A DNA stretch of 64,000 nucleotides from Salipiger bermudensis HTCC2601. GTDB lineage: Bacteria > Pseudomonadota > Alphaproteobacteria > Rhodobacterales > Rhodobacteraceae. Shown piece after piece: positions 1-64,000 of this stretch. Where the stretch lies: NCBI RefSeq assembly GCF_000153725.1, contig NZ_DS022277.1, positions 441,470 through 505,469 on the forward strand. The letters are read 5' to 3'. A program made the translations under genes and the position numbers. The notes beneath the pieces are model-generated. The model ran no database searches, was not told the origin of the DNA, and saw only the letters and a list, made by a program, of their open reading frames with translations. Numbering within the stretch: position 1 is the stretch's first letter; each line of letters starts with the position of its first letter.

Positions 1-344
1 CCGCCTTCTCTGCACCCTCGCCGACCGGCCAGAGGCGCAGCCCTATCTCCTTACAGGCAAAACTCCCTGATCCCGAGCCGCGTTGCGCAGCAGGCCCAGA
101 TGTCCGCTGCCGTGAATTCGGCCTGCGCGAACGCAAACACAACTTTTCCGAGCATATAACATCAAAGTGATATGCCAGGGCGTGCACCCTCCGCAGTGCC
201 ATCACATGCGGCCGCTTCGCCTAGGAATGCGTCGAACATCGGCAACACATGGCCGCGAACCTGTCGCGTTCATTGTGGTTCGAGTCAAATCGCTCAAGGT
301 TGTGTTAGGGAGGTTCAGCCATACAAAATGCGGGGCAGGCGCGC
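1..344. other. left-edge noncoding stretch upstream of the first hydrolase
   Basis: No convincing complete gene is visible here. On the plus strand one frame is open from base 2 to a TGA at 68-70 (ending ...YLLTGKTP), which could be the C-terminal tail of a gene starting left of the window, but 22 codons are too few to judge. The remainder is less GC-rich than the coding DNA (for example around 140-175) and presumably carries the promoter of the hydrolase at 345. A GGGAGG at 308-313 precedes an ATG at 328 that opens only a six-codon frame whose TGA overlaps the ATG at 345. That could couple translation but may be chance. Confidence 0.4.
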
Positions 345-3300
345 ATGACGGTCAATTTCGAAAACTACAAGCTCATCGTCGATGAAAAGTTTGACGGGGC
401 GAAAGAGGATCTGAACCTTCACGACGGGATCAGCGGCCTCTGGTCCACGGATATGGAAAAGGGCAACCGGGTCCACAACAGCAAGTTCTCGCTGTTTGGT
501 GATCCCGACCTCACCGATGCCGAGGGCAACAACCTCGGACTCGATCCCTTCACCGTCGAGGACGGCGTCCTCAGCATCAACGTCTCGCGCATCGATCCGG
601 CCAAGCAGGACGACATTCAGGCGGTGCTCGACGCGAGCCCATATGTCATGGCCGGCGCGCAGAATGCCTCGGACATAGAGTATCTGACCGGGATGCTGAG
701 CCTGCACCAAAGCTGGGCCGAGAGCTATGGATATTACGAGGTGCGCGTGAAGATGCCCGCCGGCACCGGGCATCTCTCGGCGCCCTGGCTCACCAGCGCC
801 CACGAAGGCTGGCCGCCAGAAATCAACATGGAAGCGCTGGGGCGCTACGACGGCACCAATGGCCGGGGCATCGACGATGCGATCTGGACCAACGTGCTCT
901 TCAACGACTACGGCATCGGGGAAGAGGCTGATCAGGCGGTGCATGACAGCACCACCGATATCACCAACGTCTACGGCGAGCAGTGGGGAAGCGCCAATCA
1001 GGCGATGCTTGAGAAGTTCGGCTGGGACGAGACCCGCTCCTCGCCAGGAGAGGCGCTCCACGATCCCGACAACAACGAGAAATACGTCTACAAGCGCCTG
1101 GTGGAGCTCGACGAGGTCACCGGCGAGGATGTCGACATCCACGAAGAGTTCTACACCTACGGCATAGAGTGGACGCCGGACCACATCTCGTTCCTGTTCG
1201 GCACCGACTCCTCGAACATGCACGAGATCTTCCGGACCCAGACCCCTGATGATGTCACCACCGACATGTATTTCGTGCTCTGGAACCAGTTCGGCGGCAG
1301 CTTCGCCTGGAACCCGGATGACGACGACAACGCCCCCTTCGAAAGCAGCCTCGACGTCGACTACATCAAGGTCTATGCGCTGAAACCGGATGACGAGACG
1401 GTCCCGGATGCCGCGGATGTCTACATCTATGGTCAAGACGAGGCGCAGACACGCACCCTGACCGACACGGGCAGCCATCAGAGCCGCGACCTGACCGGTG
1501 ACGACGTGCTGACAGGAAACGCGCTCGATAACGTCATCTACGGCGGCAGCGGGTTTGACCAGTTCACCGGCGGCGCGGGCGCCGATACCTTCCGCGTGAT
1601 CCACGGCGAGGGCAACAAGATCATCACCGACTTCGATCCGGGCGAAGGCGACACGCTCGTGCTCGAAGGCTTCAACTTCGCCGACAGCGCCGCCGCGCTG
1701 GCGACGCTGACCCAAGTCGGCACCGACGCATGGCTGATCAACGGCGCCTACCCCTTTGCGCCGCAGACCATCATCTTCGAGAACACCGATATCGCCCGCA
1801 TCACCGAAGCATCGGTGCGCGTGGTCGCACCGCAGAGCAAGGGCCATGATTATGCGTCGCGCATCCGCCAGCTCACCGCGGAATCCTACCTCGGAACCGA
1901 CGGAGAGGACTATCTCAGCGCGCAGATCCAGCATGCCGGCGCCCTCGCGGTGCTGCGCGCCCAAGAGCTGGCAGGCGGGCTTGGAGACGACACCTACGAA
2001 CTGAACGGCGCGACCTATATCCGCGAGCAAGCCGATGAGGGCGTGGACACGGTCCTCGTTCGCGACAGGGTGCTCAACAAGACCTACAGGACCGAGGATG
2101 CGAACGGCAATCTGGTCTACAGCCTGTTCGACATCGACGCCTACACGCTGGGTGCCAATCTCGAGAATGCCAAGCTCTATGACGATACCGTGGACGTGGC
2201 GCTCTACGGCAATGCGCTTGGCAACCGGCTGACCGGCAACGCGCTCGGCACAACCTTCTACGGCGGACTGGGGGATGACCATCTCGAGCTAGGCGGCGGC
2301 GCGGACCTTGTGGGCTACCGCGCCGGCGACGGGCACGACACCATCCTCTCCTTCGGCAGCGATGACACGCTCTCGCTTCTCGGCACCGGCTTTGCCTCCG
2401 CGGCCGAGGCGCTTGCGGCGTTCGAGCAGCAGGGCCGAGATGCCGTTCTTGAGTTCGACGCGGACAACAGCATCACGCTGCGGGACGTGACCGTGTCGGA
2501 GCTCTTGGCAAGTAATATCGCGTTGCCCGTCGAAGACCCCTTCGACGTCGCCGCAGGAGAGCTGGAGCCGGCCGGCGACTACGAGGAGGTGTCCGCGCCA
2601 AAGGCGAACGGCAACCTCGTGGCCGGGGACGCGCCCTCGCGGATCACCGGCGGCGCCGATGGCGATGGCATCTACGGCAACCGCCACGGCGACATTCTCA
2701 GCGGACTCGGCGGCGATGACGTGATCGAGGGCCGCAACGGCGACGACTGGATGTTCGGCGGAACCGGCGATGACAAGCTGCGCGGCGGCAAGGGCGACGA
2801 TCTGATCTTTGCCGAGAACGGCAACGACCGTCTCGAGGGCGGCGCGGGGCATGACATCCTGCTGGCCGGCGCCGGGCGGGACTACGCCGTCGGCGGCGGC
2901 GGCAATGACTTGGTGTATGGCGGGGCCGGAAACGATTACCTGAATGGCAATTCCGGCGACGATGTCCTCGACGGCGGCCGCGACAATGACAAGCTCTACG
3001 GCTCGTCGGGCAAGGACACGCTCGATGGCGGTCACGGCATGGACAAGCTGAAGGGCGGCCTCGATGCCGACGTGTTCGTCTTCCAGACGAGCATCTATGC
3101 CCGCGACTGGGAGGTCGTGGCCCGCAACCGCGCGAGCCAGAGAGACCATGACGCCGCGGTGACCGCAGCCGAGGAGAGTGGCGAGGATGCCCCCGACGCC
3201 GCGTCCTGGGAGTACGAGTTTCTCGGCGCCGACACGGTGATCGATTTCCTGCCGGGCGAGGACAGGATCGACCTTTCGGGGCTGGTCGCGGCGCTCGAGG

Positions 3301-3527
3301 TCGAGGGGGCGAGCCAGAGCGAGCTGGCCGAGATTTTCGTCCGCGACCATCTCATCCTTAGCGAGAAGAACAACGACCTGCTTTTGTCGGTCGACCGTGA
3401 CGGCCCCATGACCGACGACCCAAAGCTGATCGTGAACTTCGCCCGGCTGCGGAATGTCGACATCGCCGACTTCGATCTCGATCGGGACCTCATCCTGACC
3501 GCCGATCACGCGTTGCTCTCGGTCTGA
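345..3527 (+). CDS. RTX-type glycoside hydrolase family 16 protein (ExsH-like)
   Basis: This is a 1060-aa protein with an N-terminal GH16 beta-glucanase fold (about residues 8-345). A beta-roll-like module follows (about 380-490), and glycine/aspartate-rich RTX nonapeptide repeats run from about 767 to 912. No Sec signal peptide is visible; with C-terminal RTX repeats this predicts calcium-dependent type I secretion. The family catalytic signature is ExDx(x)E, but here it reads PPEINMEA, with Glu159, Asn161 and Glu163. The middle aspartate is thus asparagine and one residue is missing relative to the paralogue at 19872 (PPEIDFFEA). By family analogy it would cleave or trim the exopolysaccharide made by the neighbouring genes, as ExsH does for succinoglycan, but the altered motif makes activity uncertain. 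The start ATG follows GGGGCAGG. Type I secretion genes are not in the window. Confidence 0.88.
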   Translation: MTVNFENYKLIVDEKFDGAKEDLNLHDGISGLWSTDMEKGNRVHNSKFSLFGDPDLTDAEGNNLGLDPFTVEDGVLSINVSRIDPAKQDDIQAVLDASPYVMAGAQNASDIEYLTGMLSLHQSWAESYGYYEVRVKMPAGTGHLSAPWLTSAHEGWPPEINMEALGRYDGTNGRGIDDAIWTNVLFNDYGIGEEADQAVHDSTTDITNVYGEQWGSANQAMLEKFGWDETRSSPGEALHDPDNNEKYVYKRLVELDEVTGEDVDIHEEFYTYGIEWTPDHISFLFGTDSSNMHEIFRTQTPDDVTTDMYFVLWNQFGGSFAWNPDDDDNAPFESSLDVDYIKVYALKPDDETVPDAADVYIYGQDEAQTRTLTDTGSHQSRDLTGDDVLTGNALDNVIYGGSGFDQFTGGAGADTFRVIHGEGNKIITDFDPGEGDTLVLEGFNFADSAAALATLTQVGTDAWLINGAYPFAPQTIIFENTDIARITEASVRVVAPQSKGHDYASRIRQLTAESYLGTDGEDYLSAQIQHAGALAVLRAQELAGGLGDDTYELNGATYIREQADEGVDTVLVRDRVLNKTYRTEDANGNLVYSLFDIDAYTLGANLENAKLYDDTVDVALYGNALGNRLTGNALGTTFYGGLGDDHLELGGGADLVGYRAGDGHDTILSFGSDDTLSLLGTGFASAAEALAAFEQQGRDAVLEFDADNSITLRDVTVSELLASNIALPVEDPFDVAAGELEPAGDYEEVSAPKANGNLVAGDAPSRITGGADGDGIYGNRHGDILSGLGGDDVIEGRNGDDWMFGGTGDDKLRGGKGDDLIFAENGNDRLEGGAGHDILLAGAGRDYAVGGGGNDLVYGGAGNDYLNGNSGDDVLDGGRDNDKLYGSSGKDTLDGGHGMDKLKGGLDADVFVFQTSIYARDWEVVARNRASQRDHDAAVTAAEESGEDAPDAASWEYEFLGADTVIDFLPGEDRIDLSGLVAALEVEGASQSELAEIFVRDHLILSEKNNDLLLSVDRDGPMTDDPKLIVNFARLRNVDIADFDLDRDLILTADHALLSV

Positions 3528-3598
3528 GCGGGCCCCCTGCCCCGTGCGCCCCTCGGCGCCGGTGGCCGGGGCCACGAGGGCTTGGCCCCCCGGACGGG

Positions 3599-5533
3599 CT
3601 AGTCGGACAGCCAGTTCCGCTCGGCCGCGAGGGCGCCGAAATGCCGGGCGCCCTCGAGCGTCCAGTGGCTGTAGTCATAGAGCGCCTTGCGCCCGTCCGG
3701 CGTCATCAGAGCACAGCTTTCCTCGGCATCGCTGCACAACAGGTCGCGGCGCGAAAGATAGGGCACGCCCTTTTCCTCTGCGACAGCGCGCACCGACGCG
3801 TTGATCTCTTCGCCGCGGGCAAGTTCATAGTTGTGCCCGAGGTGGTTGACCACCTCCGCGTCCGGCGTTGCCTGCTCGCGCCGCACGTACCAGTCGAACA
3901 CCGGCAGCCCGTTCTCGAGCCGGTACTCGACGGTGTTTCCCACCAGCGCCACGCGCTTGCCCGCCCCGCCGATCGCGTCGATCAGCGCGCCAAGGCGCGA
4001 CATGGTGATCTCGGTATAGCGCGGCGCGATCAGCACCAGGTCGCTGGCCTCGAAATTCGGCGACGCCAGCAGCGTCTCGATCTGGCTCTGCGGGAAGTCG
4101 TCCCCGAGGCCGAACCGGGCAAACTCGTGATCGGGGAACAGATCTCCGTTGAGGTAAAGCGCGTTGAACATGTCCTTGCTGTGCGAGTTGCCAAGGATCA
4201 GCACATGGGTCTTGTCGGAATCGCGGAACCACAGGTTCTCGGCCTCGGACCGGGATGGCCCATGCGCATTGTCGGCCGTCACGACCTCGTCCCCGGCGAT
4301 GTCGTCGAGAACCGACCAGGATGCGTTCTTGAGCGCCTCGTTGTCGTAATCGTTGTCACCGTAGATCGCAGCGAGATCGCCCAGCCGGTTCGCAAAGCCG
4401 TTCTGGACCAGCGTCGTTGCCGAGAACACCAGAACCGCGGCAAGACACGCCGTCATGGTCGATACGAAGAGCCGTGGCGAGGCACGGAACCGCAGCGGTT
4501 TCTCGACCAGAAGATAGCCGAGCCACGACAACAGGATCGTCAGCGCGAGCCAGACCAGCATCTCGAGTCCCGGCGCCTCGCCCATGGAATTGAGCCGCCC
4601 GAAGGCGAAGATCGGAAAATGCCAGAGATACAGCGAATAGGACAGTTTGCCGACCATAACGAAGGGGCGCGTCGACAGCAGGCGCGTTACCGGCTCACGC
4701 GGGTCCGCGAACCAGATCATCGCGCAGGTCGCGAGGATGACCGGGATGGTCATGTAGCCGGGATGCGAGATGTCGCTGAGCTTGAGGCTCCAGAGTGACG
4801 CGAGCAGCGTCAGCAGCGCGAGGGACGGAATCACCCGCGCGGCTTTCGAGCCGCGCAAAGCGTCTGGGTTGCGCAGCGACATGTAGGCCAGAAGCGAGCC
4901 GCCGAGCATTTCCCACGCCCGGCTGGCCGGCGAGAAGAACGAGAATTCGCGCACAAATGCGGTGCTCACTTGCGAGATCACGAAACTCAGGATCATGAAC
5001 GCAACAATGATCACACCGATGCGGTGCCGACCAAGCCACCGGTAGAGCACCAGCAGCGCCACCGGGAACACGAGATAGAACTGCTCCTCGATGGCCAGGC
5101 TCCAGGTGTGCAGGAAGGGCTGCAGCAGACCCGACTGGGCGCCGTAATCGTTGAGCTCGAAGAACCAGAAGAAATTGCTGTAGAAACCGAGTGCCGCGAA
5201 CAGCGACTTGGCAAAGCGCTCCATCTCGGTCGGCAACAGGATCGCCCACGCGACCGGGATCGTCGCCAGCATCACCAGAAGCAGCGGTGGCAGGATGCGC
5301 CGGGCACGTCGCCAGTAGAACTGCACCACGTCAAAACGGTCCGCCTCGTCAAACTCGATCAGGATGATCTTGGTGATGAGATAGCCGGATAGAACGAAGA
5401 ACAGGTCCACCCCGAGATAGCCGCCGGCAAGAAGGCTTCCATCGCCGAAAGGGATCTTGAGGTGATAGAGAATGACCGCGCTGACCGCGATCGCGCGCAT
5501 GCCATCGATTTCCGGGCGATATCCGAGTTTCAT
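3599..5533 (-). CDS. OafA-type membrane acyltransferase with C-terminal SGNH domain
   Basis: This is a 644-aa protein. Residues about 1-360 form an acyltransferase-3 membrane domain with roughly ten hydrophobic segments; it begins with the family motif RPEIDGMRAIAVSAVILYHL, whose histidine is conserved. A C-terminal SGNH hydrolase-like domain follows, with the GNSHS nucleophile block (about residue 445) and a SHWTLEGARH block near the end. Proteins of this architecture O-acylate surface polysaccharides using acyl-CoA from the cytoplasm and a periplasmic transfer domain. It is the last gene of the minus-strand exopolysaccharide block, 53 bp after the sulfotransferase, and converges on the GH16 gene. 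The acyl group is probably acetyl, but the sequence does not prove it. Confidence 0.88.
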   Translation of the reverse strand: MKLGYRPEIDGMRAIAVSAVILYHLKIPFGDGSLLAGGYLGVDLFFVLSGYLITKIILIEFDEADRFDVVQFYWRRARRILPPLLLVMLATIPVAWAILLPTEMERFAKSLFAALGFYSNFFWFFELNDYGAQSGLLQPFLHTWSLAIEEQFYLVFPVALLVLYRWLGRHRIGVIIVAFMILSFVISQVSTAFVREFSFFSPASRAWEMLGGSLLAYMSLRNPDALRGSKAARVIPSLALLTLLASLWSLKLSDISHPGYMTIPVILATCAMIWFADPREPVTRLLSTRPFVMVGKLSYSLYLWHFPIFAFGRLNSMGEAPGLEMLVWLALTILLSWLGYLLVEKPLRFRASPRLFVSTMTACLAAVLVFSATTLVQNGFANRLGDLAAIYGDNDYDNEALKNASWSVLDDIAGDEVVTADNAHGPSRSEAENLWFRDSDKTHVLILGNSHSKDMFNALYLNGDLFPDHEFARFGLGDDFPQSQIETLLASPNFEASDLVLIAPRYTEITMSRLGALIDAIGGAGKRVALVGNTVEYRLENGLPVFDWYVRREQATPDAEVVNHLGHNYELARGEEINASVRAVAEEKGVPYLSRRDLLCSDAEESCALMTPDGRKALYDYSHWTLEGARHFGALAAERNWLSD

Positions 5534-5586
5534 CTGAGACCTATCTCTCGTCTTGTCTGGGGGCGGCGGGCGGCAAGCATGAGGGA

Positions 5587-6366
5587 TCAGCGCGCGTTGA
5601 GCTTGGGAAACGGTCCGGGCTCGGTGCCGGTGATGCCGAGGAAGGCCAGCAGCCGCCCAGTGTCCGGCTCCGAGGTCGGGTCGATCACCAGAAGATCATC
5701 CGGGCGGCTGTCGAAGTACGAGATGATCTCGGCGTTGCGACGGGTGTAGATCTCCTTCAGGAAGTCGCGATCAAAGGCGAGATCCCAGCGCGTGACGCTC
5801 TTGCCGTCTTCGTAGACGGTCAGCAGCCGGCGCAGCACGTCGTAGACGTAACCCTTTTCGAGATACAGGTTGCGATCCCGAAACATCACCTCGCTCGGCG
5901 CCTCTTCGACCGGGACCTCGAACTCGTCGCGGTAATAGCGGATGTAGCTCTCGACCCATTTCTCCGGGTCGCGCAGCGTCAGGATGAACTTGGAGCCGGG
6001 AAACATCGCATCGCAGGCGATATAGGTCCGGTTCTGCGAGAACGGCAGATCCTGGAACGCGTCGTATTCCTCGACAAAGCCCTTCAGCAGATCGAGCCGC
6101 TTGTAGTCGAGCACCGGGCGCAGCAGCACCTCCTGATCGACCTGCTTGGGCAGGCGGAACCCGTGTTCGCGCAGCACCGCCTCGACGGTCGTCGTCGCGG
6201 TCTTGTTGAAGCCGATGCAGAACAGCTTCGTGAACCCGGTGTCCGCGCGTGACGGGGTCGAAAGCTCTTCGTAGGGCTTGAGCCGCACGATCTTGTAGCC
6301 GATCGCCTTGAACGGGGTCTGCAGGACCTTCTTGATGAGGGAGTCGCCCTGATATGCCATGCTCAT
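5587..6366 (-). CDS. sulfotransferase, probable exopolysaccharide-modifying
   Basis: From the chosen ATG this is a 259-aa cytoplasmic protein with both PAPS-binding elements of sulfotransferases. The 5'-phosphosulfate loop is FCIGFNKTATTTVEAVL (about residues 49-65), and the 3'-phosphate block is FILTLRDPEKWVESYI with Arg132 and Ser140. It would transfer sulfate from PAPS to a sugar hydroxyl of the repeat unit. I preferred the ATG at 6366, which follows AAGGACAGG; another ATG lies two codons downstream. A frame extends nine codons upstream but without a better ribosome site. The context is polymerase upstream and acyltransferase downstream. No PAPS synthesis genes are present in the window. 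The acceptor cannot be deduced. Confidence 0.8.
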   Translation of the reverse strand: MSMAYQGDSLIKKVLQTPFKAIGYKIVRLKPYEELSTPSRADTGFTKLFCIGFNKTATTTVEAVLREHGFRLPKQVDQEVLLRPVLDYKRLDLLKGFVEEYDAFQDLPFSQNRTYIACDAMFPGSKFILTLRDPEKWVESYIRYYRDEFEVPVEEAPSEVMFRDRNLYLEKGYVYDVLRRLLTVYEDGKSVTRWDLAFDRDFLKEIYTRRNAEIISYFDSRPDDLLVIDPTSEPDTGRLLAFLGITGTEPGPFPKLNAR

Positions 6367-6458
6367 CCTGTCCTTCTTCCAAATCCGTCTCAAAAATCGT
6401 GTTCAGTCCGATCCGCGGTGTGCGGATCACGGGCCGCGCAGCCGCGCGGACGGGTAAA

Positions 6459-7754
6459 TCAGCCTGCCTGCCCCCTGCCGAGCGCGGCGCGGGCGGTGCG
6501 CATGTCCTCGCGGGCGCTGACGACGAGCATCACGACCATGACCATTGCGAAGTCGTGGCCCCGATAAAGCGCCGGCCCGAGGAACGACGTCGCGACCAAG
6601 GTGAGCAGCAGCACGATTCCGATCGCCGCCGCCACCGATCCGGTGAGCGACAGAAGGGCGGCGAGCCGGTAAAGGCCGGCACCGATCAAGCCGGCGACCG
6701 CCAGCAGCCCCAGCGGCCCCGTCGAGACGAGGATCTCCAGCGCGAAATTGTGGAACGAGCTGCTCGTGATGGCCCCGGCATGCTGCGTCGCCAGGCGCAG
6801 GACCGAAAATTCCGAGGCCTTCCAGAACGCTCCGAACCCGACGCCAAGGACGGGATGCTCGCCGATCACCTCGCCGGCCACCTCCCAGATTTCCGTGCGG
6901 CCGGTCAGCGTCGCGTCCTTGCCGACGGCGTTGAGCACGAAGGTCACCGGATCGTAGCCAAGCACCGTCAGCACCAGCGGCGCGATGGCAAAGATCACCA
7001 TCGCCCCCACGAACAGCAGGACGACCACCATCGGCGGTGTCCGATCCCGGCACAGGAAGAAAAGCACATAGGCCATTGCGGGCAGCAGAAGCAGCGCCGT
7101 CGCCGACTGCGAAAGCGCCAGCGACATCAGCACCATCGCCATGGCGAGCAGCAGCCAGCGTTTCGAGACCCGCGAAATGGTCCGCGTCGGCATCAGCCAC
7201 AGCGCGAGGATGGCCAGCGCGGCAATCAGCACGCGCAGGCCAAGCATGCTCTTGTGCGAGAAGATCCCCGCCAGACCGCCAGCGCGGGTGAAGGCCGGCC
7301 ACGGGAAAATCCCGGTCGCCCAGTGCAGCAGCGACAGGGCCGCGGCCACCGAGAGGATGACAGCGACCGCGCGGATGATCAGCGTGAGCGAATAGCGCCA
7401 GCCGAGGAAGGTCGCGATGATGCATGTCATCAGCAGCTGGATACCGCCCACGAGGCTCTCGGACGGGGCCGACGACCATAGCACCGAGGACAGGCAGATG
7501 AACGGGTAGACGAAGACGATCTTGTTGCCAGCGGCAAGCGCCAAGAATTGCGGAAAGATCATCCCGATACGCAGCAAGGTCAGCCCGTAGCACAGCAGCC
7601 AGCTCAGGGTCTGCACCGGCCCGAGCTTGACCAGCATGTCGGAGCTGGCGGCGATGGTCAGAACCAGCAAGGTCGAATCGATCAGCGCCCAGAGCTGTTC
7701 TCCCGGGCGGGTGTCATCAGGTGCGCCGTAGGTGATCTGCTCGGTGGCCGCCAT
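6459..7754 (-). CDS. O-antigen ligase/polymerase-type membrane protein (Wzy-like)
   Basis: This is a 431-aa polytopic inner-membrane protein with about ten to twelve hydrophobic segments and the large periplasmic loop typical of the Wzy_C/O-antigen ligase family. Recognisable family blocks are GGLAGIFSHKSMLG (about residue 150) and, after the loop, the SSSFHNFALEIL stretch. Because the locus also has a flippase and an ExoP-type copolymerase, it most likely polymerises the lipid-linked repeat units in the periplasm, equivalent to ExoQ. It lies 9 bp from the upstream sulfotransferase and 92 bp before the next one, so it is part of the same transcription unit. A ligase role cannot be excluded from sequence alone. 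Confidence 0.82.
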   Translation of the reverse strand: MAATEQITYGAPDDTRPGEQLWALIDSTLLVLTIAASSDMLVKLGPVQTLSWLLCYGLTLLRIGMIFPQFLALAAGNKIVFVYPFICLSSVLWSSAPSESLVGGIQLLMTCIIATFLGWRYSLTLIIRAVAVILSVAAALSLLHWATGIFPWPAFTRAGGLAGIFSHKSMLGLRVLIAALAILALWLMPTRTISRVSKRWLLLAMAMVLMSLALSQSATALLLLPAMAYVLFFLCRDRTPPMVVVLLFVGAMVIFAIAPLVLTVLGYDPVTFVLNAVGKDATLTGRTEIWEVAGEVIGEHPVLGVGFGAFWKASEFSVLRLATQHAGAITSSSFHNFALEILVSTGPLGLLAVAGLIGAGLYRLAALLSLTGSVAAAIGIVLLLTLVATSFLGPALYRGHDFAMVMVVMLVVSAREDMRTARAALGRGQAG

Positions 7755-7763
7755 ATCGGTCGC

Positions 7764-8588
7764 TCAGCGCAGACTGCGCGCGTGTTCAAAGATCTCGAGA
7801 TCCGGGGCACAGAGCGCGCGCAGGGCCTCCATCTCGGCTTGGGGAATGTCGGGCTTGCGGTCAGGTGCCGAGTTCAGCTGCGACATCCGGAGCGACACCC
7901 CGAAGATCTCGCGGTAGCGCGAGAAGAAACTGTCGATGTCGTCCAGGAAGCCGATCAGGGCGAATTTCTCCACGCGGGCCTTGGCGAGCTCGATCGCCGC
8001 CGGAAGGTCTGCGTCGGGAATATCGTTGCGGCTCGCGAGATAGCGCAGAAAGACCCTGGCATGCCGCTTCGCGACATCGCTGGCGAGATACTCCTCCATA
8101 CCGCCGGCCACGACCCCGGTGCGCTGCGCCATGCGGAAGTTGGAGACCGTGCGCGCCACCGGGTCGCGCATCATGGTGACGTATTTGTAGGTGTCTCCGA
8201 AATGCCGTTCGGCCTTGTCGGACCAGAAGACATGGCCGTGGATCAGCATGGTGTCCCACGCCATGTGCTGCAGCATCATGGTTTCGCGCAGGTCGAAGAC
8301 CATCTGCCCGGTGTCGAGATCCTCGTGGCAGAGAAAGGCGTCATCCTTGTCGAAGGCCTCGATCGCAAGCGCCCGCCGGGTTGAGACCGCATCGATCACG
8401 CCGATGCGCTGGTTCACCGGCACCGTGGCGTACATCGCTTCCGACAGGGAGGTCCCGCCACATTTGGGAAGGTGCAGGTAGACGCTGCGATGTTTCGGCG
8501 CGGCGCCGGGAAAGGAACGTCGTCCGCGACCGGAGGCGATGGCCAACCGTCTGGTCATGCGTTCCCTGAAAGGAGCCTTGCGCGCCAT
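7764..8588 (-). CDS. sulfotransferase, second of the locus
   Basis: This is a 274-aa protein with the sulfotransferase P-loop-like segment SVYLHLPKCGGTSLSEAMY (about residues 35-53) and a 3'-phosphate-binding block YVTMMRDPVARTVSNFRMA (about 137-155). The HLPKCGGTS form is characteristic of the heparan-sulfate 2-O-sulfotransferase/sulfotransferase family 2 branch, so it differs from the other two in the locus and may sulfate a different position. The N-terminus (about 1-30) is basic and probably disordered. An AGGAGAG sits 6 bp before the ATG. It is the first gene of a short run (sulfotransferase, polymerase, sulfotransferase, acyltransferase) that follows a noncoding gap after the small RTX gene. 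Confidence 0.82.
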   Translation of the reverse strand: MARKAPFRERMTRRLAIASGRGRRSFPGAAPKHRSVYLHLPKCGGTSLSEAMYATVPVNQRIGVIDAVSTRRALAIEAFDKDDAFLCHEDLDTGQMVFDLRETMMLQHMAWDTMLIHGHVFWSDKAERHFGDTYKYVTMMRDPVARTVSNFRMAQRTGVVAGGMEEYLASDVAKRHARVFLRYLASRNDIPDADLPAAIELAKARVEKFALIGFLDDIDSFFSRYREIFGVSLRMSQLNSAPDRKPDIPQAEMEALRALCAPDLEIFEHARSLR

Positions 8589-8812
8589 ATACCGCTCTCC
8601 TGTTCCTGTGATGCGTGCCCGCCAATTCGGGCCACAGGTTTTTCTATGCTCAAAATGTCCGCGCTGTCATGACGACCGTGCGCGGGCTCCTTCTACAGGA
8701 TAACTGCGCGTAAATGATGTGCAAATTTCGCCCAATAAGGAAACAGTCCGTGCAACTGTAGCACCCGAGGCACGGATCGGCCGCGGTCTGGACGCGAAGG
8801 GCGTATCACATG
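8589..8812. other. noncoding gap, likely promoter region of the distal exopolysaccharide genes
   Basis: About 220 bp separate the terminator of the small RTX gene from the ATG of the sulfotransferase at 8588. No open frame of coding character is present, and the region is more AT-rich than the flanking genes (for example around 8695-8745). Because the terminator ends transcription from the RTX gene, a promoter for the four downstream minus-strand genes is expected here. I could not pick an unambiguous -35/-10 pair. Confidence 0.4.
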
Positions 8813-8842
8813 AAAAAACACCCCCGGAAAACCCGGGGGTGT
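8813..8842 (-). terminator. intrinsic terminator of the small RTX gene
   Basis: On the minus strand a perfect 10-bp GC-rich stem (ACACCCCCGG pairing with CCGGGGGTGT, 5-nt loop) is followed by six T residues. It lies 28 bp after the stop codon of the RTX gene at 8871. This is a textbook rho-independent terminator, and it isolates that gene from the downstream sulfotransferase. Confidence 0.92.
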
Positions 8843-8870
8843 CGAAATTTTGGCCTGACGATCTTCGAAA

Positions 8871-9398
8871 TCAGAAGATGTCGTCGTAGTCAGCTCCGCT
8901 CACACCAATCATGTTGATGAAGCCGCCGTTGTCGAGCTCGACAAGGATACCGTTCGAGGTCTCGGTGTAGCCGGTCGCGGTAACACCGCCTTCGAGACGC
9001 ACGGAGTCGCCTTCGGCCATGTCGAAATCCACGACCTTGGTGGTGCCGGTGGACACCGTGGTGAAGGCGAACGTGTCAGCGCCGTCGGCACCAACCATGA
9101 TGTCGTCGCCCGGACCGCCGTAGAGAACGTCGTCGCCCGTGCCGCCATTCAGCACGTCGTCGCCTTCGCCACCGCCGAGGGTGTCGTTGCCTGCACCGCC
9201 TGCAAGGGTGTCATTGCCCTCGCCGCCGGCCATGGCGTCGTCACCCCAGCCACCTTTCAGACGGTCGTTACCGACGCCGCCCTTGATGTAGTCGTCGCCG
9301 CCTGCGCCGTTAATAAAGTCGTCGCCGCCTGCGCCATTGATGAAGGTATCGCCGTTCGAGTCGATGATCGACTCATTTCCGTTAGACAAAATGCTCAT
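8871..9398 (-). CDS. small secreted RTX calcium-binding protein
   Basis: This is a 175-aa acidic protein made almost wholly of RTX nonapeptide repeats (GGxGxDxUx; about residues 15-110), followed by a C-terminal segment, SGADYDDIF at the very end, that resembles type I secretion tails. There is no enzymatic domain. The tandem FINGAGGDD repeat near the N-terminus is an exact in-frame duplication at the peptide level. I chose the ATG at 9398 because AAGGA lies 8 bp upstream. An ATG three codons earlier overlaps that site and is less likely. It has its own AT-rich upstream region and strong terminator, so it is a monocistronic gene inside the polysaccharide block. A calcium-binding matrix protein that associates with the anionic polymer is a reasonable inference, not shown. 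Confidence 0.85.
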   Translation of the reverse strand: MSILSNGNESIIDSNGDTFINGAGGDDFINGAGGDDYIKGGVGNDRLKGGWGDDAMAGGEGNDTLAGGAGNDTLGGGEGDDVLNGGTGDDVLYGGPGDDIMVGADGADTFAFTTVSTGTTKVVDFDMAEGDSVRLEGGVTATGYTETSNGILVELDNGGFINMIGVSGADYDDIF

Positions 9399-9716
9399 CG
9401 GAATCATCCTTTTTTGAACCAATTAACAATTTTGAGCATACATCCGCCCCAAATTTGCCGCAATCAAAAACCCGCGACGACTTACAATAACTTGATGGAA
9501 CTAAATTAATACAACCTTATCAATATCTTGAAGTGCTCATGCCTATTTTGAAAGCATTCCAGATCAGACACAGTCCGCCCAGTTTTTGCCCCACTTTCCC
9601 TCAATAGGAGAAATTTCGATCGCCACGCCACCCAAGGTGAAATCGGCGTCGGATTCGACCTCACGGGGATCACTGCTTCCCCACTCGTCAGGCTGCGAAC
9701 GAGCCTGCAGCCGCCG
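9399..9716. promoter_or_regulatory. AT-rich promoter region of the small RTX gene
   Basis: This is a 318-bp noncoding stretch between the RTX gene start and the end of the upstream sulfotransferase gene. The portion at about 9420-9560 is markedly AT-rich (runs such as aattaacaatttt and acttacaataac), in sharp contrast with the surrounding GC-rich coding DNA. It presumably holds the promoter of the minus-strand RTX gene. No confident promoter boxes or terminator for the upstream operon could be assigned. Confidence 0.5.
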
Positions 9717-10556
9717 TCAGCGCCAGCCGCTCAGAGACAATCCGGAAATCTCGCGAAAGCGCGCGCTGTCGTCGCCCAAGTCACTCTGCATCCGGACCTT
9801 GAGATCTTCGGAAAAGCCGGGGGGCACACGCGCCTTCTGAAACGCGAGCCCGCCGCGGATTCGGTTGCGCAGATCCCGGCTCATCAGGCCCGCCAAGCGT
9901 CGGCCGAGCGCGCTGCTCGCGAACCGCAGCACGAAACCGGGCACCCGCGAAAGTTCGGCGCTGTCGTTCTGCTTACCGAGATCCTCGATCTGCATCCGCG
10001 ACACGCCGACATGGTCGGTGACCTTGTTCATGACGGCCTGAGGGTCGCGCCGGAGTTCGTCGAAATCGAGAAACAGGAACGCCTCTTTCGGGAAGAACCG
10101 CAGATACTCCTCGACCTGACGCGCGTAGTGGCTCGAGTCGAGGATATGCGCATACTGGCGGCTGTCCTCGAAGCCCTGCAGGTCGCTCTCCAGCCCCTCC
10201 ATGATGAAGCTGTGCCGGAACTGAGATTCCGCTCGGGAGACCGGTTCGCGCACGATGTAGATCAGCTTCACATCCGGGCAGGTCTCGGAGATGCGTTGCG
10301 CGACGCCGGGAAAATCCTTGCATTTCGTGTAATTCGGACTCGCCTCGCCGCGTACGCGATCGGCATGGGTGAACTGGTTGGAATACCAGCCAAGGCCCTT
10401 GCCCCAGTTCTTCTCGGCGACGAAGAAGTCGGTCTCCTTGTCCCGCGACATGTCGATCTCGGGATGCAGGGCGAGATAGCGATAGAGCGTCGTCGTGCCA
10501 CATTTCATGGCACCGATGATGATGAAGTCGGGAAGCAGTTTGGCGTCGGTCGACAA
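9717..10556 (-). CDS. sulfotransferase, third of the locus
   Basis: This is a 279-aa protein of the sulfotransferase-1 (heparan-sulfate N-sulfotransferase-like) type. The 5'-phosphosulfate loop PDFIIIGAMKCGTTTLYRYL is at residues 9-28, and the 3'-phosphate motif is IYIVREPVSRAESQFRHSF (about 98-116). Length and motif spacing fit complete bacterial family members. It begins 25 bp after the stop of the acyltransferase at 10582, and is the last gene of the upstream run (copolymerase, acyltransferase, three glycosyltransferases, acyltransferase, sulfotransferase). It probably adds sulfate to a repeat-unit sugar in the cytoplasm. It resembles the other two sulfotransferases only in the cofactor motifs, suggesting different acceptor sites. 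Confidence 0.86.
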   Translation of the reverse strand: MSTDAKLLPDFIIIGAMKCGTTTLYRYLALHPEIDMSRDKETDFFVAEKNWGKGLGWYSNQFTHADRVRGEASPNYTKCKDFPGVAQRISETCPDVKLIYIVREPVSRAESQFRHSFIMEGLESDLQGFEDSRQYAHILDSSHYARQVEEYLRFFPKEAFLFLDFDELRRDPQAVMNKVTDHVGVSRMQIEDLGKQNDSAELSRVPGFVLRFASSALGRRLAGLMSRDLRNRIRGGLAFQKARVPPGFSEDLKVRMQSDLGDDSARFREISGLSLSGWR

Positions 10557-10581
10557 GAGGCTGTATCTCCCTTCGGTGCCC

Positions 10582-11610
10582 TCAGGCGGCTGCCTGGCGG
10601 GGGGATCGGTTCTTGAAATATTTCATCAGCGGCTTTTCCGCAAAGACGTGCACGAGGGCTCCGGCGACCGTGACGATCACAGTGATCAACGCAAGCATCG
10701 CCAGCGGCGGCAGCACAAGATGCAGCCCGGCGGCGAGCAAACCGACGGCTGCGATGTTCATCACCGGCAAATGCACGAGATAGATGGCGTAGGATGCATC
10801 GCCGATGAACGTCAGCCAGCGTGGCGCCGGCAGCCCGCCCTGCGCCAGCCCGATCACGATCAGCAACGCGCCAAGCCCGTAGCCCAGCGGCTGCAGGCTC
10901 TCGGGGCCCATCACCCCAAGGACGGTTTCCGAGAGGCCGATGCCGAGAAACAGGGCGCACCCGGTCCAGAATGCCAGCAGCGCCGATGACCGCGACAGAT
11001 GCGTATAGGCGTAGGCCGCCACGATCCCGAAGAGGAACAGCAGGTTGTGCGGCTTGAGCAGGAAAGAGAGCGGGAAGCTCATGTCGTGAGACCAAGGCAG
11101 CGCCAGAACGCAGGCCAGCATCCAAGCACCGAACACGATGCGCCCGATGCGGAGGTTTAGGATGATCCCGGAAAAGATGATGTAGAACAGCATCTCGTGC
11201 TGCAGCGTCCAGGCAACCTGCATGATCGGACCGTCCTCGGACGGGATCAGGAGAAGCGACTGGAGGATGGCCAGCGGATCACGTGCATGATCCGGCCCCC
11301 GTCCGGGAGACACGAAATAGATTGCCAGAAGAAAGGCCATCACAAGCCAGTAGATAGGATAGATCCGCACGACCCGCTTGCGCATGAAGACCAGCGCCTT
11401 GCTCGGCTGGCCAAAGTCGCGGCGATGGACCAGCACCATGATGAAGCCGGACAGCACGAAGAAAAACTCCACCCCGGCATAACCGAAGTTGAAGGCCGCG
11501 CCTGCGCCCTCGCCGGCATAGAACTTGCTCGGCAGAAGAAAAACGTTGGCATGAAAGATCGCGACCATCACTGCCGCGACCGCACGCCCGCACTGCAAAC
11601 CAGCTAGCAT
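10582..11610 (-). CDS. membrane acyltransferase, ExoZ-like, without SGNH domain
   Basis: This is a 342-aa acyltransferase-3 family protein with about ten membrane segments. The N-terminal block QCGRAVAAVMVAIFHANVF has the conserved histidine, and FFFVLSGFIM and the RRVVRIYPIYW region are typical of ExoZ-type exopolysaccharide O-acetyltransferases. Unlike the protein at 3599 it lacks a periplasmic SGNH domain. The ATG follows GGGGAG. It is 27 bp downstream of the glycosyltransferase gene at 11638 and 25 bp upstream of the sulfotransferase, so it is cotranscribed. It would acylate (probably acetylate) a sugar of the lipid-linked repeat unit. Confidence 0.86.
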   Translation of the reverse strand: MLAGLQCGRAVAAVMVAIFHANVFLLPSKFYAGEGAGAAFNFGYAGVEFFFVLSGFIMVLVHRRDFGQPSKALVFMRKRVVRIYPIYWLVMAFLLAIYFVSPGRGPDHARDPLAILQSLLLIPSEDGPIMQVAWTLQHEMLFYIIFSGIILNLRIGRIVFGAWMLACVLALPWSHDMSFPLSFLLKPHNLLFLFGIVAAYAYTHLSRSSALLAFWTGCALFLGIGLSETVLGVMGPESLQPLGYGLGALLIVIGLAQGGLPAPRWLTFIGDASYAIYLVHLPVMNIAAVGLLAAGLHLVLPPLAMLALITVIVTVAGALVHVFAEKPLMKYFKNRSPRQAAA

Positions 11611-11637
11611 CTCGTCAACTCCCCACTCGCGCTGTCA

Positions 11638-12531
11638 TCAGCCCTGCACCCCGTAAAGGCTCTTCTCGGGCAGCTTCAGGCAGCCCGCGCAGATCCCGGC
11701 ATGCATGGTTCCCCGCATCAGCCAGAACGTCCGGCGCTCGGGGTTCGCCAGTGCAAAACCGGCGCGAAGAAAGCAGTATCCAGCCTTCACCGAGCTAGAG
11801 CCGAACAGCCCCAAGCGCTGCCGGATGCTGTCGGCGGAGGCTGAGTAGCTCTGTCCGATCCGGAAGCGTCGGCGCAGAAGCCATTTCACCGAAAGCCGCG
11901 CCGCGGGGACATCCTCGCGCACGATGGCGCCGTCGGCGATGGCATACTGTGCCCCGAACTGGCGCAGCCGGAAGAAGAACTCCGTGTCCTCGCCGCCGGA
12001 TTTGCCACGCTCGAGCGCGAAGCGCTCGTCCCGCCACGGCGCGTCACCCCAGCGCAGCAAGGCGTTGCAGGTGTGCCCGGTCTCGATCACCCCGGCGCGC
12101 GGCGCCGCGACCTGCGAATGGAAATCGCCCCGGACGATCCAGTCGGGCGCGTCGTCGTCATAGCGCGCATAGCTCGGACCGAACACCGCGTCGGCCCCGG
12201 TCTCGCGCTGACGCTTGACCAGTTCGACCAGCCAGTCGGGCTCGACCACCTCGTCATCGTCGAGAAAGGCGACCCACTCGGTCGTCGCCGCGTCAAGGCC
12301 GGCATTGCGCGCGATCGAGATGTTGGCACCCGGCTGGTGCACGTAACGCACCGGCAGGCTCATCGCGGCGGCGGTGCCGTCCACCCTCTCCTGTGCCGAC
12401 GGCGTGTCGTCGTTGTCGATGACGACGATGGAGACGGTGCACCCCTCGGGGCGCTGCATCGCCTCAAGCGACTGCAGCGTGGTGGCGATATGGCTGCGCC
12501 GGAAGGTACAGATGGTGATCGTGATGTTCAC
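11638..12531 (-). CDS. family 2 glycosyltransferase
   Basis: From the GTG start this is a 297-aa GT-A glycosyltransferase: ITITICTFRRSHIATTLQSL (nucleotide-sugar binding), VVIDND, the ISIARNAGLD block, and the DXD-type metal motif FLDDDEVVEPDW at about 100-111. Two hydrophobic stretches lie near the C-terminus. The GTG at 12531 overlaps the TGA of the upstream glycosyltransferase gene in a GTGA, which indicates translational coupling and decides the start; the frame is open upstream but only inside the neighbour. It adds one sugar to the undecaprenyl-linked repeat unit. The donor and linkage are unknown. Confidence 0.86.
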   Translation of the reverse strand: MNITITICTFRRSHIATTLQSLEAMQRPEGCTVSIVVIDNDDTPSAQERVDGTAAAMSLPVRYVHQPGANISIARNAGLDAATTEWVAFLDDDEVVEPDWLVELVKRQRETGADAVFGPSYARYDDDAPDWIVRGDFHSQVAAPRAGVIETGHTCNALLRWGDAPWRDERFALERGKSGGEDTEFFFRLRQFGAQYAIADGAIVREDVPAARLSVKWLLRRRFRIGQSYSASADSIRQRLGLFGSSSVKAGYCFLRAGFALANPERRTFWLMRGTMHAGICAGCLKLPEKSLYGVQG

Positions 12532-13553
12532 TTCGCCCCCCTCCCTCTGAGGATCAGCTGCGTCAGAAACCCGGCGCCAAAGCAATTGTGCATGAGAAAT
12601 AGCGCCGGCGCAGCCCAGAGCGCGCAGGCACTGCGGTGTTTCACCGCGAGGCTCACCGCGGTTGCCGCCAGCATGAGCAGGTAGATCACCGGCAGCAGCA
12701 GGATCGGCGGAAACACGACCGAGAGCAGCACCGACAGCAGGTTCACCGCGGTGACCGCCGGCGGGATCAATTGCCGCAGCCGCGGTTTCAGCCGGTGCTT
12801 GAGCACGTTCTGACCGCGCCCGAGCCCGTACCGCCAGTATTGCCTGGCCAGCTTGCGCAGCGAGTCGCGGGCGAGATAGTCGAGGCGGATATCGGCATCG
12901 AGCCAGATCTTGCCCCCGGCCAGCCCGATGCGGTGATCGAGCTCGGCATCCTCGTTGGCGACGAAACCGGTGTCGTAGCCTCCCGTCCTGCGCCAGATGT
13001 CTAGCCTGAACCCGGCGTGATGGCCGTGATCGACATAGCCCGACACGGCCCCGCCGCGATGCCCCGAGCCGCCGGAGCCGAGCTTGGTGTCACTGGCCCA
13101 GGCCACGCCCTTCTGCACGCAGCTCAGGCCAATCGTGTCCATGACCGTCGCCAAGGCCGCCACGTCGCGGGCAAGAAGGCTGTCCGCCACGGCAAGCACA
13201 TAGCCGTCGGGGTAGCGCGAGTGGGCGTCGACCCGCACGAGGATCTCGTGCTGCGGCTCCGCGCAGCGCTCGACCACGAGGTTCACCGCCGCCGATTGCA
13301 GCCGCGCGGGATTGTCGATGAGGACCACGTTGGGGCGGCGCTGCGCGTAGTCGGCGACGATCGCGCGGGTGGAGTCGGTGCTGCCGCCATCGGCGACCAC
13401 GATCTTCACGCCAGCCATCTCCGGCCGATCGCGATGCAGCGCGTCGAGCGTGGCCTCGATATGCGTCGCCTCATTCAGCGTGGGGATCGCGACGAGGATG
13501 GTCGCCGGGTCGGCGCCTGTCCGTGTCGCTGTTGCGTCGAGCATGTCTTCCAT
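12528..13553 (-). CDS. family 2 glycosyltransferase, ExoA-like
   Basis: This is a 341-aa GT2 protein with an N-terminal catalytic domain: TILVAIPTLNEATHIEATL, VVADGGSTDSTRAIV, and a GTD region GFVANEDAELDHRIG in which the ED-H pattern corresponds to the catalytic base region. C-terminal hydrophobic segments (about 265-335) follow. The layout, with VPTLNE, DGGSTD and membrane segments at the end, matches ExoA, which adds a glucose in succinoglycan synthesis. The sugar here is not predictable. The stop overlaps the next gene's GTG by 4 bp, and the start is 9 bp from the stop of the gene at 13563. Confidence 0.85.
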   Translation of the reverse strand: MEDMLDATATRTGADPATILVAIPTLNEATHIEATLDALHRDRPEMAGVKIVVADGGSTDSTRAIVADYAQRRPNVVLIDNPARLQSAAVNLVVERCAEPQHEILVRVDAHSRYPDGYVLAVADSLLARDVAALATVMDTIGLSCVQKGVAWASDTKLGSGGSGHRGGAVSGYVDHGHHAGFRLDIWRRTGGYDTGFVANEDAELDHRIGLAGGKIWLDADIRLDYLARDSLRKLARQYWRYGLGRGQNVLKHRLKPRLRQLIPPAVTAVNLLSVLLSVVFPPILLLPVIYLLMLAATAVSLAVKHRSACALWAAPALFLMHNCFGAGFLTQLILRGRGAK

Positions 13554-13562
13554 CCCTGTCCC

Positions 13563-14738
13563 CTACCCCGCGCGCTCGCGGACGGTGTCGATCACCTCGG
13601 CGATGTCCGTCGGCGACTGCACGAAATCCACGGCCGGCCGGTCGAGCAGCTCTTGGCCGCGGGCCGCGATCTCCTCGCGCGTCAGCCCTGTCAGAAGCGC
13701 GATCAGATCGGCGGCCTCGGGCGCGTCGATCACCCAGCCCAGCCGGTCGTCGGCGACCCGCCGCGCGGTTTCGGTTCCGGCGACGGCGATGCTCGGACAA
13801 CCGGCCCAGCTTGCCTCGTAGATGCGGTTGGGCAGCAGCCAGTCGGAATTGTTGCCCCGCTGCCAGAGATCCTGCGACCAGACCACGTCGACGCCTTCGT
13901 AGATCTCGGGCAGGTCCTGCGGGTATTCGTAGGCGCCGTGGAAAACCATGTTGGGATGCGCCGCGATCACCTCGTCGAAATCCGGAAGAACGTGGCGGTG
14001 CACGACACCATGAATATGGATCTCGACGCCCGGCCCCAAGCGCGCGGCGACCTCGGAGAGCAGCGCCAGACTCGGCGCACAGCGTATGGTCCCGACCCAG
14101 CCAACGCGGAGCGGACGGTCCGCGTCCGGCGCCCCGCGCGAAACCGGGCGCCCGGGCAGCGCAGATCCTGCGGCAAGCTTGTTCTCCCAGAGCGCCCAAG
14201 GCCCGTCATACCCCTGCACGGGCTCGAAGAAATTCCGCATGAAGCCCGGTGAGGAGACCACCAGCATCTGGATGCGCCGGAGCAGGAACTGCTCGGCGGC
14301 GCGCATCGCGTCTGCCTTGCGGCCCTCGCGGCAGAGCGCCCCATTGATGTCGAGGCACTCGTAGATCAGCGGCACGTCCGAGGCGCCCGCCATCGCGCGC
14401 GCCGCCCAGGCAATCGCCAGCATGTCGAGATTGCGCGCGATGATGACATCGGCCCCCTTCAGCATCTCGCGATGCCCGGTCATCTTGACGATGGATCGGG
14501 CCACGACCACCGCGCGCTTCGGCAGGTTCTCGTTGCTGGTCATGAACAGGTGGGTGTTCGGCCAGTCCGGCTCGAAATCCATGTTCATGTTGTCGCGGCG
14601 CATGGTGAAGCTGTGCACGTCGTGCCCGAGTGCGATGAGCGCCCGAATGCGGCGGATCTGCGAGATCTCGCCGACGTCGAAGCCGAACACCACGATCCGG
14701 GCCCCACGCTTGGCTGGCTGGATCTCAGCGGCTTGCAA
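13563..14738 (-). CDS. GT4-type glycosyltransferase, ExoL-like
   Basis: This is a 391-aa GT-B glycosyltransferase-like protein. Its N-terminal Rossmann half starts ARIVVFGFDVGEISQIRRIR, and its C-terminal half has a GWVGTI block and VWSQDLWQRGNNSDWLLPNRIYEAS, comparable to the nucleotide-sugar-binding EX7E region of family GT4. In its general features it resembles ExoL-type enzymes. The start is a TTG at 14738, with AGGAGG 7 bp upstream, and it lies inside the 3' end of the acyltransferase gene (14-bp overlap). It probably extends the lipid-linked repeat unit after ExoY. The donor is unknown. Confidence 0.78.
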   Translation of the reverse strand: MQAAEIQPAKRGARIVVFGFDVGEISQIRRIRALIALGHDVHSFTMRRDNMNMDFEPDWPNTHLFMTSNENLPKRAVVVARSIVKMTGHREMLKGADVIIARNLDMLAIAWAARAMAGASDVPLIYECLDINGALCREGRKADAMRAAEQFLLRRIQMLVVSSPGFMRNFFEPVQGYDGPWALWENKLAAGSALPGRPVSRGAPDADRPLRVGWVGTIRCAPSLALLSEVAARLGPGVEIHIHGVVHRHVLPDFDEVIAAHPNMVFHGAYEYPQDLPEIYEGVDVVWSQDLWQRGNNSDWLLPNRIYEASWAGCPSIAVAGTETARRVADDRLGWVIDAPEAADLIALLTGLTREEIAARGQELLDRPAVDFVQSPTDIAEVIDTVRERAG

Positions 14739-15780
14739 CCTGCTGCCTCCTGTTCCGGTTCAGTAAGAGATTGGACAGCCCGATCTGCAAGGGCCGCTCC
14801 ATGTAGAGATACAGCACGTTGCCAAGCAGCGCCGACAGGCCAAGCACGACGACGACGAAAGCCATGGCCGTTCCAGGCCCGTGCAAGTCGGGCATGGCGA
14901 CCCAGACAACCTGCATCGGCACCACAACAAAGAGATGAAACAGGTAAATCGCGTAGCTGGCATCGCCGAGACGCTCGAGCACGGGAAGCTGTGGCACCCG
15001 CCCCGCAAGCCCCGCCACGCCTGAGACCAGCAGGATGCCCGGACCCCCAAAGCCGATGGTGCGGCTCCAGTAGTCGGTCGGGTCCACCTGCGGACCGAGC
15101 ACGAGGAACGCCACCGCCGCGATCGCGATCAGCAGGCCGTTGCGCAGAACACCTCCTGGGGCGCTTTGCCAGATACGGGCCACCACGACGCCCCCGAGGA
15201 ACTCGAGCAGAAGCGGACTGGTGTAGGTGATCGTGATGGCATCCGCAGGCTTCGCCGCGTACCCAACGGCCACCAGCGCAAACAGCAAACCTGTCAGGAC
15301 GAAGAACCGGGCACTCTTGGCCACGAGCAGCGTGGCCGCGAAGAGAATGTAGAAGAACATCTCGTAGTTGAGAGTCCAACCCGGCACGAGCACCGGCCAG
15401 ATGCGCGCGGGCTCGGTCGCGTTGAAATGCGGCACGAAGGCCAGCGACTTGAGGATATGCGGCGTGCTCAGCTCGACCCAGGCCGAGCCGATCACGACGC
15501 TCACGAGCACGAAGCAGATCGTGGCGATCCAGTAAGGCGGCGCGACCCGGATCAAGCGCCGGACGAGGAAGCCGCCCGGCTCGGTCTCTTTCTTCTGGCT
15601 GATGCTCCACATGATGAAGCCACTGATCACGAAGAACAGATCGACGCCGCCATGTCCAAGCAACAGCACATGATAGAGCGGCTCCGGCAGCTCGGCCTCG
15701 ACACGCTTGCCCGCGTGCAGAGCGACCACCGAAAGCGCCGCAAAGGCGCGCAGGTACTGGATGCCGTAGATCTTGTTCAT
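14725..15780 (-). CDS. membrane acyltransferase, ExoZ-like
   Basis: This is a 351-aa acyltransferase-3 family protein with about ten membrane segments. The opening KIYGIQYLRAFAALSVVALH and the GHGGVDLFFVISGFIMW block are highly characteristic of ExoZ, the succinoglycan O-acetyltransferase. The RLIRVAPPYW motif follows. It starts 57 bp after the copolymerase gene and overlaps the next glycosyltransferase by 14 bp. It is the third acyltransferase of the locus, so several sugars, or several positions, are probably acylated. Confidence 0.88.
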   Translation of the reverse strand: MNKIYGIQYLRAFAALSVVALHAGKRVEAELPEPLYHVLLLGHGGVDLFFVISGFIMWSISQKKETEPGGFLVRRLIRVAPPYWIATICFVLVSVVIGSAWVELSTPHILKSLAFVPHFNATEPARIWPVLVPGWTLNYEMFFYILFAATLLVAKSARFFVLTGLLFALVAVGYAAKPADAITITYTSPLLLEFLGGVVVARIWQSAPGGVLRNGLLIAIAAVAFLVLGPQVDPTDYWSRTIGFGGPGILLVSGVAGLAGRVPQLPVLERLGDASYAIYLFHLFVVVPMQVVWVAMPDLHGPGTAMAFVVVVLGLSALLGNVLYLYMERPLQIGLSNLLLNRNRRQQVASR

Positions 15781-15837
15781 AAACTCTCTACGCTATGCGG
15801 GGCGGGGCCGGTCCGGGGCGTCGGACCGCGACCCCGA

Positions 15838-18135
15838 TCAATAGTATTCGTAGGATCCGTCGCGGTTGTAGGACTTGTAGCGCCGCAGGTTGGCACGGGT
15901 GAAAAGCAGACCCATCAGGTTCTTCCGGCGCAGGCCGGAGTGCTCGAGCGCTGAACTCACCTGCTTGCGGGCCGTCCAGCCCCAGCGCACGACATAAATG
16001 ATCTTGTCGCAGTTCGATGCCAGCATGGGCGTCAGGCTCGCACCGCTCACCGGAGGAAGGTCGACCACCACGTAGTCGAAATACCGGCGCAGGAACCGCA
16101 GCACGTTGGCGATCTCTTCAAGCTCTCTCGGTCCATATTGGATCGTCGAGCCTTCGCGGCTGTTGCCGAACACTGCCAGCCCGGGGAACTCGTCGATACC
16201 CTCGGCGTGAGACAGCCCTTCGGCTGGGTTCTCCATGAGTTTAGTCAAATTGTTGCTCTCGGGCAGCATCTTGCCGAGATAGGAGGTGATCTCGCCGGCG
16301 ATCAGGTCGAGATCGACGATGGCCACCTTGTTGGTGTTCGCGGCGAGATAGGAGGCGAAGTTGAAGGCGGTCGTGGTCTTGCCCTCGTCCCGCACCGTCG
16401 AGGTGAAGCCGATGACCACGCCCTCTGCGCTGTCGCTCTTCCGTTCCATCGCCTCGCGCACCATGATCGCGCGCATCGTCGTCGCGGTGACGGAACGGGG
16501 ATTGTCCATCGCAAAGCGCAAACGCTTGGCATTCGAGGGCAGCATCCGCCAGCGCGGGCTTCGATCGGGCGGCGTGAGCCAGCCACCGCCGCGTGCCTCC
16601 TTGCGCTCGGTCGTGAAGTTCGGGACCACACCGATGAACGGCAGGTTGAAGCGCTTCGAGAGGCTGCCCTGCGACCGAAAGCTGTTGTCCAGCGCCTCGA
16701 TCGCGAGCACCACACCGATCGACAGCAGGAGACCCGCGAAGGCGGCAAGCACCACGATCCGCTTCGAGCGCGGTCCGGACTTCGTGTCCGGCGGCACCGC
16801 CCAGGCGATGACGCGCGCGGGGGTCGCGTCGAAGGTCAGAAGCTGCGAGGTGCTGTTGTACTGCTCGAGCATCCGCTCATAGAGTTCTCGCTTGGCCTCG
16901 GCCTCGCGCTCGAGGCTGCGCAGCGCAACGGTCTTTTCCATCACACTGCTGTAATCGGCATTCATCTCGCCGATCATCTCGCGCGTTGCCGAGAGCTGCC
17001 CGGCCAGCGCCCGCTCGCGCGCGCGCAGCTGTTCGAGGATCGAGCGGTACTCCTGGACGATCAGCGTGCGGGTCTGCTCCATCGCGCGGCGGGTGTTCAC
17101 CACGACCGGCGCGGATTCGTCATAAGTGAGAAGCGCCTCCTGCTCGGCCTGCAAAAGCTCGGCATAGCGCGCCTCGAACTCGGTGACCGCTTCGGTGCGT
17201 TCTTCCGGCGCCAGCTGGATCGCTTCGATCTCGCCGCTCTCGATCTGGTCCTCGAGCTGGTCGGCCTGAACCTTCGCCGTCACCGCCTGCCCCTGCAGCT
17301 CGACAAGCTGTTCGTTCGCGGCGTTGAGTGCGATCTCGATCGGAAGGAACTCGCCCTCCGGCACCATGAGCTGGTTCTCGCGGCGATAGGACGCCACTGC
17401 ACGCTCGGAGGCCTGAACGCCCGCTGCAAGTTCCTCGATCCGGGATGACAGCCAGACCTGCGTACGCTCGACATTGGCCGTCTGCTGACGGCTCGACAGC
17501 CGAAGATACTCACGCATCAGGGCATTCACCGCCCTGGGCGCCATCTCGATGCTCTGCGAGGTGTAGCGAACGTCGATGACGAAGCTCTCGCCCGAGCGTT
17601 CGACCGCAAGCCCCTGAACGAAATTCCGCCGCGCGATCTCGAGCAGGCGTTCCTGCTGCATGTCTTCGGGAAGCATCGCCACGGTCGCATCGCCATCGCC
17701 GTCGTCGCCAATGCGGAACACGCCCTTGATCCATCCCAGGAGCGCCGACGGCTCAGAGGCCCTTGGTTCCCCGAGTCCCAGCTCGCGCACCGTCGCGGCG
17801 GTGACCTCGCGCGAGCCCAGAACGCGCAGTTCGCTGTCCACGGTCAGGGCGTCCGACAGCAGCAGACCGGGCGCGATATCGCTATCGCCATCCGGTGACT
17901 GCCCGACGCGCGGATCGATCAGGATCGCGCCGTTCGCGGTGTAGGTCGGGCTGGCGTTCGAGACCATGATCAGGGCAAGGACGACCGCCGAAGCGACACC
18001 GACCACCAGGACAGCCCAGTGGCGGCGAAAGCGCATCATCAGATCGCGCAGTGTCTCCCCGACATCGACGGAGGGGAACAGCTGATCACGGTCTGTCTTG
18101 TGCGACATCAGGTCCGTGTCACGGTCCATATTCAT
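15838..18135 (-). CDS. exoP: ExoP-like polysaccharide copolymerase with tyrosine-kinase domain
   Basis: This is a 765-aa inner-membrane protein with a Wzz-type N-terminal domain (membrane segment about 35-55) and a long periplasmic alpha-helical/coiled-coil part (about 190-470). A second membrane segment lies near 500, and a cytoplasmic BY-kinase domain follows with Walker A at about 575-588 (TSTVRDEGKTTTA) and Walker A' KVAIVDLDL. The tail has five tyrosines in the last thirteen residues (Tyr753, 756, 762, 764, 765), the usual autophosphorylation cluster. It controls chain length and coordinates polymerase and export protein. The ATG at 18135 has AGGG 8 bp upstream; a frame continues 26 codons further without a ribosome site. 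It heads the minus-strand block that continues through 9717. Confidence 0.92.
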   Translation of the reverse strand: MNMDRDTDLMSHKTDRDQLFPSVDVGETLRDLMMRFRRHWAVLVVGVASAVVLALIMVSNASPTYTANGAILIDPRVGQSPDGDSDIAPGLLLSDALTVDSELRVLGSREVTAATVRELGLGEPRASEPSALLGWIKGVFRIGDDGDGDATVAMLPEDMQQERLLEIARRNFVQGLAVERSGESFVIDVRYTSQSIEMAPRAVNALMREYLRLSSRQQTANVERTQVWLSSRIEELAAGVQASERAVASYRRENQLMVPEGEFLPIEIALNAANEQLVELQGQAVTAKVQADQLEDQIESGEIEAIQLAPEERTEAVTEFEARYAELLQAEQEALLTYDESAPVVVNTRRAMEQTRTLIVQEYRSILEQLRARERALAGQLSATREMIGEMNADYSSVMEKTVALRSLEREAEAKRELYERMLEQYNSTSQLLTFDATPARVIAWAVPPDTKSGPRSKRIVVLAAFAGLLLSIGVVLAIEALDNSFRSQGSLSKRFNLPFIGVVPNFTTERKEARGGGWLTPPDRSPRWRMLPSNAKRLRFAMDNPRSVTATTMRAIMVREAMERKSDSAEGVVIGFTSTVRDEGKTTTAFNFASYLAANTNKVAIVDLDLIAGEITSYLGKMLPESNNLTKLMENPAEGLSHAEGIDEFPGLAVFGNSREGSTIQYGPRELEEIANVLRFLRRYFDYVVVDLPPVSGASLTPMLASNCDKIIYVVRWGWTARKQVSSALEHSGLRRKNLMGLLFTRANLRRYKSYNRDGSYEYY

Positions 18136-18336
18136 TCGGCTTGCCCTGTCGCATTCACAATAACTCTTCCAAAAGTTGCGGCACCGAAGAGCACCCTCAC
18201 CAAAAGAGGGCAACTTTTTTACCGCACCGCAGCATTCTTGATAACCGACGCCAGTAACAAGCCCAAGGCCTTGGCCGTCAATCGTTAAATACAGATCAGT
18301 GTGTCGCCATTTTGCCGACGGTCTGACAAATGGGCC

Positions 18337-19719
18337 TTATTGCCCTCTCAAGCGCTGAAAAATCGCGATTATGGAGGTTTCGGTCCCGGCCGAAGACTTC
18401 GCCACCGACCGCAGGATCAGCTGTTGGACGGCATAGCTGAGCGAGGCCCCGAGCGCCGCGCCACTGGCGCCGCCAAGCACCCCGCCAAGAGCCGTCGCCC
18501 CGACCATGATCCCGGTGCTGAGCCCGGCCACCCAGAAGATCACGTCCTGACGCCCGGTGACGTTCAGCACGATCTGCGCCGGCCCGAACACCGCATCCGA
18601 GGCCGGGATGATCAGCAGGATCAACAACGGCGCAAGCGAGGCGCGGTATTCCGGCCCGAAGAGCTCGAGCGCCATGCCGCCGAACACGGCAATCACCGCC
18701 GCACCGGCGACCAGTCCGGCGATCTTGAGGCGCGCCGCGTTATCCAAAAGCTCGGCCACGCGATCCGCATCCTTGGCATGCAGCGCACGGGACAGCTGCG
18801 GGCTCGTCGAGATGTCGACCGCCTTCATGGCGAAATAGACGAAGGCCATGATCGACAGCGCAAGCGCGAGGTAGCCGACCTGCGCCGGGGCCAGGACGAG
18901 CCCTGCGGCCGCCACGACCACGTGCTTGAGATTGTCGCGCAGCATCAGAAGCGGTGCCATCATGGCGCCGGTGGCAAACCACTTGCGGGCCTCGTCATAC
19001 TGCTTTGGCACGCCCGCGGCGAAACCGAAGGTCTTGCGCAGGAGCAACGCCTGTACCAGCGCGGTGACGGCAAAGGCCGCAAGAAACAGCAGCATGTAGA
19101 CGGTCAATCCTGGCCGCGCACCGCTGAGCCAGATCAGTGCCACCAGGAGGAAGATCACCGCCGGCCGCACCAGCATGATCGGAACCCCGCCGCGCAGCAC
19201 CTGCCCGAGCGCCGTGGCATGGCGCCCGTAGACCCGCGTCATCGCCACCACCGGCGCCGCGACAACGGTCACGGCAACGACACCGAGCATGGCTTCGTCG
19301 CTCCCGAAGGCCCCGGCCCACCACGCCAGCGCGGCGACAATGGCCGATGCCAGCGTCAGCCCGAGGATGGTCATCCGGTTGAGGCGGATGAAGCCCGCCG
19401 CACGCCCCGACTGGCCGGTCTCGCGATACTGCACCAGATACTTGATCGAGCCGGATTCGAGGTTCAACGCCAGGAACACCGACAGCAGCATGATCCAGGC
19501 GAAGGCGGACATGATTAGACCGAACTCGGTCGGCGTGGTGATACGGGCGAGGATCAGCGTGTAACCAAGGGTGAGCACATTGCCCAGCACGCGGGCACCA
19601 ACCAGCGATAGTGCCTTTTGCAGCGTCCCGCCGCGCCCCGATCGCCCACCTGCCGCCGCGGCCTCCGGGTTCCCCACGGGAGCGTGTCTTGACCCGTTGC
19701 GCCGAATCCTGAACAACAA
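18337..19719 (-). CDS. Wzx-type polysaccharide flippase
   Basis: This is a multispanning membrane protein of the MOP exporter superfamily (polysaccharide biosynthesis/oligosaccharide flippase), 460 aa from the chosen start, with about twelve to fourteen hydrophobic segments beginning SLVGARVLGNVLTLGYTLIL. The start is an inference: a TTG at 19719 lies 6 bp after a perfect GGAGGA. The frame remains open to an ATG at 20022, but that would overlap the divergent hydrolase gene and adds about 100 low-complexity, non-family residues. It moves the completed lipid-linked repeat unit across the inner membrane. The ExoP gene lies 201 bp downstream and may have its own promoter. Confidence 0.86.
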   Translation of the reverse strand: MLFRIRRNGSRHAPVGNPEAAAAGGRSGRGGTLQKALSLVGARVLGNVLTLGYTLILARITTPTEFGLIMSAFAWIMLLSVFLALNLESGSIKYLVQYRETGQSGRAAGFIRLNRMTILGLTLASAIVAALAWWAGAFGSDEAMLGVVAVTVVAAPVVAMTRVYGRHATALGQVLRGGVPIMLVRPAVIFLLVALIWLSGARPGLTVYMLLFLAAFAVTALVQALLLRKTFGFAAGVPKQYDEARKWFATGAMMAPLLMLRDNLKHVVVAAAGLVLAPAQVGYLALALSIMAFVYFAMKAVDISTSPQLSRALHAKDADRVAELLDNAARLKIAGLVAGAAVIAVFGGMALELFGPEYRASLAPLLILLIIPASDAVFGPAQIVLNVTGRQDVIFWVAGLSTGIMVGATALGGVLGGASGAALGASLSYAVQQLILRSVAKSSAGTETSIIAIFQRLRGQ

Positions 19720-19871
19720 ATCCAATCCTCCAAAAAGAGCGTGATCGAAAATTCGCAAGATCCCGCACGGGATTAACCCGCTCCGTGCGCTATACCAATT
19801 CGACCATTCTGCAAACGCAGAAATCATTCGGCCCTCTGCTTTTTCCAGCCCTGTCTTCAGGAGCCCACCAC
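19720..19871. promoter_or_regulatory. divergent promoter region, flippase / GH16
   Basis: This 152-bp stretch lies between the flippase TTG start and the ATG of the Sec-exported hydrolase. Both genes are read outward from it, so promoters for both strands are expected here. It contains GGAGGA, the flippase ribosome site, at 19726-19731. I could not assign -35/-10 boxes with confidence. Confidence 0.5.
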
Positions 19872-21878
19872 ATGCGTATTCACTGTGCAGCCCTCGCACT
19901 TCTTCTCGCCCCCGGCACATTGCTTGCCGGCCCGGATCTGTCCGGCACGATTTCCATACTAGACGAAACCTTCGACGGCCCTCTGAACCGCTATGACGGG
20001 CGGTCGGGCCTCTGGTCGACACTGCCGCGACGGGGAAACCTGATGACCAACGCAGCGGAAACCGTGTTCATCGACCACGGCGTGCTCGGCGAGGAGGCGG
20101 ACGCGCTGCTTCCGAAGGTGCACGAGATCACCCCGGAGGGCCTGGCCCTGCGCACGGTGGCAATCCCGGATGACGTGCTACCGGCGCTGCGCGATTACAT
20201 GAAGGCGACCCGGCAGGGCAATCAGGCCGACAAGATCCGTTTCGGCACCGGGGAGATCACCACCGCGCACACCTGGTCCCAGACCTATGGCTATTTCGAG
20301 ATCGAGGCCCGCATCCCGCGCGGGCGCGGCCGCTGGCCGGCCTTCTGGCTGACCTATGCGGGGCTTGGCTGGCCCCCGGAAATCGACTTCTTCGAAGCTT
20401 ACGGAGAAGGCATCGGCAGGCCGACCAAGAAAGACGGGCGTTTCAACACCTCGGTCCATTTCGACGCCCGCGGCGAAGGCCGCGAAGAGATCTACAGCAC
20501 CGATATCGAAAACCCCTATGCGGACCCCGGCACCGATCCGAAACCGAACGAGCGCCCGCGCGGCGACCGATCGGTCTACACCTTCAACAAGTACCAGGAC
20601 TCGGCCGAGTACGGGGCCGATATCTACAGCGATTTCCATATCTTCGCTGGCACCTGGACGCCCGAGAAAGTGACGTTCTACTTCGGCAAGGACCGCGACT
20701 CGCTGCGCGAGATCTACACCGCCCCGACCGCGGAAGACGTACACTCGCCGATGTTCCTGATCGCCAATGACCAGTTCACCGCAAGGGGTGGGTGGTGGCC
20801 GGCTCCGGAGGAAACGCTCGAGCAGGTGCTGGCGCCCGAGAACGCCTACATGATCCGGCGAATCCGGGTTCGGGCCTTCGAGCCCGAGCTCCAACTCGAC
20901 ATGGCGGCGGGCACGTCGGCCTATGACGACCGCGACAGCGTCATTCTCGATACGCCGGGCGACGACACCATCGCACCGGCAGCAGGATTCGACGTGATCA
21001 CCCTGACCGGCGGCGCCGACCTCATCCACCTGCAGCGCGGCAAATCCAACAAGATCATCCGCGGCTTCGACGCCGACGACCGCATCATCTTCGACAGCTA
21101 CCCGTTCGTCGATGCCAAGGATGTCATGACCCGTCTGACGCAGGTCGGAGCGGATGTCTGGCTTCCGAGCGGTGCTGATCCGGGCTGGCCGTCGACGGTG
21201 ATCTTCCGGGATCGCGACGTGGCCGATTTCAGCGCCGATCAGTTCGAGAGCCGCTGGCCGGTGTCGCTCGACCTCTGGCGCGCCGAGGCCAAGCGCAGCC
21301 GGCGCCCGGAGTTCGATATTGACGGCGACGGCCGCCTCACCGGAGGCCCCGACGGCAGCTGGCTCAACGACCAGGGCCGCGCCATCGAGATAACCGGCGG
21401 GCCGGGGCATGACCGTTTCGTGATCGCCAGCCGCGAGAGCAACGTGGTCGAGCCGTCCGCGGGAAGCATCGACCGTATCGACACCATGATCCCGCTCGAT
21501 CTGCCAGCCAATGTCGAGCACGGCGTCGCACGCCGCCCCGACGCGCTGCTCAGGGGTGGTTCCGGGAACGATCGGCTCGAGGCCGCCTCTCCCCGCGCCC
21601 TTTTGCAGGGCGATGAAGGCGACGATCTCTTTGTCATCGCCCCGAATGCCACCAACGTGACCATCCGCCTCCGTGCCGGAGACGGGCACGACCGGATCCG
21701 GGGCGCCGCCTCGCAGGCGCTTCTGGCGATGGGCCCGGGCCTGCTCGCGCGGCGCTCCGAGTGGCGTCTGACCGAGGTGCCCGAAGGGACCCTCCTCACC
21801 CTGGGTGACGATCAGAGCCTCCTGATCGAAGGCCTGGACGAGACAGCGGTGCAGGCAATTCTCCCCGCAACGGACTGA
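19872..21878 (+). CDS. Sec-secreted glycoside hydrolase family 16 protein (ExoK-like)
   Basis: This is a 668-aa protein. A clear signal peptide (MRIHCAALALLLAPGTLLAG, cleavage near residue 19) decides the start; the frame extends 29 codons upstream, but that would bury the signal. A GH16 domain (about 25-340) carries the intact catalytic signature PPEIDFFEAYG with Glu170, Asp172 and Glu175. A beta-roll-like module (about 360-460) with GGADLIHL and LTQVGADVWL is clearly related to the matching module of the protein at 345. Further degenerate glycine/aspartate motifs follow (GGPGHDRFVI, GGSGNDRLE). It probably cleaves nascent or exported polymer, as ExoK does, setting product length. It is divergent from the flippase and ends at a strong bidirectional terminator. 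Confidence 0.9.
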   Translation: MRIHCAALALLLAPGTLLAGPDLSGTISILDETFDGPLNRYDGRSGLWSTLPRRGNLMTNAAETVFIDHGVLGEEADALLPKVHEITPEGLALRTVAIPDDVLPALRDYMKATRQGNQADKIRFGTGEITTAHTWSQTYGYFEIEARIPRGRGRWPAFWLTYAGLGWPPEIDFFEAYGEGIGRPTKKDGRFNTSVHFDARGEGREEIYSTDIENPYADPGTDPKPNERPRGDRSVYTFNKYQDSAEYGADIYSDFHIFAGTWTPEKVTFYFGKDRDSLREIYTAPTAEDVHSPMFLIANDQFTARGGWWPAPEETLEQVLAPENAYMIRRIRVRAFEPELQLDMAAGTSAYDDRDSVILDTPGDDTIAPAAGFDVITLTGGADLIHLQRGKSNKIIRGFDADDRIIFDSYPFVDAKDVMTRLTQVGADVWLPSGADPGWPSTVIFRDRDVADFSADQFESRWPVSLDLWRAEAKRSRRPEFDIDGDGRLTGGPDGSWLNDQGRAIEITGGPGHDRFVIASRESNVVEPSAGSIDRIDTMIPLDLPANVEHGVARRPDALLRGGSGNDRLEAASPRALLQGDEGDDLFVIAPNATNVTIRLRAGDGHDRIRGAASQALLAMGPGLLARRSEWRLTEVPEGTLLTLGDDQSLLIEGLDETAVQAILPATD

Positions 21879-21965
21879 CGACACGATCCGGCCGCGCCCG
21901 GGCACGTTGTTCCCGGTTCCTCGATGCGGCCGGCGGAAGGCGCACGAATAGCGCGGCGCAAACAG

Positions 21966-21998
21966 AAAGGCCCCGGACTGCGCCGGGGCCTTTCCTTT
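21966..21998. terminator. bidirectional terminator between GH16 and protease genes
   Basis: A perfect 11-bp stem (AAAGGCCCCGG with CCGGGGCCTTT, 6-nt loop) is followed by CCTTT on the plus strand and by CTGTTT on the minus strand. It sits between two convergent genes ending at 21878 and 22016 and probably serves both. Confidence 0.88.
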
Positions 21999-22015
21999 CG
22001 GGAGAGGGCCTTGGA

Positions 22016-24865
22016 TCAGGAGAGAAGGAAGCCCGAGCCGCTGCCGAAATCCTGCTCTTCGATGGTCAGACCGGTGACATCGTCACCAAGGATCTTGGCG
22101 ATGCGGTAGACCTCGTCACCGGCTTCGGCCTGAAGGAAGAAGGTGCCTTTCTTCTCGAACAGCGACAGCTCGACGCTGCCCGCGCCCTGCAGCCCCTCCA
22201 CCACGATCCTGTCGCCTTCCTCGGCGTTGAAATCGCGGATCACGTCCATCGAGGCATTGTCGGCCAGATCGAACACGAACGTATCCGCCCCGTCGCCGCC
22301 AAGCATCACGTCGCGCCCTGCTCCGCCGACCAGCAGATCGTTGCCATCGTCGCCACGCAGAACGTCGTTGCCTTCACCCCCGTAGAGGGAGTCGTCGCCG
22401 ACGCTGCCGATGAGCCGGTCACGATCGGCACCGCCGAAGATCCGGTCGTTTCCGTCACCGCCGTTGATGATATCTTCGCCGCCACCACCGTAGACGATAT
22501 CGTCGCCACCACCGGCAACCAGCTTGTCGTCGCCGGCCCCACCGTGAATGCGGTCAGCACCGCCGCGGCCAAAGATCGTGTCGTTGCCGCCCAGACCCGA
22601 CATGTCGTCACTTCCGTAATGTCCGCGCATCTGGTCGTCTCCGACTGTCCCGGTCTCAGTGCGGTCATATTCCGTACCGGTCTCCGGCGTGTCGTCCACC
22701 GGGGCCTCGGGCGTGTCCTCGACGGGCTCTTCCGGCGTTTCCTCGACCGCTTCCTCGGTCGGCACCTCGGGTTCGGGCGCGGTGACGGGATCCGGCTCGG
22801 GCACCGCCTCTACCGGCGCCTCGACCACGACCTCGTCTGGTGTCTCGACGACCACCGGCACGTCGCTCTCGCCATAGATGACGATCAACTGGGACACCGA
22901 GTAGGTGACGTCTTGGAAGGCGAAGAACTCGACATTCTTGACATGGCTCAGCGCGTTCTCATCGCCCTGCCGCATCAAGAAGGTGTAAGGATCGGCGAAG
23001 GCGCCCTCGATCTCGGTCGACAAGGCCGCGATCCGCAGCGTATCGACGCCAGCGCCACCGTCGATCGTGTCGTTACCCGAGGAGTAATGCAGCGAGTCGT
23101 CGCCGCGGCCGCCGGACAGGAGATTATCCCCATCGGTGCCGACAAGCGTATCGTCGCCGTCCCCGCCGAAGGCGTTCTCGATTGAGTCTGGCACGCCGAT
23201 CTTGAGCTTCACGCCAGCAATCTCGCTCGCGCTGGCCCCGCTCAGATCGATCAGGCTGTCACTGGTGACCGCCGCGGCATTGATCGCATCGATGCCGCCA
23301 TCCTTGTCCCAGAGCACCTGCCGATCCGACAGATCGGCGCCCTCATAGAGCGTCCCGAACTCATCGTTATAGACGTAGACATCGTCGGCCAGGCCATCGG
23401 TCTCGCCGTGCAACGTCAACGTGACGTTGTTCAGGCTCCCGGTCATGGCGCTGCCATCGATGTCGACGGAGTCGGGGTCGCGGTTGTAGATATCGACGGT
23501 CCAGGTGCCCTTGCCCATCTCGCCCATGCTGGCGACCGACGAGAACTCGAAGTTCCGCAGTGTGCCGATGAAGTCGCGATCCTCGATCGAATAGACCAGT
23601 TGCACGGTCGTGCCGTCGGGGCTGGTCAGATAAACATCGAGATCACCGGTAAAGCGCCAGGTCAGCCCCATCGCGAGCTCGACATGCTCGACCTCGATGT
23701 CTTCGGTCACCTCGATATCGTAGGAGATATGATCGTTGCTCCCGGCCTTCAGCACGGCATCGCTCTTGCCCTTCACCTCGACGGTATCGAGGCCCTCGAG
23801 GGTCTTCTGCGTGGTCCACGTCTCGGCAAGGCGCACGGCATCATGCACGTTGAGAAAACCGAAGCCCGTGGAGTCGCTGAAGTGCTGGCCACCGCCGTTG
23901 AAATCATCGGCGCCGTTGGTGATCCAGCCGTTGCCGACCGACAGCTCGTCGGTCAAGCCGTCGCGCCGCGCCGAAAGCGACAGGATCTTCTGGATGTCGC
24001 GATAGCCGAGGTCCGGGTTCGCCTCGAGCATCAGCGCGATGGTGGCTGACACCGCCGGAGCGGCAAACGAGGTGCCCGACACGTAGGAATAGCCGTTCGG
24101 CGCCGTGCTGAGGACATTCTCGGCCGGAGCCGAGATCAACACGTTCGCGCCAAGGCTGGTCTTGTCCCAGGCATCGCCCTCTGCAGTCACACCGCCGACC
24201 GCGATGGTGTAGGGCGAGTTCTGGAAGTTGTGATAGTTCGACGATCCGTAGGTTCCACCGTTGCCGGCCGAGAACACGATGCTCGTGCCCAGCCCGTCGC
24301 GTCCGGTTTCGACCACATGCCTGAGCGTCGCTTCCATCTCGGCCCCGTCTTCGCCGAGCCAGAACCGGTCGGAGAAATTGCTCGCGAAGCTCCAGCTGTT
24401 GTTGACGACGTCGAGCGCGACCGATGCGCGAAGCGCCTGCAGCACGTTCTCGACGGCGTTGCTGCTGCCGTAATCGATGCCGAACCCGACCAGCGTCACA
24501 CCAGGCGCAATCCCCACGGAGCCGGTGCCATTGCCGCCCTCGGCCGCGATGACACCCGCCACCGTTGTCCCGTGCCGGTCGGTGATATCGCGCGACCGCA
24601 GCGACAGGTCGCCGCTTTCAAGCGCGAAATTGTAGTCGAGGCTTGTGTCGTAGGCTCCCAGATCCTCGTGCGTGTAATCGATCTGCGAGTCGATCACGCC
24701 GACCTTCACACCCTCACCAGTATAGTCTTCCCAGACAGACGCGACGTCCACTTTGACGTCGGATTTGCCCGATCCTTCAAGATACCAGGTCTCTCCAACC
24801 CGTTCGTCAGAGAGAAACTCATCCGCAATTCCCGCCCCCAGAATCTTGGCCTGCAGTGTCTGCAT
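22016..24865 (-). CDS. RTX subtilisin-like serine protease with P-domain
   Basis: This is a 949-aa secreted protease of family S8. The catalytic triad is visible: Asp59 (VKVGVIDSQIDYTHEDL), His98 (DRHGTTVAGVIAA) and Ser266 (SGTSFAAPAVSA), with Asn202 (SAGNGG) as oxyanion residue. A proprotein-convertase P-domain follows (about 335-460), then a first RTX cluster (about 560-600). A Pro/Glu/Val/Thr-rich linker (about 690-760) leads to a second RTX cluster and a C-terminal tail. With no signal peptide and C-terminal RTX repeats, type I secretion is likely. I set the start at the ATG 9 bp after AAAGGAAA; the frame continues 44 codons upstream without a ribosome site. It could process extracellular or surface proteins, including the RTX proteins of this locus (inference). 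Confidence 0.9.
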   Translation of the reverse strand: MQTLQAKILGAGIADEFLSDERVGETWYLEGSGKSDVKVDVASVWEDYTGEGVKVGVIDSQIDYTHEDLGAYDTSLDYNFALESGDLSLRSRDITDRHGTTVAGVIAAEGGNGTGSVGIAPGVTLVGFGIDYGSSNAVENVLQALRASVALDVVNNSWSFASNFSDRFWLGEDGAEMEATLRHVVETGRDGLGTSIVFSAGNGGTYGSSNYHNFQNSPYTIAVGGVTAEGDAWDKTSLGANVLISAPAENVLSTAPNGYSYVSGTSFAAPAVSATIALMLEANPDLGYRDIQKILSLSARRDGLTDELSVGNGWITNGADDFNGGGQHFSDSTGFGFLNVHDAVRLAETWTTQKTLEGLDTVEVKGKSDAVLKAGSNDHISYDIEVTEDIEVEHVELAMGLTWRFTGDLDVYLTSPDGTTVQLVYSIEDRDFIGTLRNFEFSSVASMGEMGKGTWTVDIYNRDPDSVDIDGSAMTGSLNNVTLTLHGETDGLADDVYVYNDEFGTLYEGADLSDRQVLWDKDGGIDAINAAAVTSDSLIDLSGASASEIAGVKLKIGVPDSIENAFGGDGDDTLVGTDGDNLLSGGRGDDSLHYSSGNDTIDGGAGVDTLRIAALSTEIEGAFADPYTFLMRQGDENALSHVKNVEFFAFQDVTYSVSQLIVIYGESDVPVVVETPDEVVVEAPVEAVPEPDPVTAPEPEVPTEEAVEETPEEPVEDTPEAPVDDTPETGTEYDRTETGTVGDDQMRGHYGSDDMSGLGGNDTIFGRGGADRIHGGAGDDKLVAGGGDDIVYGGGGEDIINGGDGNDRIFGGADRDRLIGSVGDDSLYGGEGNDVLRGDDGNDLLVGGAGRDVMLGGDGADTFVFDLADNASMDVIRDFNAEEGDRIVVEGLQGAGSVELSLFEKKGTFFLQAEAGDEVYRIAKILGDDVTGLTIEEQDFGSGSGFLLS

Positions 24866-25555
24866 GTTCAACTTTCCTTTGGTCGTAGCTTGTGCCGCGA
24901 GTGCCGCGGGTTTTCGTTCCCAGGGGCCAAAATCGTGGGGAATGCGGACGAATTTCGGGCACGGTCGGGCGTTTTGCGGGACATTTCTGAGTGGCATTGA
25001 GACAAAGTTTAGTCTCGCCGGACGTGAGTTTGCCTGAAACTAGATCGCCGCCATTCACCCAAGGGTTGATCACCTGTCACCTCAAAGGAGACCAGCGTGA
25101 ACAAGGGCTTAGCGCGATGGCTGATCTGCGACGTTGCGCCGCGATGCGGCTGCAGAGTGGCGTGCTGCATGGCGGCATGAGGGCGATATTGCGGCGGCGC
25201 TCCTTGCAGCGTCCAGATCCGGCGCCGCGCACGAAAAGATCGCGCCGGAGCCAATCGTGGCCGCCGAACGGCGCGGGTTCGCGTCGCAGGCGCGGTGCGA
25301 ATCTCATGATCATGCTGAAAGCAGCGCGACAGGCTGGCGAGAGTTGCAGCCGCTCACGATCCCGTGAGGGTTGATCCGTGCAGCGGGGAATCTCTAAAGC
25401 AATAGAAATCTTAAGAAATGGTAATCACGTTTCACCTTCAGAAACTTTTATGCGACAAAAACGCCTATTTCCCGCGATTTCGGCAAATATTGTTCTCCGA
25501 TCAGAAACGCTTGCGGTATTGTTCTTGGACCGCCCATTGGAATTGGGAGAGCAGA
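24866..25555. other. 690-bp noncoding stretch between protease and small membrane protein
   Basis: No gene of coding character is visible. The part next to the protease (24866-25080) should hold its promoter; it includes a short hairpin-forming GAGAC...GTCTC inverted repeat near 25007-25018. The middle (25080-25330) is GC-rich without a credible start site. The right part (about 25380-25500) is AT-rich and probably carries the promoter of the plus-strand gene at 25556. Confidence 0.45.
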
Positions 25556-25822
25556 ATGGACGCGGACAATCAATACAATGCGCCGGCAGGCGAATATGAG
25601 AGCTGTCGCAGCATGCGCGCCTCGGAGCTTCCGGTTCGCAGCGGCGAGGCGATCTTGGCGGCGATGTGCGCCATACCGGTCGCCTTCCTAGTGGCCGCCC
25701 TCACCAGTCTTCACTTCAAGCTCGAGCTTGCCCCCGCGCTGGCGCTCTACACACTGGTCGGCAGTGTGGTCATGTTCGGTCTTCTCGCCTACAGGCTCTG
25801 GCGCGCAGGCCCCCGGCGCTGA
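25556..25822 (+). CDS. small membrane protein of unknown function
   Basis: This is an 88-aa protein with a polar N-terminus (about 1-28) and two hydrophobic segments: AILAAMCAIPVAFLVAALTS and a second, about 60-80, LALYTLVGSVVMFGLLAYRL. It ends in RAGPRR, suggesting a two-pass inner-membrane protein with the basic tail in the cytoplasm. I chose the ATG at 25556 because GGGAG lies about 6 bp upstream; the frame continues upstream into AT-rich noncoding DNA. I do not recognise the family. It stands alone, followed by a strong terminator and facing exoY, so an accessory or regulatory role in polysaccharide synthesis is possible but unproved. Confidence 0.65.
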   Translation: MDADNQYNAPAGEYESCRSMRASELPVRSGEAILAAMCAIPVAFLVAALTSLHFKLELAPALALYTLVGSVVMFGLLAYRLWRAGPRR

Positions 25823-25870
25823 TGCGAGCGTCGCAGCGCTCCGACCCGCGGGCCACCCGTCCAAATACGA

Positions 25871-25898
25871 AAAACGCCGAGGCAAGCCTCGGCGTTTT
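25871..25898. terminator. bidirectional terminator, small membrane protein / exoY
   Basis: A perfect 12-bp stem (AAAACGCCGAGG with CCTCGGCGTTTT, loop CAAG) has T-runs on both strands at its base. It lies 48 bp after the stop of the plus-strand gene at 25822 and 43 bp after the stop of exoY on the minus strand. A second, shorter hairpin (CGGACCG-TTA-CGGTCCG) lies between it and the exoY stop. Confidence 0.92.
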
Positions 25899-25941
25899 CA
25901 TCAGATCCAATCAGTACGGACCGTTACGGTCCGAACTGCGT

Positions 25942-26625
25942 TTACATTCCGGTCTTGCCGAGCACTGCACCCACTGTGAGGAACAGGATGCGGACATCGC
26001 CCATGAGCGAAACACCGTTGTGGTAGGCCACATCGAGTTGAACGCGCTCCTCGTAGGAGACGTCGTTCCGGCCGGAGACCTGCCAGAGGCCGGTGATGCC
26101 CGGACGCATGGCAAGGTAGGCCCATGCGGCACCGCCATAGCGCTGGAGTTCGGGTTCGGTCACCGGGCGCGGGCCGATCAGGCTCATCTCGCCGCGCAGC
26201 ACGTTCCAGATCTGCGGCAGTTCATCCAGCGAACTGCGGCGCAGGAACGCACCAAGCCGCGTGACGCGGGGATCGTTGCGCAGCTTGCGGTCGCGCTCCC
26301 ACTCGGCGCGGGCGGCGGGATCGTTGCGGAGCAGCTCCTCGAGACGCTCCTGTGCGTCCGGCACCATGGTGCGGATCTTCCAGCAACGGAACTGGGTCCC
26401 ATTGCGACCGACGCGCTTGTGACCGAAGAAGCCTGGACCACCCTCGGCCCGGACGGCGATGTAAAGAACCGCGATGACCGGCAGCAGAATGGGCAGCATC
26501 AGAATGGAGAGGACGATGTCGAAAGCGCGCTTGGTAAAGCTTCCGTTGCGGGCCGACCGCAGATCGTTCGACCTGTCCGACCCTGCGGTGACGATGTCGT
26601 TCACATTGGTAGAAGTGTTAGACAT
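25942..26625 (-). CDS. exoY: ExoY-type undecaprenyl-phosphate sugar-phosphate transferase
   Basis: This is a 227-aa initiating transferase of the bacterial sugar transferase family. One N-terminal membrane hairpin (SFTKRAFDIVLSILMLPILL) is followed by a cytoplasmic catalytic domain. Its family motifs are KRVGRNGTQFRCWKIRTM, LRRSSLDELPQIWNVLRGEM, the IGPRPV block and RPGITGLWQVSGRN. The short form without the N-terminal PglC/WbaP extension matches ExoY. It attaches the first sugar-1-phosphate (galactose or glucose in known relatives) to undecaprenyl phosphate and thereby starts repeat-unit assembly. It is monocistronic, with a long upstream region and a terminator, which suggests separate regulation of the committing step. 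Confidence 0.92.
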   Translation of the reverse strand: MSNTSTNVNDIVTAGSDRSNDLRSARNGSFTKRAFDIVLSILMLPILLPVIAVLYIAVRAEGGPGFFGHKRVGRNGTQFRCWKIRTMVPDAQERLEELLRNDPAARAEWERDRKLRNDPRVTRLGAFLRRSSLDELPQIWNVLRGEMSLIGPRPVTEPELQRYGGAAWAYLAMRPGITGLWQVSGRNDVSYEERVQLDVAYHNGVSLMGDVRILFLTVGAVLGKTGM

Positions 26626-27211
26626 TGAGACATCCTTAAAAGAAGAGCGCGGCGCCTAGAAAGCAGAGGGGCACCGATCGAAAACTATGGCCTGACGACG
26701 TCGAGCGCCGACCTTAAACATGATTTAGAACTACGCCATTCTGCAGCTGCAAACAAATCTGCATCCTTGCAGACGTCAGCAGCGCGAACGTGCGCCATTC
26801 GAAAAAAATCCTTCATATTCAACCCGTTACAAACGCGTCAGCAAACTCTTGTGCGATCAGAAGAAGAAAAAACTTTCTGCACCGCAGTAAAACGCGCCCC
26901 AAAAACGTCTCATCTGCACAATCATTAGTCAAGCAGGCTCACGCCATTATGTCCAAATTATGTCTACAGCGGCCCCATTTCGGGCCGCTGTTTCCGAACT
27001 GTCATGTCACCGCTCAAGCCAGCAGAGAATTCGATTCGATCCGACTCTGCCTGAGGTAGATAGACCCGCGTTTTTCGCCGACTCACCCGTCGGACCGCGC
27101 CCCGTCGAGGCGCCGTGCAGCCCTCGGTCGTTTCGCTCCACCGCGGTGGCACCCCGTCATACGCGAAGCGCCGCCAGATGGCGGCGCCCGTTGCGTCGAA
27201 AAGACGGTCGC
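26626..27211. promoter_or_regulatory. long AT-rich upstream region of exoY
   Basis: This is 586 bp without a credible gene. Bases about 26690-26960 are strikingly AT-rich for this replicon. They include a perfect TGCAGCTGCA palindrome at 26742-26751 followed closely by further TGCA elements (CTGCATCC, TTGCAGAC), a pattern that could be an operator cluster for exoY. Near the right end a GC-rich hairpin (GCGCCGCC-AGAT-GGCGGCGC, about 27168-27187) may terminate the operon ending at 27212. A CCACCGCGGTGG palindrome lies at about 27139-27150. Regulator identities cannot be inferred. Confidence 0.5.
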
Positions 27212-29095
27212 TCAGAGCAACGACAGAAGCGCCGCGCCCGCGTCACGGCCGTTCTGTTGCATGCCATGTGCGGTGTAGTGCGGGTCATCCGCGCCGCCGA
27301 GTTCGTTTCCGGTCTCCGGCACCACCACTCGAAAGCGGTCGATCGCCCACGCCGCGTCGCCGCTATCCTGATCGAGACGCAGCTGCGCCGCCCGCATCGC
27401 CGCCCCGCGACCGTCATAGGGGGCAGGCTCGTAGTGCTGACCGACGCTCCACATCACCATCGGCACATCGGCGATATCGGACCGCAGATCGCTGACGAAC
27501 TGGCGCATCTGGTCCATCCACTGACCCGAGACGCTGTAATCGCCTCCAAACAGGTCGTTCGCACCCTGGCTCCACACCATGCCGACAATCTCGTGCGCCG
27601 GCCCCAATGCATCGAGCGCGGCCTTCATGGCGAGGAGCTCGGACCACATCCGGCTGCCGGTGGTGGCCACGGCCGAGGATTTGCGCCAGTCCTCGGTGTT
27701 CATGAAACCCGACCCCGGGTCGCCGAGCGCCATCACGAGAAGCGGCCGCCCGCGCGCCGCCGACCAGCCGACCAGCGCACCGGCCACCGCATGGACGGGC
27801 GACATCCGCCGCGCCTCGACCGCCGCCACCGGCTCGATGCAGGGTTGCGGCACGTGGCGAACGCTGTCGGTGGTCGGATAATTGCCGGTCGCCCGCAGGC
27901 AGGGCATGTACCAGATGCGCGGATCGAAGGCGGTCTCCCGTGCCGAGGTCGGGATCTCGTCACCGAAGCGCTCGGACGTGGCATTGGCGCTGTTGCTGTC
28001 TCCGCCGACGATGATCACGTCGGAGGCCACGAGGTTGGGATCGACGGTGGACAGGTCGTAGGCGGCGATCGCCCCAACAGAGCCGTCGTAATCGGTGCTG
28101 GGTTGCAGATCGAGGCGCGTTGCCGCACTCGTCATGTCCGCGGCCGGGATGACCTCGTGATCCATGTAGGGTGCGGTCAGCTGGCGACTCGGCGACAGGC
28201 CCGGCGCAGCGAACCGCGCCCTCAGGCTGCCGGCGGAGACCTCTTGGTCGAAACGGATGAAATGGGCGTGCCCCGGTGTCAGCGCCGCCGCCAGTGACAA
28301 TCGCGCGGCCTGTCCCGCCGTGCCGCCCGCCACCGGGCTGCGCAGCCGTCCGTTCGCGACCTCCCAATTGCCCTGAAGGTCGATATGCGCCACGTCGTCG
28401 AGGGAGGACTGAGCCGCGGTGAAGAGGTTCGGCGGCGCCATCAGCCCCACCGGCCCCGCCCCTGCCGCGACCGAGATCGCAAACGCCGCAAGGCTCACGC
28501 TCGCGCCGTCCGCATCCGTGACCCCGAGGACAAGACCCGAGCGGGTCTCGACCTCGGTCGGCGTGCCCGCGATCGCCCCGCTCGACGGGTCAAACAGCAG
28601 ACCCGCCGGCAATTGCCCGGAGACCAGCGTGAAACTGTAGGGCGCGGTGCCGCCGCTCACGTCGGGAGAGAAGCTGTAGGCAACACCGACCGTTGCCGCG
28701 CTCGCAGGTGTCCCGGTCAGTGCCAGCGGATCCGAAGGATCCTGCGGATCTTGCGGGTCCTGCGGCTCCGGAGCGATCAGCGGCTGAACGCTGCGCCGGG
28801 CCACCATCTCGCCATGCATCAGCACCGAGATATTGTCGGCCACGCCTGCCCAGACATTGTAGACATAGCTGCGCCCTTCCTCGAGCACCTCGAGCGTCTC
28901 GGGGTCGAGGTCGACATCACCTTCGGCAGTCCGCTGGATCAGCGGCGCCTGCACGTGGTCTTCTGCCACGGTGACCGTGACGAACTGCCCCGGTGCGAGG
29001 CCGCTGACCCGGACCCGAAGCGTTTCTCCACAAAAATAGGCCAGCCGCCTGCTCAGCCCGCGCTGCGCCGCCTGTGCATCGATCATCTGTATCAC
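27212..29095 (-). CDS. SGNH/sialate-O-acetylesterase-type hydrolase with Ig-like domain
   Basis: From the GTG start this is a 627-aa protein. Its N-terminal beta-rich region (about 1-110) leads to a DPQDPQDPQDPSDP linker and a putative immunoglobulin (He_PIG) domain (about 120-205, with ASAATVGVAYSFSPDVSGGT and GLLFDPSSGAIAGTP). The SGNH esterase domain follows, with block I VIIVGGDSNSANA (about 360), block III-like VWSQGANDL (about 510) and the catalytic DPHYTAHG block near 602. WSQGxND resembles acetyl-xylan/sialate esterases that remove O-acetyl groups from carbohydrates. The GTG has GGAGG 6 bp upstream, better than the ATG three codons later. No Sec signal is obvious. It follows the export gene in an operon and may de-acylate the polymer or anchor to it. 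Confidence 0.75.
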   Translation of the reverse strand: MIQMIDAQAAQRGLSRRLAYFCGETLRVRVSGLAPGQFVTVTVAEDHVQAPLIQRTAEGDVDLDPETLEVLEEGRSYVYNVWAGVADNISVLMHGEMVARRSVQPLIAPEPQDPQDPQDPSDPLALTGTPASAATVGVAYSFSPDVSGGTAPYSFTLVSGQLPAGLLFDPSSGAIAGTPTEVETRSGLVLGVTDADGASVSLAAFAISVAAGAGPVGLMAPPNLFTAAQSSLDDVAHIDLQGNWEVANGRLRSPVAGGTAGQAARLSLAAALTPGHAHFIRFDQEVSAGSLRARFAAPGLSPSRQLTAPYMDHEVIPAADMTSAATRLDLQPSTDYDGSVGAIAAYDLSTVDPNLVASDVIIVGGDSNSANATSERFGDEIPTSARETAFDPRIWYMPCLRATGNYPTTDSVRHVPQPCIEPVAAVEARRMSPVHAVAGALVGWSAARGRPLLVMALGDPGSGFMNTEDWRKSSAVATTGSRMWSELLAMKAALDALGPAHEIVGMVWSQGANDLFGGDYSVSGQWMDQMRQFVSDLRSDIADVPMVMWSVGQHYEPAPYDGRGAAMRAAQLRLDQDSGDAAWAIDRFRVVVPETGNELGGADDPHYTAHGMQQNGRDAGAALLSLL

Positions 29096-29206
29096 GCAAA
29101 ACCTCCACGGTGGATTCCGCATGAGGCTAGGGCACACCGGATTAACCAGGCCCGACGGCTCCGAACGTTGCCACGGCCATGCTCATGGCGCGGCGCGGGG
29201 CATGTC

Positions 29207-30421
29207 TCAGTTCGCGACCTCGTCCTCGAGGGGGCGGATCGCGACCAACAGCGTGTCACCAGGCAGGATCGGCGTGGACATGGAGATTTCTCCCTCGGTG
29301 CCGGTGTCACTGCGGCGGCTCTGGATCTCGAAATCCAGCCCGACGATCTGCGACGCCACCACGGCGGCAGCACTGCCGCTGCTGAGGATACTCACCTGTT
29401 CCACGGCCTCGCTGTAGGAGATCGTCTGCAATGCAATCTGCTCGCGGGCGTCATTCACCCCGTCGAGCGCATCCTGCCGCTGCGTGGCGAGATACTGCAC
29501 CCGTTCGCGCTGCGCCGAAGCGATGGCACGGGTCGCGTTGATCTTCGCGGCCTCGAGTTCGAGAACCTTGCTGCGCGCATCGGCCTCGCGCTGCTCCGCC
29601 GCCGAGAGGTTCGACGCGGTCTGCAGGCCGCGTTCGGAAAGCTGGCGCGCCGCCGCGAGCGCATCCGCGGTGCTGGCGACGATCTCGTCCTGAACGGAGA
29701 TCCGCGCGTCGAAGTTCTCGCGCTGGTTCTCGATCGTAGCGATCTCGCTCTCCCAGAATTCCAGAAGCGTGCGCGTGCGCTCGCGCAGCGCGTCGAGCTG
29801 AGCCTGACGCTCCGAGACCATACCCTCGAAGTTCACAAGCCCCGGCGCCGGAACCCCCTGCATCAGGGCGGAGTCGACCGACACCGGCGCATCGCCTTCG
29901 GCCAGACGGGCCTGATGATAGGCCAGATCCGCAACCGCTCGGGCGAGATTGAGGTTCGCGACTTTCATGTCGTTCTCGACCATCGAACGCAGACGCAGAA
30001 TCTCGGTTCGGGTCAGCCCCTGCACCTGACTGCCGCCGGCCATGGCGAGGGCGGAAGAGACGGTCATCCCGGGAAAGAACTCGACCATGCCGGGGTTGAG
30101 CACGTCACCAGCGACGATCACCGGGGCATAGGAGACGAGCATCAGGCTCACGTCGGGATCAACGAAAAACCCCTGAGCGACAAGCTCCGCCTCGACCATG
30201 GACTCGGCCTCATCGAGGGTCAGGTCGGCGACGGTGATCCCGCCGACATCTACGAGCCGGATCTGACCGTTGGCATCAACGACCGCGCTGACTTCCTCTT
30301 CCTCGCCGGACCGGCGCACCTCGACCACGTCGCCCGGCGCCAGCCGGTATTCCTGTGCCCCCGCGACAGAGGCAAACGCCACGATACCGAGAAAGCTGAG
30401 CAGTCGGAGCCCGATACACAT
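29207..30421 (-). CDS. exoF: ExoF-like outer-membrane polysaccharide export protein
   Basis: This is a 404-aa protein with a signal peptide (residues 1-21, ending ASVAGA-QEY). A poly_export domain begins EYRLAPGDVVEVRRSG and an SLBB-like segment (VIVAGDVLNPGMVEFFPGMTV) follows. A long helical/coiled-coil part (about 190-345) and a C-terminal beta segment with LPGDTLLVAI complete it. This arrangement is that of ExoF in the succinoglycan system, an OPX protein with an extended periplasmic helical region. It forms the exit path for the polymer with ExoP. AAGGA precedes the ATG at 30421. The upstream extension of the frame is rejected because the signal peptide starts here. The downstream esterase gene is about 110 bp away. 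Confidence 0.88.
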   Translation of the reverse strand: MCIGLRLLSFLGIVAFASVAGAQEYRLAPGDVVEVRRSGEEEEVSAVVDANGQIRLVDVGGITVADLTLDEAESMVEAELVAQGFFVDPDVSLMLVSYAPVIVAGDVLNPGMVEFFPGMTVSSALAMAGGSQVQGLTRTEILRLRSMVENDMKVANLNLARAVADLAYHQARLAEGDAPVSVDSALMQGVPAPGLVNFEGMVSERQAQLDALRERTRTLLEFWESEIATIENQRENFDARISVQDEIVASTADALAAARQLSERGLQTASNLSAAEQREADARSKVLELEAAKINATRAIASAQRERVQYLATQRQDALDGVNDAREQIALQTISYSEAVEQVSILSSGSAAAVVASQIVGLDFEIQSRRSDTGTEGEISMSTPILPGDTLLVAIRPLEDEVAN

Positions 30422-30590
30422 GGTTTCAATTCCTTCCGTTACAATCGGCCGAAGTGTTGCCGCACATGGCGTCAGAAACAACTCAATTATTGCCCCGCTG
30501 CAGCGGAAGTCGCGCCTTTGTGGCGCGCCGGCCCGACCGGTGACACGCCCACCGCGGCCATACGTGGCGACGGCAAGTCTGCCGAACAGA

Positions 30591-31964
30591 TCAGCCGAGA
30601 ACTGCCCGGTGCAGCGCAGCAAGCCCCGCAGCCATGAGCGCCTCCGCCCCGGCCTTGTCCGACGCCTCGACATAGAGCCGCAACTCCGGTGCGTTTCCGG
30701 AGGGGCGCACATGCACGATGCAACCGTCGGTCAGCGTCATCCGGACACCGTCGGTCAGATCCGTGCCGGCCTCATCACCTCCAAGCTCGGCCAAAAACGA
30801 TGCGCGCGCCTCGGCGCTGTCTGCGAGCCGCGCCACGAAGGGTTGCGAGCGCTCCTGTGGCACCTCCTGCAAACGATCCGCCATCGTCACCACCGGCGGC
30901 TCCTGCGCCACCCGCGCCGAGACCGTGCCGTTTCCGGCTGCGATCAGCGTCATGATCAGCGGCAACATGCAGTCGCGTGTGGCGAGCGATGCCAGCGGAC
31001 CCGCCGGGCCCTGCGCCTCGAAGCCCAGCAGGAAGCCCCCGTTGGCCTCGTAGCCCACCACCTTGCCGCCGGCCTCTTCCATGCCCGCGATCACGAAGGG
31101 CGAGCCGATCCGGGTCAGCCTTACCGCCCCGAACCCCTTCTTCTGCACGCCCGAGTTCGACGAGATCGGCGTCACCACCGTCTCGGCCCCCAGCATCTCG
31201 GCGGTGATCTGGCCCATGACGTCGCCCGGCACGATGGTGCCGGTCTCGTCCGACAAGAGCGGCCGGTCGCTGTCGCCATCGGTCGAGACCAGCGCGTCGA
31301 GCCCGTCGGCCTTGACCCACGCCGCGATCTGCGCACGCGTGTCTGGATCGACCGCCTCGGTGTCGACGGGAACGAAGGTCTCCGAGCGGCCATATTCGAC
31401 CACCTCCGCCCCAAGCCCCTGCAGGATCGCGGCGAGATCGTCGCGGCCCACGGCAGAATGGGCATAAAGCCCGATCCTGCGCCCGTTGAGCGCGAACGCG
31501 CCACAGGCCTCGATATAGCGTTCGACGAAGCGCGCGGCGGCGTCCTCGTCCTGCGCCATTTCGCTCTCGGCCGTGCCTGTCGCACGCCCGAGCGCGCCGT
31601 TGATCGCCGCCTCGTCGGTCTTGGTGATCTCGCCGGTCCGAGAATAGAACTTCAGCCCGTTGCGATCCGCCGGGATGTGGCTGCCGGTCACCATGATCGC
31701 CCCGGCGCCGACCTCCTGTGCCGCCAGCGCAAGCGCCGGCGTCGGAAGCGCCCCGCAATCGATGACCCGGACGCCCTCGGCCCGCGCCGCCGCCGCAATA
31801 TCCGCCGCGATGCGCGGGGAGGACGGGCGCAGATCGCGCCCGAGGCACAGCCCGTTGCCGATGTCGCAGGCCGCGATGAAGGCCCGCACGTGGTCGGCGA
31901 CCAGCTCGGGCGTCAGCTCTGTCACCAGGCCGCGCAGGCCGCTGGTGCCGAATTTCGGTGCCAT
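30591..31964 (-). CDS. manB: phosphomannomutase
   Basis: This is a 457-aa alpha-D-phosphohexomutase. Family elements are FGTSGLRG at the N-terminus, the phosphoserine loop MVTGSHIPADRNGLK (about 92-106), the metal-binding DGDSDRPL (about 225-232), sugar-binding ANGGFLLG, and the phosphate-binding RPSGNAPELRLYVEA near the C-terminus. The active loop reads TGSHIP rather than TASHNP, a variant seen in several proteobacterial phosphomannomutases. It converts mannose-6-phosphate to mannose-1-phosphate for the guanylyltransferase encoded 41 bp upstream, so GDP-mannose (or a derived sugar) is probably a donor for the polymer. Confidence 0.88.
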   Translation of the reverse strand: MAPKFGTSGLRGLVTELTPELVADHVRAFIAACDIGNGLCLGRDLRPSSPRIAADIAAAARAEGVRVIDCGALPTPALALAAQEVGAGAIMVTGSHIPADRNGLKFYSRTGEITKTDEAAINGALGRATGTAESEMAQDEDAAARFVERYIEACGAFALNGRRIGLYAHSAVGRDDLAAILQGLGAEVVEYGRSETFVPVDTEAVDPDTRAQIAAWVKADGLDALVSTDGDSDRPLLSDETGTIVPGDVMGQITAEMLGAETVVTPISSNSGVQKKGFGAVRLTRIGSPFVIAGMEEAGGKVVGYEANGGFLLGFEAQGPAGPLASLATRDCMLPLIMTLIAAGNGTVSARVAQEPPVVTMADRLQEVPQERSQPFVARLADSAEARASFLAELGGDEAGTDLTDGVRMTLTDGCIVHVRPSGNAPELRLYVEASDKAGAEALMAAGLAALHRAVLG

Positions 31965-32005
31965 TGTCTCTGGTCCCTCAGTCAGTTGCGCAAGGCGGAC
32001 GGCGC

Positions 32006-33439
32006 TCAGCCCTTCGCCCCCTGCCCCCGCGAATAGACATCCTCGTAGCGCACGATGTCGTCCTCGCCCACATAGGAGCCGGTCTGCACCTCGATCAGAA
32101 CCATCGGCACCTTGCCGGGGTTCTCCATCCGGTGTTTCGCGCCGAGCGGGATGTAGATCGACTCGTTCTCGGTCACCAGTTTGACGGTGTCGTCGCAGGT
32201 CACCTTGGCCGTCCCCTCGACCACGATCCAGTGCTCGGAACGGTGGAAGTGGCTCTGCAGCGACAGCGAAGCGCCGGGATGCACGACGATGCGCTTCACC
32301 TGGAAGCGCGAGCCGACCACGAGGCTCTCGAACCAGCCCCAGGGACGGCGATCCTTGGGGAACTCCACCGCCTGCTTGGCACCCTTCGCCTTCAGCGCGT
32401 TGACCGCAAGCTTGACGTCCTGCGCCCGATCCTTGGGCGCGACGAGCACGGCGTCGTTCATCGCCACCGCGACGATGTCCTTCAGGCCGATGCCGACCAG
32501 CTCCACGGTCTCGCTGTCAGACCGCAGCAGCGAGCCCGCACAGTCGATCGCCGTGGCGGTGCCGTGGGTCACGTTGCCGCTCTCGTCCGGCCCGGCCTCG
32601 CGCCAGATCGCGTCCCAGCCACCAAGATCCGACCAGCCGGCATCGAAGGGCACAACCTCGAGGCCTGCGGCCTTTTCCATCACCGCGTAGTCGATCGAGA
32701 TGTCCTCGGCCCGCGACCACGGCTCCGCCGCGAGCCGCAGGAAGCCCAGATCGATCTGTGCCTCGTTGACCGCCGCGGTCACCGGCGCGACGAGCTGGCT
32801 GGCATGGGTATCGAACGCGGCGAGGATGTCCTTGACCCGGAACAGGAAGATGCCGGCATTCCAGAGGAACCCGCCGCTGGCGAGCATCTCGGCCGCCGTC
32901 GCGGCATCCGGTTTCTCGACAAAGCGCTTGAGCGGCACGGTGTCACCGCCGCTCCCGTCCAGTTCGAGATAGCCATAGCCGGTCTCGGGCCGGTCCGGGC
33001 GGATGCCGAACAGCACCAGCTTGCCCGCCTCGAGCGCTTTCAGCCCGGTCTCGACCGCGGCGCGGAAGGCTTCGGTATCAGCGACCTCGTGATCTGCCGG
33101 CGCCACCAGCATCGCGGCGTCGGGATCCTTGGCATGCAGGTACAGCGCCGTTGCAAGCACCGCCGGCGCGGTGTTGCGCCCCTCGGGCTCGATCAGGATC
33201 GCGCCGGGGTCGATGCCGACGGCGGCGAGTTGTTCGGTCACGATGAAACGGAAATCCGAGTTGGTCACGGCGATGGGCTTGTCGAAGCAGGCCGCCCCGC
33301 TCAGCCGCATCACGGTCTTCTGAAACAGGCTCTCTTCCTCGAGAAGGCTGGCAAACTGCTTCGGAAAGCTCTTCCGCGACACCGGCCAGAGGCGTGTGCC
33401 GGAACCACCACAGAGAATGACGGGGGTGATCTTTGTCAT
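32006..33439 (-). CDS. manC: mannose-1-phosphate guanylyltransferase / mannose-6-phosphate isomerase
   Basis: This is a 477-aa bifunctional type II enzyme. The N-terminal nucleotidyltransferase has VILCGGSGTRLWPVSRKSF followed by PKQF (residues 7-29) and the FVEKPD block. The C-terminal cupin is a PMI-II domain with VHPGASLSLQSHFHRSEHW carrying the metal-binding histidines. Length and order match CpsB/AlgA/ManC. It makes GDP-mannose from fructose-6-phosphate together with the mutase encoded next. It is probably the first gene of a minus-strand operon that runs manC, manB, exoF, esterase. GAAGGAG lies about 10-11 bp before the ATG. Confidence 0.92.
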   Translation of the reverse strand: MTKITPVILCGGSGTRLWPVSRKSFPKQFASLLEEESLFQKTVMRLSGAACFDKPIAVTNSDFRFIVTEQLAAVGIDPGAILIEPEGRNTAPAVLATALYLHAKDPDAAMLVAPADHEVADTEAFRAAVETGLKALEAGKLVLFGIRPDRPETGYGYLELDGSGGDTVPLKRFVEKPDAATAAEMLASGGFLWNAGIFLFRVKDILAAFDTHASQLVAPVTAAVNEAQIDLGFLRLAAEPWSRAEDISIDYAVMEKAAGLEVVPFDAGWSDLGGWDAIWREAGPDESGNVTHGTATAIDCAGSLLRSDSETVELVGIGLKDIVAVAMNDAVLVAPKDRAQDVKLAVNALKAKGAKQAVEFPKDRRPWGWFESLVVGSRFQVKRIVVHPGASLSLQSHFHRSEHWIVVEGTAKVTCDDTVKLVTENESIYIPLGAKHRMENPGKVPMVLIEVQTGSYVGEDDIVRYEDVYSRGQGAKG

Positions 33440-33590
33440 AGAGAACCAACTTCTCCTTCAAGTGCCGCGAACCGCTTCGCTTTTGCCCGGACGGTAACCC
33501 AGAGGTCCTCGAGTTGCCAGAAGCAGTCATTGGGCGTTGCAATTTTGCCGGTCGGCTGTGCCTCTACGCTCGCCTCGGCCTGCCCGGACC

Positions 33591-33622
33591 AAAAACGCCC
33601 CCACGGCGTTCCGCGGGGGCGT
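33591..33622 (-). terminator. intrinsic terminator of the BCCT transporter gene
   Basis: On the minus strand an 8-bp stem (ACGCCCCC with GGGGGCGT), extended by an inner CGG/CCG stem, is followed by TTTTT. It lies about 50 bp after the stop of the transporter gene at 33672 and before the manC promoter region. Confidence 0.88.
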
Positions 33623-33671
33623 CAGTCTCGGGCGGGTCAGCCGGCCTCAGCCAAGAGACCGGTAATCCGGT

Positions 33672-35339
33672 CTACTCCGCCGGGTTGACCTGACCTCCCG
33701 GAACGCCGTCCTCGCGCCCCCGGTCGCGCTCGACATAGGCATCGTGGATGTCGCCGGGCATGTTGTGCTCGGCCTCGCGGTCGCTGCGATAGCGCTGGCG
33801 ATGGCGGTGCATCATCAGGTTGTCCCAGCGCAGCGCCCGTACCAGCGCCCAGGCGATCAGGAACAGCACCACGGCGAAGGGGAAGCCCGCCACCACCGCG
33901 GCCGCCTGCAACGCCTCGAGCCCGCCTGCCAGCAGCAGCACAGAGGCCACAGCGCCCTCGGCCACGGCCCAGAAGATGCGCTGGATCTTCGGCGGATTGG
34001 GGTCGCCGCCGGCTGTCAGCATGTCGATCACGAAGCTGCCCGAATCCGACGAGGTCACGAACCACATCACGATCAGCACGGTGGTGAACAGCGCCGTCAG
34101 GCTCGAGAGCGGGAAATACTCCAGCAGCACGAACATGGTGTTGGCATAGTTCTCCTGTGTCGCCTCGACCAGCGCCTGATCACCGCCAAGAGAGATCGAG
34201 ATCGCGGTGCCACCGAAAGCGGTGAACCAGAAGAACATGATCGTGCAGGGCAGCAGCATCACGCCGAGCATGAACTCGCGCACCGTGCGGCCGCGGCTGA
34301 TGCGGGCGATGAACACGCCGACGAACGGCGCCCAGCTCACCCACCAGGCCCAGTAGAAGATCGTCCAGCTGTCCTGCCAGGTGCTGCCCTCGTTGCCGCC
34401 GACCCAGCCTTCGTTCCAGGTTCCGAGCTGGATGAGACGACTCAGGTAGTAGCCGTAATTGTCGACGAACGTGTCGAAGATGAAGAGCGTCGGGCCGACG
34501 ATCAGCATGAAGGCCAGCAGGATGATGGTCAGAACGATGTTGATGTTCGACAGCCGCTTGATGCCGCCGTCGAGACCGGCCACCACCGAGATCGTCGCCA
34601 TCAGCGTGATCGCGGCGATGATCATGATCTGCACGCCGGCATTGTTGGGCACGCCGAAGACCTGCTCGAGCCCGGCATTCACCTGCGTTGCACCAAGGCC
34701 CAGCGAGGTGACGATGCCGAACATGGTGCCGAACACGGCAACGATGTCGACCACGTCACCCCAGAAGCCATAGACCTTGTCGCCGATCAGCGGGTAGAGC
34801 GTCGAGCGGATCGACAGCGGCAGGCCCTTGCGGAAATGGTAGTAGGCCAGCGCGAGGCCCACCACGGCGTAGATCGCCCAGGCGTGGAAGCCCCAGTGCA
34901 TGAAGCTGAGCGCCATTGCCTCCTGCGCGGCGGCGACGCTCTGCGCCTCTTCCACCGGCGGAGCGAGAAAGTGGTACATGGGCTCGGCCACACCCCAGTA
35001 GATCAGCCCGATGCCGATCCCGGCGCTGAACAGCATCGCGGTCCAGGAAAAAATCGAATACTCCGGGTCTTCGTCCATGCTGCCGAGGCGCACGTCCCCG
35101 AACGGCCCGATGGCCATGATGACGACGAAGAGCAGGAGAGCGTTCACCAGCAGGATCATCGCCCAGCCGAGATAGCGGGCCAGAATGCTCTGAAGTCCAG
35201 TGAAGATGGTGTTGGCGAGGTCGTTGAACAGGACGCCAAAGAGAATGAAGCCGACGATCAGGCCGGCGGAAACGATGAAGACGGGCCGGTGAACCTTTGG
35301 AAAGATCCAGAAGGATTCTTGCGGTCTCATTTGCTTCAT
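33672..35339 (-). CDS. BCCT-family (betaine/choline/carnitine) transporter
   Basis: This is a 555-aa inner-membrane protein with twelve predicted membrane segments. The family signature GIGIGLIYWGVAEPMYHF is at about 109-126, and the substrate/ion-site helix region reads FYWAWWVSWAPFVGVFIARI, with the conserved tryptophans. The C-terminal tail (about 510-555) is charged and rich in Arg/Glu, like the osmosensing tails of some members. It imports quaternary ammonium compounds (glycine betaine, choline, possibly DMSP) with sodium or protons, useful in a saline habitat. The substrate cannot be fixed from the sequence. GGGAG lies 6 bp before the ATG. It is monocistronic. Confidence 0.92.
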   Translation of the reverse strand: MKQMRPQESFWIFPKVHRPVFIVSAGLIVGFILFGVLFNDLANTIFTGLQSILARYLGWAMILLVNALLLFVVIMAIGPFGDVRLGSMDEDPEYSIFSWTAMLFSAGIGIGLIYWGVAEPMYHFLAPPVEEAQSVAAAQEAMALSFMHWGFHAWAIYAVVGLALAYYHFRKGLPLSIRSTLYPLIGDKVYGFWGDVVDIVAVFGTMFGIVTSLGLGATQVNAGLEQVFGVPNNAGVQIMIIAAITLMATISVVAGLDGGIKRLSNINIVLTIILLAFMLIVGPTLFIFDTFVDNYGYYLSRLIQLGTWNEGWVGGNEGSTWQDSWTIFYWAWWVSWAPFVGVFIARISRGRTVREFMLGVMLLPCTIMFFWFTAFGGTAISISLGGDQALVEATQENYANTMFVLLEYFPLSSLTALFTTVLIVMWFVTSSDSGSFVIDMLTAGGDPNPPKIQRIFWAVAEGAVASVLLLAGGLEALQAAAVVAGFPFAVVLFLIAWALVRALRWDNLMMHRHRQRYRSDREAEHNMPGDIHDAYVERDRGREDGVPGGQVNPAE

Positions 35340-35510
35340 GCGGGGCTCCCTATCGGTGTTCTCGTTACCGACGGAACGCCCCGCACTCCAAAAGGTTCAC
35401 AAGGGAGTGAGCTTATTCTCCGAGATGGAACCGGCGGGCCCCTGCCGAGAGGGGTGATCCGCTGCGCCCGGTTCCCGCCGAAGCCGGCAGGCGCAGCGGT
35501 CAAAGGCAGG

Positions 35511-37595
<2,085 letters not shown>

Positions 37596-37971
37596 GGCAG
37601 GTTCCGGGATCATGGGGAGGGGAGATGCGGAGAGAGCTGCGACCGGGCGGCAGGCACAACCTGCGAAAGGCGATGTGGCATTCGCGTGGGCATCCTCTCG
37701 GGGTCGCTCGGGTGTCTTTGGGGTCTGCGCGGTCGTGTTGCCCGGCGGCGACTGAAAGGGGGAGACTCGCAGGCCGGACATCCGCTGACCACCAGCCTAA
37801 CCTCTCCGAGCTGTTCTGGTTCCCAACTTTCTTCGGACGCGTGTCGAATTCCGGCGGGCCGATATGTTTGGCACCGCGCCAGAGCCCCGCATCGGTCGAA
37901 ATCCGCCAGCGCCCGTCGAGTCTTCGAACGGCCCGCTTGCACCCGCTTTCGCCTGCGCCTAATTCCCGGCC

Positions 37972-38664
37972 ATGGCTTCGAAAATCTTCGTCATGGACAT
38001 GCGCGACGACGGCACCTGCCGTCTCTCCCTGAGCTTCCGGGGAGACCGCGGCACCGGCATCAGCCGCCTCTCCTGCGACCTGTCGCGGGACGACCTCCTG
38101 CAGCTCGCGGTCTTTGCCGAGGCCAGCGGATTGCGCGACGCGCTCGGCGAGTCCGAGCCCTCCGAGCTCGAACTCGAGGGGCTGACGGTGGCCGACGATC
38201 CCAAGCGCGGCGAACTGACGATGATCCGCCAGCAGGGCTACTCCGAGCAATCCGCCAAGGTCGGCCGGGCGGTGTTCCAGGCCGAGATGGCGGGCGTGGT
38301 GGAGGTCTGCCTGACCCGCGCCGAAGAGTCCAAGCACGGCGAGACGCTGCGCGCGCTGCTGTCCGAGCTCACCCCACCCGAGCCGCTGCTCGCCGGGCTG
38401 AGCCCCGATGTGGCGGAGATGACGCTCTACCGGCTGCGCGAGATCACCCTGATGCTGCTGGCAGCCAGGGCGGCAGAGCGCGGCTCGTCTCTGGGCCGGC
38501 TCCTGCGGGCCAAGAAGAGCCGCGAGCGCGCCGAGGCCGAGATCACCGCCTACCTCTCGGCGCTGGCAGGCAACCTGCTGCCCCGCCAGGTGCGCCGTGC
38601 CCGCGAGGCGCGTCTGGGCCTGCGGGTGATCGACAATCCGGGGAAAATGTCGGAGCGGAGCTAG
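37972..38664 (+). CDS. hypothetical protein, unknown family
   Basis: This is a 230-aa soluble protein with no signal peptide or membrane segment. The N-terminal half is acidic and beta-rich (KIFVMDMRDDGTCRLSLSF). The C-terminal third is helical and strongly basic (about 175-215, RLLRAKKSRERAEAEI and RRAREARLG). Codons are almost all G/C-ending, as in neighbouring genes, which supports real coding despite a poor ribosome site before the ATG. I do not recognise it. It lies alone between glgX (divergent) and the PQQ dehydrogenase (convergent). A long antisense open frame over it has no family features. Confidence 0.6.
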   Translation: MASKIFVMDMRDDGTCRLSLSFRGDRGTGISRLSCDLSRDDLLQLAVFAEASGLRDALGESEPSELELEGLTVADDPKRGELTMIRQQGYSEQSAKVGRAVFQAEMAGVVEVCLTRAEESKHGETLRALLSELTPPEPLLAGLSPDVAEMTLYRLREITLMLLAARAAERGSSLGRLLRAKKSRERAEAEITAYLSALAGNLLPRQVRRAREARLGLRVIDNPGKMSERS

Positions 38665-38839
38665 AACCTCGGCGTTGTTCTGCGGCGCGCTTCTGTACGT
38701 GCCGGATGAATAGAGCCTCGCGTCGTCGCGCGGCGGCCTGCGGCCTCGTTCCGCGCAGGCAACGCGCTCGACGGTCGAACGGCATTGCCAGCGATAGAGA
38801 CGCACCTTTCGGCGCGCCTCTCGCGTCTCGTCAGTGTGA

Positions 38840-41065
38840 TCACTCCACCGGCAGGCGGTAGACCGAGACCATGTCGCCCACCGAGGGCTTGAGGATGGAG
38901 TTCCCGCCCGACACGAAGGCGACGTATTGCGCGCCGTCATGTTCGTAGATCGCCGGGTTAGACACCGAGGGCGCCTCGGTGAGGTCTTCCCAGAGTTCCT
39001 CGCCGGTCTGCAGATCGTAGGCGCGGACCTTGGCATCCATGGTGGCGCCGATGAAGATCAGCCCCGAGGCGGTCACTGCGGGTCCGCCGATGGTGGGCGA
39101 CCCCCACATCTCCGGCATGTAGAAGCCATAGCGCTGCGACGAGCCGAACGGTTTGCGCCAGACGATCTCGCCGGTGCTCATGTCGATGGCCGCCAGTTCG
39201 CCAAAGGGCGGCTTCCAGCAGGGCATGCCCCAGCGGTTCAGCGCGGTCTTGAGCGACATGCCGTAGGGCGCGCCCGTCTGCGGGTGGAAGCCGCTTTCAC
39301 CCGGGCCGGCCTCGCCGTTGATGCGGTCGTATTCCTCGCGCTCGTAGAGCTGGATGTACTGCACCACGTGGCTGAGATTGACCACCGCGAGCTGGCGCTC
39401 CGGGTCGAAGCCCACGCCGCCCCACTGCACCACGCCGGCGGAATTCGGATAGGCCCCGGCCCCGGCGCCCTCGGTGGTGGGCGGCTGGTACATGCCGGCA
39501 TATTGCATCTCGTCCCAGAGCGCCGAGCACTCGCCGAAGGAGGCGATATCGGCGAGGGGCCAGACGTCGGGCAGCGTCGACTGGTCGATCAGCGGCGCTG
39601 GCACGGTCGGGAAGGGCTGGGTCGGGGGATAGCGCTCGCCCTCGATGTCGCCGGCGGGGACCGCGCGTTCCTCGATCGGCCAGATATCCTCGCCGGTCTC
39701 GCGGTTGACCACGAAGAGGAAGCCCATCTTGGTGGCCTGCATCAGCGCCGGGATCTCCTCGCCGTCGACGGTGATGTCCATCAGCGTGGGCGCCGAGTTG
39801 ATGTCATAGTCCCAGATGTCGTGATGCACCCATTGCCGCGACCAGATCACCTCGCCGGTCTCGATGTCGAGCGCCGTGGTCGAGGTGGCATAGGGGATAT
39901 CCTCGGTGCGGTTGCCGCCCCAGTAGTTGGGCGACGGCGAGGCCACCGGCAGGTAGACGATGCCGCGCTCCTCGTCGGCGCTCATCGCGGTCCAGACATT
40001 GGCGGTGCCGGTGCGTTCGCGGATCTCTTCGGGGATGGTGTCGAAGGTCCATTCCAGCTCGCCCGTCTGCGCGTTGACCGAGAACACCGAGCCCGGAGGC
40101 GCCTCGGCCCAGTCCCAGTCATTGCCGGCCCAGCCGATGATGACGTGATCGTCGACGATGGTGGGTGGCTGCAGCAGGGACAGCGGCCAGCGGTCGTTGA
40201 CGGTGTTCCACTGGTTCACGTCGAGCACGCCGCCATCGGCAAAGTCCTCGCAAAGCGCGCCGTCATCGGCGTCGAGCGCGAAGAGCTGCGCGTCCATGGT
40301 GCCGAGATAGACGATGCGCTGGCAGGCCTCGCCCTCGACCGGCTCGGCGGCCTCCCAGTAGGCCACACCACGGTTTTTCAGGGCGGGCTGGGTCAGCGCC
40401 TCGAGGGTCGACTGGCTGTCGAAGGACCAAACCTCTTCGCCGGTGGCGGGATCGACCGCGAGCACCCGGTAGAACGGCGTCCCGATATAGAGCAGGTCGT
40501 TGGCGTAGATCGGCGTCGCCGACCAGACCGTCGCCGGCAGATCGCCGGAGCCGTCCGAGACGTCACCGGTCTCGAGCCGCCAGGCAAGCTCCAGCTCGCC
40601 GACATTCTCGGGCGTGATCTGGTCAAGCGGCGAGTACTTGGCGCCCGAAACCTGACCGTGGAAGCTCGGCCAGCCGGGCCCGGAGGCCGGCACCTTCGCA
40701 TCCGAAGAGGGCCGGGCCTGCGCGGTCTCGCTCTCGGGCTCGGCAGGGGTGTCCTCCGACGCGGCCTCCGCGCTGTCGGCTGAGGGCTCTTCCGACGCTG
40801 CCGCATCGTCTTCGGCGGTGTCAGGCTCGGCCGCGTCGCGGGCTGGCGCGGCGTCACCCTCAGCACCCGCCTCCGCGGGTTCGGCGGGCGCATCGTCCGC
40901 GTCGGCGGCCTCTGGCTCCGGCGCGGCCTCCTCAGACGCGGGCACACCGGTCTCCGGCGCCGCGGCCTCGGGTTCGCCGGTCGGCCCAGGGGTATCTTCC
41001 TGCTGTGCGAAGACGGGTACGGCAAGCAGGGTCAGGATGGCGGTGGATCGCAAAAGACGGTTCAT
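38840..41065 (-). CDS. PQQ-dependent glucose/quinate-type dehydrogenase, catalytic subunit
   Basis: This is a 741-aa periplasmic quinoprotein. A signal peptide (MNRLLRSTAILTLLAVPVFA) is followed by an unusual Ala/Glu/Asp/Pro-rich segment (about 22-125). The eight-bladed propeller starts at WPSFHGQVSGAKYSPLDQI. The mGDH-family blocks YLPVASPSPNYWGGNRTEDI, VHHDIWDYDINSAPTLMDIT, GVPYG-like GAPYGMSLKTALNRWGMPC and ATMDAKVRAYDLQTGEELW are present, as are several tryptophan-docking repeats. It lacks the five-segment membrane domain fused to E. coli Gcd. That part appears to be the separate upstream gene, whose TGA overlaps this ATG (ATGA). It oxidises an aldose or polyol in the periplasm and passes electrons to ubiquinone. 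The substrate is not predictable. Confidence 0.85.
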   Translation of the reverse strand: MNRLLRSTAILTLLAVPVFAQQEDTPGPTGEPEAAAPETGVPASEEAAPEPEAADADDAPAEPAEAGAEGDAAPARDAAEPDTAEDDAAASEEPSADSAEAASEDTPAEPESETAQARPSSDAKVPASGPGWPSFHGQVSGAKYSPLDQITPENVGELELAWRLETGDVSDGSGDLPATVWSATPIYANDLLYIGTPFYRVLAVDPATGEEVWSFDSQSTLEALTQPALKNRGVAYWEAAEPVEGEACQRIVYLGTMDAQLFALDADDGALCEDFADGGVLDVNQWNTVNDRWPLSLLQPPTIVDDHVIIGWAGNDWDWAEAPPGSVFSVNAQTGELEWTFDTIPEEIRERTGTANVWTAMSADEERGIVYLPVASPSPNYWGGNRTEDIPYATSTTALDIETGEVIWSRQWVHHDIWDYDINSAPTLMDITVDGEEIPALMQATKMGFLFVVNRETGEDIWPIEERAVPAGDIEGERYPPTQPFPTVPAPLIDQSTLPDVWPLADIASFGECSALWDEMQYAGMYQPPTTEGAGAGAYPNSAGVVQWGGVGFDPERQLAVVNLSHVVQYIQLYEREEYDRINGEAGPGESGFHPQTGAPYGMSLKTALNRWGMPCWKPPFGELAAIDMSTGEIVWRKPFGSSQRYGFYMPEMWGSPTIGGPAVTASGLIFIGATMDAKVRAYDLQTGEELWEDLTEAPSVSNPAIYEHDGAQYVAFVSGGNSILKPSVGDMVSVYRLPVE

Positions 41066-41403
41066 GCGACATCTCCTTCCGGTCCGGAAACGGCGGCCAG
41101 CCAGCCCACGGCGCAGAGCCCGAGCGCGGCCAGCATGATCCACTGGTGCAGCAACCATGCGGCGAAGGCGGTGAGAACGATGCCAAGCGCCAGAAGCAGC
41201 ATCAGCACGAACCGGGCGCCGCGGCTGCGGGCACGCACCATCAGCGCGCCACCGAAAAGAATGCAAAGCGCTCCGAAGGCGGCCGCGAGCGGCCCCCAGA
41301 CTCCGGTAACGCCGGTGAGCGGGGCGAAATAGCCGTAGAGACCGCAGCCGATGGCAACGATCGCAAAGACCATTATGACCGTGAGGCCATGGCGATATGA
41401 CAT
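41062..41403 (-). CDS. small four-helix membrane protein, probable anchor of the PQQ dehydrogenase
   Basis: This is a 113-aa protein with four hydrophobic segments (VIMVFAIVAIGCGLYGYF; VWGPLAAAFGALCILFGGAL; ARFVLMLLLALGIVLTAFAAW; IMLAALGLCAVGWLAAVS). AGGAG sits 6 bp before the ATG at 41403, which fixes the start; the open frame upstream has no such site. The gene overlaps the dehydrogenase start by 4 bp. Size, helix number and the GLYGYF/GP loop pattern resemble the N-terminal membrane domain of glucose dehydrogenase (Gcd), which anchors the enzyme and binds quinone. I infer that it does this job as a separate subunit. Confidence 0.7.
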   Translation of the reverse strand: MSYRHGLTVIMVFAIVAIGCGLYGYFAPLTGVTGVWGPLAAAFGALCILFGGALMVRARSRGARFVLMLLLALGIVLTAFAAWLLHQWIMLAALGLCAVGWLAAVSGPEGDVA

Positions 41404-41602
41404 GAGTGGCTCCTGTTCATGTGTCAGGGGCGATGCGCCGGGGAGCAGCACGCCGCCACACGCATGAGGAGTAGGGCGACACACGGCGCTGACAAATAAT
41501 TGAGAGCTTTTCGTGAGAATTGCCCGTGACGGCAGATCGGCGGGAACTCGCTGGCGTGACGGCGGGTTGATCTCCGATAGCCTTTGCCGACCGGAGCCAG
41601 TC

Positions 41603-42544
41603 ATGCCCGCAGAGACCTCTTTCGCCTCCCGCCCCGCCGAACTCGGTCGGGCCAGCTTGAAGGCCGCCGCCCTGCGCGTGAAGGACGGGATCGGCGAGGA
41701 CCGCCTTAGCCTGATCGCCGCCGGGGTCGCCTTCTTCGGGCTTCTGGCCATCTTCCCGGCGATCACGGCGCTGATGGCCGTGGCCGGGCTGTTCCTGACC
41801 CCGGCCGACGTGACCGACCAGATCCAGCAGATCTCGGCCATGCTGCCGGACCGCGCCGCCGAGATCGTCATCGATCAGGCCAAGAGCGTTGCCGGGTCGG
41901 ACCAGGGCGGGCTCGGTCTCGCGGCTCTGCTGGGCCTCGGGCTGGCGCTCTACTCGGCCTCCGCCGGTGTGGGCAACCTCGTGGCCGGGCTCAACGTCGC
42001 CTATGGCGAACGCGAGAGCCGGGGCTTCGTCAAGCTGAAGCTCACCACCATGGCGCTGACCTTCCTCTTGATCGTCGGCCTTGTGCTGGCCTTTGCCGGG
42101 GTGCTGATCCTGCCCGGCGTCCTCGCGGTGATCCCCCTGGGTGGCACGGCGGAATTGCTCGTCTCGGGCCTGCGCTGGGTTCTGCTGCTGGGCTTCACGG
42201 TGCTCGCCGTGGCGCTGATCTATCACTTCGGCCCCGACCGCCGCCCGGCGCGCTGGCGCTGGGTCACGCCTGGGGCCGCCATCGCCTGCCTCCTGTGGAT
42301 CGTCACCTCGGTGGGCTTCTCGATCTACGCGGAGAATTTCGGCAGCTATCAGGAAACCTTCGGATCGCTCGCCGGGGTGGTCATCCTGCTGTTCTGGCTC
42401 TGGATTTCGGCCTTCGTGGTCCTGCTTGGCGGGAAGATCAACGCCGAGCTCGAGCATCAGACCCGCGCCGATACAACGCGCGGTCCGCGCCTTCCGATGG
42501 GCGAGCGCGGCGCCGTCGTCGCCGACACCACGCCCGAGGGCTGA
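41603..42544 (+). CDS. YihY/BrkB-family membrane protein
   Basis: This is a 313-aa inner-membrane protein with about six membrane segments. Typical family blocks are DRLSLIAAGVAFFGLLAIFP, where related proteins have AAAxAFYxxLSLFP, then GGLGLAALLGLGLALYSAS, LNVAYGERESRGFVK and FGSLAGVVILLFWLWISAFV with ILLGGKINAE-like VLLGGKINAELEH near the end. Function is not established for the family; early ribonuclease BN claims were withdrawn. GGAG sits 6 bp before the ATG at 41603, better than the upstream ATG at 41513. It stops 3 bp before the convergent oxidoreductase gene. Confidence 0.85.
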   Translation: MPAETSFASRPAELGRASLKAAALRVKDGIGEDRLSLIAAGVAFFGLLAIFPAITALMAVAGLFLTPADVTDQIQQISAMLPDRAAEIVIDQAKSVAGSDQGGLGLAALLGLGLALYSASAGVGNLVAGLNVAYGERESRGFVKLKLTTMALTFLLIVGLVLAFAGVLILPGVLAVIPLGGTAELLVSGLRWVLLLGFTVLAVALIYHFGPDRRPARWRWVTPGAAIACLLWIVTSVGFSIYAENFGSYQETFGSLAGVVILLFWLWISAFVVLLGGKINAELEHQTRADTTRGPRLPMGERGAVVADTTPEG

Positions 42545-42547
42545 GCC

Positions 42548-43660
42548 TCAGGGCGCCAGCTGCCCCGCCACACGCTCGGCAATCGCCAGCGACGCGGTCA
42601 GCCCCGGGCTTTCGATACCGAAGAGATTCACGAGCCCCGCCACGCCGTGAGCCTCCGGCCCGTCGATGCGGAAATCTGCCGCCGGCTCACCAGGGCCCGA
42701 GAGCTTGGGCCGGATGCCGCAATAGGTCGGCGCGAGCGCGCCTGCCGGCAGCGCCGGCCAGTACCTGCGGATCTCGGTCTCGAAATGCCCGGCGCGCGCG
42801 CCATTGACCCGATAGTCGACGCCGTCGATCCACTCCACATCCGGCCCAAACCGCATGCCGCCGCCCAGATCGAGCGTCAGGTGCACGCCGAGACCGCCGG
42901 GCTCGGGCACCGGGTAGATCAACCGCGAAAACGCCGCCCGCCCGGGGAGCGCGAAATAATTGCCGCGTGCGTAGAGGGTCGTTGGGACGTGGGCCGCGCC
43001 AAGACCTTCGATGCGCGCCGCAAGCTCGGAGGCATGAAGCCCGGCGGCATTCACGAAGCGCGCGCAGCCCATGGTGAAGCGCTCGCCGCTGGCGACATCC
43101 TCGCTGGTCACCTCGAACCCGTCAGCCGTCGCCCGCACCCCGGCAACCCGCGTCCCGAGGCTCAGGAGCGCGCCGGCCTGTTCCGCCTGCCCCAGCAGCG
43201 ACAGCATCAGCGCGTGGCTGTCCACGATCCCTGTGGAGGGCGAGAGAAGCGCCGCCTTGCAGGCAAGCTCGGGCTCCATGGACAGAGCCTCGTCCGCCGG
43301 GATCAACCGCAGATCATGCACCCCCGCCGCCTTGGCCTTGGCACGGATCCCTTCCAGCGCAGAAACCTGCTCGTCTGAGGTCGCCACGATCAACTTGCCG
43401 CAGCGCCTGTGTGGCACGTCGAAGGCCTTGGCATAGTCGTAGAGCCGCGCCTTGCCCTCGACGCAGAGCTGCGCCTTCAGGCTGCCGGTGGGATAGTAGA
43501 TGCCGGCGTGGATCACCTCGGAGTTCCGCGACGAGGTGCCGGTGCCAAAGGCGTCCTCTGGTTCCAGGATCAGAACCTCGACGCCTCGCTGCGCGAGCGC
43601 CCGTGCGATGGCGAGCCCGACGACGCCCGCGCCGGCAATGATGCAATCGACCTTGTCCAT
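42548..43660 (-). CDS. FAD-dependent oxidoreductase, L-2-hydroxyglutarate oxidase-like
   Basis: This is a 370-aa DAO-family flavoprotein. It has an N-terminal dinucleotide fold, [20 protein letters not shown] and LILEPED, then the [20 protein letters not shown] block that is characteristic of the LhgO/YgaF group. A C-terminal FAD loop ([20 protein letters not shown]) closes it. LhgO-type enzymes oxidise L-2-hydroxyglutarate to 2-oxoglutarate and feed the quinone pool; some relatives act on other 2-hydroxy or amino acids. The ATG at 43660 is the first residue before the nucleotide fold; upstream codons look non-coding. It converges on the YihY gene. Confidence 0.82.
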
Positions 43661-43805
43661 GCAGCGCTCATGCCATCGCGGCCCGGTCCGGGCAAGATCA
43701 GAGCGTGACACGCGCTCAGATCCACGCCCCATGGCGCGCCCGCGCTTCGGATGCTTTCCCCGATCTTACCCGTCGTCCAAGGCGTTGCGCGAAGACAACC
43801 GCCGA

Positions 43806-45011
43806 CTAGGCGGGCTCAGCGCGCCGCTGGGCCGTGACGCGGCCAAACAGCATCAACAGCAGAAGAACCGGCGCCGGTTGCAGGTTCCACGCAAAGGCCG
43901 CGAGATAGCAGAGGTAGGGCAGGAACCACGCCACGTACCAGGCGATCTGCGCCACCGATTCCGAACGCGTCGGGAACAGCCCCTTCGGATCCCCGACCCA
44001 GAGCACCAGCATGACCTGCAAGATCACGAGGTCATAGTAGAAGCTGTAGGGCAGCAACAGGAACGTGCCGAGGCTGAACCACGTGATCCAGTCGCGCAAC
44101 GTGCCCCCCTGCCCCGGCCAGCTGCGCCAGAGCAGCAGCAGCGTCAGCACCGCAACGCCCCCGTGCTGCAGGTAGGCCGCACCGGTCTCGAGCCCTGCAA
44201 GGCGCCCGGCGATGAACGCGGTCGGCATCAGCTTGAGCAAGAGCCCGCGCCACTCTTCCACCACCACCCGCTGCTGCGCGGTGGTCTCGGTGAGGAACAG
44301 GCGCCAAGGCTCGGCCCCGTAGAGCGCCAGTGTCAGCGCGACGATCACCGACAGGCAGACCGCCCCCGCCGCCACGATGCGCCATTGCCGACGCAGCAGC
44401 ACCATCGGCAGCGCCAGCAGCCCAAGATGCGGCTTGACCGTGAGCAGCGCCCAGCACAGCCCTGCCCCCAGCCAGCGCCGCCGTTCGGCCAGCGTCAGCG
44501 CCAGCAGCAGCAGCCCGGCGGTATAGGTGCCGTTCTGCCCGGCCAGAAGGTTGACCGTCACCGCCGGGGACAGCACGATCGGCAGAAGCCACGCCAGCGG
44601 CACCCCGGCAAGCCGTGCCCCGACGCAGGTCAGCGCCACACCGAGCAGCGTCCAGAGCCCCAGCGCCACGAAATACGGCAGGCTCGCGGCGAGCTGCGCC
44701 ACCGGGAACATGTGCGGCGGGTAGGACCAGTTGTGGATCGTGTAGTCGCGCCCGAGATGCGCCCGCATCGCCTCGGCATAGGCCTGCTGGTCGAACAGCG
44801 TGGTCATCTCGCCCTGCCCCAGCAGGGTGCCGGCGAAATGCAGGTTGAGGAAATCCCGGCCCAGCAGCAGACCGGCGGCGTCGAAGCCGCCCGCCTGCAG
44901 GCCGGAAAGATACAGCAGGTAAAGCGCCCCGGTGGCGACAAGGGTCAGCAGCAGCGTCGCGAAATATGCAAGCGACCGCGGATGTCCCGACGACACATTT
45001 CCTGATGACAC
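43806..45011 (-). CDS. GT87-type (DUF2029) membrane glycosyltransferase
   Basis: This is a 401-aa polytopic protein with about ten membrane segments. The GRDFLNLHFAG motif (about 50-60) contains the aspartate expected for the GT-C catalytic loop, and NWSYPPHMFPVAQLAASLPY and LLTVKPHLGLL match DUF2029/GT87 alpha-mannosyltransferase-like proteins using polyprenyl-phosphate sugars. The start is a GTG at 45011 with GGAG about 7 bp upstream; the frame continues but without membrane or family sequence. It may add a sugar to an external glycan or glycolipid. No link with the polysaccharide locus is shown other than being on the same replicon. Confidence 0.78.
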   Translation of the reverse strand: MSSGNVSSGHPRSLAYFATLLLTLVATGALYLLYLSGLQAGGFDAAGLLLGRDFLNLHFAGTLLGQGEMTTLFDQQAYAEAMRAHLGRDYTIHNWSYPPHMFPVAQLAASLPYFVALGLWTLLGVALTCVGARLAGVPLAWLLPIVLSPAVTVNLLAGQNGTYTAGLLLLALTLAERRRWLGAGLCWALLTVKPHLGLLALPMVLLRRQWRIVAAGAVCLSVIVALTLALYGAEPWRLFLTETTAQQRVVVEEWRGLLLKLMPTAFIAGRLAGLETGAAYLQHGGVAVLTLLLLWRSWPGQGGTLRDWITWFSLGTFLLLPYSFYYDLVILQVMLVLWVGDPKGLFPTRSESVAQIAWYVAWFLPYLCYLAAFAWNLQPAPVLLLLMLFGRVTAQRRAEPA

Positions 45012-45140
45012 GACGGCTCTCCGAGTTCGATCTTTCGGACGAAACCTGTCGAAGGGCCGGGCGCATCGCAAGCGCTGCCTCAGCGCCGCGCAGTCGTGCT
45101 CGGCAAGGTGTCGCGTTTTTGCCCGCGACCTGGCGTGAGC

Positions 45141-45168
45141 CCCCCGCCCTCGCACACGAGGACGGGGG
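45141..45168 (-). terminator. hairpin after the isocitrate dehydrogenase gene
   Basis: A 12-bp GC-rich stem with one mismatch (CCCCCGCCCTCG against CGAGGACGGGGG, loop CACA) begins 16 bp after the icd stop. It has no clear T-run, so it may be a weak intrinsic terminator or an RNA-stabilising hairpin. Confidence 0.55.
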
Positions 45169-45183
45169 AAGATCAGAAGCGGA

Positions 45184-47388
<2,205 letters not shown>

Positions 47389-47666
47389 GGTACTTTCGCT
47401 CCTCCGATGGATCTGGGGGGATGCCGATAAGCGGCAGGGGTGGTTGGGCAAGGGCTTAACATCCCCTTAGCGGGGCAGAAAGCCCCTATTGGCGGTGTTA
47501 GCGCGCAGGGCGGAGGGGAGACGCGCATCGCCTGCCCGAGCGATGGCGATGCGCCTGCCGAACGTCCCGGTTTCTCCCGTCCACCTTCGAAAGACCTCGA
47601 CAGGCGGCGCCAGCGTCACCAGATCGCCAGTCCCGGCGGCGTCACCTTGGCTTTGCGCGCAGAGGC

Positions 47667-48461
47667 TCAGCCCTTGCGCCGCCGGGTCATCCCGTAGGCC
47701 GGGTCATAGCCCACCAGCGCCAGCCCGAAGAACACCACGAAACTCAGACAGACCCAGAGCAGCGCCCAGCCGTTGAGCTCGAGATAGAGCGCAAAACGGA
47801 TCAGCTCGACCGCGTGGGTGAACGGATTCCAGGCGCAGATGTCGCGCAGCAGGGTCGAGCTCTCGGCCATCTTCCAGAGCGGGTAAAGCGCCGTCGACAG
47901 GAAGAACATCGGGAAGATCACGAAGTTCATCACCCCCGCGAAATTCTCGAGCTGGCGGATGGTCGAGGAGATCAGCAGCCCCAGCGCCCCCAGCATCAGC
48001 CCCGAGACCAGCAGCGCCGGCAGCACCAGCGCATAGCCCGCCAGCGGCAGCACGATGCCGAACCCGGCCGCGATGGCGAGGAAGACATAGACCTGCAGGA
48101 TCGACACCGCCACGCCCGCAAGCAGCTTGGAGAAGAGCAGCCACCAGCGCGGCAGCGGCGAGGTCAGCAGCAACCGCATCGAGCCCATTTCCTGATCGTA
48201 GACCAGCGACAGCGAGGACTGCATCCCGTTGAACAGCTGGATCATGCCGCACAGCCCCGGCACGATATAGACCTCGTAGGTGATGTAGGTCTGATAGGGC
48301 GGGATGATCGACAGCCCCAGCGCCGCGCGGAATCCGGCGGCGAAGACCACCAGCCAAACCAGCGGCCGGACGAGTGCGGCGAGAAAGCGCGAGCGCTGAT
48401 GGATGAAGCGCAGCGCCTCGCGGCGAATGATCGCGAGCATGGCGGTGAGATAAAGGCTCAT
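47667..48461 (-). CDS. ABC-2 type permease, PQQ-alcohol-dehydrogenase-associated
   Basis: This is a 264-aa ABC-2 exporter-type membrane protein with six hydrophobic segments. It has FLAALVRPLVWLVVFAAGF near the N-terminus, the EMGSMRLLLTSPLPRWWLL cytoplasmic loop typical of NodJ/DrrB-type permeases, and a segment ending FLSTALYPLW. It overlaps the ATPase gene by 4 bp (ATGA) and must form a transporter with it. From memory, ATPase/permease pairs of this kind recur beside PQQ alcohol dehydrogenase genes (PedC-type). The exported substrate is unknown. Confidence 0.83.
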   Translation of the reverse strand: MSLYLTAMLAIIRREALRFIHQRSRFLAALVRPLVWLVVFAAGFRAALGLSIIPPYQTYITYEVYIVPGLCGMIQLFNGMQSSLSLVYDQEMGSMRLLLTSPLPRWWLLFSKLLAGVAVSILQVYVFLAIAAGFGIVLPLAGYALVLPALLVSGLMLGALGLLISSTIRQLENFAGVMNFVIFPMFFLSTALYPLWKMAESSTLLRDICAWNPFTHAVELIRFALYLELNGWALLWVCLSFVVFFGLALVGYDPAYGMTRRRKG

Positions 48462-49180
48462 CGTGTCTCCTCCCCGCCGGTCATCTCGATGAAGACCTCG
48501 GCCAGCGGCCGGCCCTCGCGCAGCTTGGCGGCGGCGCGGTGCGCCAGCACCCGGCCCCGGTGCAGCACCACCACGTCGTCGTAGTCGCGGATTTCGTCCA
48601 CCAGGTGCGTGGCCCAGAACACCGTGAGCCCGCGCTCGGCCAGCCCGTGCACGTGGTCGACGATGGCCTGACGGCTCTTGAAATCGAGCCCCACCGTCGG
48701 CTCGTCGAGCAGCAGCACCTCGGGCTCGTGGATCAGCGCGCGGGCGATCTCCATGCGGCGGCGGTGGCCGCCGTTGAGGTCGCGCACCTTCTCGCCCGCC
48801 CGCTCGACCATGCCAAGCTGCGCCAGCGCGCGCTCGGAGCGCGCCTGCGCCTCGCGCCCGGATATGCCGTGCAGCGCCGCGAAGTACCGCATGTTGCGCA
48901 TCACCGACATGTCGAGATCCAGCGTCGGCTGCTGGAACACCACGCCGATCTTCGACAGCGCCGCGCGCGGCTCGCGCGCCAGATCGTGCCCGGCAACCGA
49001 GATCCGCCCCTCGCGGCTGACGAAAAGCCGGGTGAGCAGCGAAAACAGCGTCGACTTGCCGGCACCGTTGGGGCCAAGCAGCGCGGTGAACTTGCCCGGC
49101 CGCAGGGCAAAGCTTACCCCGTCGAGTGCGCGCTTGGCACCAAAGCTGTAGCCGAGGTCATTGATTTCCAGAGCGGTCAT
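48458..49180 (-). CDS. ABC transporter ATP-binding protein, PQQ-alcohol-dehydrogenase-associated
   Basis: This is a 240-aa ATPase. Walker A is LLGPNGAGKSTLFSLL (about 34-49), the Q-loop is GVVFQQPTLD, the signature reads DLNGGHRRRMEIARAL (LNGGH instead of LSGGQ), Walker B is VLLLDEPTVGLD, and the switch histidine is in FWATHLVDE. The LNGGH signature matches what I remember of the subfamily encoded beside PQQ-dependent alcohol dehydrogenases. It drives the ABC-2 permease encoded with a 4-bp overlap. It begins 46 bp after the importer-type permease gene, so all three may form one operon. Confidence 0.88.
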   Translation of the reverse strand: MTALEINDLGYSFGAKRALDGVSFALRPGKFTALLGPNGAGKSTLFSLLTRLFVSREGRISVAGHDLAREPRAALSKIGVVFQQPTLDLDMSVMRNMRYFAALHGISGREAQARSERALAQLGMVERAGEKVRDLNGGHRRRMEIARALIHEPEVLLLDEPTVGLDFKSRQAIVDHVHGLAERGLTVFWATHLVDEIRDYDDVVVLHRGRVLAHRAAAKLREGRPLAEVFIEMTGGEETR

Positions 49181-49226
49181 GCGGGCCTTTTGCGTGTCAT
49201 TGTTGTCGTGGGCGTTTCGCCGGGCA

Positions 49227-50030
49227 TCACCCGCGCCATCGGCGCACCCGACGCTCCCAGGGTTGCAGCACCAGCCACTCCACCGCCAGCATCACCGCGA
49301 TGAAGGAGAAGGCGTAGACCAGCACCATGGCCACGTCGAAGAGCTGGAAATACAGGTGGATCTGGAAACCGACGCCGTTCGAGCGGCCAAGGAACTCGAC
49401 CACCAGCACGATCTTCCAGATCACCGCGACGCCCGAGCGCGCGGCGGCGGTGACAAAGGGCGCGAGCTGCGGCAGCACCACGTGGCGCATCCGCGTGGCC
49501 CAGGGCATCCGGTAGACCCCGGCCATATCGTCGAGCCCCGGGTCGAGCGCCCGGGCGCCCTCGCGGATCACCGTGGCGACGTTGGGGATCTTGTTGAGTG
49601 TGACGGCCGCGATGGCGGCGGTCTCGGTGAGACCGATCCAGAGATAGCACAGCACGATCAGCACCAGCGCCGGCAGGTTGAGGAAGATCACCAGCCACGG
49701 ATCGAGCCAGCGATCCAACGCCGGAAGCCGCCCCATCGCCAGCCCCAGCGCGATGCCGAGGCTCATCGCCAGCACGAAGGCCCAGGCCACCCGACCGAGC
49801 GTGCGGCCCAGGTGAAAGAGCAACTCGCCCGAGCTAAGCGCCTGCACGAAGGGCTCGATCAGGTCCCATGGCTGCGGCAGCACCTGCGCGTCATCGGTCA
49901 GCGTGGCGGCCAGGACCCACAGCAGCACCAGCCCGCAGAGCGAGATCGCGGTCACCGCGACGCCCCCGGGCGCCCGGCCCGTGGCGCTCCCCGTGCGCTG
50001 CCAGCGCTCGGCCGTATCTTGTCCCTGCAC
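49227..50030 (-). CDS. importer-type ABC permease (SsuC/TauC-like)
   Basis: From the GTG start this is a 267-aa protein of the binding-protein-dependent transport family with about six membrane segments. The EAA-loop region is GARALDPGLDDMAGVYRMPW followed by LPQLAPFVTAAARSG, in the style of sulfonate/nitrate/taurine permeases. The GTG at 50030 lies 6 bp after GGAGG; upstream codons are low-complexity. Its cognate importer ATPase and binding protein are not adjacent: the neighbouring ATPase belongs by type and overlap to the ABC-2 permease. It may share that ATPase or use one encoded elsewhere. Confidence 0.8.
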   Translation of the reverse strand: MQGQDTAERWQRTGSATGRAPGGVAVTAISLCGLVLLWVLAATLTDDAQVLPQPWDLIEPFVQALSSGELLFHLGRTLGRVAWAFVLAMSLGIALGLAMGRLPALDRWLDPWLVIFLNLPALVLIVLCYLWIGLTETAAIAAVTLNKIPNVATVIREGARALDPGLDDMAGVYRMPWATRMRHVVLPQLAPFVTAAARSGVAVIWKIVLVVEFLGRSNGVGFQIHLYFQLFDVAMVLVYAFSFIAVMLAVEWLVLQPWERRVRRWRG

Positions 50031-50239
50031 GGGTCTCCTCCCCCTGCCTCCGGCGGGAAGCGTGGCCGCTTGTCCGGGCGGCGTCAATTGCTCCTAAGGG
50101 AGGAGGCGCATTTTCGTCGGGATCACCGCAGGATGGGCGAAATTGCCCAGGCTGCGATGCGCCCTCGCAACCACGGGTAAGACAGGCGCTACGCTCGCAA
50201 AGTCACAAACTCCGGGGACCGGAAAGGATCAAAGAAGGA

Positions 50240-50275
50240 GTCACGCGGCCGGCCCTCCCGACAGGGCCGCGTGAC
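50240..50275 (-). terminator. terminator of the small conserved gene
   Basis: A perfect 11-bp stem (GTCACGCGGCC with GGCCGCGTGAC, 14-nt loop) starts just after the stop codon of the gene at 50280 on the minus strand. It is followed by TCCTTCTTTG, a pyrimidine-rich but interrupted tract. Its position makes a terminator likely. Confidence 0.7.
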
Positions 50276-50279
50276 GGGA

Positions 50280-50483
50280 TCAGACCTCTTTCTCGTTCGG
50301 GTTGACCATCTGGCATTTCCAGCCGGTCACCCGAAAGGCCGGATGCGTCTCGGTCCATTTCGCAAGCTCGGGCTGCGCGCCCATCATGCAGGTCATGGGA
50401 GAAATGTCGGTGAACAGCAGGCTGCGTTCCTGGCACTGATCTGGCGCTGTGGACAGGCAGGCCACAAAGAGAAGCTCAATCAT
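50280..50483 (-). CDS. small conserved cysteine-containing protein, unknown function
   Basis: This is a 67-aa protein, IELLFVACLSTAPDQCQERS at the start, then MTCMMGAQPELAKW, WKCQMVNPNE and a charged end. Four cysteines (Cys9, 16, about 30 and 58) are spaced as in short proteins commonly seen in roseobacters. A weak hydrophobic start could be a short signal, but the segment is brief. GAGG lies 5 bp before the ATG at 50483. The gene is read away from the histidine kinase at 50661, sharing an upstream region that holds two perfect inverted repeats. Function is unknown. Confidence 0.75.
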   Translation of the reverse strand: MIELLFVACLSTAPDQCQERSLLFTDISPMTCMMGAQPELAKWTETHPAFRVTGWKCQMVNPNEKEV

Positions 50484-50566
50484 GTTTGCCTCGTGGGTTG
50501 GGACGTGATGCAGTGTCAGAGTCACGCAGGCAGGATGAAAATGGGTTCAAAGCGTTTGTGTCAGCG

Positions 50567-50630
50567 ATGCTGCAATGCAGCATTAGACGGATTTTTCGGC
50601 AGTGAATGCCCCAAAATGCCACATTTTGGG
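50567..50630. promoter_or_regulatory. two perfect inverted repeats in a divergent promoter region
   Basis: The first repeat is ATGCTGCA-A-TGCAGCAT (50567-50583) and the second is CCCAAAATG-CCA-CATTTTGGG (50610-50630). Both are perfect and both lie between the divergent genes starting at 50483 and 50661. The second ends 30 bp before the kinase ATG. They look like operators, the second possibly for the response regulator encoded downstream. The second could also form a hairpin in the kinase leader. No regulator is identified by sequence alone. Confidence 0.6.
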
Positions 50631-50660
50631 CGTTAAATAAAGGTAAACAAAGCTGACCAA

Positions 50661-52247
50661 ATGTTAACGCGCCGCTTGCCGCCCCTGTCGCTCAAGGCCC
50701 GCCTCGGGCTTGCCGCGGGCCTTCTGACCCTGACCACCCTGCTCACCGCGGCCATGGTGGTGCTCGGCATGGCGCAGGTCTCCGACCGGCTCGACAGCGC
50801 GCTCGCTGCCGAACGCCGGCTCGAGGAATACGCCGCGCTCTCCACCCAGGTCTCCACCTTTATCGTGGTCGCCGCCGAGGTCATCCAGCGTGGCCAGCCG
50901 CCCGAGGTGCGCGCCGAGCGCACCGACACCATCGCCGCCAACATGCGCCGGACCTTTACCCGGCTGCGTGCCGGGCTCGATGCCGAGGTCACCAGCGCCG
51001 AGAGCCTCGGACTCGACGCCCAGACCCGCCGCGCCACGCTGTCTCTGTCGATCGCCCGTATGGAGGCACGCTTTGCTCAGGCCCATGACGGTCTGATCTC
51101 GGCGACAGATGACCGCGACCGCCTGCGTGCCTATCTCGACACCTTCGCCTCCGGCTTCGAGCCGCTTCTCGCCGAGGCGGTCAACGAGGAGAAACGCCTG
51201 AGGCGCGAGATCCTGACCGGCATCGACAGCCTGCGCCAGCGGCTGACCAGCGTTGCGCTCGCGATGGGACTGGCGGCGCTGCTGCTCTGCGCAGCGGTCT
51301 ATCTCGGCCTCGTGCGGCCGCAGTTCCGGCGGCTCGACGCGCTGCGCGCCGCTGCGCAGCGCATCCGTGGCGAGGATTTCGCCATTCGCCTGCCCGACGA
51401 CCGCCAAGACGAGATCGGCCAGCTCTACGCCGAGACCAACCGCATGGCCGAGGCGCTCGCCACCCGCGCCGAGACCGTGGCACAGGATCGCGCGCGCCTG
51501 AACCAGATCATCGACGAGCGCACCGAGGCGCTGCGCGCCGCCAACATGCGGCTCGAGCGCACTGACGAGGACCGCCGCCGCTTCTTCGCCGACATCTCGC
51601 ACGAACTGCGCACACCGCTGACCGTCATCCTGATGGAGGCACAGCTCGGCCGGCAGGGCGCGCCCGACCCGCAGGCGGCCTTCGCCACCATCGAAACCCG
51701 CGCCACCCGCCTCAATCGCCGCATCGACGACCTGTTGCGCATCGCGCGGTCCGAGACCGGCCAGCTCGGGCTCGACACAGCGCCGGTGGATCTCGGCGCT
51801 CTGGTGCAGGACGCCATTGCCGAGACCGCCGCCGAACTGTCGAACGCCGGCATGACCCTCGCCGCCCCCGGCGCTCTCCCCGAGGTCACCGTCGAGGGCG
51901 ACCGCAACTGGCTGCGGCAGGTGATCGTGGGCCTCATCCGCAACGCCATCCGCCACGCCCGCAGCGGCGGTGCGCTGCGCCTCGAGGTCAAGCCCGATGG
52001 CACGGTCGCAGTCAGCGACAACGGCCCCGGCATCGCGCCCGGGGATCAGGCGCGGATCTTCGACCGGTTCGCGCAAGGATCGGGCGGCACCGCGCAGGGC
52101 TTCGGTCTCGGCCTCGCGCTGGCGCGCTGGGTGGTTGAGCAACAGGGCGGCACGATCGCGGTGACGAGCCCGCTGCCCCGCGAAATCGCCCTCGGCGACG
52201 CACCCGGGACAAAAATCTCGGTTCGTCTTCCGCACGGTAGAGCCTAA
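50661..52247 (+). CDS. sensor histidine kinase (HAMP-HisKA-HATPase)
   Basis: This is a 528-aa membrane sensor. An N-terminal membrane segment (about 12-38) is followed by a periplasmic four-helix-like sensor region (about 40-195), a second segment (about 197-220), HAMP, and a HisKA dimerisation box FFADISHELRTPLTVILMEA with phospho-acceptor His314. The ATPase domain shows the N box (VGLIRNAIRHARSG), G1 (VSDNGPGIAP), F (FDRFAQG) and G2 (GFGLGLALAR). It pairs with the response regulator 9 bp downstream. The signal is unknown. The upstream region carries two perfect inverted repeats. Confidence 0.9.
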   Translation: MLTRRLPPLSLKARLGLAAGLLTLTTLLTAAMVVLGMAQVSDRLDSALAAERRLEEYAALSTQVSTFIVVAAEVIQRGQPPEVRAERTDTIAANMRRTFTRLRAGLDAEVTSAESLGLDAQTRRATLSLSIARMEARFAQAHDGLISATDDRDRLRAYLDTFASGFEPLLAEAVNEEKRLRREILTGIDSLRQRLTSVALAMGLAALLLCAAVYLGLVRPQFRRLDALRAAAQRIRGEDFAIRLPDDRQDEIGQLYAETNRMAEALATRAETVAQDRARLNQIIDERTEALRAANMRLERTDEDRRRFFADISHELRTPLTVILMEAQLGRQGAPDPQAAFATIETRATRLNRRIDDLLRIARSETGQLGLDTAPVDLGALVQDAIAETAAELSNAGMTLAAPGALPEVTVEGDRNWLRQVIVGLIRNAIRHARSGGALRLEVKPDGTVAVSDNGPGIAPGDQARIFDRFAQGSGGTAQGFGLGLALARWVVEQQGGTIAVTSPLPREIALGDAPGTKISVRLPHGRA

Positions 52248-52256
52248 GCTCTCGCC

Positions 52257-52937
52257 ATGAAGGATGCCGCCCCCCTCCTGGTGGTCGATGACGACCCCGA
52301 GATCTGCTCGGCGCTGGCGCGCGGGCTGGGGTTGCACGGCTACGCGGTCGAGACCCGCAACCGCGCCGACACCGCCCTGCCCGAGCTGACCAGCCAGCGC
52401 TATGTCGCTGCGGTGGTCGATGTCATGCTCGGCGCCGACAGCGGCATCGAGCTGGTGCGCGCCGCGCGCGCCGGGGGCGCGCAGCTGCCCATCGTCATGC
52501 TCTCGGCGCTCTCGGAGGTCGAACACCGCGCCGCCGGACTCGAGGCGGGGGCGGATGATTACGTGGTCAAACCGTTCTCCTTCGACGAGTTGGTGGCGCG
52601 GCTCAAGGTGCAGGAGCGCCGCGTCGCCGCTCTGCGCCCCTCACCGGCCCGGCTGCGGGCGCAGGACCAGAGCCTCGTCACCGAGACCCGCTCGGAGCAC
52701 CTGACGGAACGCGAATTCGCGCTGCTGGCGCTGCTGGCAGACCATGCCGGCTCCCCCCTGTCCCGCGGCACCATTTTCGATGCGCTCTGGGCGGGCGAGT
52801 CGCGCTCGGAAAACGTGGTCGACGTGTACATTGGCTACCTGCGCAAGAAGCTGCATCCTGCCTCGGATTTCGGCTTCGAGATCACCACGATGCGCAATCG
52901 CGGCTTCTGTCTGGATGGTGTTGCCCCCACCCGCTGA
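52257..52937 (+). CDS. OmpR/PhoB-type response regulator
   Basis: This is a 226-aa regulator. The receiver domain (residues 6-118) has the acidic pocket DDDPE (11-15), phospho-acceptor Asp55 (AAVVDVMLG), the threonine-position serine in MLSAL, and Lys105-region VVKPFSFDEL. A C-terminal winged-helix DNA-binding domain (about 135-222) has LTEREFALLALLADH and the recognition region SENVVDVYIGYLRKKL. It is activated by the upstream kinase and probably regulates nearby promoters, possibly through the inverted repeats at 50567-50630 (inference). Confidence 0.92.
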   Translation: MKDAAPLLVVDDDPEICSALARGLGLHGYAVETRNRADTALPELTSQRYVAAVVDVMLGADSGIELVRAARAGGAQLPIVMLSALSEVEHRAAGLEAGADDYVVKPFSFDELVARLKVQERRVAALRPSPARLRAQDQSLVTETRSEHLTEREFALLALLADHAGSPLSRGTIFDALWAGESRSENVVDVYIGYLRKKLHPASDFGFEITTMRNRGFCLDGVAPTR

Positions 52938-53012
52938 CCCGGCGGCAGTTTGGCCTTGCGCGCTCGCGCGTGTTCGGCGCAAACACCGGGGATGCTAGGA
53001 CAGGAGCGACCA

Positions 53013-53486
53013 ATGGACCCGAGGCAGCTTGAAATGACCGTTCTGATGACGCCGGACATGGCGAATTTCAGCGGCAAGGTGCATGGTGGCGCACTTCTGA
53101 ACCTGCTCGATCGTGTGGCGTTTTCCTGCGCCTCGCGGTTTTCCGGGCGCTACGCGGTGACGCTCTCGGTGGATCAGGTGACCTTCAAGCAGCCGATCAA
53201 CGTCGGCGAGCTGGTGACCTTCCGCGCCGCGGTGAACCATGTCGGGCGCACCTCGATGGAAATCGGCATCCGGGTCGAGGCCGAGGACATCCGCAAGGGC
53301 ACGCGGCGGCACACCAACTCGTGCTATTTCACCATGGTGGCGATGGGCGATGACGGCAAGCCGGCGCAGGTGCCGGAGCTGAAGATCCTCACCGAGACCG
53401 AGGAAAAGCGCAACCGCGCCGCCGATGTCCGCCGCCGCCTGCGCCGGCAGTTCTCCGAGGAGCTGCAAAAGGCGTCCGAGGGCTGA
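53013..53486 (+). CDS. acyl-CoA thioesterase (hotdog fold, YciA-like)
   Basis: This is a 157-aa hotdog-fold protein. The NFSGKVHGGALLNLLDRVAF segment contains the helix and conserved His-Gly-Gly of the YciA/cytosolic acyl-CoA hydrolase group, followed by VTLSVDQVTFKQPINVGELV. It would hydrolyse acyl-CoA thioesters in the cytoplasm; chain length is not predictable. The C-terminus (about 125-157) is highly charged and helical. AGGAG lies 6 bp before the ATG at 53013. It lies 75 bp after the response regulator, on the same strand, but may be separately expressed. Confidence 0.88.
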   Translation: MDPRQLEMTVLMTPDMANFSGKVHGGALLNLLDRVAFSCASRFSGRYAVTLSVDQVTFKQPINVGELVTFRAAVNHVGRTSMEIGIRVEAEDIRKGTRRHTNSCYFTMVAMGDDGKPAQVPELKILTETEEKRNRAADVRRRLRRQFSEELQKASEG

Positions 53487-53564
53487 GGGGCCACCGAGCA
53501 TTGCGGCGCCATGCGGGCTTGGGTCCGCGCTGGGGAACTGATCGCGCCTCGGCGTGACAGGCCC

Positions 53565-54569
53565 CTACTCCCACTCGAGCTCGGTATAGGCGACCGTGGC
53601 GTTCCGAGCGTTGAACGCCTCGAAGAGCGCCCACGCCCCCGCCTCGCTGATCCCGATCTCCTGCACAGCGTCCCCCAGCCGCATCCCCGCGTCGATCGCC
53701 GCCCGCGCATCCCGCGCCAGCACATCGAGATAGCCCAGCACCGGCGCCCCGCCCTCGGGCCAGTCGAGCACCGGACCGCCATGCCCCGGCACCAGCCGCG
53801 CCACATCTAGCCCCTGCATCTCGGTCAGCACCGCCTGCCAGCCCCGCAGGCTGCCGTCGAGCGCAGGCACGTGCCCGTCGAAGATCAGGTCTCCGGCAAA
53901 GAGCGTCCCCGTGGTCCGGTCCAGCACCGTCAGATCGGTGCTGCTATGCGCCGTCTGCCAGGCGCGCAGCTCCAGCACCCGGCCCCCTAGGTCGATCAGC
54001 GTGCCGCTCTCGACGTCGCGCGTCACCTCGGGCGCCTCGGTGCCGAGAAACAGCGGCAGGCCGATCTCGCGCTCGAAACTCTCGAGATAGTTGCCCTGCC
54101 GTTCTGCCAGCGCCCGCGCCAGCCCCGCGTGGCCCACGACCTCGGCGCCGGGGAAGACGCTGGCGCCCAGCACGTGATCGGGATGCACATGGGTGAGGAT
54201 CACGTGCCGCACCGGCAGCGCCGTCTGTGCCCGGATCGCCCGCCACAGCGCCTCGCCGACCCACGCTGCCGAGCCGGTGTCGATCACCGCCACCGCCGCA
54301 TCGCCGATGACGAAACCGAGGTTCGACACATCGCCGCCATTGCCAACATCCGGCTCCTCGATCCGGCCGACATGCACGAAGACCCCGGGCGCCACCTCCT
54401 CGACCGCAAGCGCCCCGCCTGCGGCCTGGCAGACCGCGCCCTCCACCGCGCGCGCCGCAAGCGCCGCCTCGCAGGCCTCCAGGCTCTCCGCCTCGTAGCC
54501 CGGCACCAGCGCCGCGCGGCAGGGCTCCCCCGCCAGCGCCGCACAGATCATCACGACCGCCTCGAACAT
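53565..54569 (-). CDS. quinoprotein-relay zinc metallohydrolase (SoxH-like MBL fold)
   Basis: This is a 334-aa metallo-beta-lactamase-fold protein. Zinc ligands are His127, His129, Asp131 and His132 (ILTHVHPDHVLG), His208 (TAHSSTD), Asp227 (FAGDLIFDGH) and His263 (VPGHGGP). The start FEAVVMICAALAGEPCRAAL followed by PGYEAESLEACEAAL matches what I remember of the zinc metallohydrolase 2 group found with PQQ dehydrogenases and SoxYZ-like carriers. GAGGAGG 6 bp before the ATG at 54569 decides the start. It is divergent from the carrier gene. It probably acts on a thiol-bound intermediate carried by SoxYZ, by analogy with SoxH. The exact reaction is unknown for the family. Confidence 0.85.
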   Translation of the reverse strand: MFEAVVMICAALAGEPCRAALVPGYEAESLEACEAALAARAVEGAVCQAAGGALAVEEVAPGVFVHVGRIEEPDVGNGGDVSNLGFVIGDAAVAVIDTGSAAWVGEALWRAIRAQTALPVRHVILTHVHPDHVLGASVFPGAEVVGHAGLARALAERQGNYLESFEREIGLPLFLGTEAPEVTRDVESGTLIDLGGRVLELRAWQTAHSSTDLTVLDRTTGTLFAGDLIFDGHVPALDGSLRGWQAVLTEMQGLDVARLVPGHGGPVLDWPEGGAPVLGYLDVLARDARAAIDAGMRLGDAVQEIGISEAGAWALFEAFNARNATVAYTELEWE

Positions 54570-54693
54570 CGCGCGCCTCCTCGCCGCAGCCTCGCGCCAC
54601 ACACAGGCGTGATCCACACCGACAAAGCGCTCGGTACCGTGAGTCGCAGATCTGTGGCATGATCCGACAATATCCCATGCGAGGAGGAGAAGC
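54570..54693. promoter_or_regulatory. divergent promoter region, metallohydrolase / SoxYZ-like carrier
   Basis: This 124-bp stretch separates two functionally linked genes read outward. It contains ribosome sites for both (GAGGAGG for the hydrolase, GAGGAGAAG before the carrier ATG). Both genes probably share regulation from this segment. No specific operator is evident to me. Confidence 0.5.
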
Positions 54694-55506
54694 ATGGACA
54701 GCCTCACCATTCCCGCCGCCCTTCTGGCGGCGGCCCTGGCGGTCCCGGCGCTCGCCGCCGACACCCAGAACCCTCTCACCGAGAGCCCGACATGGCAAAG
54801 CCTGCGCGCCGACGTGGTCGGCGACGCCGAGATCACCCCGGCCGACGGGCTCTTCACCATCGAGGCGCCCTACCGCGCCGAGGACGCCGCAACCGTGCCG
54901 ATCCACATCGTGCAAACCGATCTCTCGGCCCGGATCGACCGCGCCACCGTGGTGATCGACGAGAACCCGGCGCCTGTCGCCGGCGCGTTCACCTTCTCGC
55001 CCGCCATGGCCCCGCTCGATTTCGAGATGCGGGTGCGGGTCAACCAATATTCCAACGTCCGCGTCATCGCCGAGACGCCCGAGGGGCTGCGCATGGGCGG
55101 GCGCTTCGTGAAGGCCTCCGGCGGCTGCTCCGCCCCCGCCACCCGTGACCCCGAGGTGGCGCTCGCCAACATGGGCCAGATGAAGCTGCGGCTCTTCGGC
55201 GAGGCCGAGGCCCCGGCCATCTCGATGCCCCGGCGCGAGGCGCAGATCCAGATCCGGCACCCGAACTATTCCGGCCTGCAGCGCGACCAGATCACCCAGC
55301 TCTTCATCCCGGCACATTTCATCGACCATCTCGAGGTCTGGCAGGGCGAGGAGAAGCTGTTCGAGATGGATGGCGGCATCTCGATCAGCGAAAATCCGGT
55401 GTTCCGCTTCAGCTATCTCGACAACGGCGCGCCAGCGCTGACGGTCCGGGCCAGTGACACCGACGGCAACACCTTCGAGACCGAGCTGCCAAAGGTTGAA
55501 AGCTAG
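54694..55506 (+). CDS. quinoprotein-associated fused SoxYZ-like carrier protein
   Basis: This is a 270-aa periplasmic protein with a signal peptide (about 1-21, ending ALAA-DTQ). The first half resembles SoxY and contains the cysteine motif KASGGCSAPA (Cys145), comparable to the GGCGG swinging-arm end of SoxY. The second half resembles SoxZ: MPRREAQIQIRHPNYSGLQR and FIPAHFIDHLEVWQGEEKLF. SoxYZ carries sulfur intermediates on a cysteine. The fused form is known beside PQQ alcohol dehydrogenases, where its cargo is not established. It is divergent from the SoxH-like hydrolase, its expected partner. Confidence 0.88.
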   Translation: MDSLTIPAALLAAALAVPALAADTQNPLTESPTWQSLRADVVGDAEITPADGLFTIEAPYRAEDAATVPIHIVQTDLSARIDRATVVIDENPAPVAGAFTFSPAMAPLDFEMRVRVNQYSNVRVIAETPEGLRMGGRFVKASGGCSAPATRDPEVALANMGQMKLRLFGEAEAPAISMPRREAQIQIRHPNYSGLQRDQITQLFIPAHFIDHLEVWQGEEKLFEMDGGISISENPVFRFSYLDNGAPALTVRASDTDGNTFETELPKVES

Positions 55507-55636
55507 GGCGGAGGCGGCGGCTCCGGTGCGCGCGCGCCGCCGCAAGCGGCCGGTCAGCAATCGTCACCATCTCAGGGGCTCGAGACTGAGGCCCGAGGCG
55601 ACTGGACCGATGGCACCGACCAAGGGGGGCAACGCC

Positions 55637-55990
55637 TCAGAAGAAACACACCACCTCGGCCTCGGCCTGCGCCCGGCGCAGGTCGACCACCAGGTTGTTG
55701 GCGGCGACGGCGCTGTTGAACACGGCCATGCGCTCGCCCCCGGTAAGCCGCATCGACAGCACCGTCTCGGCCTCGACATATTGTTCGTAAGGAAGGATCG
55801 ATGCAATCTCGTCGATCGAGCAGGCGCATTGCCGCAGCACCTGCCGGCTCTGCCCGTTCGACGCCATGCAGCCAAAGACGTAATCCGCCCGCGCCTCGGT
55901 CGGGTAATCGTTGAGCCGTTCGGCGACGCTCTGTGCCGCGGCCCAGCCCGGCGCGAGCATCGCCAGCCCCAGCACGACCGCGCGGATCAT
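55637..55990 (-). CDS. small periplasmic cysteine protein of the quinoprotein cluster
   Basis: This is a 118-aa... from the chosen start, 117-residue protein with a signal peptide (MIRAVVLGLAMLAPGWAAAQ, cleavage near 20). The mature part has three cysteines in VFGCMASNGQSRQVLRQCAC (CX13CXC), then SIDEIASILPYEQYVEAETV and a final Cys in EVVCFF. The ATG overlaps the TGA of the upstream gene in ATGA, which fixes the start and suggests translational coupling. Similar small proteins are, from memory, found near methanol/alcohol dehydrogenase genes. Their function is unknown. The cysteines could bind metal or form disulfides. Confidence 0.75.
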   Translation of the reverse strand: MIRAVVLGLAMLAPGWAAAQSVAERLNDYPTEARADYVFGCMASNGQSRQVLRQCACSIDEIASILPYEQYVEAETVLSMRLTGGERMAVFNSAVAANNLVVDLRRAQAEAEVVCFF

Positions 55991-56655
55991 TGCTCCGTCA
56001 CCTGCTCGAAGCGCAGCGCCGAGACGTAGCCCTCCTCGGTCCCCTGCTCCCCGGGCGCCTCGGCCACCAGGCTGAGATACCACCCCGGGACCGCATCCGA
56101 CATGGTCACCCGCAGCTCGAGATCGCCAAACCCCATCATCCGGTCGCGGTTCGGATCGTCGAGGAACGGCCGCAGCGTGACCGTCCGGGTCGCCACGGTC
56201 TCGCCCCCGAACTCCGCCTCCCCGGTTTCGATCTCGGCGGGCTGCACCAGCGCCTCCTTGACCCGGTTGCGGATGTAAAAGGGCGATCCGCCGGCGGTCT
56301 CCGCCATGTCGCGGATCACGCTCTCGTAGAACACCATGATCATCGGATTGCCGACGCTGGCCGGAAAGCTGCCGAGATTGCGGTGCTTGCCATCCTGACG
56401 GAATTCCAACGTCGCCACCACCGCCTCGCCCTCCTCGAAGGACAGCGCGATGGCGCCGGTGTCGCGCTCCGCCGCCTCGGGCTTGGCGGCGTTGCGCACC
56501 TCACGGGTGTAGGTCAGCTCCGCGTCGCGGCTCACCGCGTCGAGCGTGCCGCCCTTGAACAGCAGATCATAGGTCTGCTCCGCGTCCGTCGTCGCCGCCC
56601 TGCCAGAGACCGCGAAACAGCTCAGTGCCGCCACAAGGGCCAGTGTCTTGCGCAT
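55987..56655 (-). CDS. periplasmic protein of unknown function, quinoprotein cluster
   Basis: This is a 222-aa protein with a signal peptide (MRKTLALVAALSCFAVSGRA, cleavage near 20). The mature part is acidic and beta-rich: TYDLLFKGGTLDAVSRDAEL, GAIALSFEEGEAVVATLEF, NPMIMVFYESVIRDMAETAG and C-terminal GWYLSLVAEAPGE. GGGAGGA lies 8 bp before the ATG at 56655, excluding a longer reading. It is coupled to the next gene by a 4-bp overlap. I do not recognise the fold. A role in maturation or handling of the quinoprotein or its products is suggested only by position. Confidence 0.75.
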   Translation of the reverse strand: MRKTLALVAALSCFAVSGRAATTDAEQTYDLLFKGGTLDAVSRDAELTYTREVRNAAKPEAAERDTGAIALSFEEGEAVVATLEFRQDGKHRNLGSFPASVGNPMIMVFYESVIRDMAETAGGSPFYIRNRVKEALVQPAEIETGEAEFGGETVATRTVTLRPFLDDPNRDRMMGFGDLELRVTMSDAVPGWYLSLVAEAPGEQGTEEGYVSALRFEQVTEQ

Positions 56656-56832
56656 GATGTGAATCCTCCCGAGCCCCATGCTATTCCCCCTGCCCCCCCT
56701 GTCATTGCCGACTTTTGTCGGTGCCGCGCTCCCGCGCCCCCCCGCGCCACGCGCTGCCCTTCTTCTGGCCGGAAATATCCCGGGGGGTCCGGGGGGCTGG
56801 CCCCCCGGCGGCACGGCGTCGACACCAGCGCC
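56656..56832. other. intergenic segment between the hybrid kinase and periplasmic genes
   Basis: This is a 177-bp GC-rich gap. It contains a GC-rich hairpin around 56775-56810 (CCCCCCGG repeated on both sides of a GGGGGG tract) that may end the regulator operon. A promoter for the two periplasmic genes is expected here. I found no clear boxes. Confidence 0.35.
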
Positions 56833-59082
56833 TCACTGCGCCGCATCCACAGGCCCATCCTCCGGCGCCTGCCAGCGCACCTTCCACTCGATGAGCGGGC
56901 GCAGGCGCGACAGCTGCACCGGCTTGGTGAGCACCGAGAACCCCTCGCGCGCGCCGCGCTTCAAAAGATCGTTGCTGCGGTCGGCGGTGATCATGATCGC
57001 CGGCACCTGCACGCCGCACTCGGCCCGCACCGCGGCGATGGCCCGATCCCCGGTCTCGCCATCGTCGAGCTGGAAGTCGGCGAGCAGGATGTCCGGCGCC
57101 ATGCCCATGTCGCGCACATGGGTCAGCGCCTCCGCCGCCGAGCGCGCCGCGAACACGCTCGCCCCCCATTGCTCCAGCTTTCGGGTGAAGGCATACAGCA
57201 CATCCGGGTCGTTCTCGATCACCAGGATGATGTAATCCATCTCGGCCTCGACCACCGCCGGCGTCTGCTCGCAGCCCTGCTCCGGCGCCGCATGCCGGCC
57301 CGCCGCCGCCTCCATCTCGACCGAGAAGACCGAGCCGATGCCCGGCTTCGAGCGCACCCGCACCTTGTGGCCGAGATGGCGGCAGGTGCGGTCGACGATG
57401 GACAGGCCCAGCCCCACGCCCGAGCCGAGCGGCACGTTGTCTGCGCGGGCGAACTCCTCGAAGATCCGCTTCTGGTCCTTGCGGCTGATGCCGATGCCGG
57501 TGTCCCAGACCTGCAGCTCCACCGCCCCGCCCTTGCGGCGGCAGCCCACCAGCACGCGCCCGCCCTCGGGGGTGTATTGCAGCGCGTTGACCACGAGGTT
57601 CTGGATCGAGCGCAGCAGGTAGACCGGATCCGAGCGCACGAAGACCATGCTCGGCACCACGTCGAGCTGCACCCCCTTGCGCTGCGCCACCGGGGTCTGA
57701 TCCTCCCAGACGCTGCGCATCAGCGTGCCGAGGCAGACATCCGAGGGTGTCAGCGAACGGTCAGCCGATTCCAGCCGCGAGATGTCGAGCAGCGAATGCA
57801 GCAGCTGTTCGATCGAGGAGAACGAGCCGTCGAGCCGGTCGACCATCGGCGCGAAGCGGGTCTCGGCGGCGCTGTCCTTCAGGGTCGCGATCAGCAGCTT
57901 GGCGGCGTTGATCGGCTGCAGCAGGTCGTGGCTCGCGGCGGCGAGGAAGCGGGTCTTGGACGAGACCGCCGCCTCGGCGCGTTCCTTGGCCACGCGCAGC
58001 TCCTCCTCGACCCGGGCCATCTCGGCAAATTGCTGGCGCAGCTGTGCGTTGGCATGGGTCAGCTCGGTGGTGCGCTCGGCCACACGGTTCTCGAGCATCA
58101 CCGTGGCGCGTGTCTCGAGCGTCACGTCCTTGAGCTCGAGCAGCACACCGCCGTCGGGCAGCCGGTGCGCGTGCAGGTCGAGCATCCGGCCCGTGGCATG
58201 GCGCACCCGGCGTCGCAGCCGCCCCTGCCGCTCGAGCCGGTCGAGCCAGTAGCCGATATCGAAATCCTCGGCCTCGGTGATCAGCGCATGCTGGGCCACG
58301 AAGTCGAGCATCCGGTGCAGGTCGGAGCCCTGCTGCAGCATGGTGTAGGGCAGCCCCAGAAGCTGGCGGAACTGCTGGTTGTACATCATCACCTCGCCCT
58401 CTGGCGAGAAGGTGCAGACCCCCGAGGTCATGTTCTCGAACACTGCCTGGAGATAGTCCGCCTGTCTGTCGATAAGGCTCTCCTTCTCCGAGCGGTTGCG
58501 GCGCACGATGGTGGTGATCTCGGTGAGCAGCAGCACCATGTTCTCGGCGCTCGTGCGCTGGAGGTTGATCTGGTACCAGCGGTCGCCCACCAGCTCGATC
58601 ACCAGTGACACCACCGAGGCCCCCACCCTGCCCCGCCGCGCCTGAGCCAGAGCGGTGTCGAAATTGCCCTCCACGGTCACCAGGTAGAGGCTGTCGGACA
58701 TGGCGGCGAAGCAGGCGTCGATCTCCAGCCCCGGCTGCAGCCGCTCCGAGATGTCGGGCAACAGCGCCTGGAAGATGTCGTTGCAGACCTCGAGCCGCCC
58801 GGCGGTGAACAGCGCCACGCCCCCATCCATCGCGGCCATCGCGTCGGCGAGGTTCTTGCGCATGCGCTGGGTGTCGTCGCGGGCATGGCGCAGCTCGTCG
58901 GTGGTGCGCTCGAGATCGCGGGTCTTGGCCCAGATCTGCCCCTGCAGCGCAATGGCCGACTGGAAGGCGCCATAGGCCGAGCTGCCGACCTCGTGCTGCC
59001 GGTTGGCACGCCGCATCAGCGCATCGATGATCTTGGCCTGCCGGGCGAGCTGGATGTCGAGCGGTTCGTCCGGATCGATCAT
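56833..59082 (-). CDS. PAS-containing hybrid histidine kinase/response regulator (NahK/ErcS-like)
   Basis: This is a 749-aa cytoplasmic protein without membrane segments. An N-terminal helical/coiled-coil region (about 1-100) and PAS-type domains (about 100-215 and 225-330; SGVCTFSPEGEVMMYNQQF) are followed by a coiled coil. HisKA has FLAAASHDLLQPINAAKLLI with His385, the HATPase has VVNALQYTPEGG, VWDTGIGISRKD and GSGVGLGLSIV, and the C-terminal receiver carries Asp669 (ILLADFQLDDG). The architecture and the SHDLLQP box match NahK/ErcS-type kinases that control quinoprotein alcohol oxidation, functionally comparable with FlhS of Paracoccus. The ATG overlaps the FIST gene stop (ATGA). It probably phosphorylates the LuxR-type regulator encoded two genes upstream. 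Confidence 0.88.
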   Translation of the reverse strand: MIDPDEPLDIQLARQAKIIDALMRRANRQHEVGSSAYGAFQSAIALQGQIWAKTRDLERTTDELRHARDDTQRMRKNLADAMAAMDGGVALFTAGRLEVCNDIFQALLPDISERLQPGLEIDACFAAMSDSLYLVTVEGNFDTALAQARRGRVGASVVSLVIELVGDRWYQINLQRTSAENMVLLLTEITTIVRRNRSEKESLIDRQADYLQAVFENMTSGVCTFSPEGEVMMYNQQFRQLLGLPYTMLQQGSDLHRMLDFVAQHALITEAEDFDIGYWLDRLERQGRLRRRVRHATGRMLDLHAHRLPDGGVLLELKDVTLETRATVMLENRVAERTTELTHANAQLRQQFAEMARVEEELRVAKERAEAAVSSKTRFLAAASHDLLQPINAAKLLIATLKDSAAETRFAPMVDRLDGSFSSIEQLLHSLLDISRLESADRSLTPSDVCLGTLMRSVWEDQTPVAQRKGVQLDVVPSMVFVRSDPVYLLRSIQNLVVNALQYTPEGGRVLVGCRRKGGAVELQVWDTGIGISRKDQKRIFEEFARADNVPLGSGVGLGLSIVDRTCRHLGHKVRVRSKPGIGSVFSVEMEAAAGRHAAPEQGCEQTPAVVEAEMDYIILVIENDPDVLYAFTRKLEQWGASVFAARSAAEALTHVRDMGMAPDILLADFQLDDGETGDRAIAAVRAECGVQVPAIMITADRSNDLLKRGAREGFSVLTKPVQLSRLRPLIEWKVRWQAPEDGPVDAAQ

Positions 59083-60236
59083 GCGAAGGCGTGCCTCCCC
59101 GGCTCGAAGAAGGCCACACCCACGAAGGTCTGATTCACGTGGACCCCGCAATGCTGCTCGCCATAGGTGTTGAAGCCCAGCACCCGGCGACGACGGAAGA
59201 TCTCGCTGACCTGCGTGGTGAGCTGCTTCTGCTCGATCTCGAGCTTGCGCAGCACGCAATCGAAGCCCAGGACGAAATCCGGCGCCGCCTCGCGCGGGCC
59301 CTTCACGTCGAGCTCGGCCTCCAGCGTCTCGAGGATCTCCTTGCCGCGGCCCAGCGTCAGGATCAGCCCGTCATCGATGGCGCCAAGGAACGACAGCGCA
59401 TGCGCGCCCGGCGCGTCATGCACGGCGCGCACGTGGTAGTTCATGTTCTGGCGCACCAGCATCGGGTTCTCGGCAAACACCTCGGGCGAGAGCTGCTCCA
59501 CCGGGCAGCCGACGATGCGCGCATATTCGAGCGCTGCCGGCGCGCCGTTGATCTCGAGCACCAGCCGCTCGTCGGGCAGCGCCTCGGTCACCACCATCTG
59601 CTCCTCGGTGGGCAGGAAATGATCGAAGCCCAGCCCCTGAAACGCGAGGTCGGTCTCGAGCAACAGCAGCAGCGCGGCATTGGTGTGAAAACGCCCCTCA
59701 TGCAGCACGAAGGTTTCCCGGAAGGCCAGGTTGTCGCCCGCCGATCCGCCGAACACCGGCACCTCTCCGAGCGCCGCCTCGAGCGTTGCGACCAGCAGGT
59801 CCTCCTGCTTCGACAGCCCGTCGGCAAAGATCAGCGCCAGCCGGTTCCACCCCGCGGTGCGGCGGAAGCGGGCCGCATGGGTGCGCAGCTCGCTGGCGAT
59901 GGACTTCATCGACATCGGCTTGAGCGGCGCGATCAGCATCGAGGCACAGCGGAAATGCGCTCGCGGGAAGGCGAGCAGCAGCAGCGCCTCAGTTTCGTAG
60001 CCTTCGGTGGTGATCGTGCCAGCCGTCGTGCAGCCAAAGACCGGCACCCCCCCTGCCCCGGCCTCGAGCGCGTTCGCCACCGCCTCGAGCGACAGCCCGT
60101 CAGGGACGAAGGCGAGCAGGAAGCAGGTCTCGGGCAGGTCGATCCCGGCCAGCGCCTCGCGGACCGCCGCCTGCGCGTTGGTGTCGCGCGACACGGCGAC
60201 CTGTACGAAGCGCGGCGGCGTCTGCTCGTCGCGCAT
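59079..60236 (-). CDS. FIST-domain sensory protein
   Basis: This is a 385-aa soluble protein with FIST N (about 30-225; FGCTTAGTITTEGYETEALLL, FADGLSKQEDLLVATLEAAL, VFGGSAGDNLAFRETFV) and FIST C (about 230-365; GCPVEQLSPEVFAENPMLV, GFNTYGEQHCGVHVNQTF). FIST modules are proposed ligand-sensing domains that associate with signalling proteins. It lies between, and is tightly linked to, the LuxR-type regulator (3-bp gap) and the hybrid kinase (4-bp overlap), so it most likely acts as the ligand-binding input of this pathway. The ligand is unknown; an alcohol, aldehyde or amino acid is possible. Confidence 0.88.
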   Translation of the reverse strand: MRDEQTPPRFVQVAVSRDTNAQAAVREALAGIDLPETCFLLAFVPDGLSLEAVANALEAGAGGVPVFGCTTAGTITTEGYETEALLLLAFPRAHFRCASMLIAPLKPMSMKSIASELRTHAARFRRTAGWNRLALIFADGLSKQEDLLVATLEAALGEVPVFGGSAGDNLAFRETFVLHEGRFHTNAALLLLLETDLAFQGLGFDHFLPTEEQMVVTEALPDERLVLEINGAPAALEYARIVGCPVEQLSPEVFAENPMLVRQNMNYHVRAVHDAPGAHALSFLGAIDDGLILTLGRGKEILETLEAELDVKGPREAAPDFVLGFDCVLRKLEIEQKQLTTQVSEIFRRRRVLGFNTYGEQHCGVHVNQTFVGVAFFEPGRHAFA

Positions 60237-60239
60237 GGC

Positions 60240-60965
60240 TCAGCGGCTCAGAAAGGCCTGCGCGTCGGCCTCGCCGGCGCCGATGGCGGTGGCCGGGGCC
60301 GAGTTCTCGACCAGCACCGCCGCCTGGGTGCGGTTCTGCACCCCGAGCCGGCGCAGCAGCGCGGTGATATGCGCCTTCACCGTAGCCTCGGCCAGCGACA
60401 GCTCGTAGGCAATCTGCTTGTTGGGCTTGCCGGCGCAGATCAGCTTCATGATGCGCTGCTGCTGTGGCGTGAGCTCGGCGAGCTTCGGGTGCAGCGCCTC
60501 GAAGGGCACGTCCCCCGTGCTGGACGCGGCACTGCTCTGGTAGCCCGGGTGCACGTAGGTCGCGCCGCTGGCGATATCGCGCAGGGCCTGCCGGAGCATC
60601 GGCGCCGGGGCATCCTTGGGCAGGAAGCCCGCCGCGCCCTCCGCCATCAGCGCCTGCACCACCTGCGCCGAGGTCAGCGACGAGATCACCAGCACCGGCA
60701 CATCCGGCAGCGCCTCGCGCAGGCGCTGAAACCCCGAGATCCCGCAGACATCCGGCAGCTTAAGGTCGAACATCACCAGATCGGGCGAGACGCCATTCTC
60801 GATCATGGTCAGCGCCGCGCCCAGCGTCTGGGCCTTCTCCATCCGGCAATCGGGAAAGACCAGCTGGATCGCAGCCGCCAGCGCATCGCTGTAGAGCGGG
60901 TGATCGTCCACGATCACGACCGATCGCACGGCACCCGGCGAACGGGCCTCGGTAACGTCTTTCAT
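60240..60965 (-). CDS. LuxR/NarL-type response regulator (FlhR/ErbR-like)
   Basis: This is a 241-aa regulator. The receiver domain (about 15-130) has acidic residues in VVIVDDHPLYSDAL and phospho-acceptor Asp67 (LVMFDLKLPD). A GerE/LuxR-type helix-turn-helix follows (about 170-230), with LTPQQQRIMKLICAGKPNKQ and AEATVKAHITALLRRLGV. Regulators of this type (FlhR in Paracoccus, ErbR/AgmR in Pseudomonas) activate quinoprotein dehydrogenase and formaldehyde-oxidation genes. It is the first gene of the FIST/hybrid-kinase operon and lies 115 bp downstream of gfa. Confidence 0.9.
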   Translation of the reverse strand: MKDVTEARSPGAVRSVVIVDDHPLYSDALAAAIQLVFPDCRMEKAQTLGAALTMIENGVSPDLVMFDLKLPDVCGISGFQRLREALPDVPVLVISSLTSAQVVQALMAEGAAGFLPKDAPAPMLRQALRDIASGATYVHPGYQSSAASSTGDVPFEALHPKLAELTPQQQRIMKLICAGKPNKQIAYELSLAEATVKAHITALLRRLGVQNRTQAAVLVENSAPATAIGAGEADAQAFLSR

Positions 60966-61080
60966 TGAAATGTCCTCCCGGGTCGGAGGTTAGCGCAGGA
61001 TTTTTCGTTCGCGCAATGGTGTTGTGGGCGCCCGGCCCTCGCGGCGGGTTTCCGCGGAGCCGGGGGCGATTGTCAGCCGT

Positions 61081-61707
61081 CTACTTCAGAGCGCCGCTCT
61101 GCTTGGCAACATGGGTTGCGATGGCATCCATCAGCGGCGGCGACAGGCAATCGTAGGGCTCGAGCCCGAGCTCGCGCAGCCGGCCGCGGATCTCATCCAT
61201 GCGGTCCGGGTCGACCCCGGATTCGATGATCGAAGACACGAAGGCCGCGAACTCTGCCGGCGACCAGCCCGATTGCGGCGACAGCTCGGTATGGACGAAA
61301 TCGAGCCCGTGGAACGGATGCCCGGTGTTCTCGATCCGGCCATACATGTGCACACCGCACCCCTTGCAGGCATGGCGCTGGATCGCGGCCGAGGCATCGA
61401 CGATCTCAAGCTTTTCCTCGTGTTCGGTGACCTTGAGCTTGTCGCGTCCGACCACCGCCACTTGGCTGAAGATCGCCTCCTTGGGCTTCCAGCACTTGGT
61501 GCAGCCGCAAACGTGGTTGTGCGCGGTCTGCGCCTCCACCGTCACCACCACCTGATCGCTGGGGCATTTGCACTTCAGCGTGCCACCCGAAAAGCCGGGG
61601 GTCGCTGGCTTCACCCCGTCGTCGATTGCGGGGTGTATCTTCACATGCGTGTATTTCGGCGGCACGCTGTCGGTGTCGCCGCCAAAGATCTTGTCGAGAA
61701 TTCCCAT
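61081..61707 (-). CDS. gfa: glutathione-dependent formaldehyde-activating enzyme (Gfa)
   Basis: This is a 208-aa protein of the Gfa/CENP-V fold. Zinc ligands are the cysteines in [25 protein letters not shown] and [16 protein letters not shown], the usual CxC...CxxC...CxxC set. The sequence follows the longer Gfa form, with conserved [20 protein letters not shown] and [14 protein letters not shown]. It promotes formation of S-hydroxymethylglutathione from formaldehyde and glutathione, the entry to glutathione-linked formaldehyde oxidation. GGAGGAG lies 10 bp before the ATG at 61707. Its position next to the FlhR-like regulator supports a methanol/formaldehyde context. Confidence 0.93.
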
Positions 61708-61955
61708 CTGTTGATTTCTCCTCCCTGTGAGGCGCCGCCTCCATACGGCGCCCGGTCGCGAGGGTGCGCCCGGTCCGAGATTCGGGCAATGCAACCATTC
61801 GTATCGGCCCAAAGTCGGAAACGCCGACTTTCCGAGCCCTCACTGCGCATTTATCGAAGACAAATGCCAGTTCAGCGGGTCAATGGGGCGAGATTCTCGG
61901 ATAAACGCGGGAGAATCGCAAAGTTCGGCATTGTAAGCCCGCAACTTTCGCCCTC
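61708..61955. promoter_or_regulatory. upstream region of gfa
   Basis: This is 248 bp without a credible gene between the gfa start and the stop of the unknown gene at 61956. The segment about 61840-61950 is AT-richer and probably carries the gfa promoter and upstream operator. No clear terminator for the preceding gene is seen. Confidence 0.4.
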
Positions 61956-62621
61956 TTAGCCCTGCTGCGACCAGTCCGAGCGCAAAACCCGCGCCATCGC
62001 GTCGGGTGGCAGGCAGGCATCGAGCGAAATCGCGCTGGCCCCGGCCAGATCAGGGGCCGGGTGATCGTCCTGCATCTCTCCCGTGAAGGAAAGGTCGGTG
62101 ATCCGGATCAGCCGCAGCACATGGGTGTGACCGAGCATCCCGAGACGCCGGGACAGCGCCGCTCCGGGTGTCTCGAAGCCGGAGGCGATGACAAGCTCGC
62201 CATCGGTTGTCAGCCGGTCCAGAGAGACGAGGCTCCGATCAAGCGGCGGATCGTCGAGGCATCCGGCCATGGCATTCGCCGCCGCCAGATCATGCGCCCG
62301 CACCAACTCCGAGATCACCTCCGGCATTGCCCCTGCCCCGGCAGCCGGCGCGACAAGCACGGGCGCGCCCGACCCGATCGCCAGCAGTCCCACTTGCCCG
62401 CCAGCCTCGGCCACCCGCCAGCCGACCAGCACCAGCGCTTCGGCGGCGGCTACGGAACGAAACGCCCGGATCAGCCCGCGCAGCATCGACGGCCGGAAAT
62501 CCGCCACCAGCATGGTTTGGCACGGCTCCCAGCTCTGTCGCCCGCTCAGCGCGACCTCACGTAGAGCAAGCAGATCGCGGCAATGAAGCGTCGCGCCGGG
62601 GACATCGAGGGCCGCCGTCAT
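61956..62621 (-). CDS. hypothetical protein, unknown family
   Basis: This is a 221-aa protein, mostly Ala/Leu/Gly-rich, with no signal peptide or clear membrane segment. Stretches such as RPSMLRGLIRAFRSVAAAEA, ALVLVGWRVAEAGGQVGLLA and VLVAPAAGAGAMPEVISELV give a general alpha/beta impression. I do not recognise motifs. Codon bias matches neighbours, which supports it as a real gene, but the ribosome site before the ATG is weak and the start could be slightly internal. It lies between gfa and the replication region on the same strand as both. A link with either is not shown. Confidence 0.55.
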   Translation of the reverse strand: MTAALDVPGATLHCRDLLALREVALSGRQSWEPCQTMLVADFRPSMLRGLIRAFRSVAAAEALVLVGWRVAEAGGQVGLLAIGSGAPVLVAPAAGAGAMPEVISELVRAHDLAAANAMAGCLDDPPLDRSLVSLDRLTTDGELVIASGFETPGAALSRRLGMLGHTHVLRLIRITDLSFTGEMQDDHPAPDLAGASAISLDACLPPDAMARVLRSDWSQQG

Positions 62622-62760
62622 GCGTCGGGTCCGTCAATCTGGGCAAGAGGCGTCGAAGTCGGGCTCATCATCGCTCTCAAGGTCGCTGCGGGCCGAGCCC
62701 GGGGAGCTTCAGTCTAGCCAAGCGGTCGATCTGCCGGAACACAGCCAAGGGTCGCAACGC

Positions 62761-62796
62761 ATTGTCAGCCGTTTTGCTGGATTGCCGGGCTGACAA
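62761..62796. repeat. inverted half-sites of the partition-like palindrome
   Basis: ATTGTCAGCC at 62761-62770 and GGCTGACAAA at 62788-62797 are inverted copies (nine of ten positions) of the half-site found in the full palindrome about 35 bp further on. The two arms flank an 17-bp spacer. They may be secondary binding sites of the same protein. Confidence 0.55.
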
Positions 62797-62830
62797 AATA
62801 CTAACTGATTGAAAAGACGCATTTTTCAGG

Positions 62831-62846
62831 ATTGTCAGCTGACAAT
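62831..62846. promoter_or_regulatory. parS-like 16-bp palindrome (candidate RepB site)
   Basis: ATTGTCAGCTGACAAT is a perfect 16-bp palindrome, about 320 bp after the repC stop. Replication modules of the RepABC type carry 14-16 bp palindromes as RepB-binding partition sites, often downstream of repC, and a central AGCT/GC step is common in them. Two inverted half-sites lie just upstream. The assignment rests on position and symmetry; repA and repB are outside the window. Confidence 0.65.
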
Positions 62847-63167
62847 CCCCGGATTTCTGCTGGTTTTCAGGTGTTTTTGGAGGGTTTGGGCCAGACCGGC
62901 CGGCATTCGGGCCCGATTTTCCGCCTCGACGAAAGAGGCCAACCACTCGACGCTTCTTTGCGAAGAGGCCGTGCTTATCCTATGCCGGACCGGGCGCTCT
63001 CTCGCAAGCCCCTCCTCGACATGCCAGACCGGTTCGCAGAGGGGTTTGGCGTTTTGACCCGGACCTGCGCATCCCTTAGGCATCACGCGCTTTCGCTTCA
63101 GCTCGGAGCCGTGTCCCTGAGGCGCACAGTCGTAAGGATTGCTGACTGAAGTTCCGGCAACCCACGA

Positions 63168-64000
63168 CTAGGCAAGGGCCGGCGTTGGCGCGCGTCGGCT
63201 GGCAGCTGCAAGCATCGCACTGACCGAGAAGCTGCCCTTCCGCGCCACCTGTGTCAGCCGTCGCAGATACGCACCTGGCTTGCGGATTTCGCTGGCCCGT
63301 TCGAGCAGGCAAAGCACCGTCACGGCAGCCCGCTCATGCCCCATGATCCGTTGCGCCTCCTGTAGCACCGGCGGGTCGATCCCCAGCATGGGCGCAAGCC
63401 TCTGCGAGATCGAGACGACATCGTGCCAGCCTCGCGGCTGATCTGGGAAGAAAGCCCGATATTCCCGACAGGCGTCGGTGATCATCGGAACGGTGATCGC
63501 ATTCTGCGTCTCTGCAGATCCCGAGCTTTCCGTCGGCGCAGCGTCAGATGTAGGCGCGGACTCAGAGTCAGAAATAGCTTTATCTGTTTCTTGTATGTGC
63601 CGCTCATTCCGGGCGACGCTGGCGCTCATTTTGGTTGTTTCGGTGATGGGCTGAAGGGACGGCTCGACGAGTTCCGGGGTAGGGAGTGCAGCTTCGAGCC
63701 GGCTCACAAGCTCGGCCAGATCCTGTTCGGAGGCTCGGCGGCGCAGCATCAGGCGCGCCGCGTCGATCAGAACGTCCGGAGCATCTTCTTCGGCCAGACG
63801 TTGGCGCAGCATCCCAAGCCGGGCGCGCAGGACGGCGATCCGCTCGCGCTGCGCGGTGACGGATGCCGCCGCAGAGGCCAGGGTCTCGGCATGACGGGCG
63901 AGGGGGGAGAGATCGAACCCGAAAGCGATCCCGATCACTCCGGACTTGCTGCGGGCATAGCGCTTGCGGTTGGGGCTGTCGTGACGGCTGATAACGCCGG
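63168..64000 (-). CDS. repC: plasmid replication initiator RepC, C-terminal part (runs off the window)
   Basis: This is the 3' part of a RepC gene; the frame is open through base 64000, so about 277 codons are present and the N-terminus lies to the right. The first visible stretch reads SRHDSPNRKRYARSKSG, then IGIAFGFDLSPLARHAETL, both strongly typical of RepC. A coiled-coil-like Ala/Arg/Leu helix, a variable acidic linker (about EESAPTSDAAPTESS) and the conserved C-terminal domain follow (ACREYRAFFPDQPRGWHDVV; KPGAYLRRLTQVARKGSFSV). RepC initiates replication of RepABC plasmids and chromids, acting mostly in cis. The internal GTG at 63938 is not the real start. Confidence 0.93.
   Translation of the reverse strand, partial: GVISRHDSPNRKRYARSKSGVIGIAFGFDLSPLARHAETLASAAASVTAQRERIAVLRARLGMLRQRLAEEDAPDVLIDAARLMLRRRASEQDLAELVSRLEAALPTPELVEPSLQPITETTKMSASVARNERHIQETDKAISDSESAPTSDAAPTESSGSAETQNAITVPMITDACREYRAFFPDQPRGWHDVVSISQRLAPMLGIDPPVLQEAQRIMGHERAAVTVLCLLERASEIRKPGAYLRRLTQVARKGSFSVSAMLAAASRRAPTPALA
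63540..63680. other. candidate replication origin inside repC
   Basis: Within repC the DNA encoding the variable linker (about 63540-63680, especially 63565-63605) is much more AT-rich than the rest of the gene. In characterised repABC plasmids oriV lies within the repC coding sequence at such an AT-rich stretch. No direct-repeat array is obvious, so this is an inference from position and composition. Confidence 0.45.

What the first reader, a model, noticed from the sequence alone, without database searches (positions are those of the whole stretch)
345..33439. Exopolysaccharide locus with three sulfotransferases and three acyltransferases
The locus has every step of a Wzy-type pathway (ExoY, three glycosyltransferases, flippase, polymerase, ExoP, ExoF, GDP-mannose supply). 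It also encodes three sulfotransferases of different motif subtypes (HLPKCGGTS, GAMKCGTTT, GFNKTATTT) interleaved with three membrane acyltransferases. Three glycosyltransferases plus ExoY suggest a repeat unit of at least four sugars. The product is predicted to be a sulfated, acylated, probably mannose-containing polymer, unlike succinoglycan.
Basis: partly seen in the sequence, partly recalled or inferred. Interest (0 to 1): 0.8.

Follow-up and report, generated by a model that had tools for sequence, protein, structure and literature searches.

The report
Gene cluster for sulfated bacterial slime
A marine Salipiger-like bacterium carries a complete set of genes for building a secreted sugar polymer that is very probably decorated with sulfate and acyl groups, and two of its sulfate-adding enzymes resemble those that make heparan sulfate in animals; such clusters are known from cyanobacteria, but this version seems undescribed.

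Summary
Window 345-33439 encodes a complete Wzx/Wzy exopolysaccharide pathway; three sulfotransferases (ST) of three Pfam families and three AT3 acyltransferases lie inside its GT/polymerase gene runs. ST co-factor motifs are intact.

The linkage is not local. A named-genome scan gave 50 ST2 loci; the 35 with at least 38% identity are alphaproteobacterial. Of these, 32 carry a second ST within 10 kb and 28-32 carry Wzy, the three GTs or ExoP (ExoP 19 at a stricter score). The same three ST families together occur in 3 of 35. Conversely, of the 16 of 394 family genomes with the best GT4 matches, 14 have some ST within about 10 kb.

Known relatives: synechan (two STs, Wzy-type); sulfated EPS chemistry in Salipiger mucosus and Paracoccus. 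Nine literature searches showed no description of this cluster. New variant of a known kind; sulfation is inferred, not shown.

The parts
345..3527 (+). GH16-RTX protein a (1060 aa), probable secreted glycanase-like or glycan-binding protein; catalytic motif reads EINME instead of ExDxxE
   Evidence: PF00722 8.3e-10, PF00353; motif; 83% in S. bermudensis
3599..5533 (-). AT3 acyltransferase fused to SGNH domain
   Evidence: PF01757, PF19040
5587..6393 (-). ST4: sulfotransferase, PF17784, GFNKTATTT
6459..7754 (-). Wzy polymerase (PF04932, about 11 TM)
   Evidence: hydropathy
7764..8588 (-). ST2: sulfotransferase, PF03567-like, fold of heparan sulfate 2-O-/6-O-sulfotransferase
8817..8843 (-). terminator-like hairpin (12 pairs) after the RTX-only gene
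   Evidence: 8 such sites in the region, shuffles give 13.0, so only the strength of this one speaks for it
8871..9422 (-). RTX-only protein, 183 aa
   Evidence: PF00353; RTX hit in 13 of 35 related loci
9717..10556 (-). ST1: sulfotransferase, PF00685, nearest 3-OST/NDST among named solved structures
10582..11610 (-). AT3 acyltransferase b
   Evidence: PF01757
11638..12585 (-). glycosyltransferase GT2 a (first start codon; true start may be later)
   Evidence: PF00535
12528..13553 (-). glycosyltransferase GT2 b
   Evidence: PF00535
13563..14738 (-). glycosyltransferase, GT4-type
   Evidence: PF13579
14725..15780 (-). AT3 acyltransferase c
   Evidence: PF01757
15838..18213 (-). ExoP/Wzc-like co-polymerase with BY-kinase domain
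   Evidence: PF13807, PF13614; TIGR01005 171 bits, below its cut-off
18337..20022 (-). Wzx flippase (true start probably near 19950)
   Evidence: PF01943
19785..21878 (+). GH16-RTX protein b, canonical EIDFFE motif; predicted EPS glycanase (true start near 19872)
   Evidence: PF00722 2.8e-11; motif
22016..24997 (-). S8 subtilase, P-domain, RTX; role in the pathway unclear
25942..26625 (-). ExoY-like priming phosphoglycosyltransferase
   Evidence: PF02397 208 bits; best NCBIfam WbaP-type, below cut-off
27212..29137 (-). SASA-like esterase (below cut-off) with Ig domain; possible de-acetylase
   Evidence: PF03629 23.5 bits, cut-off 24.8
29207..30712 (-). OPX outer-membrane export protein
   Evidence: PF02563, PF10531
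30591..31964 (-). phosphomannomutase/phosphohexomutase
   Evidence: PF02878, PF02879, PF00408
32006..33439 (-). ManC, GDP-mannose synthesis
   Evidence: TIGR01479 above cut-off

Best explanation
The locus makes a sulfated, O-acylated exopolysaccharide by the Wzx/Wzy route. ExoY puts a first sugar phosphate on undecaprenyl phosphate; three GTs extend it. The STs have no predicted membrane segment and PAPS is cytosolic, so ST1, ST2 and probably ST4 sulfate the lipid-linked repeat unit before export (inferred). AT3 enzymes acylate it at the membrane (inferred). Wzx flips, Wzy polymerises, ExoP and OPX export; the secreted GH16-RTX protein b probably trims the chain. ST2 plus another, mostly PF00685-type, ST form the conserved sulfation core of a pathway shared by scattered Rhodobacteraceae; ST4 and the AT3 genes are strain-specific decoration.
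For: Domains and order. Gaps of at most 65 bp or overlaps inside ExoP-AT3c-GT4-GT2b-GT2a-AT3b-ST1 and ST2-Wzy-ST4-AT3-SGNH (coordinates). Invariant 5'-PSB and R/S of the 3'-PB motif in ST1 (5 sequences), ST2 (36), ST4 (4) (motif names recalled). All 5 nearest relatives keep GT4, both GT2, ExoP and Wzy with ST2. 32 of 35 named-genome loci have a second ST within 10 kb. 14 of the 16 best GT4 loci have an ST within about 10 kb. ST and GT/ExoP similarity matrices correlate: ST1-GT4 rho 0.85, ST2-ExoP 0.81, ST2-GT4 0.56, ST2-GT2b 0.53, 0 of 2000 permutations each. ST2 fold is that of HS 2-OST/6-OST. One APS kinase in the genome supplies PAPS. S. mucosus, same genus, makes an EPS with sulfate and acetyl, 0.9% each (PMC2953402, passages).
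Against: No chemistry, expression or mutant data. ST2 is absent from 15 of 20 Salipiger genomes and is over 300 bits in only 8 of 394 family genomes, so the module is rare. 2 of 16 GT4 loci show no ST (G116, G253). No PAPS genes were seen among the annotated genes of the locus. 3 of 35 loci have ST2 alone. ST2-Wzx (0.40) and ST2-ExoY (0.46) correlations are modest, and correlations include shared species history. The 35 loci include close relatives and are not independent.
Confidence: 0.72

Rival explanations
1. The locus makes an exopolysaccharide, but one or more of the STs (most likely ST4) act on another molecule, such as LPS, a lipid or a peptide, and sit here by accident of linkage.
Against: ST4 lies between Wzy and AT3-SGNH with gaps of 53-65 bp. 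ST1 and ST2 resemble polysaccharide STs and are linked to GT/Wzy genes across genera.
Confidence: 0.2
2. The polymer is a capsule or LPS O-chain rather than a released exopolysaccharide; the same assembly and sulfation apply.
For: Wzy_C (PF04932) also covers O-antigen ligases and polymerases; one gene only, so polymerase and ligase roles cannot be told apart by sequence.
Against: ExoP and OPX export genes and secreted GH16-RTX proteins in the locus fit EPS. No WaaL-like second PF04932 gene was found among the ORFs scanned between 345 and 47451.
Confidence: 0.15
3. The locus is silent or decayed in this strain and makes nothing.
For: A same-genus genome (G160) has ST4 and GT pieces in different frames, so such loci do decay. 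GH16 protein a lacks the canonical motif.
Against: Pathway ORFs in the window are full length, and S. bermudensis keeps them at 78-94% identity.
Confidence: 0.07

Closest known systems
Synechan xss cluster, Synechocystis PCC 6803 (PMC8205485, passages seen)
   Same: Wzx/Wzy-type EPS cluster with STs of distinct subfamilies, priming GT, PCP; product shown to be sulfated
   Different: Eight GTs and two STs there, three GTs and three STs here; no acyltransferase mentioned in the passages seen; xss OPX is elsewhere on the chromosome; different phylum; its STs were not compared by sequence here
Actinoplanes missouriensis wps-1 cluster (PMC13390465, passages seen)
   Same: Predicted Wzx/Wzy sulfated EPS; two STs of different families, one with a heparan sulfate ST domain; a glycoside hydrolase in the cluster
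   Different: Gram-positive, GH26 instead of GH16-RTX; product not verified
Cobetia marina KMM 1449 and Vibrio sp. KMM 8419 sulfated capsules (PMC11766843, PMC11641403, passages seen)
   Same: Marine proteobacterial sulfated polysaccharides with ST genes in the cluster; structures solved
   Different: ABC-transporter export, PAPS genes inside the cluster
Salipiger mucosus A3T EPS (PMC2953402, abstract and passages seen)
   Same: Same genus; EPS with sulfate 0.9%, acetyl 0.9%, mannose 34%, galactose 32.9% of sugars
   Different: Genes not assigned; the named scan listed no S. mucosus locus, and that scan depends on two short peptide patterns, so a link is unproven; fucose 13.4% there, no strong GDP-mannose dehydratase hit here (best PF16363 162 bits, inconclusive)
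Succinoglycan exo locus (recalled)
   Same: ExoY, ExoP, OPX and GH16 glycanases
   Different: More GTs, succinyl/pyruvyl decoration, no STs (recalled)

Membership tests
Wzx/Wzy exopolysaccharide cluster | priming transferase, GTs, Wzx, Wzy, PCP, OPX together | tested here: met
   Wzx only just above its cut-off, Wzz domain of the PCP below its cut-off
Sulfated-EPS cluster (synechan-like) | PAPS-dependent STs encoded with GTs and Wzy | tested here: met
   co-transcription not tested
Sulfated-EPS cluster (synechan-like) | ester sulfate in the product | not testable with these tools
   needs purified polymer
Sulfated-EPS cluster (synechan-like) | PAPS supply in the genome | tested here: met
   one APS kinase, C6:350540-350998, in a 710-aa frame; not in the locus
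Heparan sulfate 2-O-/6-O-sulfotransferase fold (ST2) | overall fold | tested here: met
Heparan sulfate 2-O-/6-O-sulfotransferase fold (ST2) | PAPS motifs and HGH histidine | tested here: met
   PKCGGT, R141, S149, G118-H119 invariant in 36 sequences; HGHV aligns with HS 2-OST HGHV; catalytic role of that His recalled
Heparan sulfate 2-O-/6-O-sulfotransferase fold (ST2) | hexuronate or glucosamine acceptor | not testable with these tools
   no assay
HS 3-OST/NDST-type sulfotransferase (ST1) | sequence family and catalytic Glu | tested here: met
   1zrh E 1.5e-26, after 3rnl 6.1e-31; E41 aligns with Glu of the EVHFF motif (catalytic role recalled)
Succinoglycan locus | full exo GT set for an octasaccharide | tested here: not met
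   three GTs found in the locus; definition recalled

The most novel reading that the evidence does not exclude
A previously undescribed alphaproteobacterial pathway class: a Wzx/Wzy exopolysaccharide whose repeat unit is sulfated by a conserved pair of glycosaminoglycan-type sulfotransferases (an HS 2-OST/6-OST-fold enzyme plus a 3-OST/NDST-like enzyme), with a swappable third ST and acyltransferases. It is scattered through Rhodobacteraceae and Paracoccus and may be the genetic basis of the sulfated EPS reported from Salipiger and Paracoccus, contrary to statements that among bacteria only cyanobacteria make sulfated polysaccharides.
Probability: 0.45. Interest if true: 0.68.

Novelty: new variant of a known kind. 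Interest (0 to 1): 0.52.

Why it matters
Recent papers still state that sulfated polysaccharides in bacteria are made only by cyanobacteria (PMC8205485; PMC13390465), while chemistry reports sulfated EPS from Salipiger mucosus and Paracoccus (PMC4189415 passage) without genes. This locus gives candidate genes for that chemistry, a marker pair (ST2 with GT4) to find producers, and soluble bacterial STs with glycosaminoglycan-type folds that could be assayed directly.

Tried and rejected
Succinoglycan-like product: set aside on GT number and STs. Un-sulfated backbone as a natural experiment: after alone, 4 of 9 ST2-less GT4 loci seemed to lack any ST; others (PF13469; Stf0 PF09037 in G094, PF13469 in G144) reduced this to 2 of 9 (G116, G253), so I dropped the claim. 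PF09037 was not searched on its own in those two. Among the 41 of 394 genomes with a GT4 match at E up to 1e-40 I examined only the 16 best (354 bits or more); 25 were not examined for STs as a set. Fucose supply: PF16363 gave no decisive Gmd. Prevalence in Paracoccus: not obtained (one search failed). Promoter and terminator scans: 1 and 8 sites, shuffles 2.7 and 13.0, so no enrichment. Of 50 loci (L064-L078) were left out of the 35-locus counts as distant or fragmentary; one search shows that of the 13 with at least 10 kb none carries GT4, GT2 or Wzy above 100 bits (one ExoY, one ManC). Of 13 distant within-family ST2 loci (110-225 bits), 9 still lie near ExoY or GT4, so ST-EPS linkage is wider than this clade.
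Full report
What is there. The window lies on an 814-kb contig (C5) of a 5.48-Mb genome. The flank 34-58 kb matches plasmids of Salipiger and Alloyangia in parts (best: 32% of the query at 82.9%), so the contig may be a secondary replicon; not proven. GC content is 65.6% and spurious ORFs abound, so I chose genes by codon-position GC and Pfam/NCBIfam hits.

Anatomy. Two tight gene runs on the minus strand hold the STs: ExoP-AT3c-GT4-GT2b-GT2a-AT3b-ST1 and ST2-Wzy-ST4-AT3-SGNH, with gaps of at most 65 bp or overlaps (coordinates). Between them sits the RTX-only gene with a strong terminator-like hairpin (8843-8817; overall such sites are not enriched). None of the STs has a predicted membrane segment in a simple hydropathy scan. 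Left of the window, C5:428857-430773 encodes a fourth AT3-SGNH and C5:431193-441422 a 3409-aa protein with RTX, cadherin-like and Ig repeats.

Is the linkage conserved? In 149 family genomes ST2 protein matched in 12, six closely (46-100%, own included). The five relatives all keep GT4, both GT2s, ExoP and Wzy with ST2; Wzx, ExoY and GH16b in 4 of 5 each; ST4 in 2 of 5; PMM/ManC in 1 of 5 (14-60 kb examined each). The named scan returned 50 loci. In the 35 with at least 38% identity and 10-kb flanks or less (bit score over 40): Wzy 32, ST1-type 31, GT4 29, GT2a 28, GT2b 28, ExoP 28, Wzx 25, ExoY 19, RTX 13, GH16b 10, AT3 models 8 each, OPX 8, ST4 3. With stricter scores: Wzy 31, GT4 29, GT2a 27, GT2b 28, ST1 22, Wzx 21, ExoP 19, ExoY 18. 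With iterated models 32 of 35 have two or more STs and 8 have three or more (L037 counted as three; two stubs there score 41 and 30 bits), 3 have ST2 alone. The same three families co-occur in L029, L037 (ST4 of another subtype) and L042.

The reverse test. GT4 was sought in 394 family genomes: 41 match at E up to 1e-40. Of the 16 best, 7 have ST2 within about 10 kb (G000, G088, G053, G290, G039, G113, G203). Of the other 9, 7 have another ST: G246, G125, G078, G237, G276 (PF00685-like, next to GT4), G094 (Stf0, next to GT4) and G144 (PF13469, about 6 kb away). G116 and G253 showed none. So an ST near this GT4 is the rule, but which ST varies.

Co-inheritance. Similarity matrices of ST1 and GT4 correlate at rho 0.85, ST2 and ExoP 0.81, ST2 and GT4 0.56, ST2 and GT2b 0.53; 0 of 2000 permutations reach the value in each. 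ST2-Wzx is 0.40 and ST2-ExoY 0.46. Species history was not removed.

Distribution. ST2 occurs in 5 of 20 Salipiger genomes (one very weak), over 300 bits in 8 of 394 family genomes, and ExoY-like genes in 20 of 20. The module is therefore an accessory trait. In G160 pieces of an ST4-like gene and of GT2 and ExoY lie in different frames over 2.6 kb, an apparent relic.

Mechanism. Shown: gene content, motifs, fold of ST2, linkage. Inferred: cytosolic sulfation of the lipid-linked repeat unit from PAPS (one APS kinase), acylation by AT3, Wzx/Wzy assembly, ExoP/OPX export, trimming by GH16-RTX b (EIDFFE; the a protein reads EINME here and in S. bermudensis, and the L042 hit reads EIN too). Mannose and four or more sugars are possible, not shown.

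Literature. Synechan (PMC8205485, passages): Wzy-type cluster with two STs of distinct subfamilies; its authors knew of no STs in other bacterial EPS clusters. PMC13390465 (passages): predicted wps-1 cluster with two STs. PMC11766843 and PMC11641403 (passages): ABC-type sulfated capsules. PMC2953402 (abstract and passages): S. mucosus EPS with sulfate. PMC4148975 (passages): S. mucosus genome, EPS genes listed, no mention of sulfotransferase. PMC4189415 (passages): sulfated EPS reported for Paracoccus. PMC9723792 (passages): STs in alphaproteobacterial MAGs of mats. PMC3230580 (passages), PMC7902896 (passages) and PMC5852497 (passages) added nothing on this cluster. Searches listed no paper that describes an alphaproteobacterial Wzy cluster with STs; only listings were seen for most hits, and subscription papers are not held.

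Verdict. Observation confirmed; interpretation of a sulfated, acylated EPS probable; a new variant of a known kind, with a conserved two-ST core and glycosaminoglycan-type ST folds as its distinctive feature.

Noticed in passing
L106:9724-19953 (own C5:431193-441422, left of the window): 3409-aa protein with 14 Big_9/cadherin-like repeats and many RTX repeats, probable giant adhesin beside the EPS locus; a fourth AT3-SGNH lies at L106:7343-9331.
   Followed up: partly
window 8871-9422: Small RTX-only protein between the two ST-bearing gene runs; RTX hits in 13 of 35 related loci, possibly a calcium-binding matrix partner of the anionic EPS.
   Followed up: partly
window 345-3527: GH16-RTX protein whose catalytic motif has Asn instead of Asp, also in S. 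bermudensis; may bind rather than cut the polymer.
   Followed up: partly
window 22016-24997: Subtilase with P-domain and RTX repeats inside the EPS locus, also in two other related loci; role unknown.
   Followed up: no
G160:C1:685011-687622 (L108): Pieces of ST4-like, GT2 and ExoY-like genes in different frames in a same-genus genome; looks like a decayed polysaccharide locus.
   Followed up: partly
own C6:1624209-1630410: An ExoY paralogue with a PF03567-like ST about 5 kb away, so the genome may hold a second ST-bearing polysaccharide locus.
   Followed up: no
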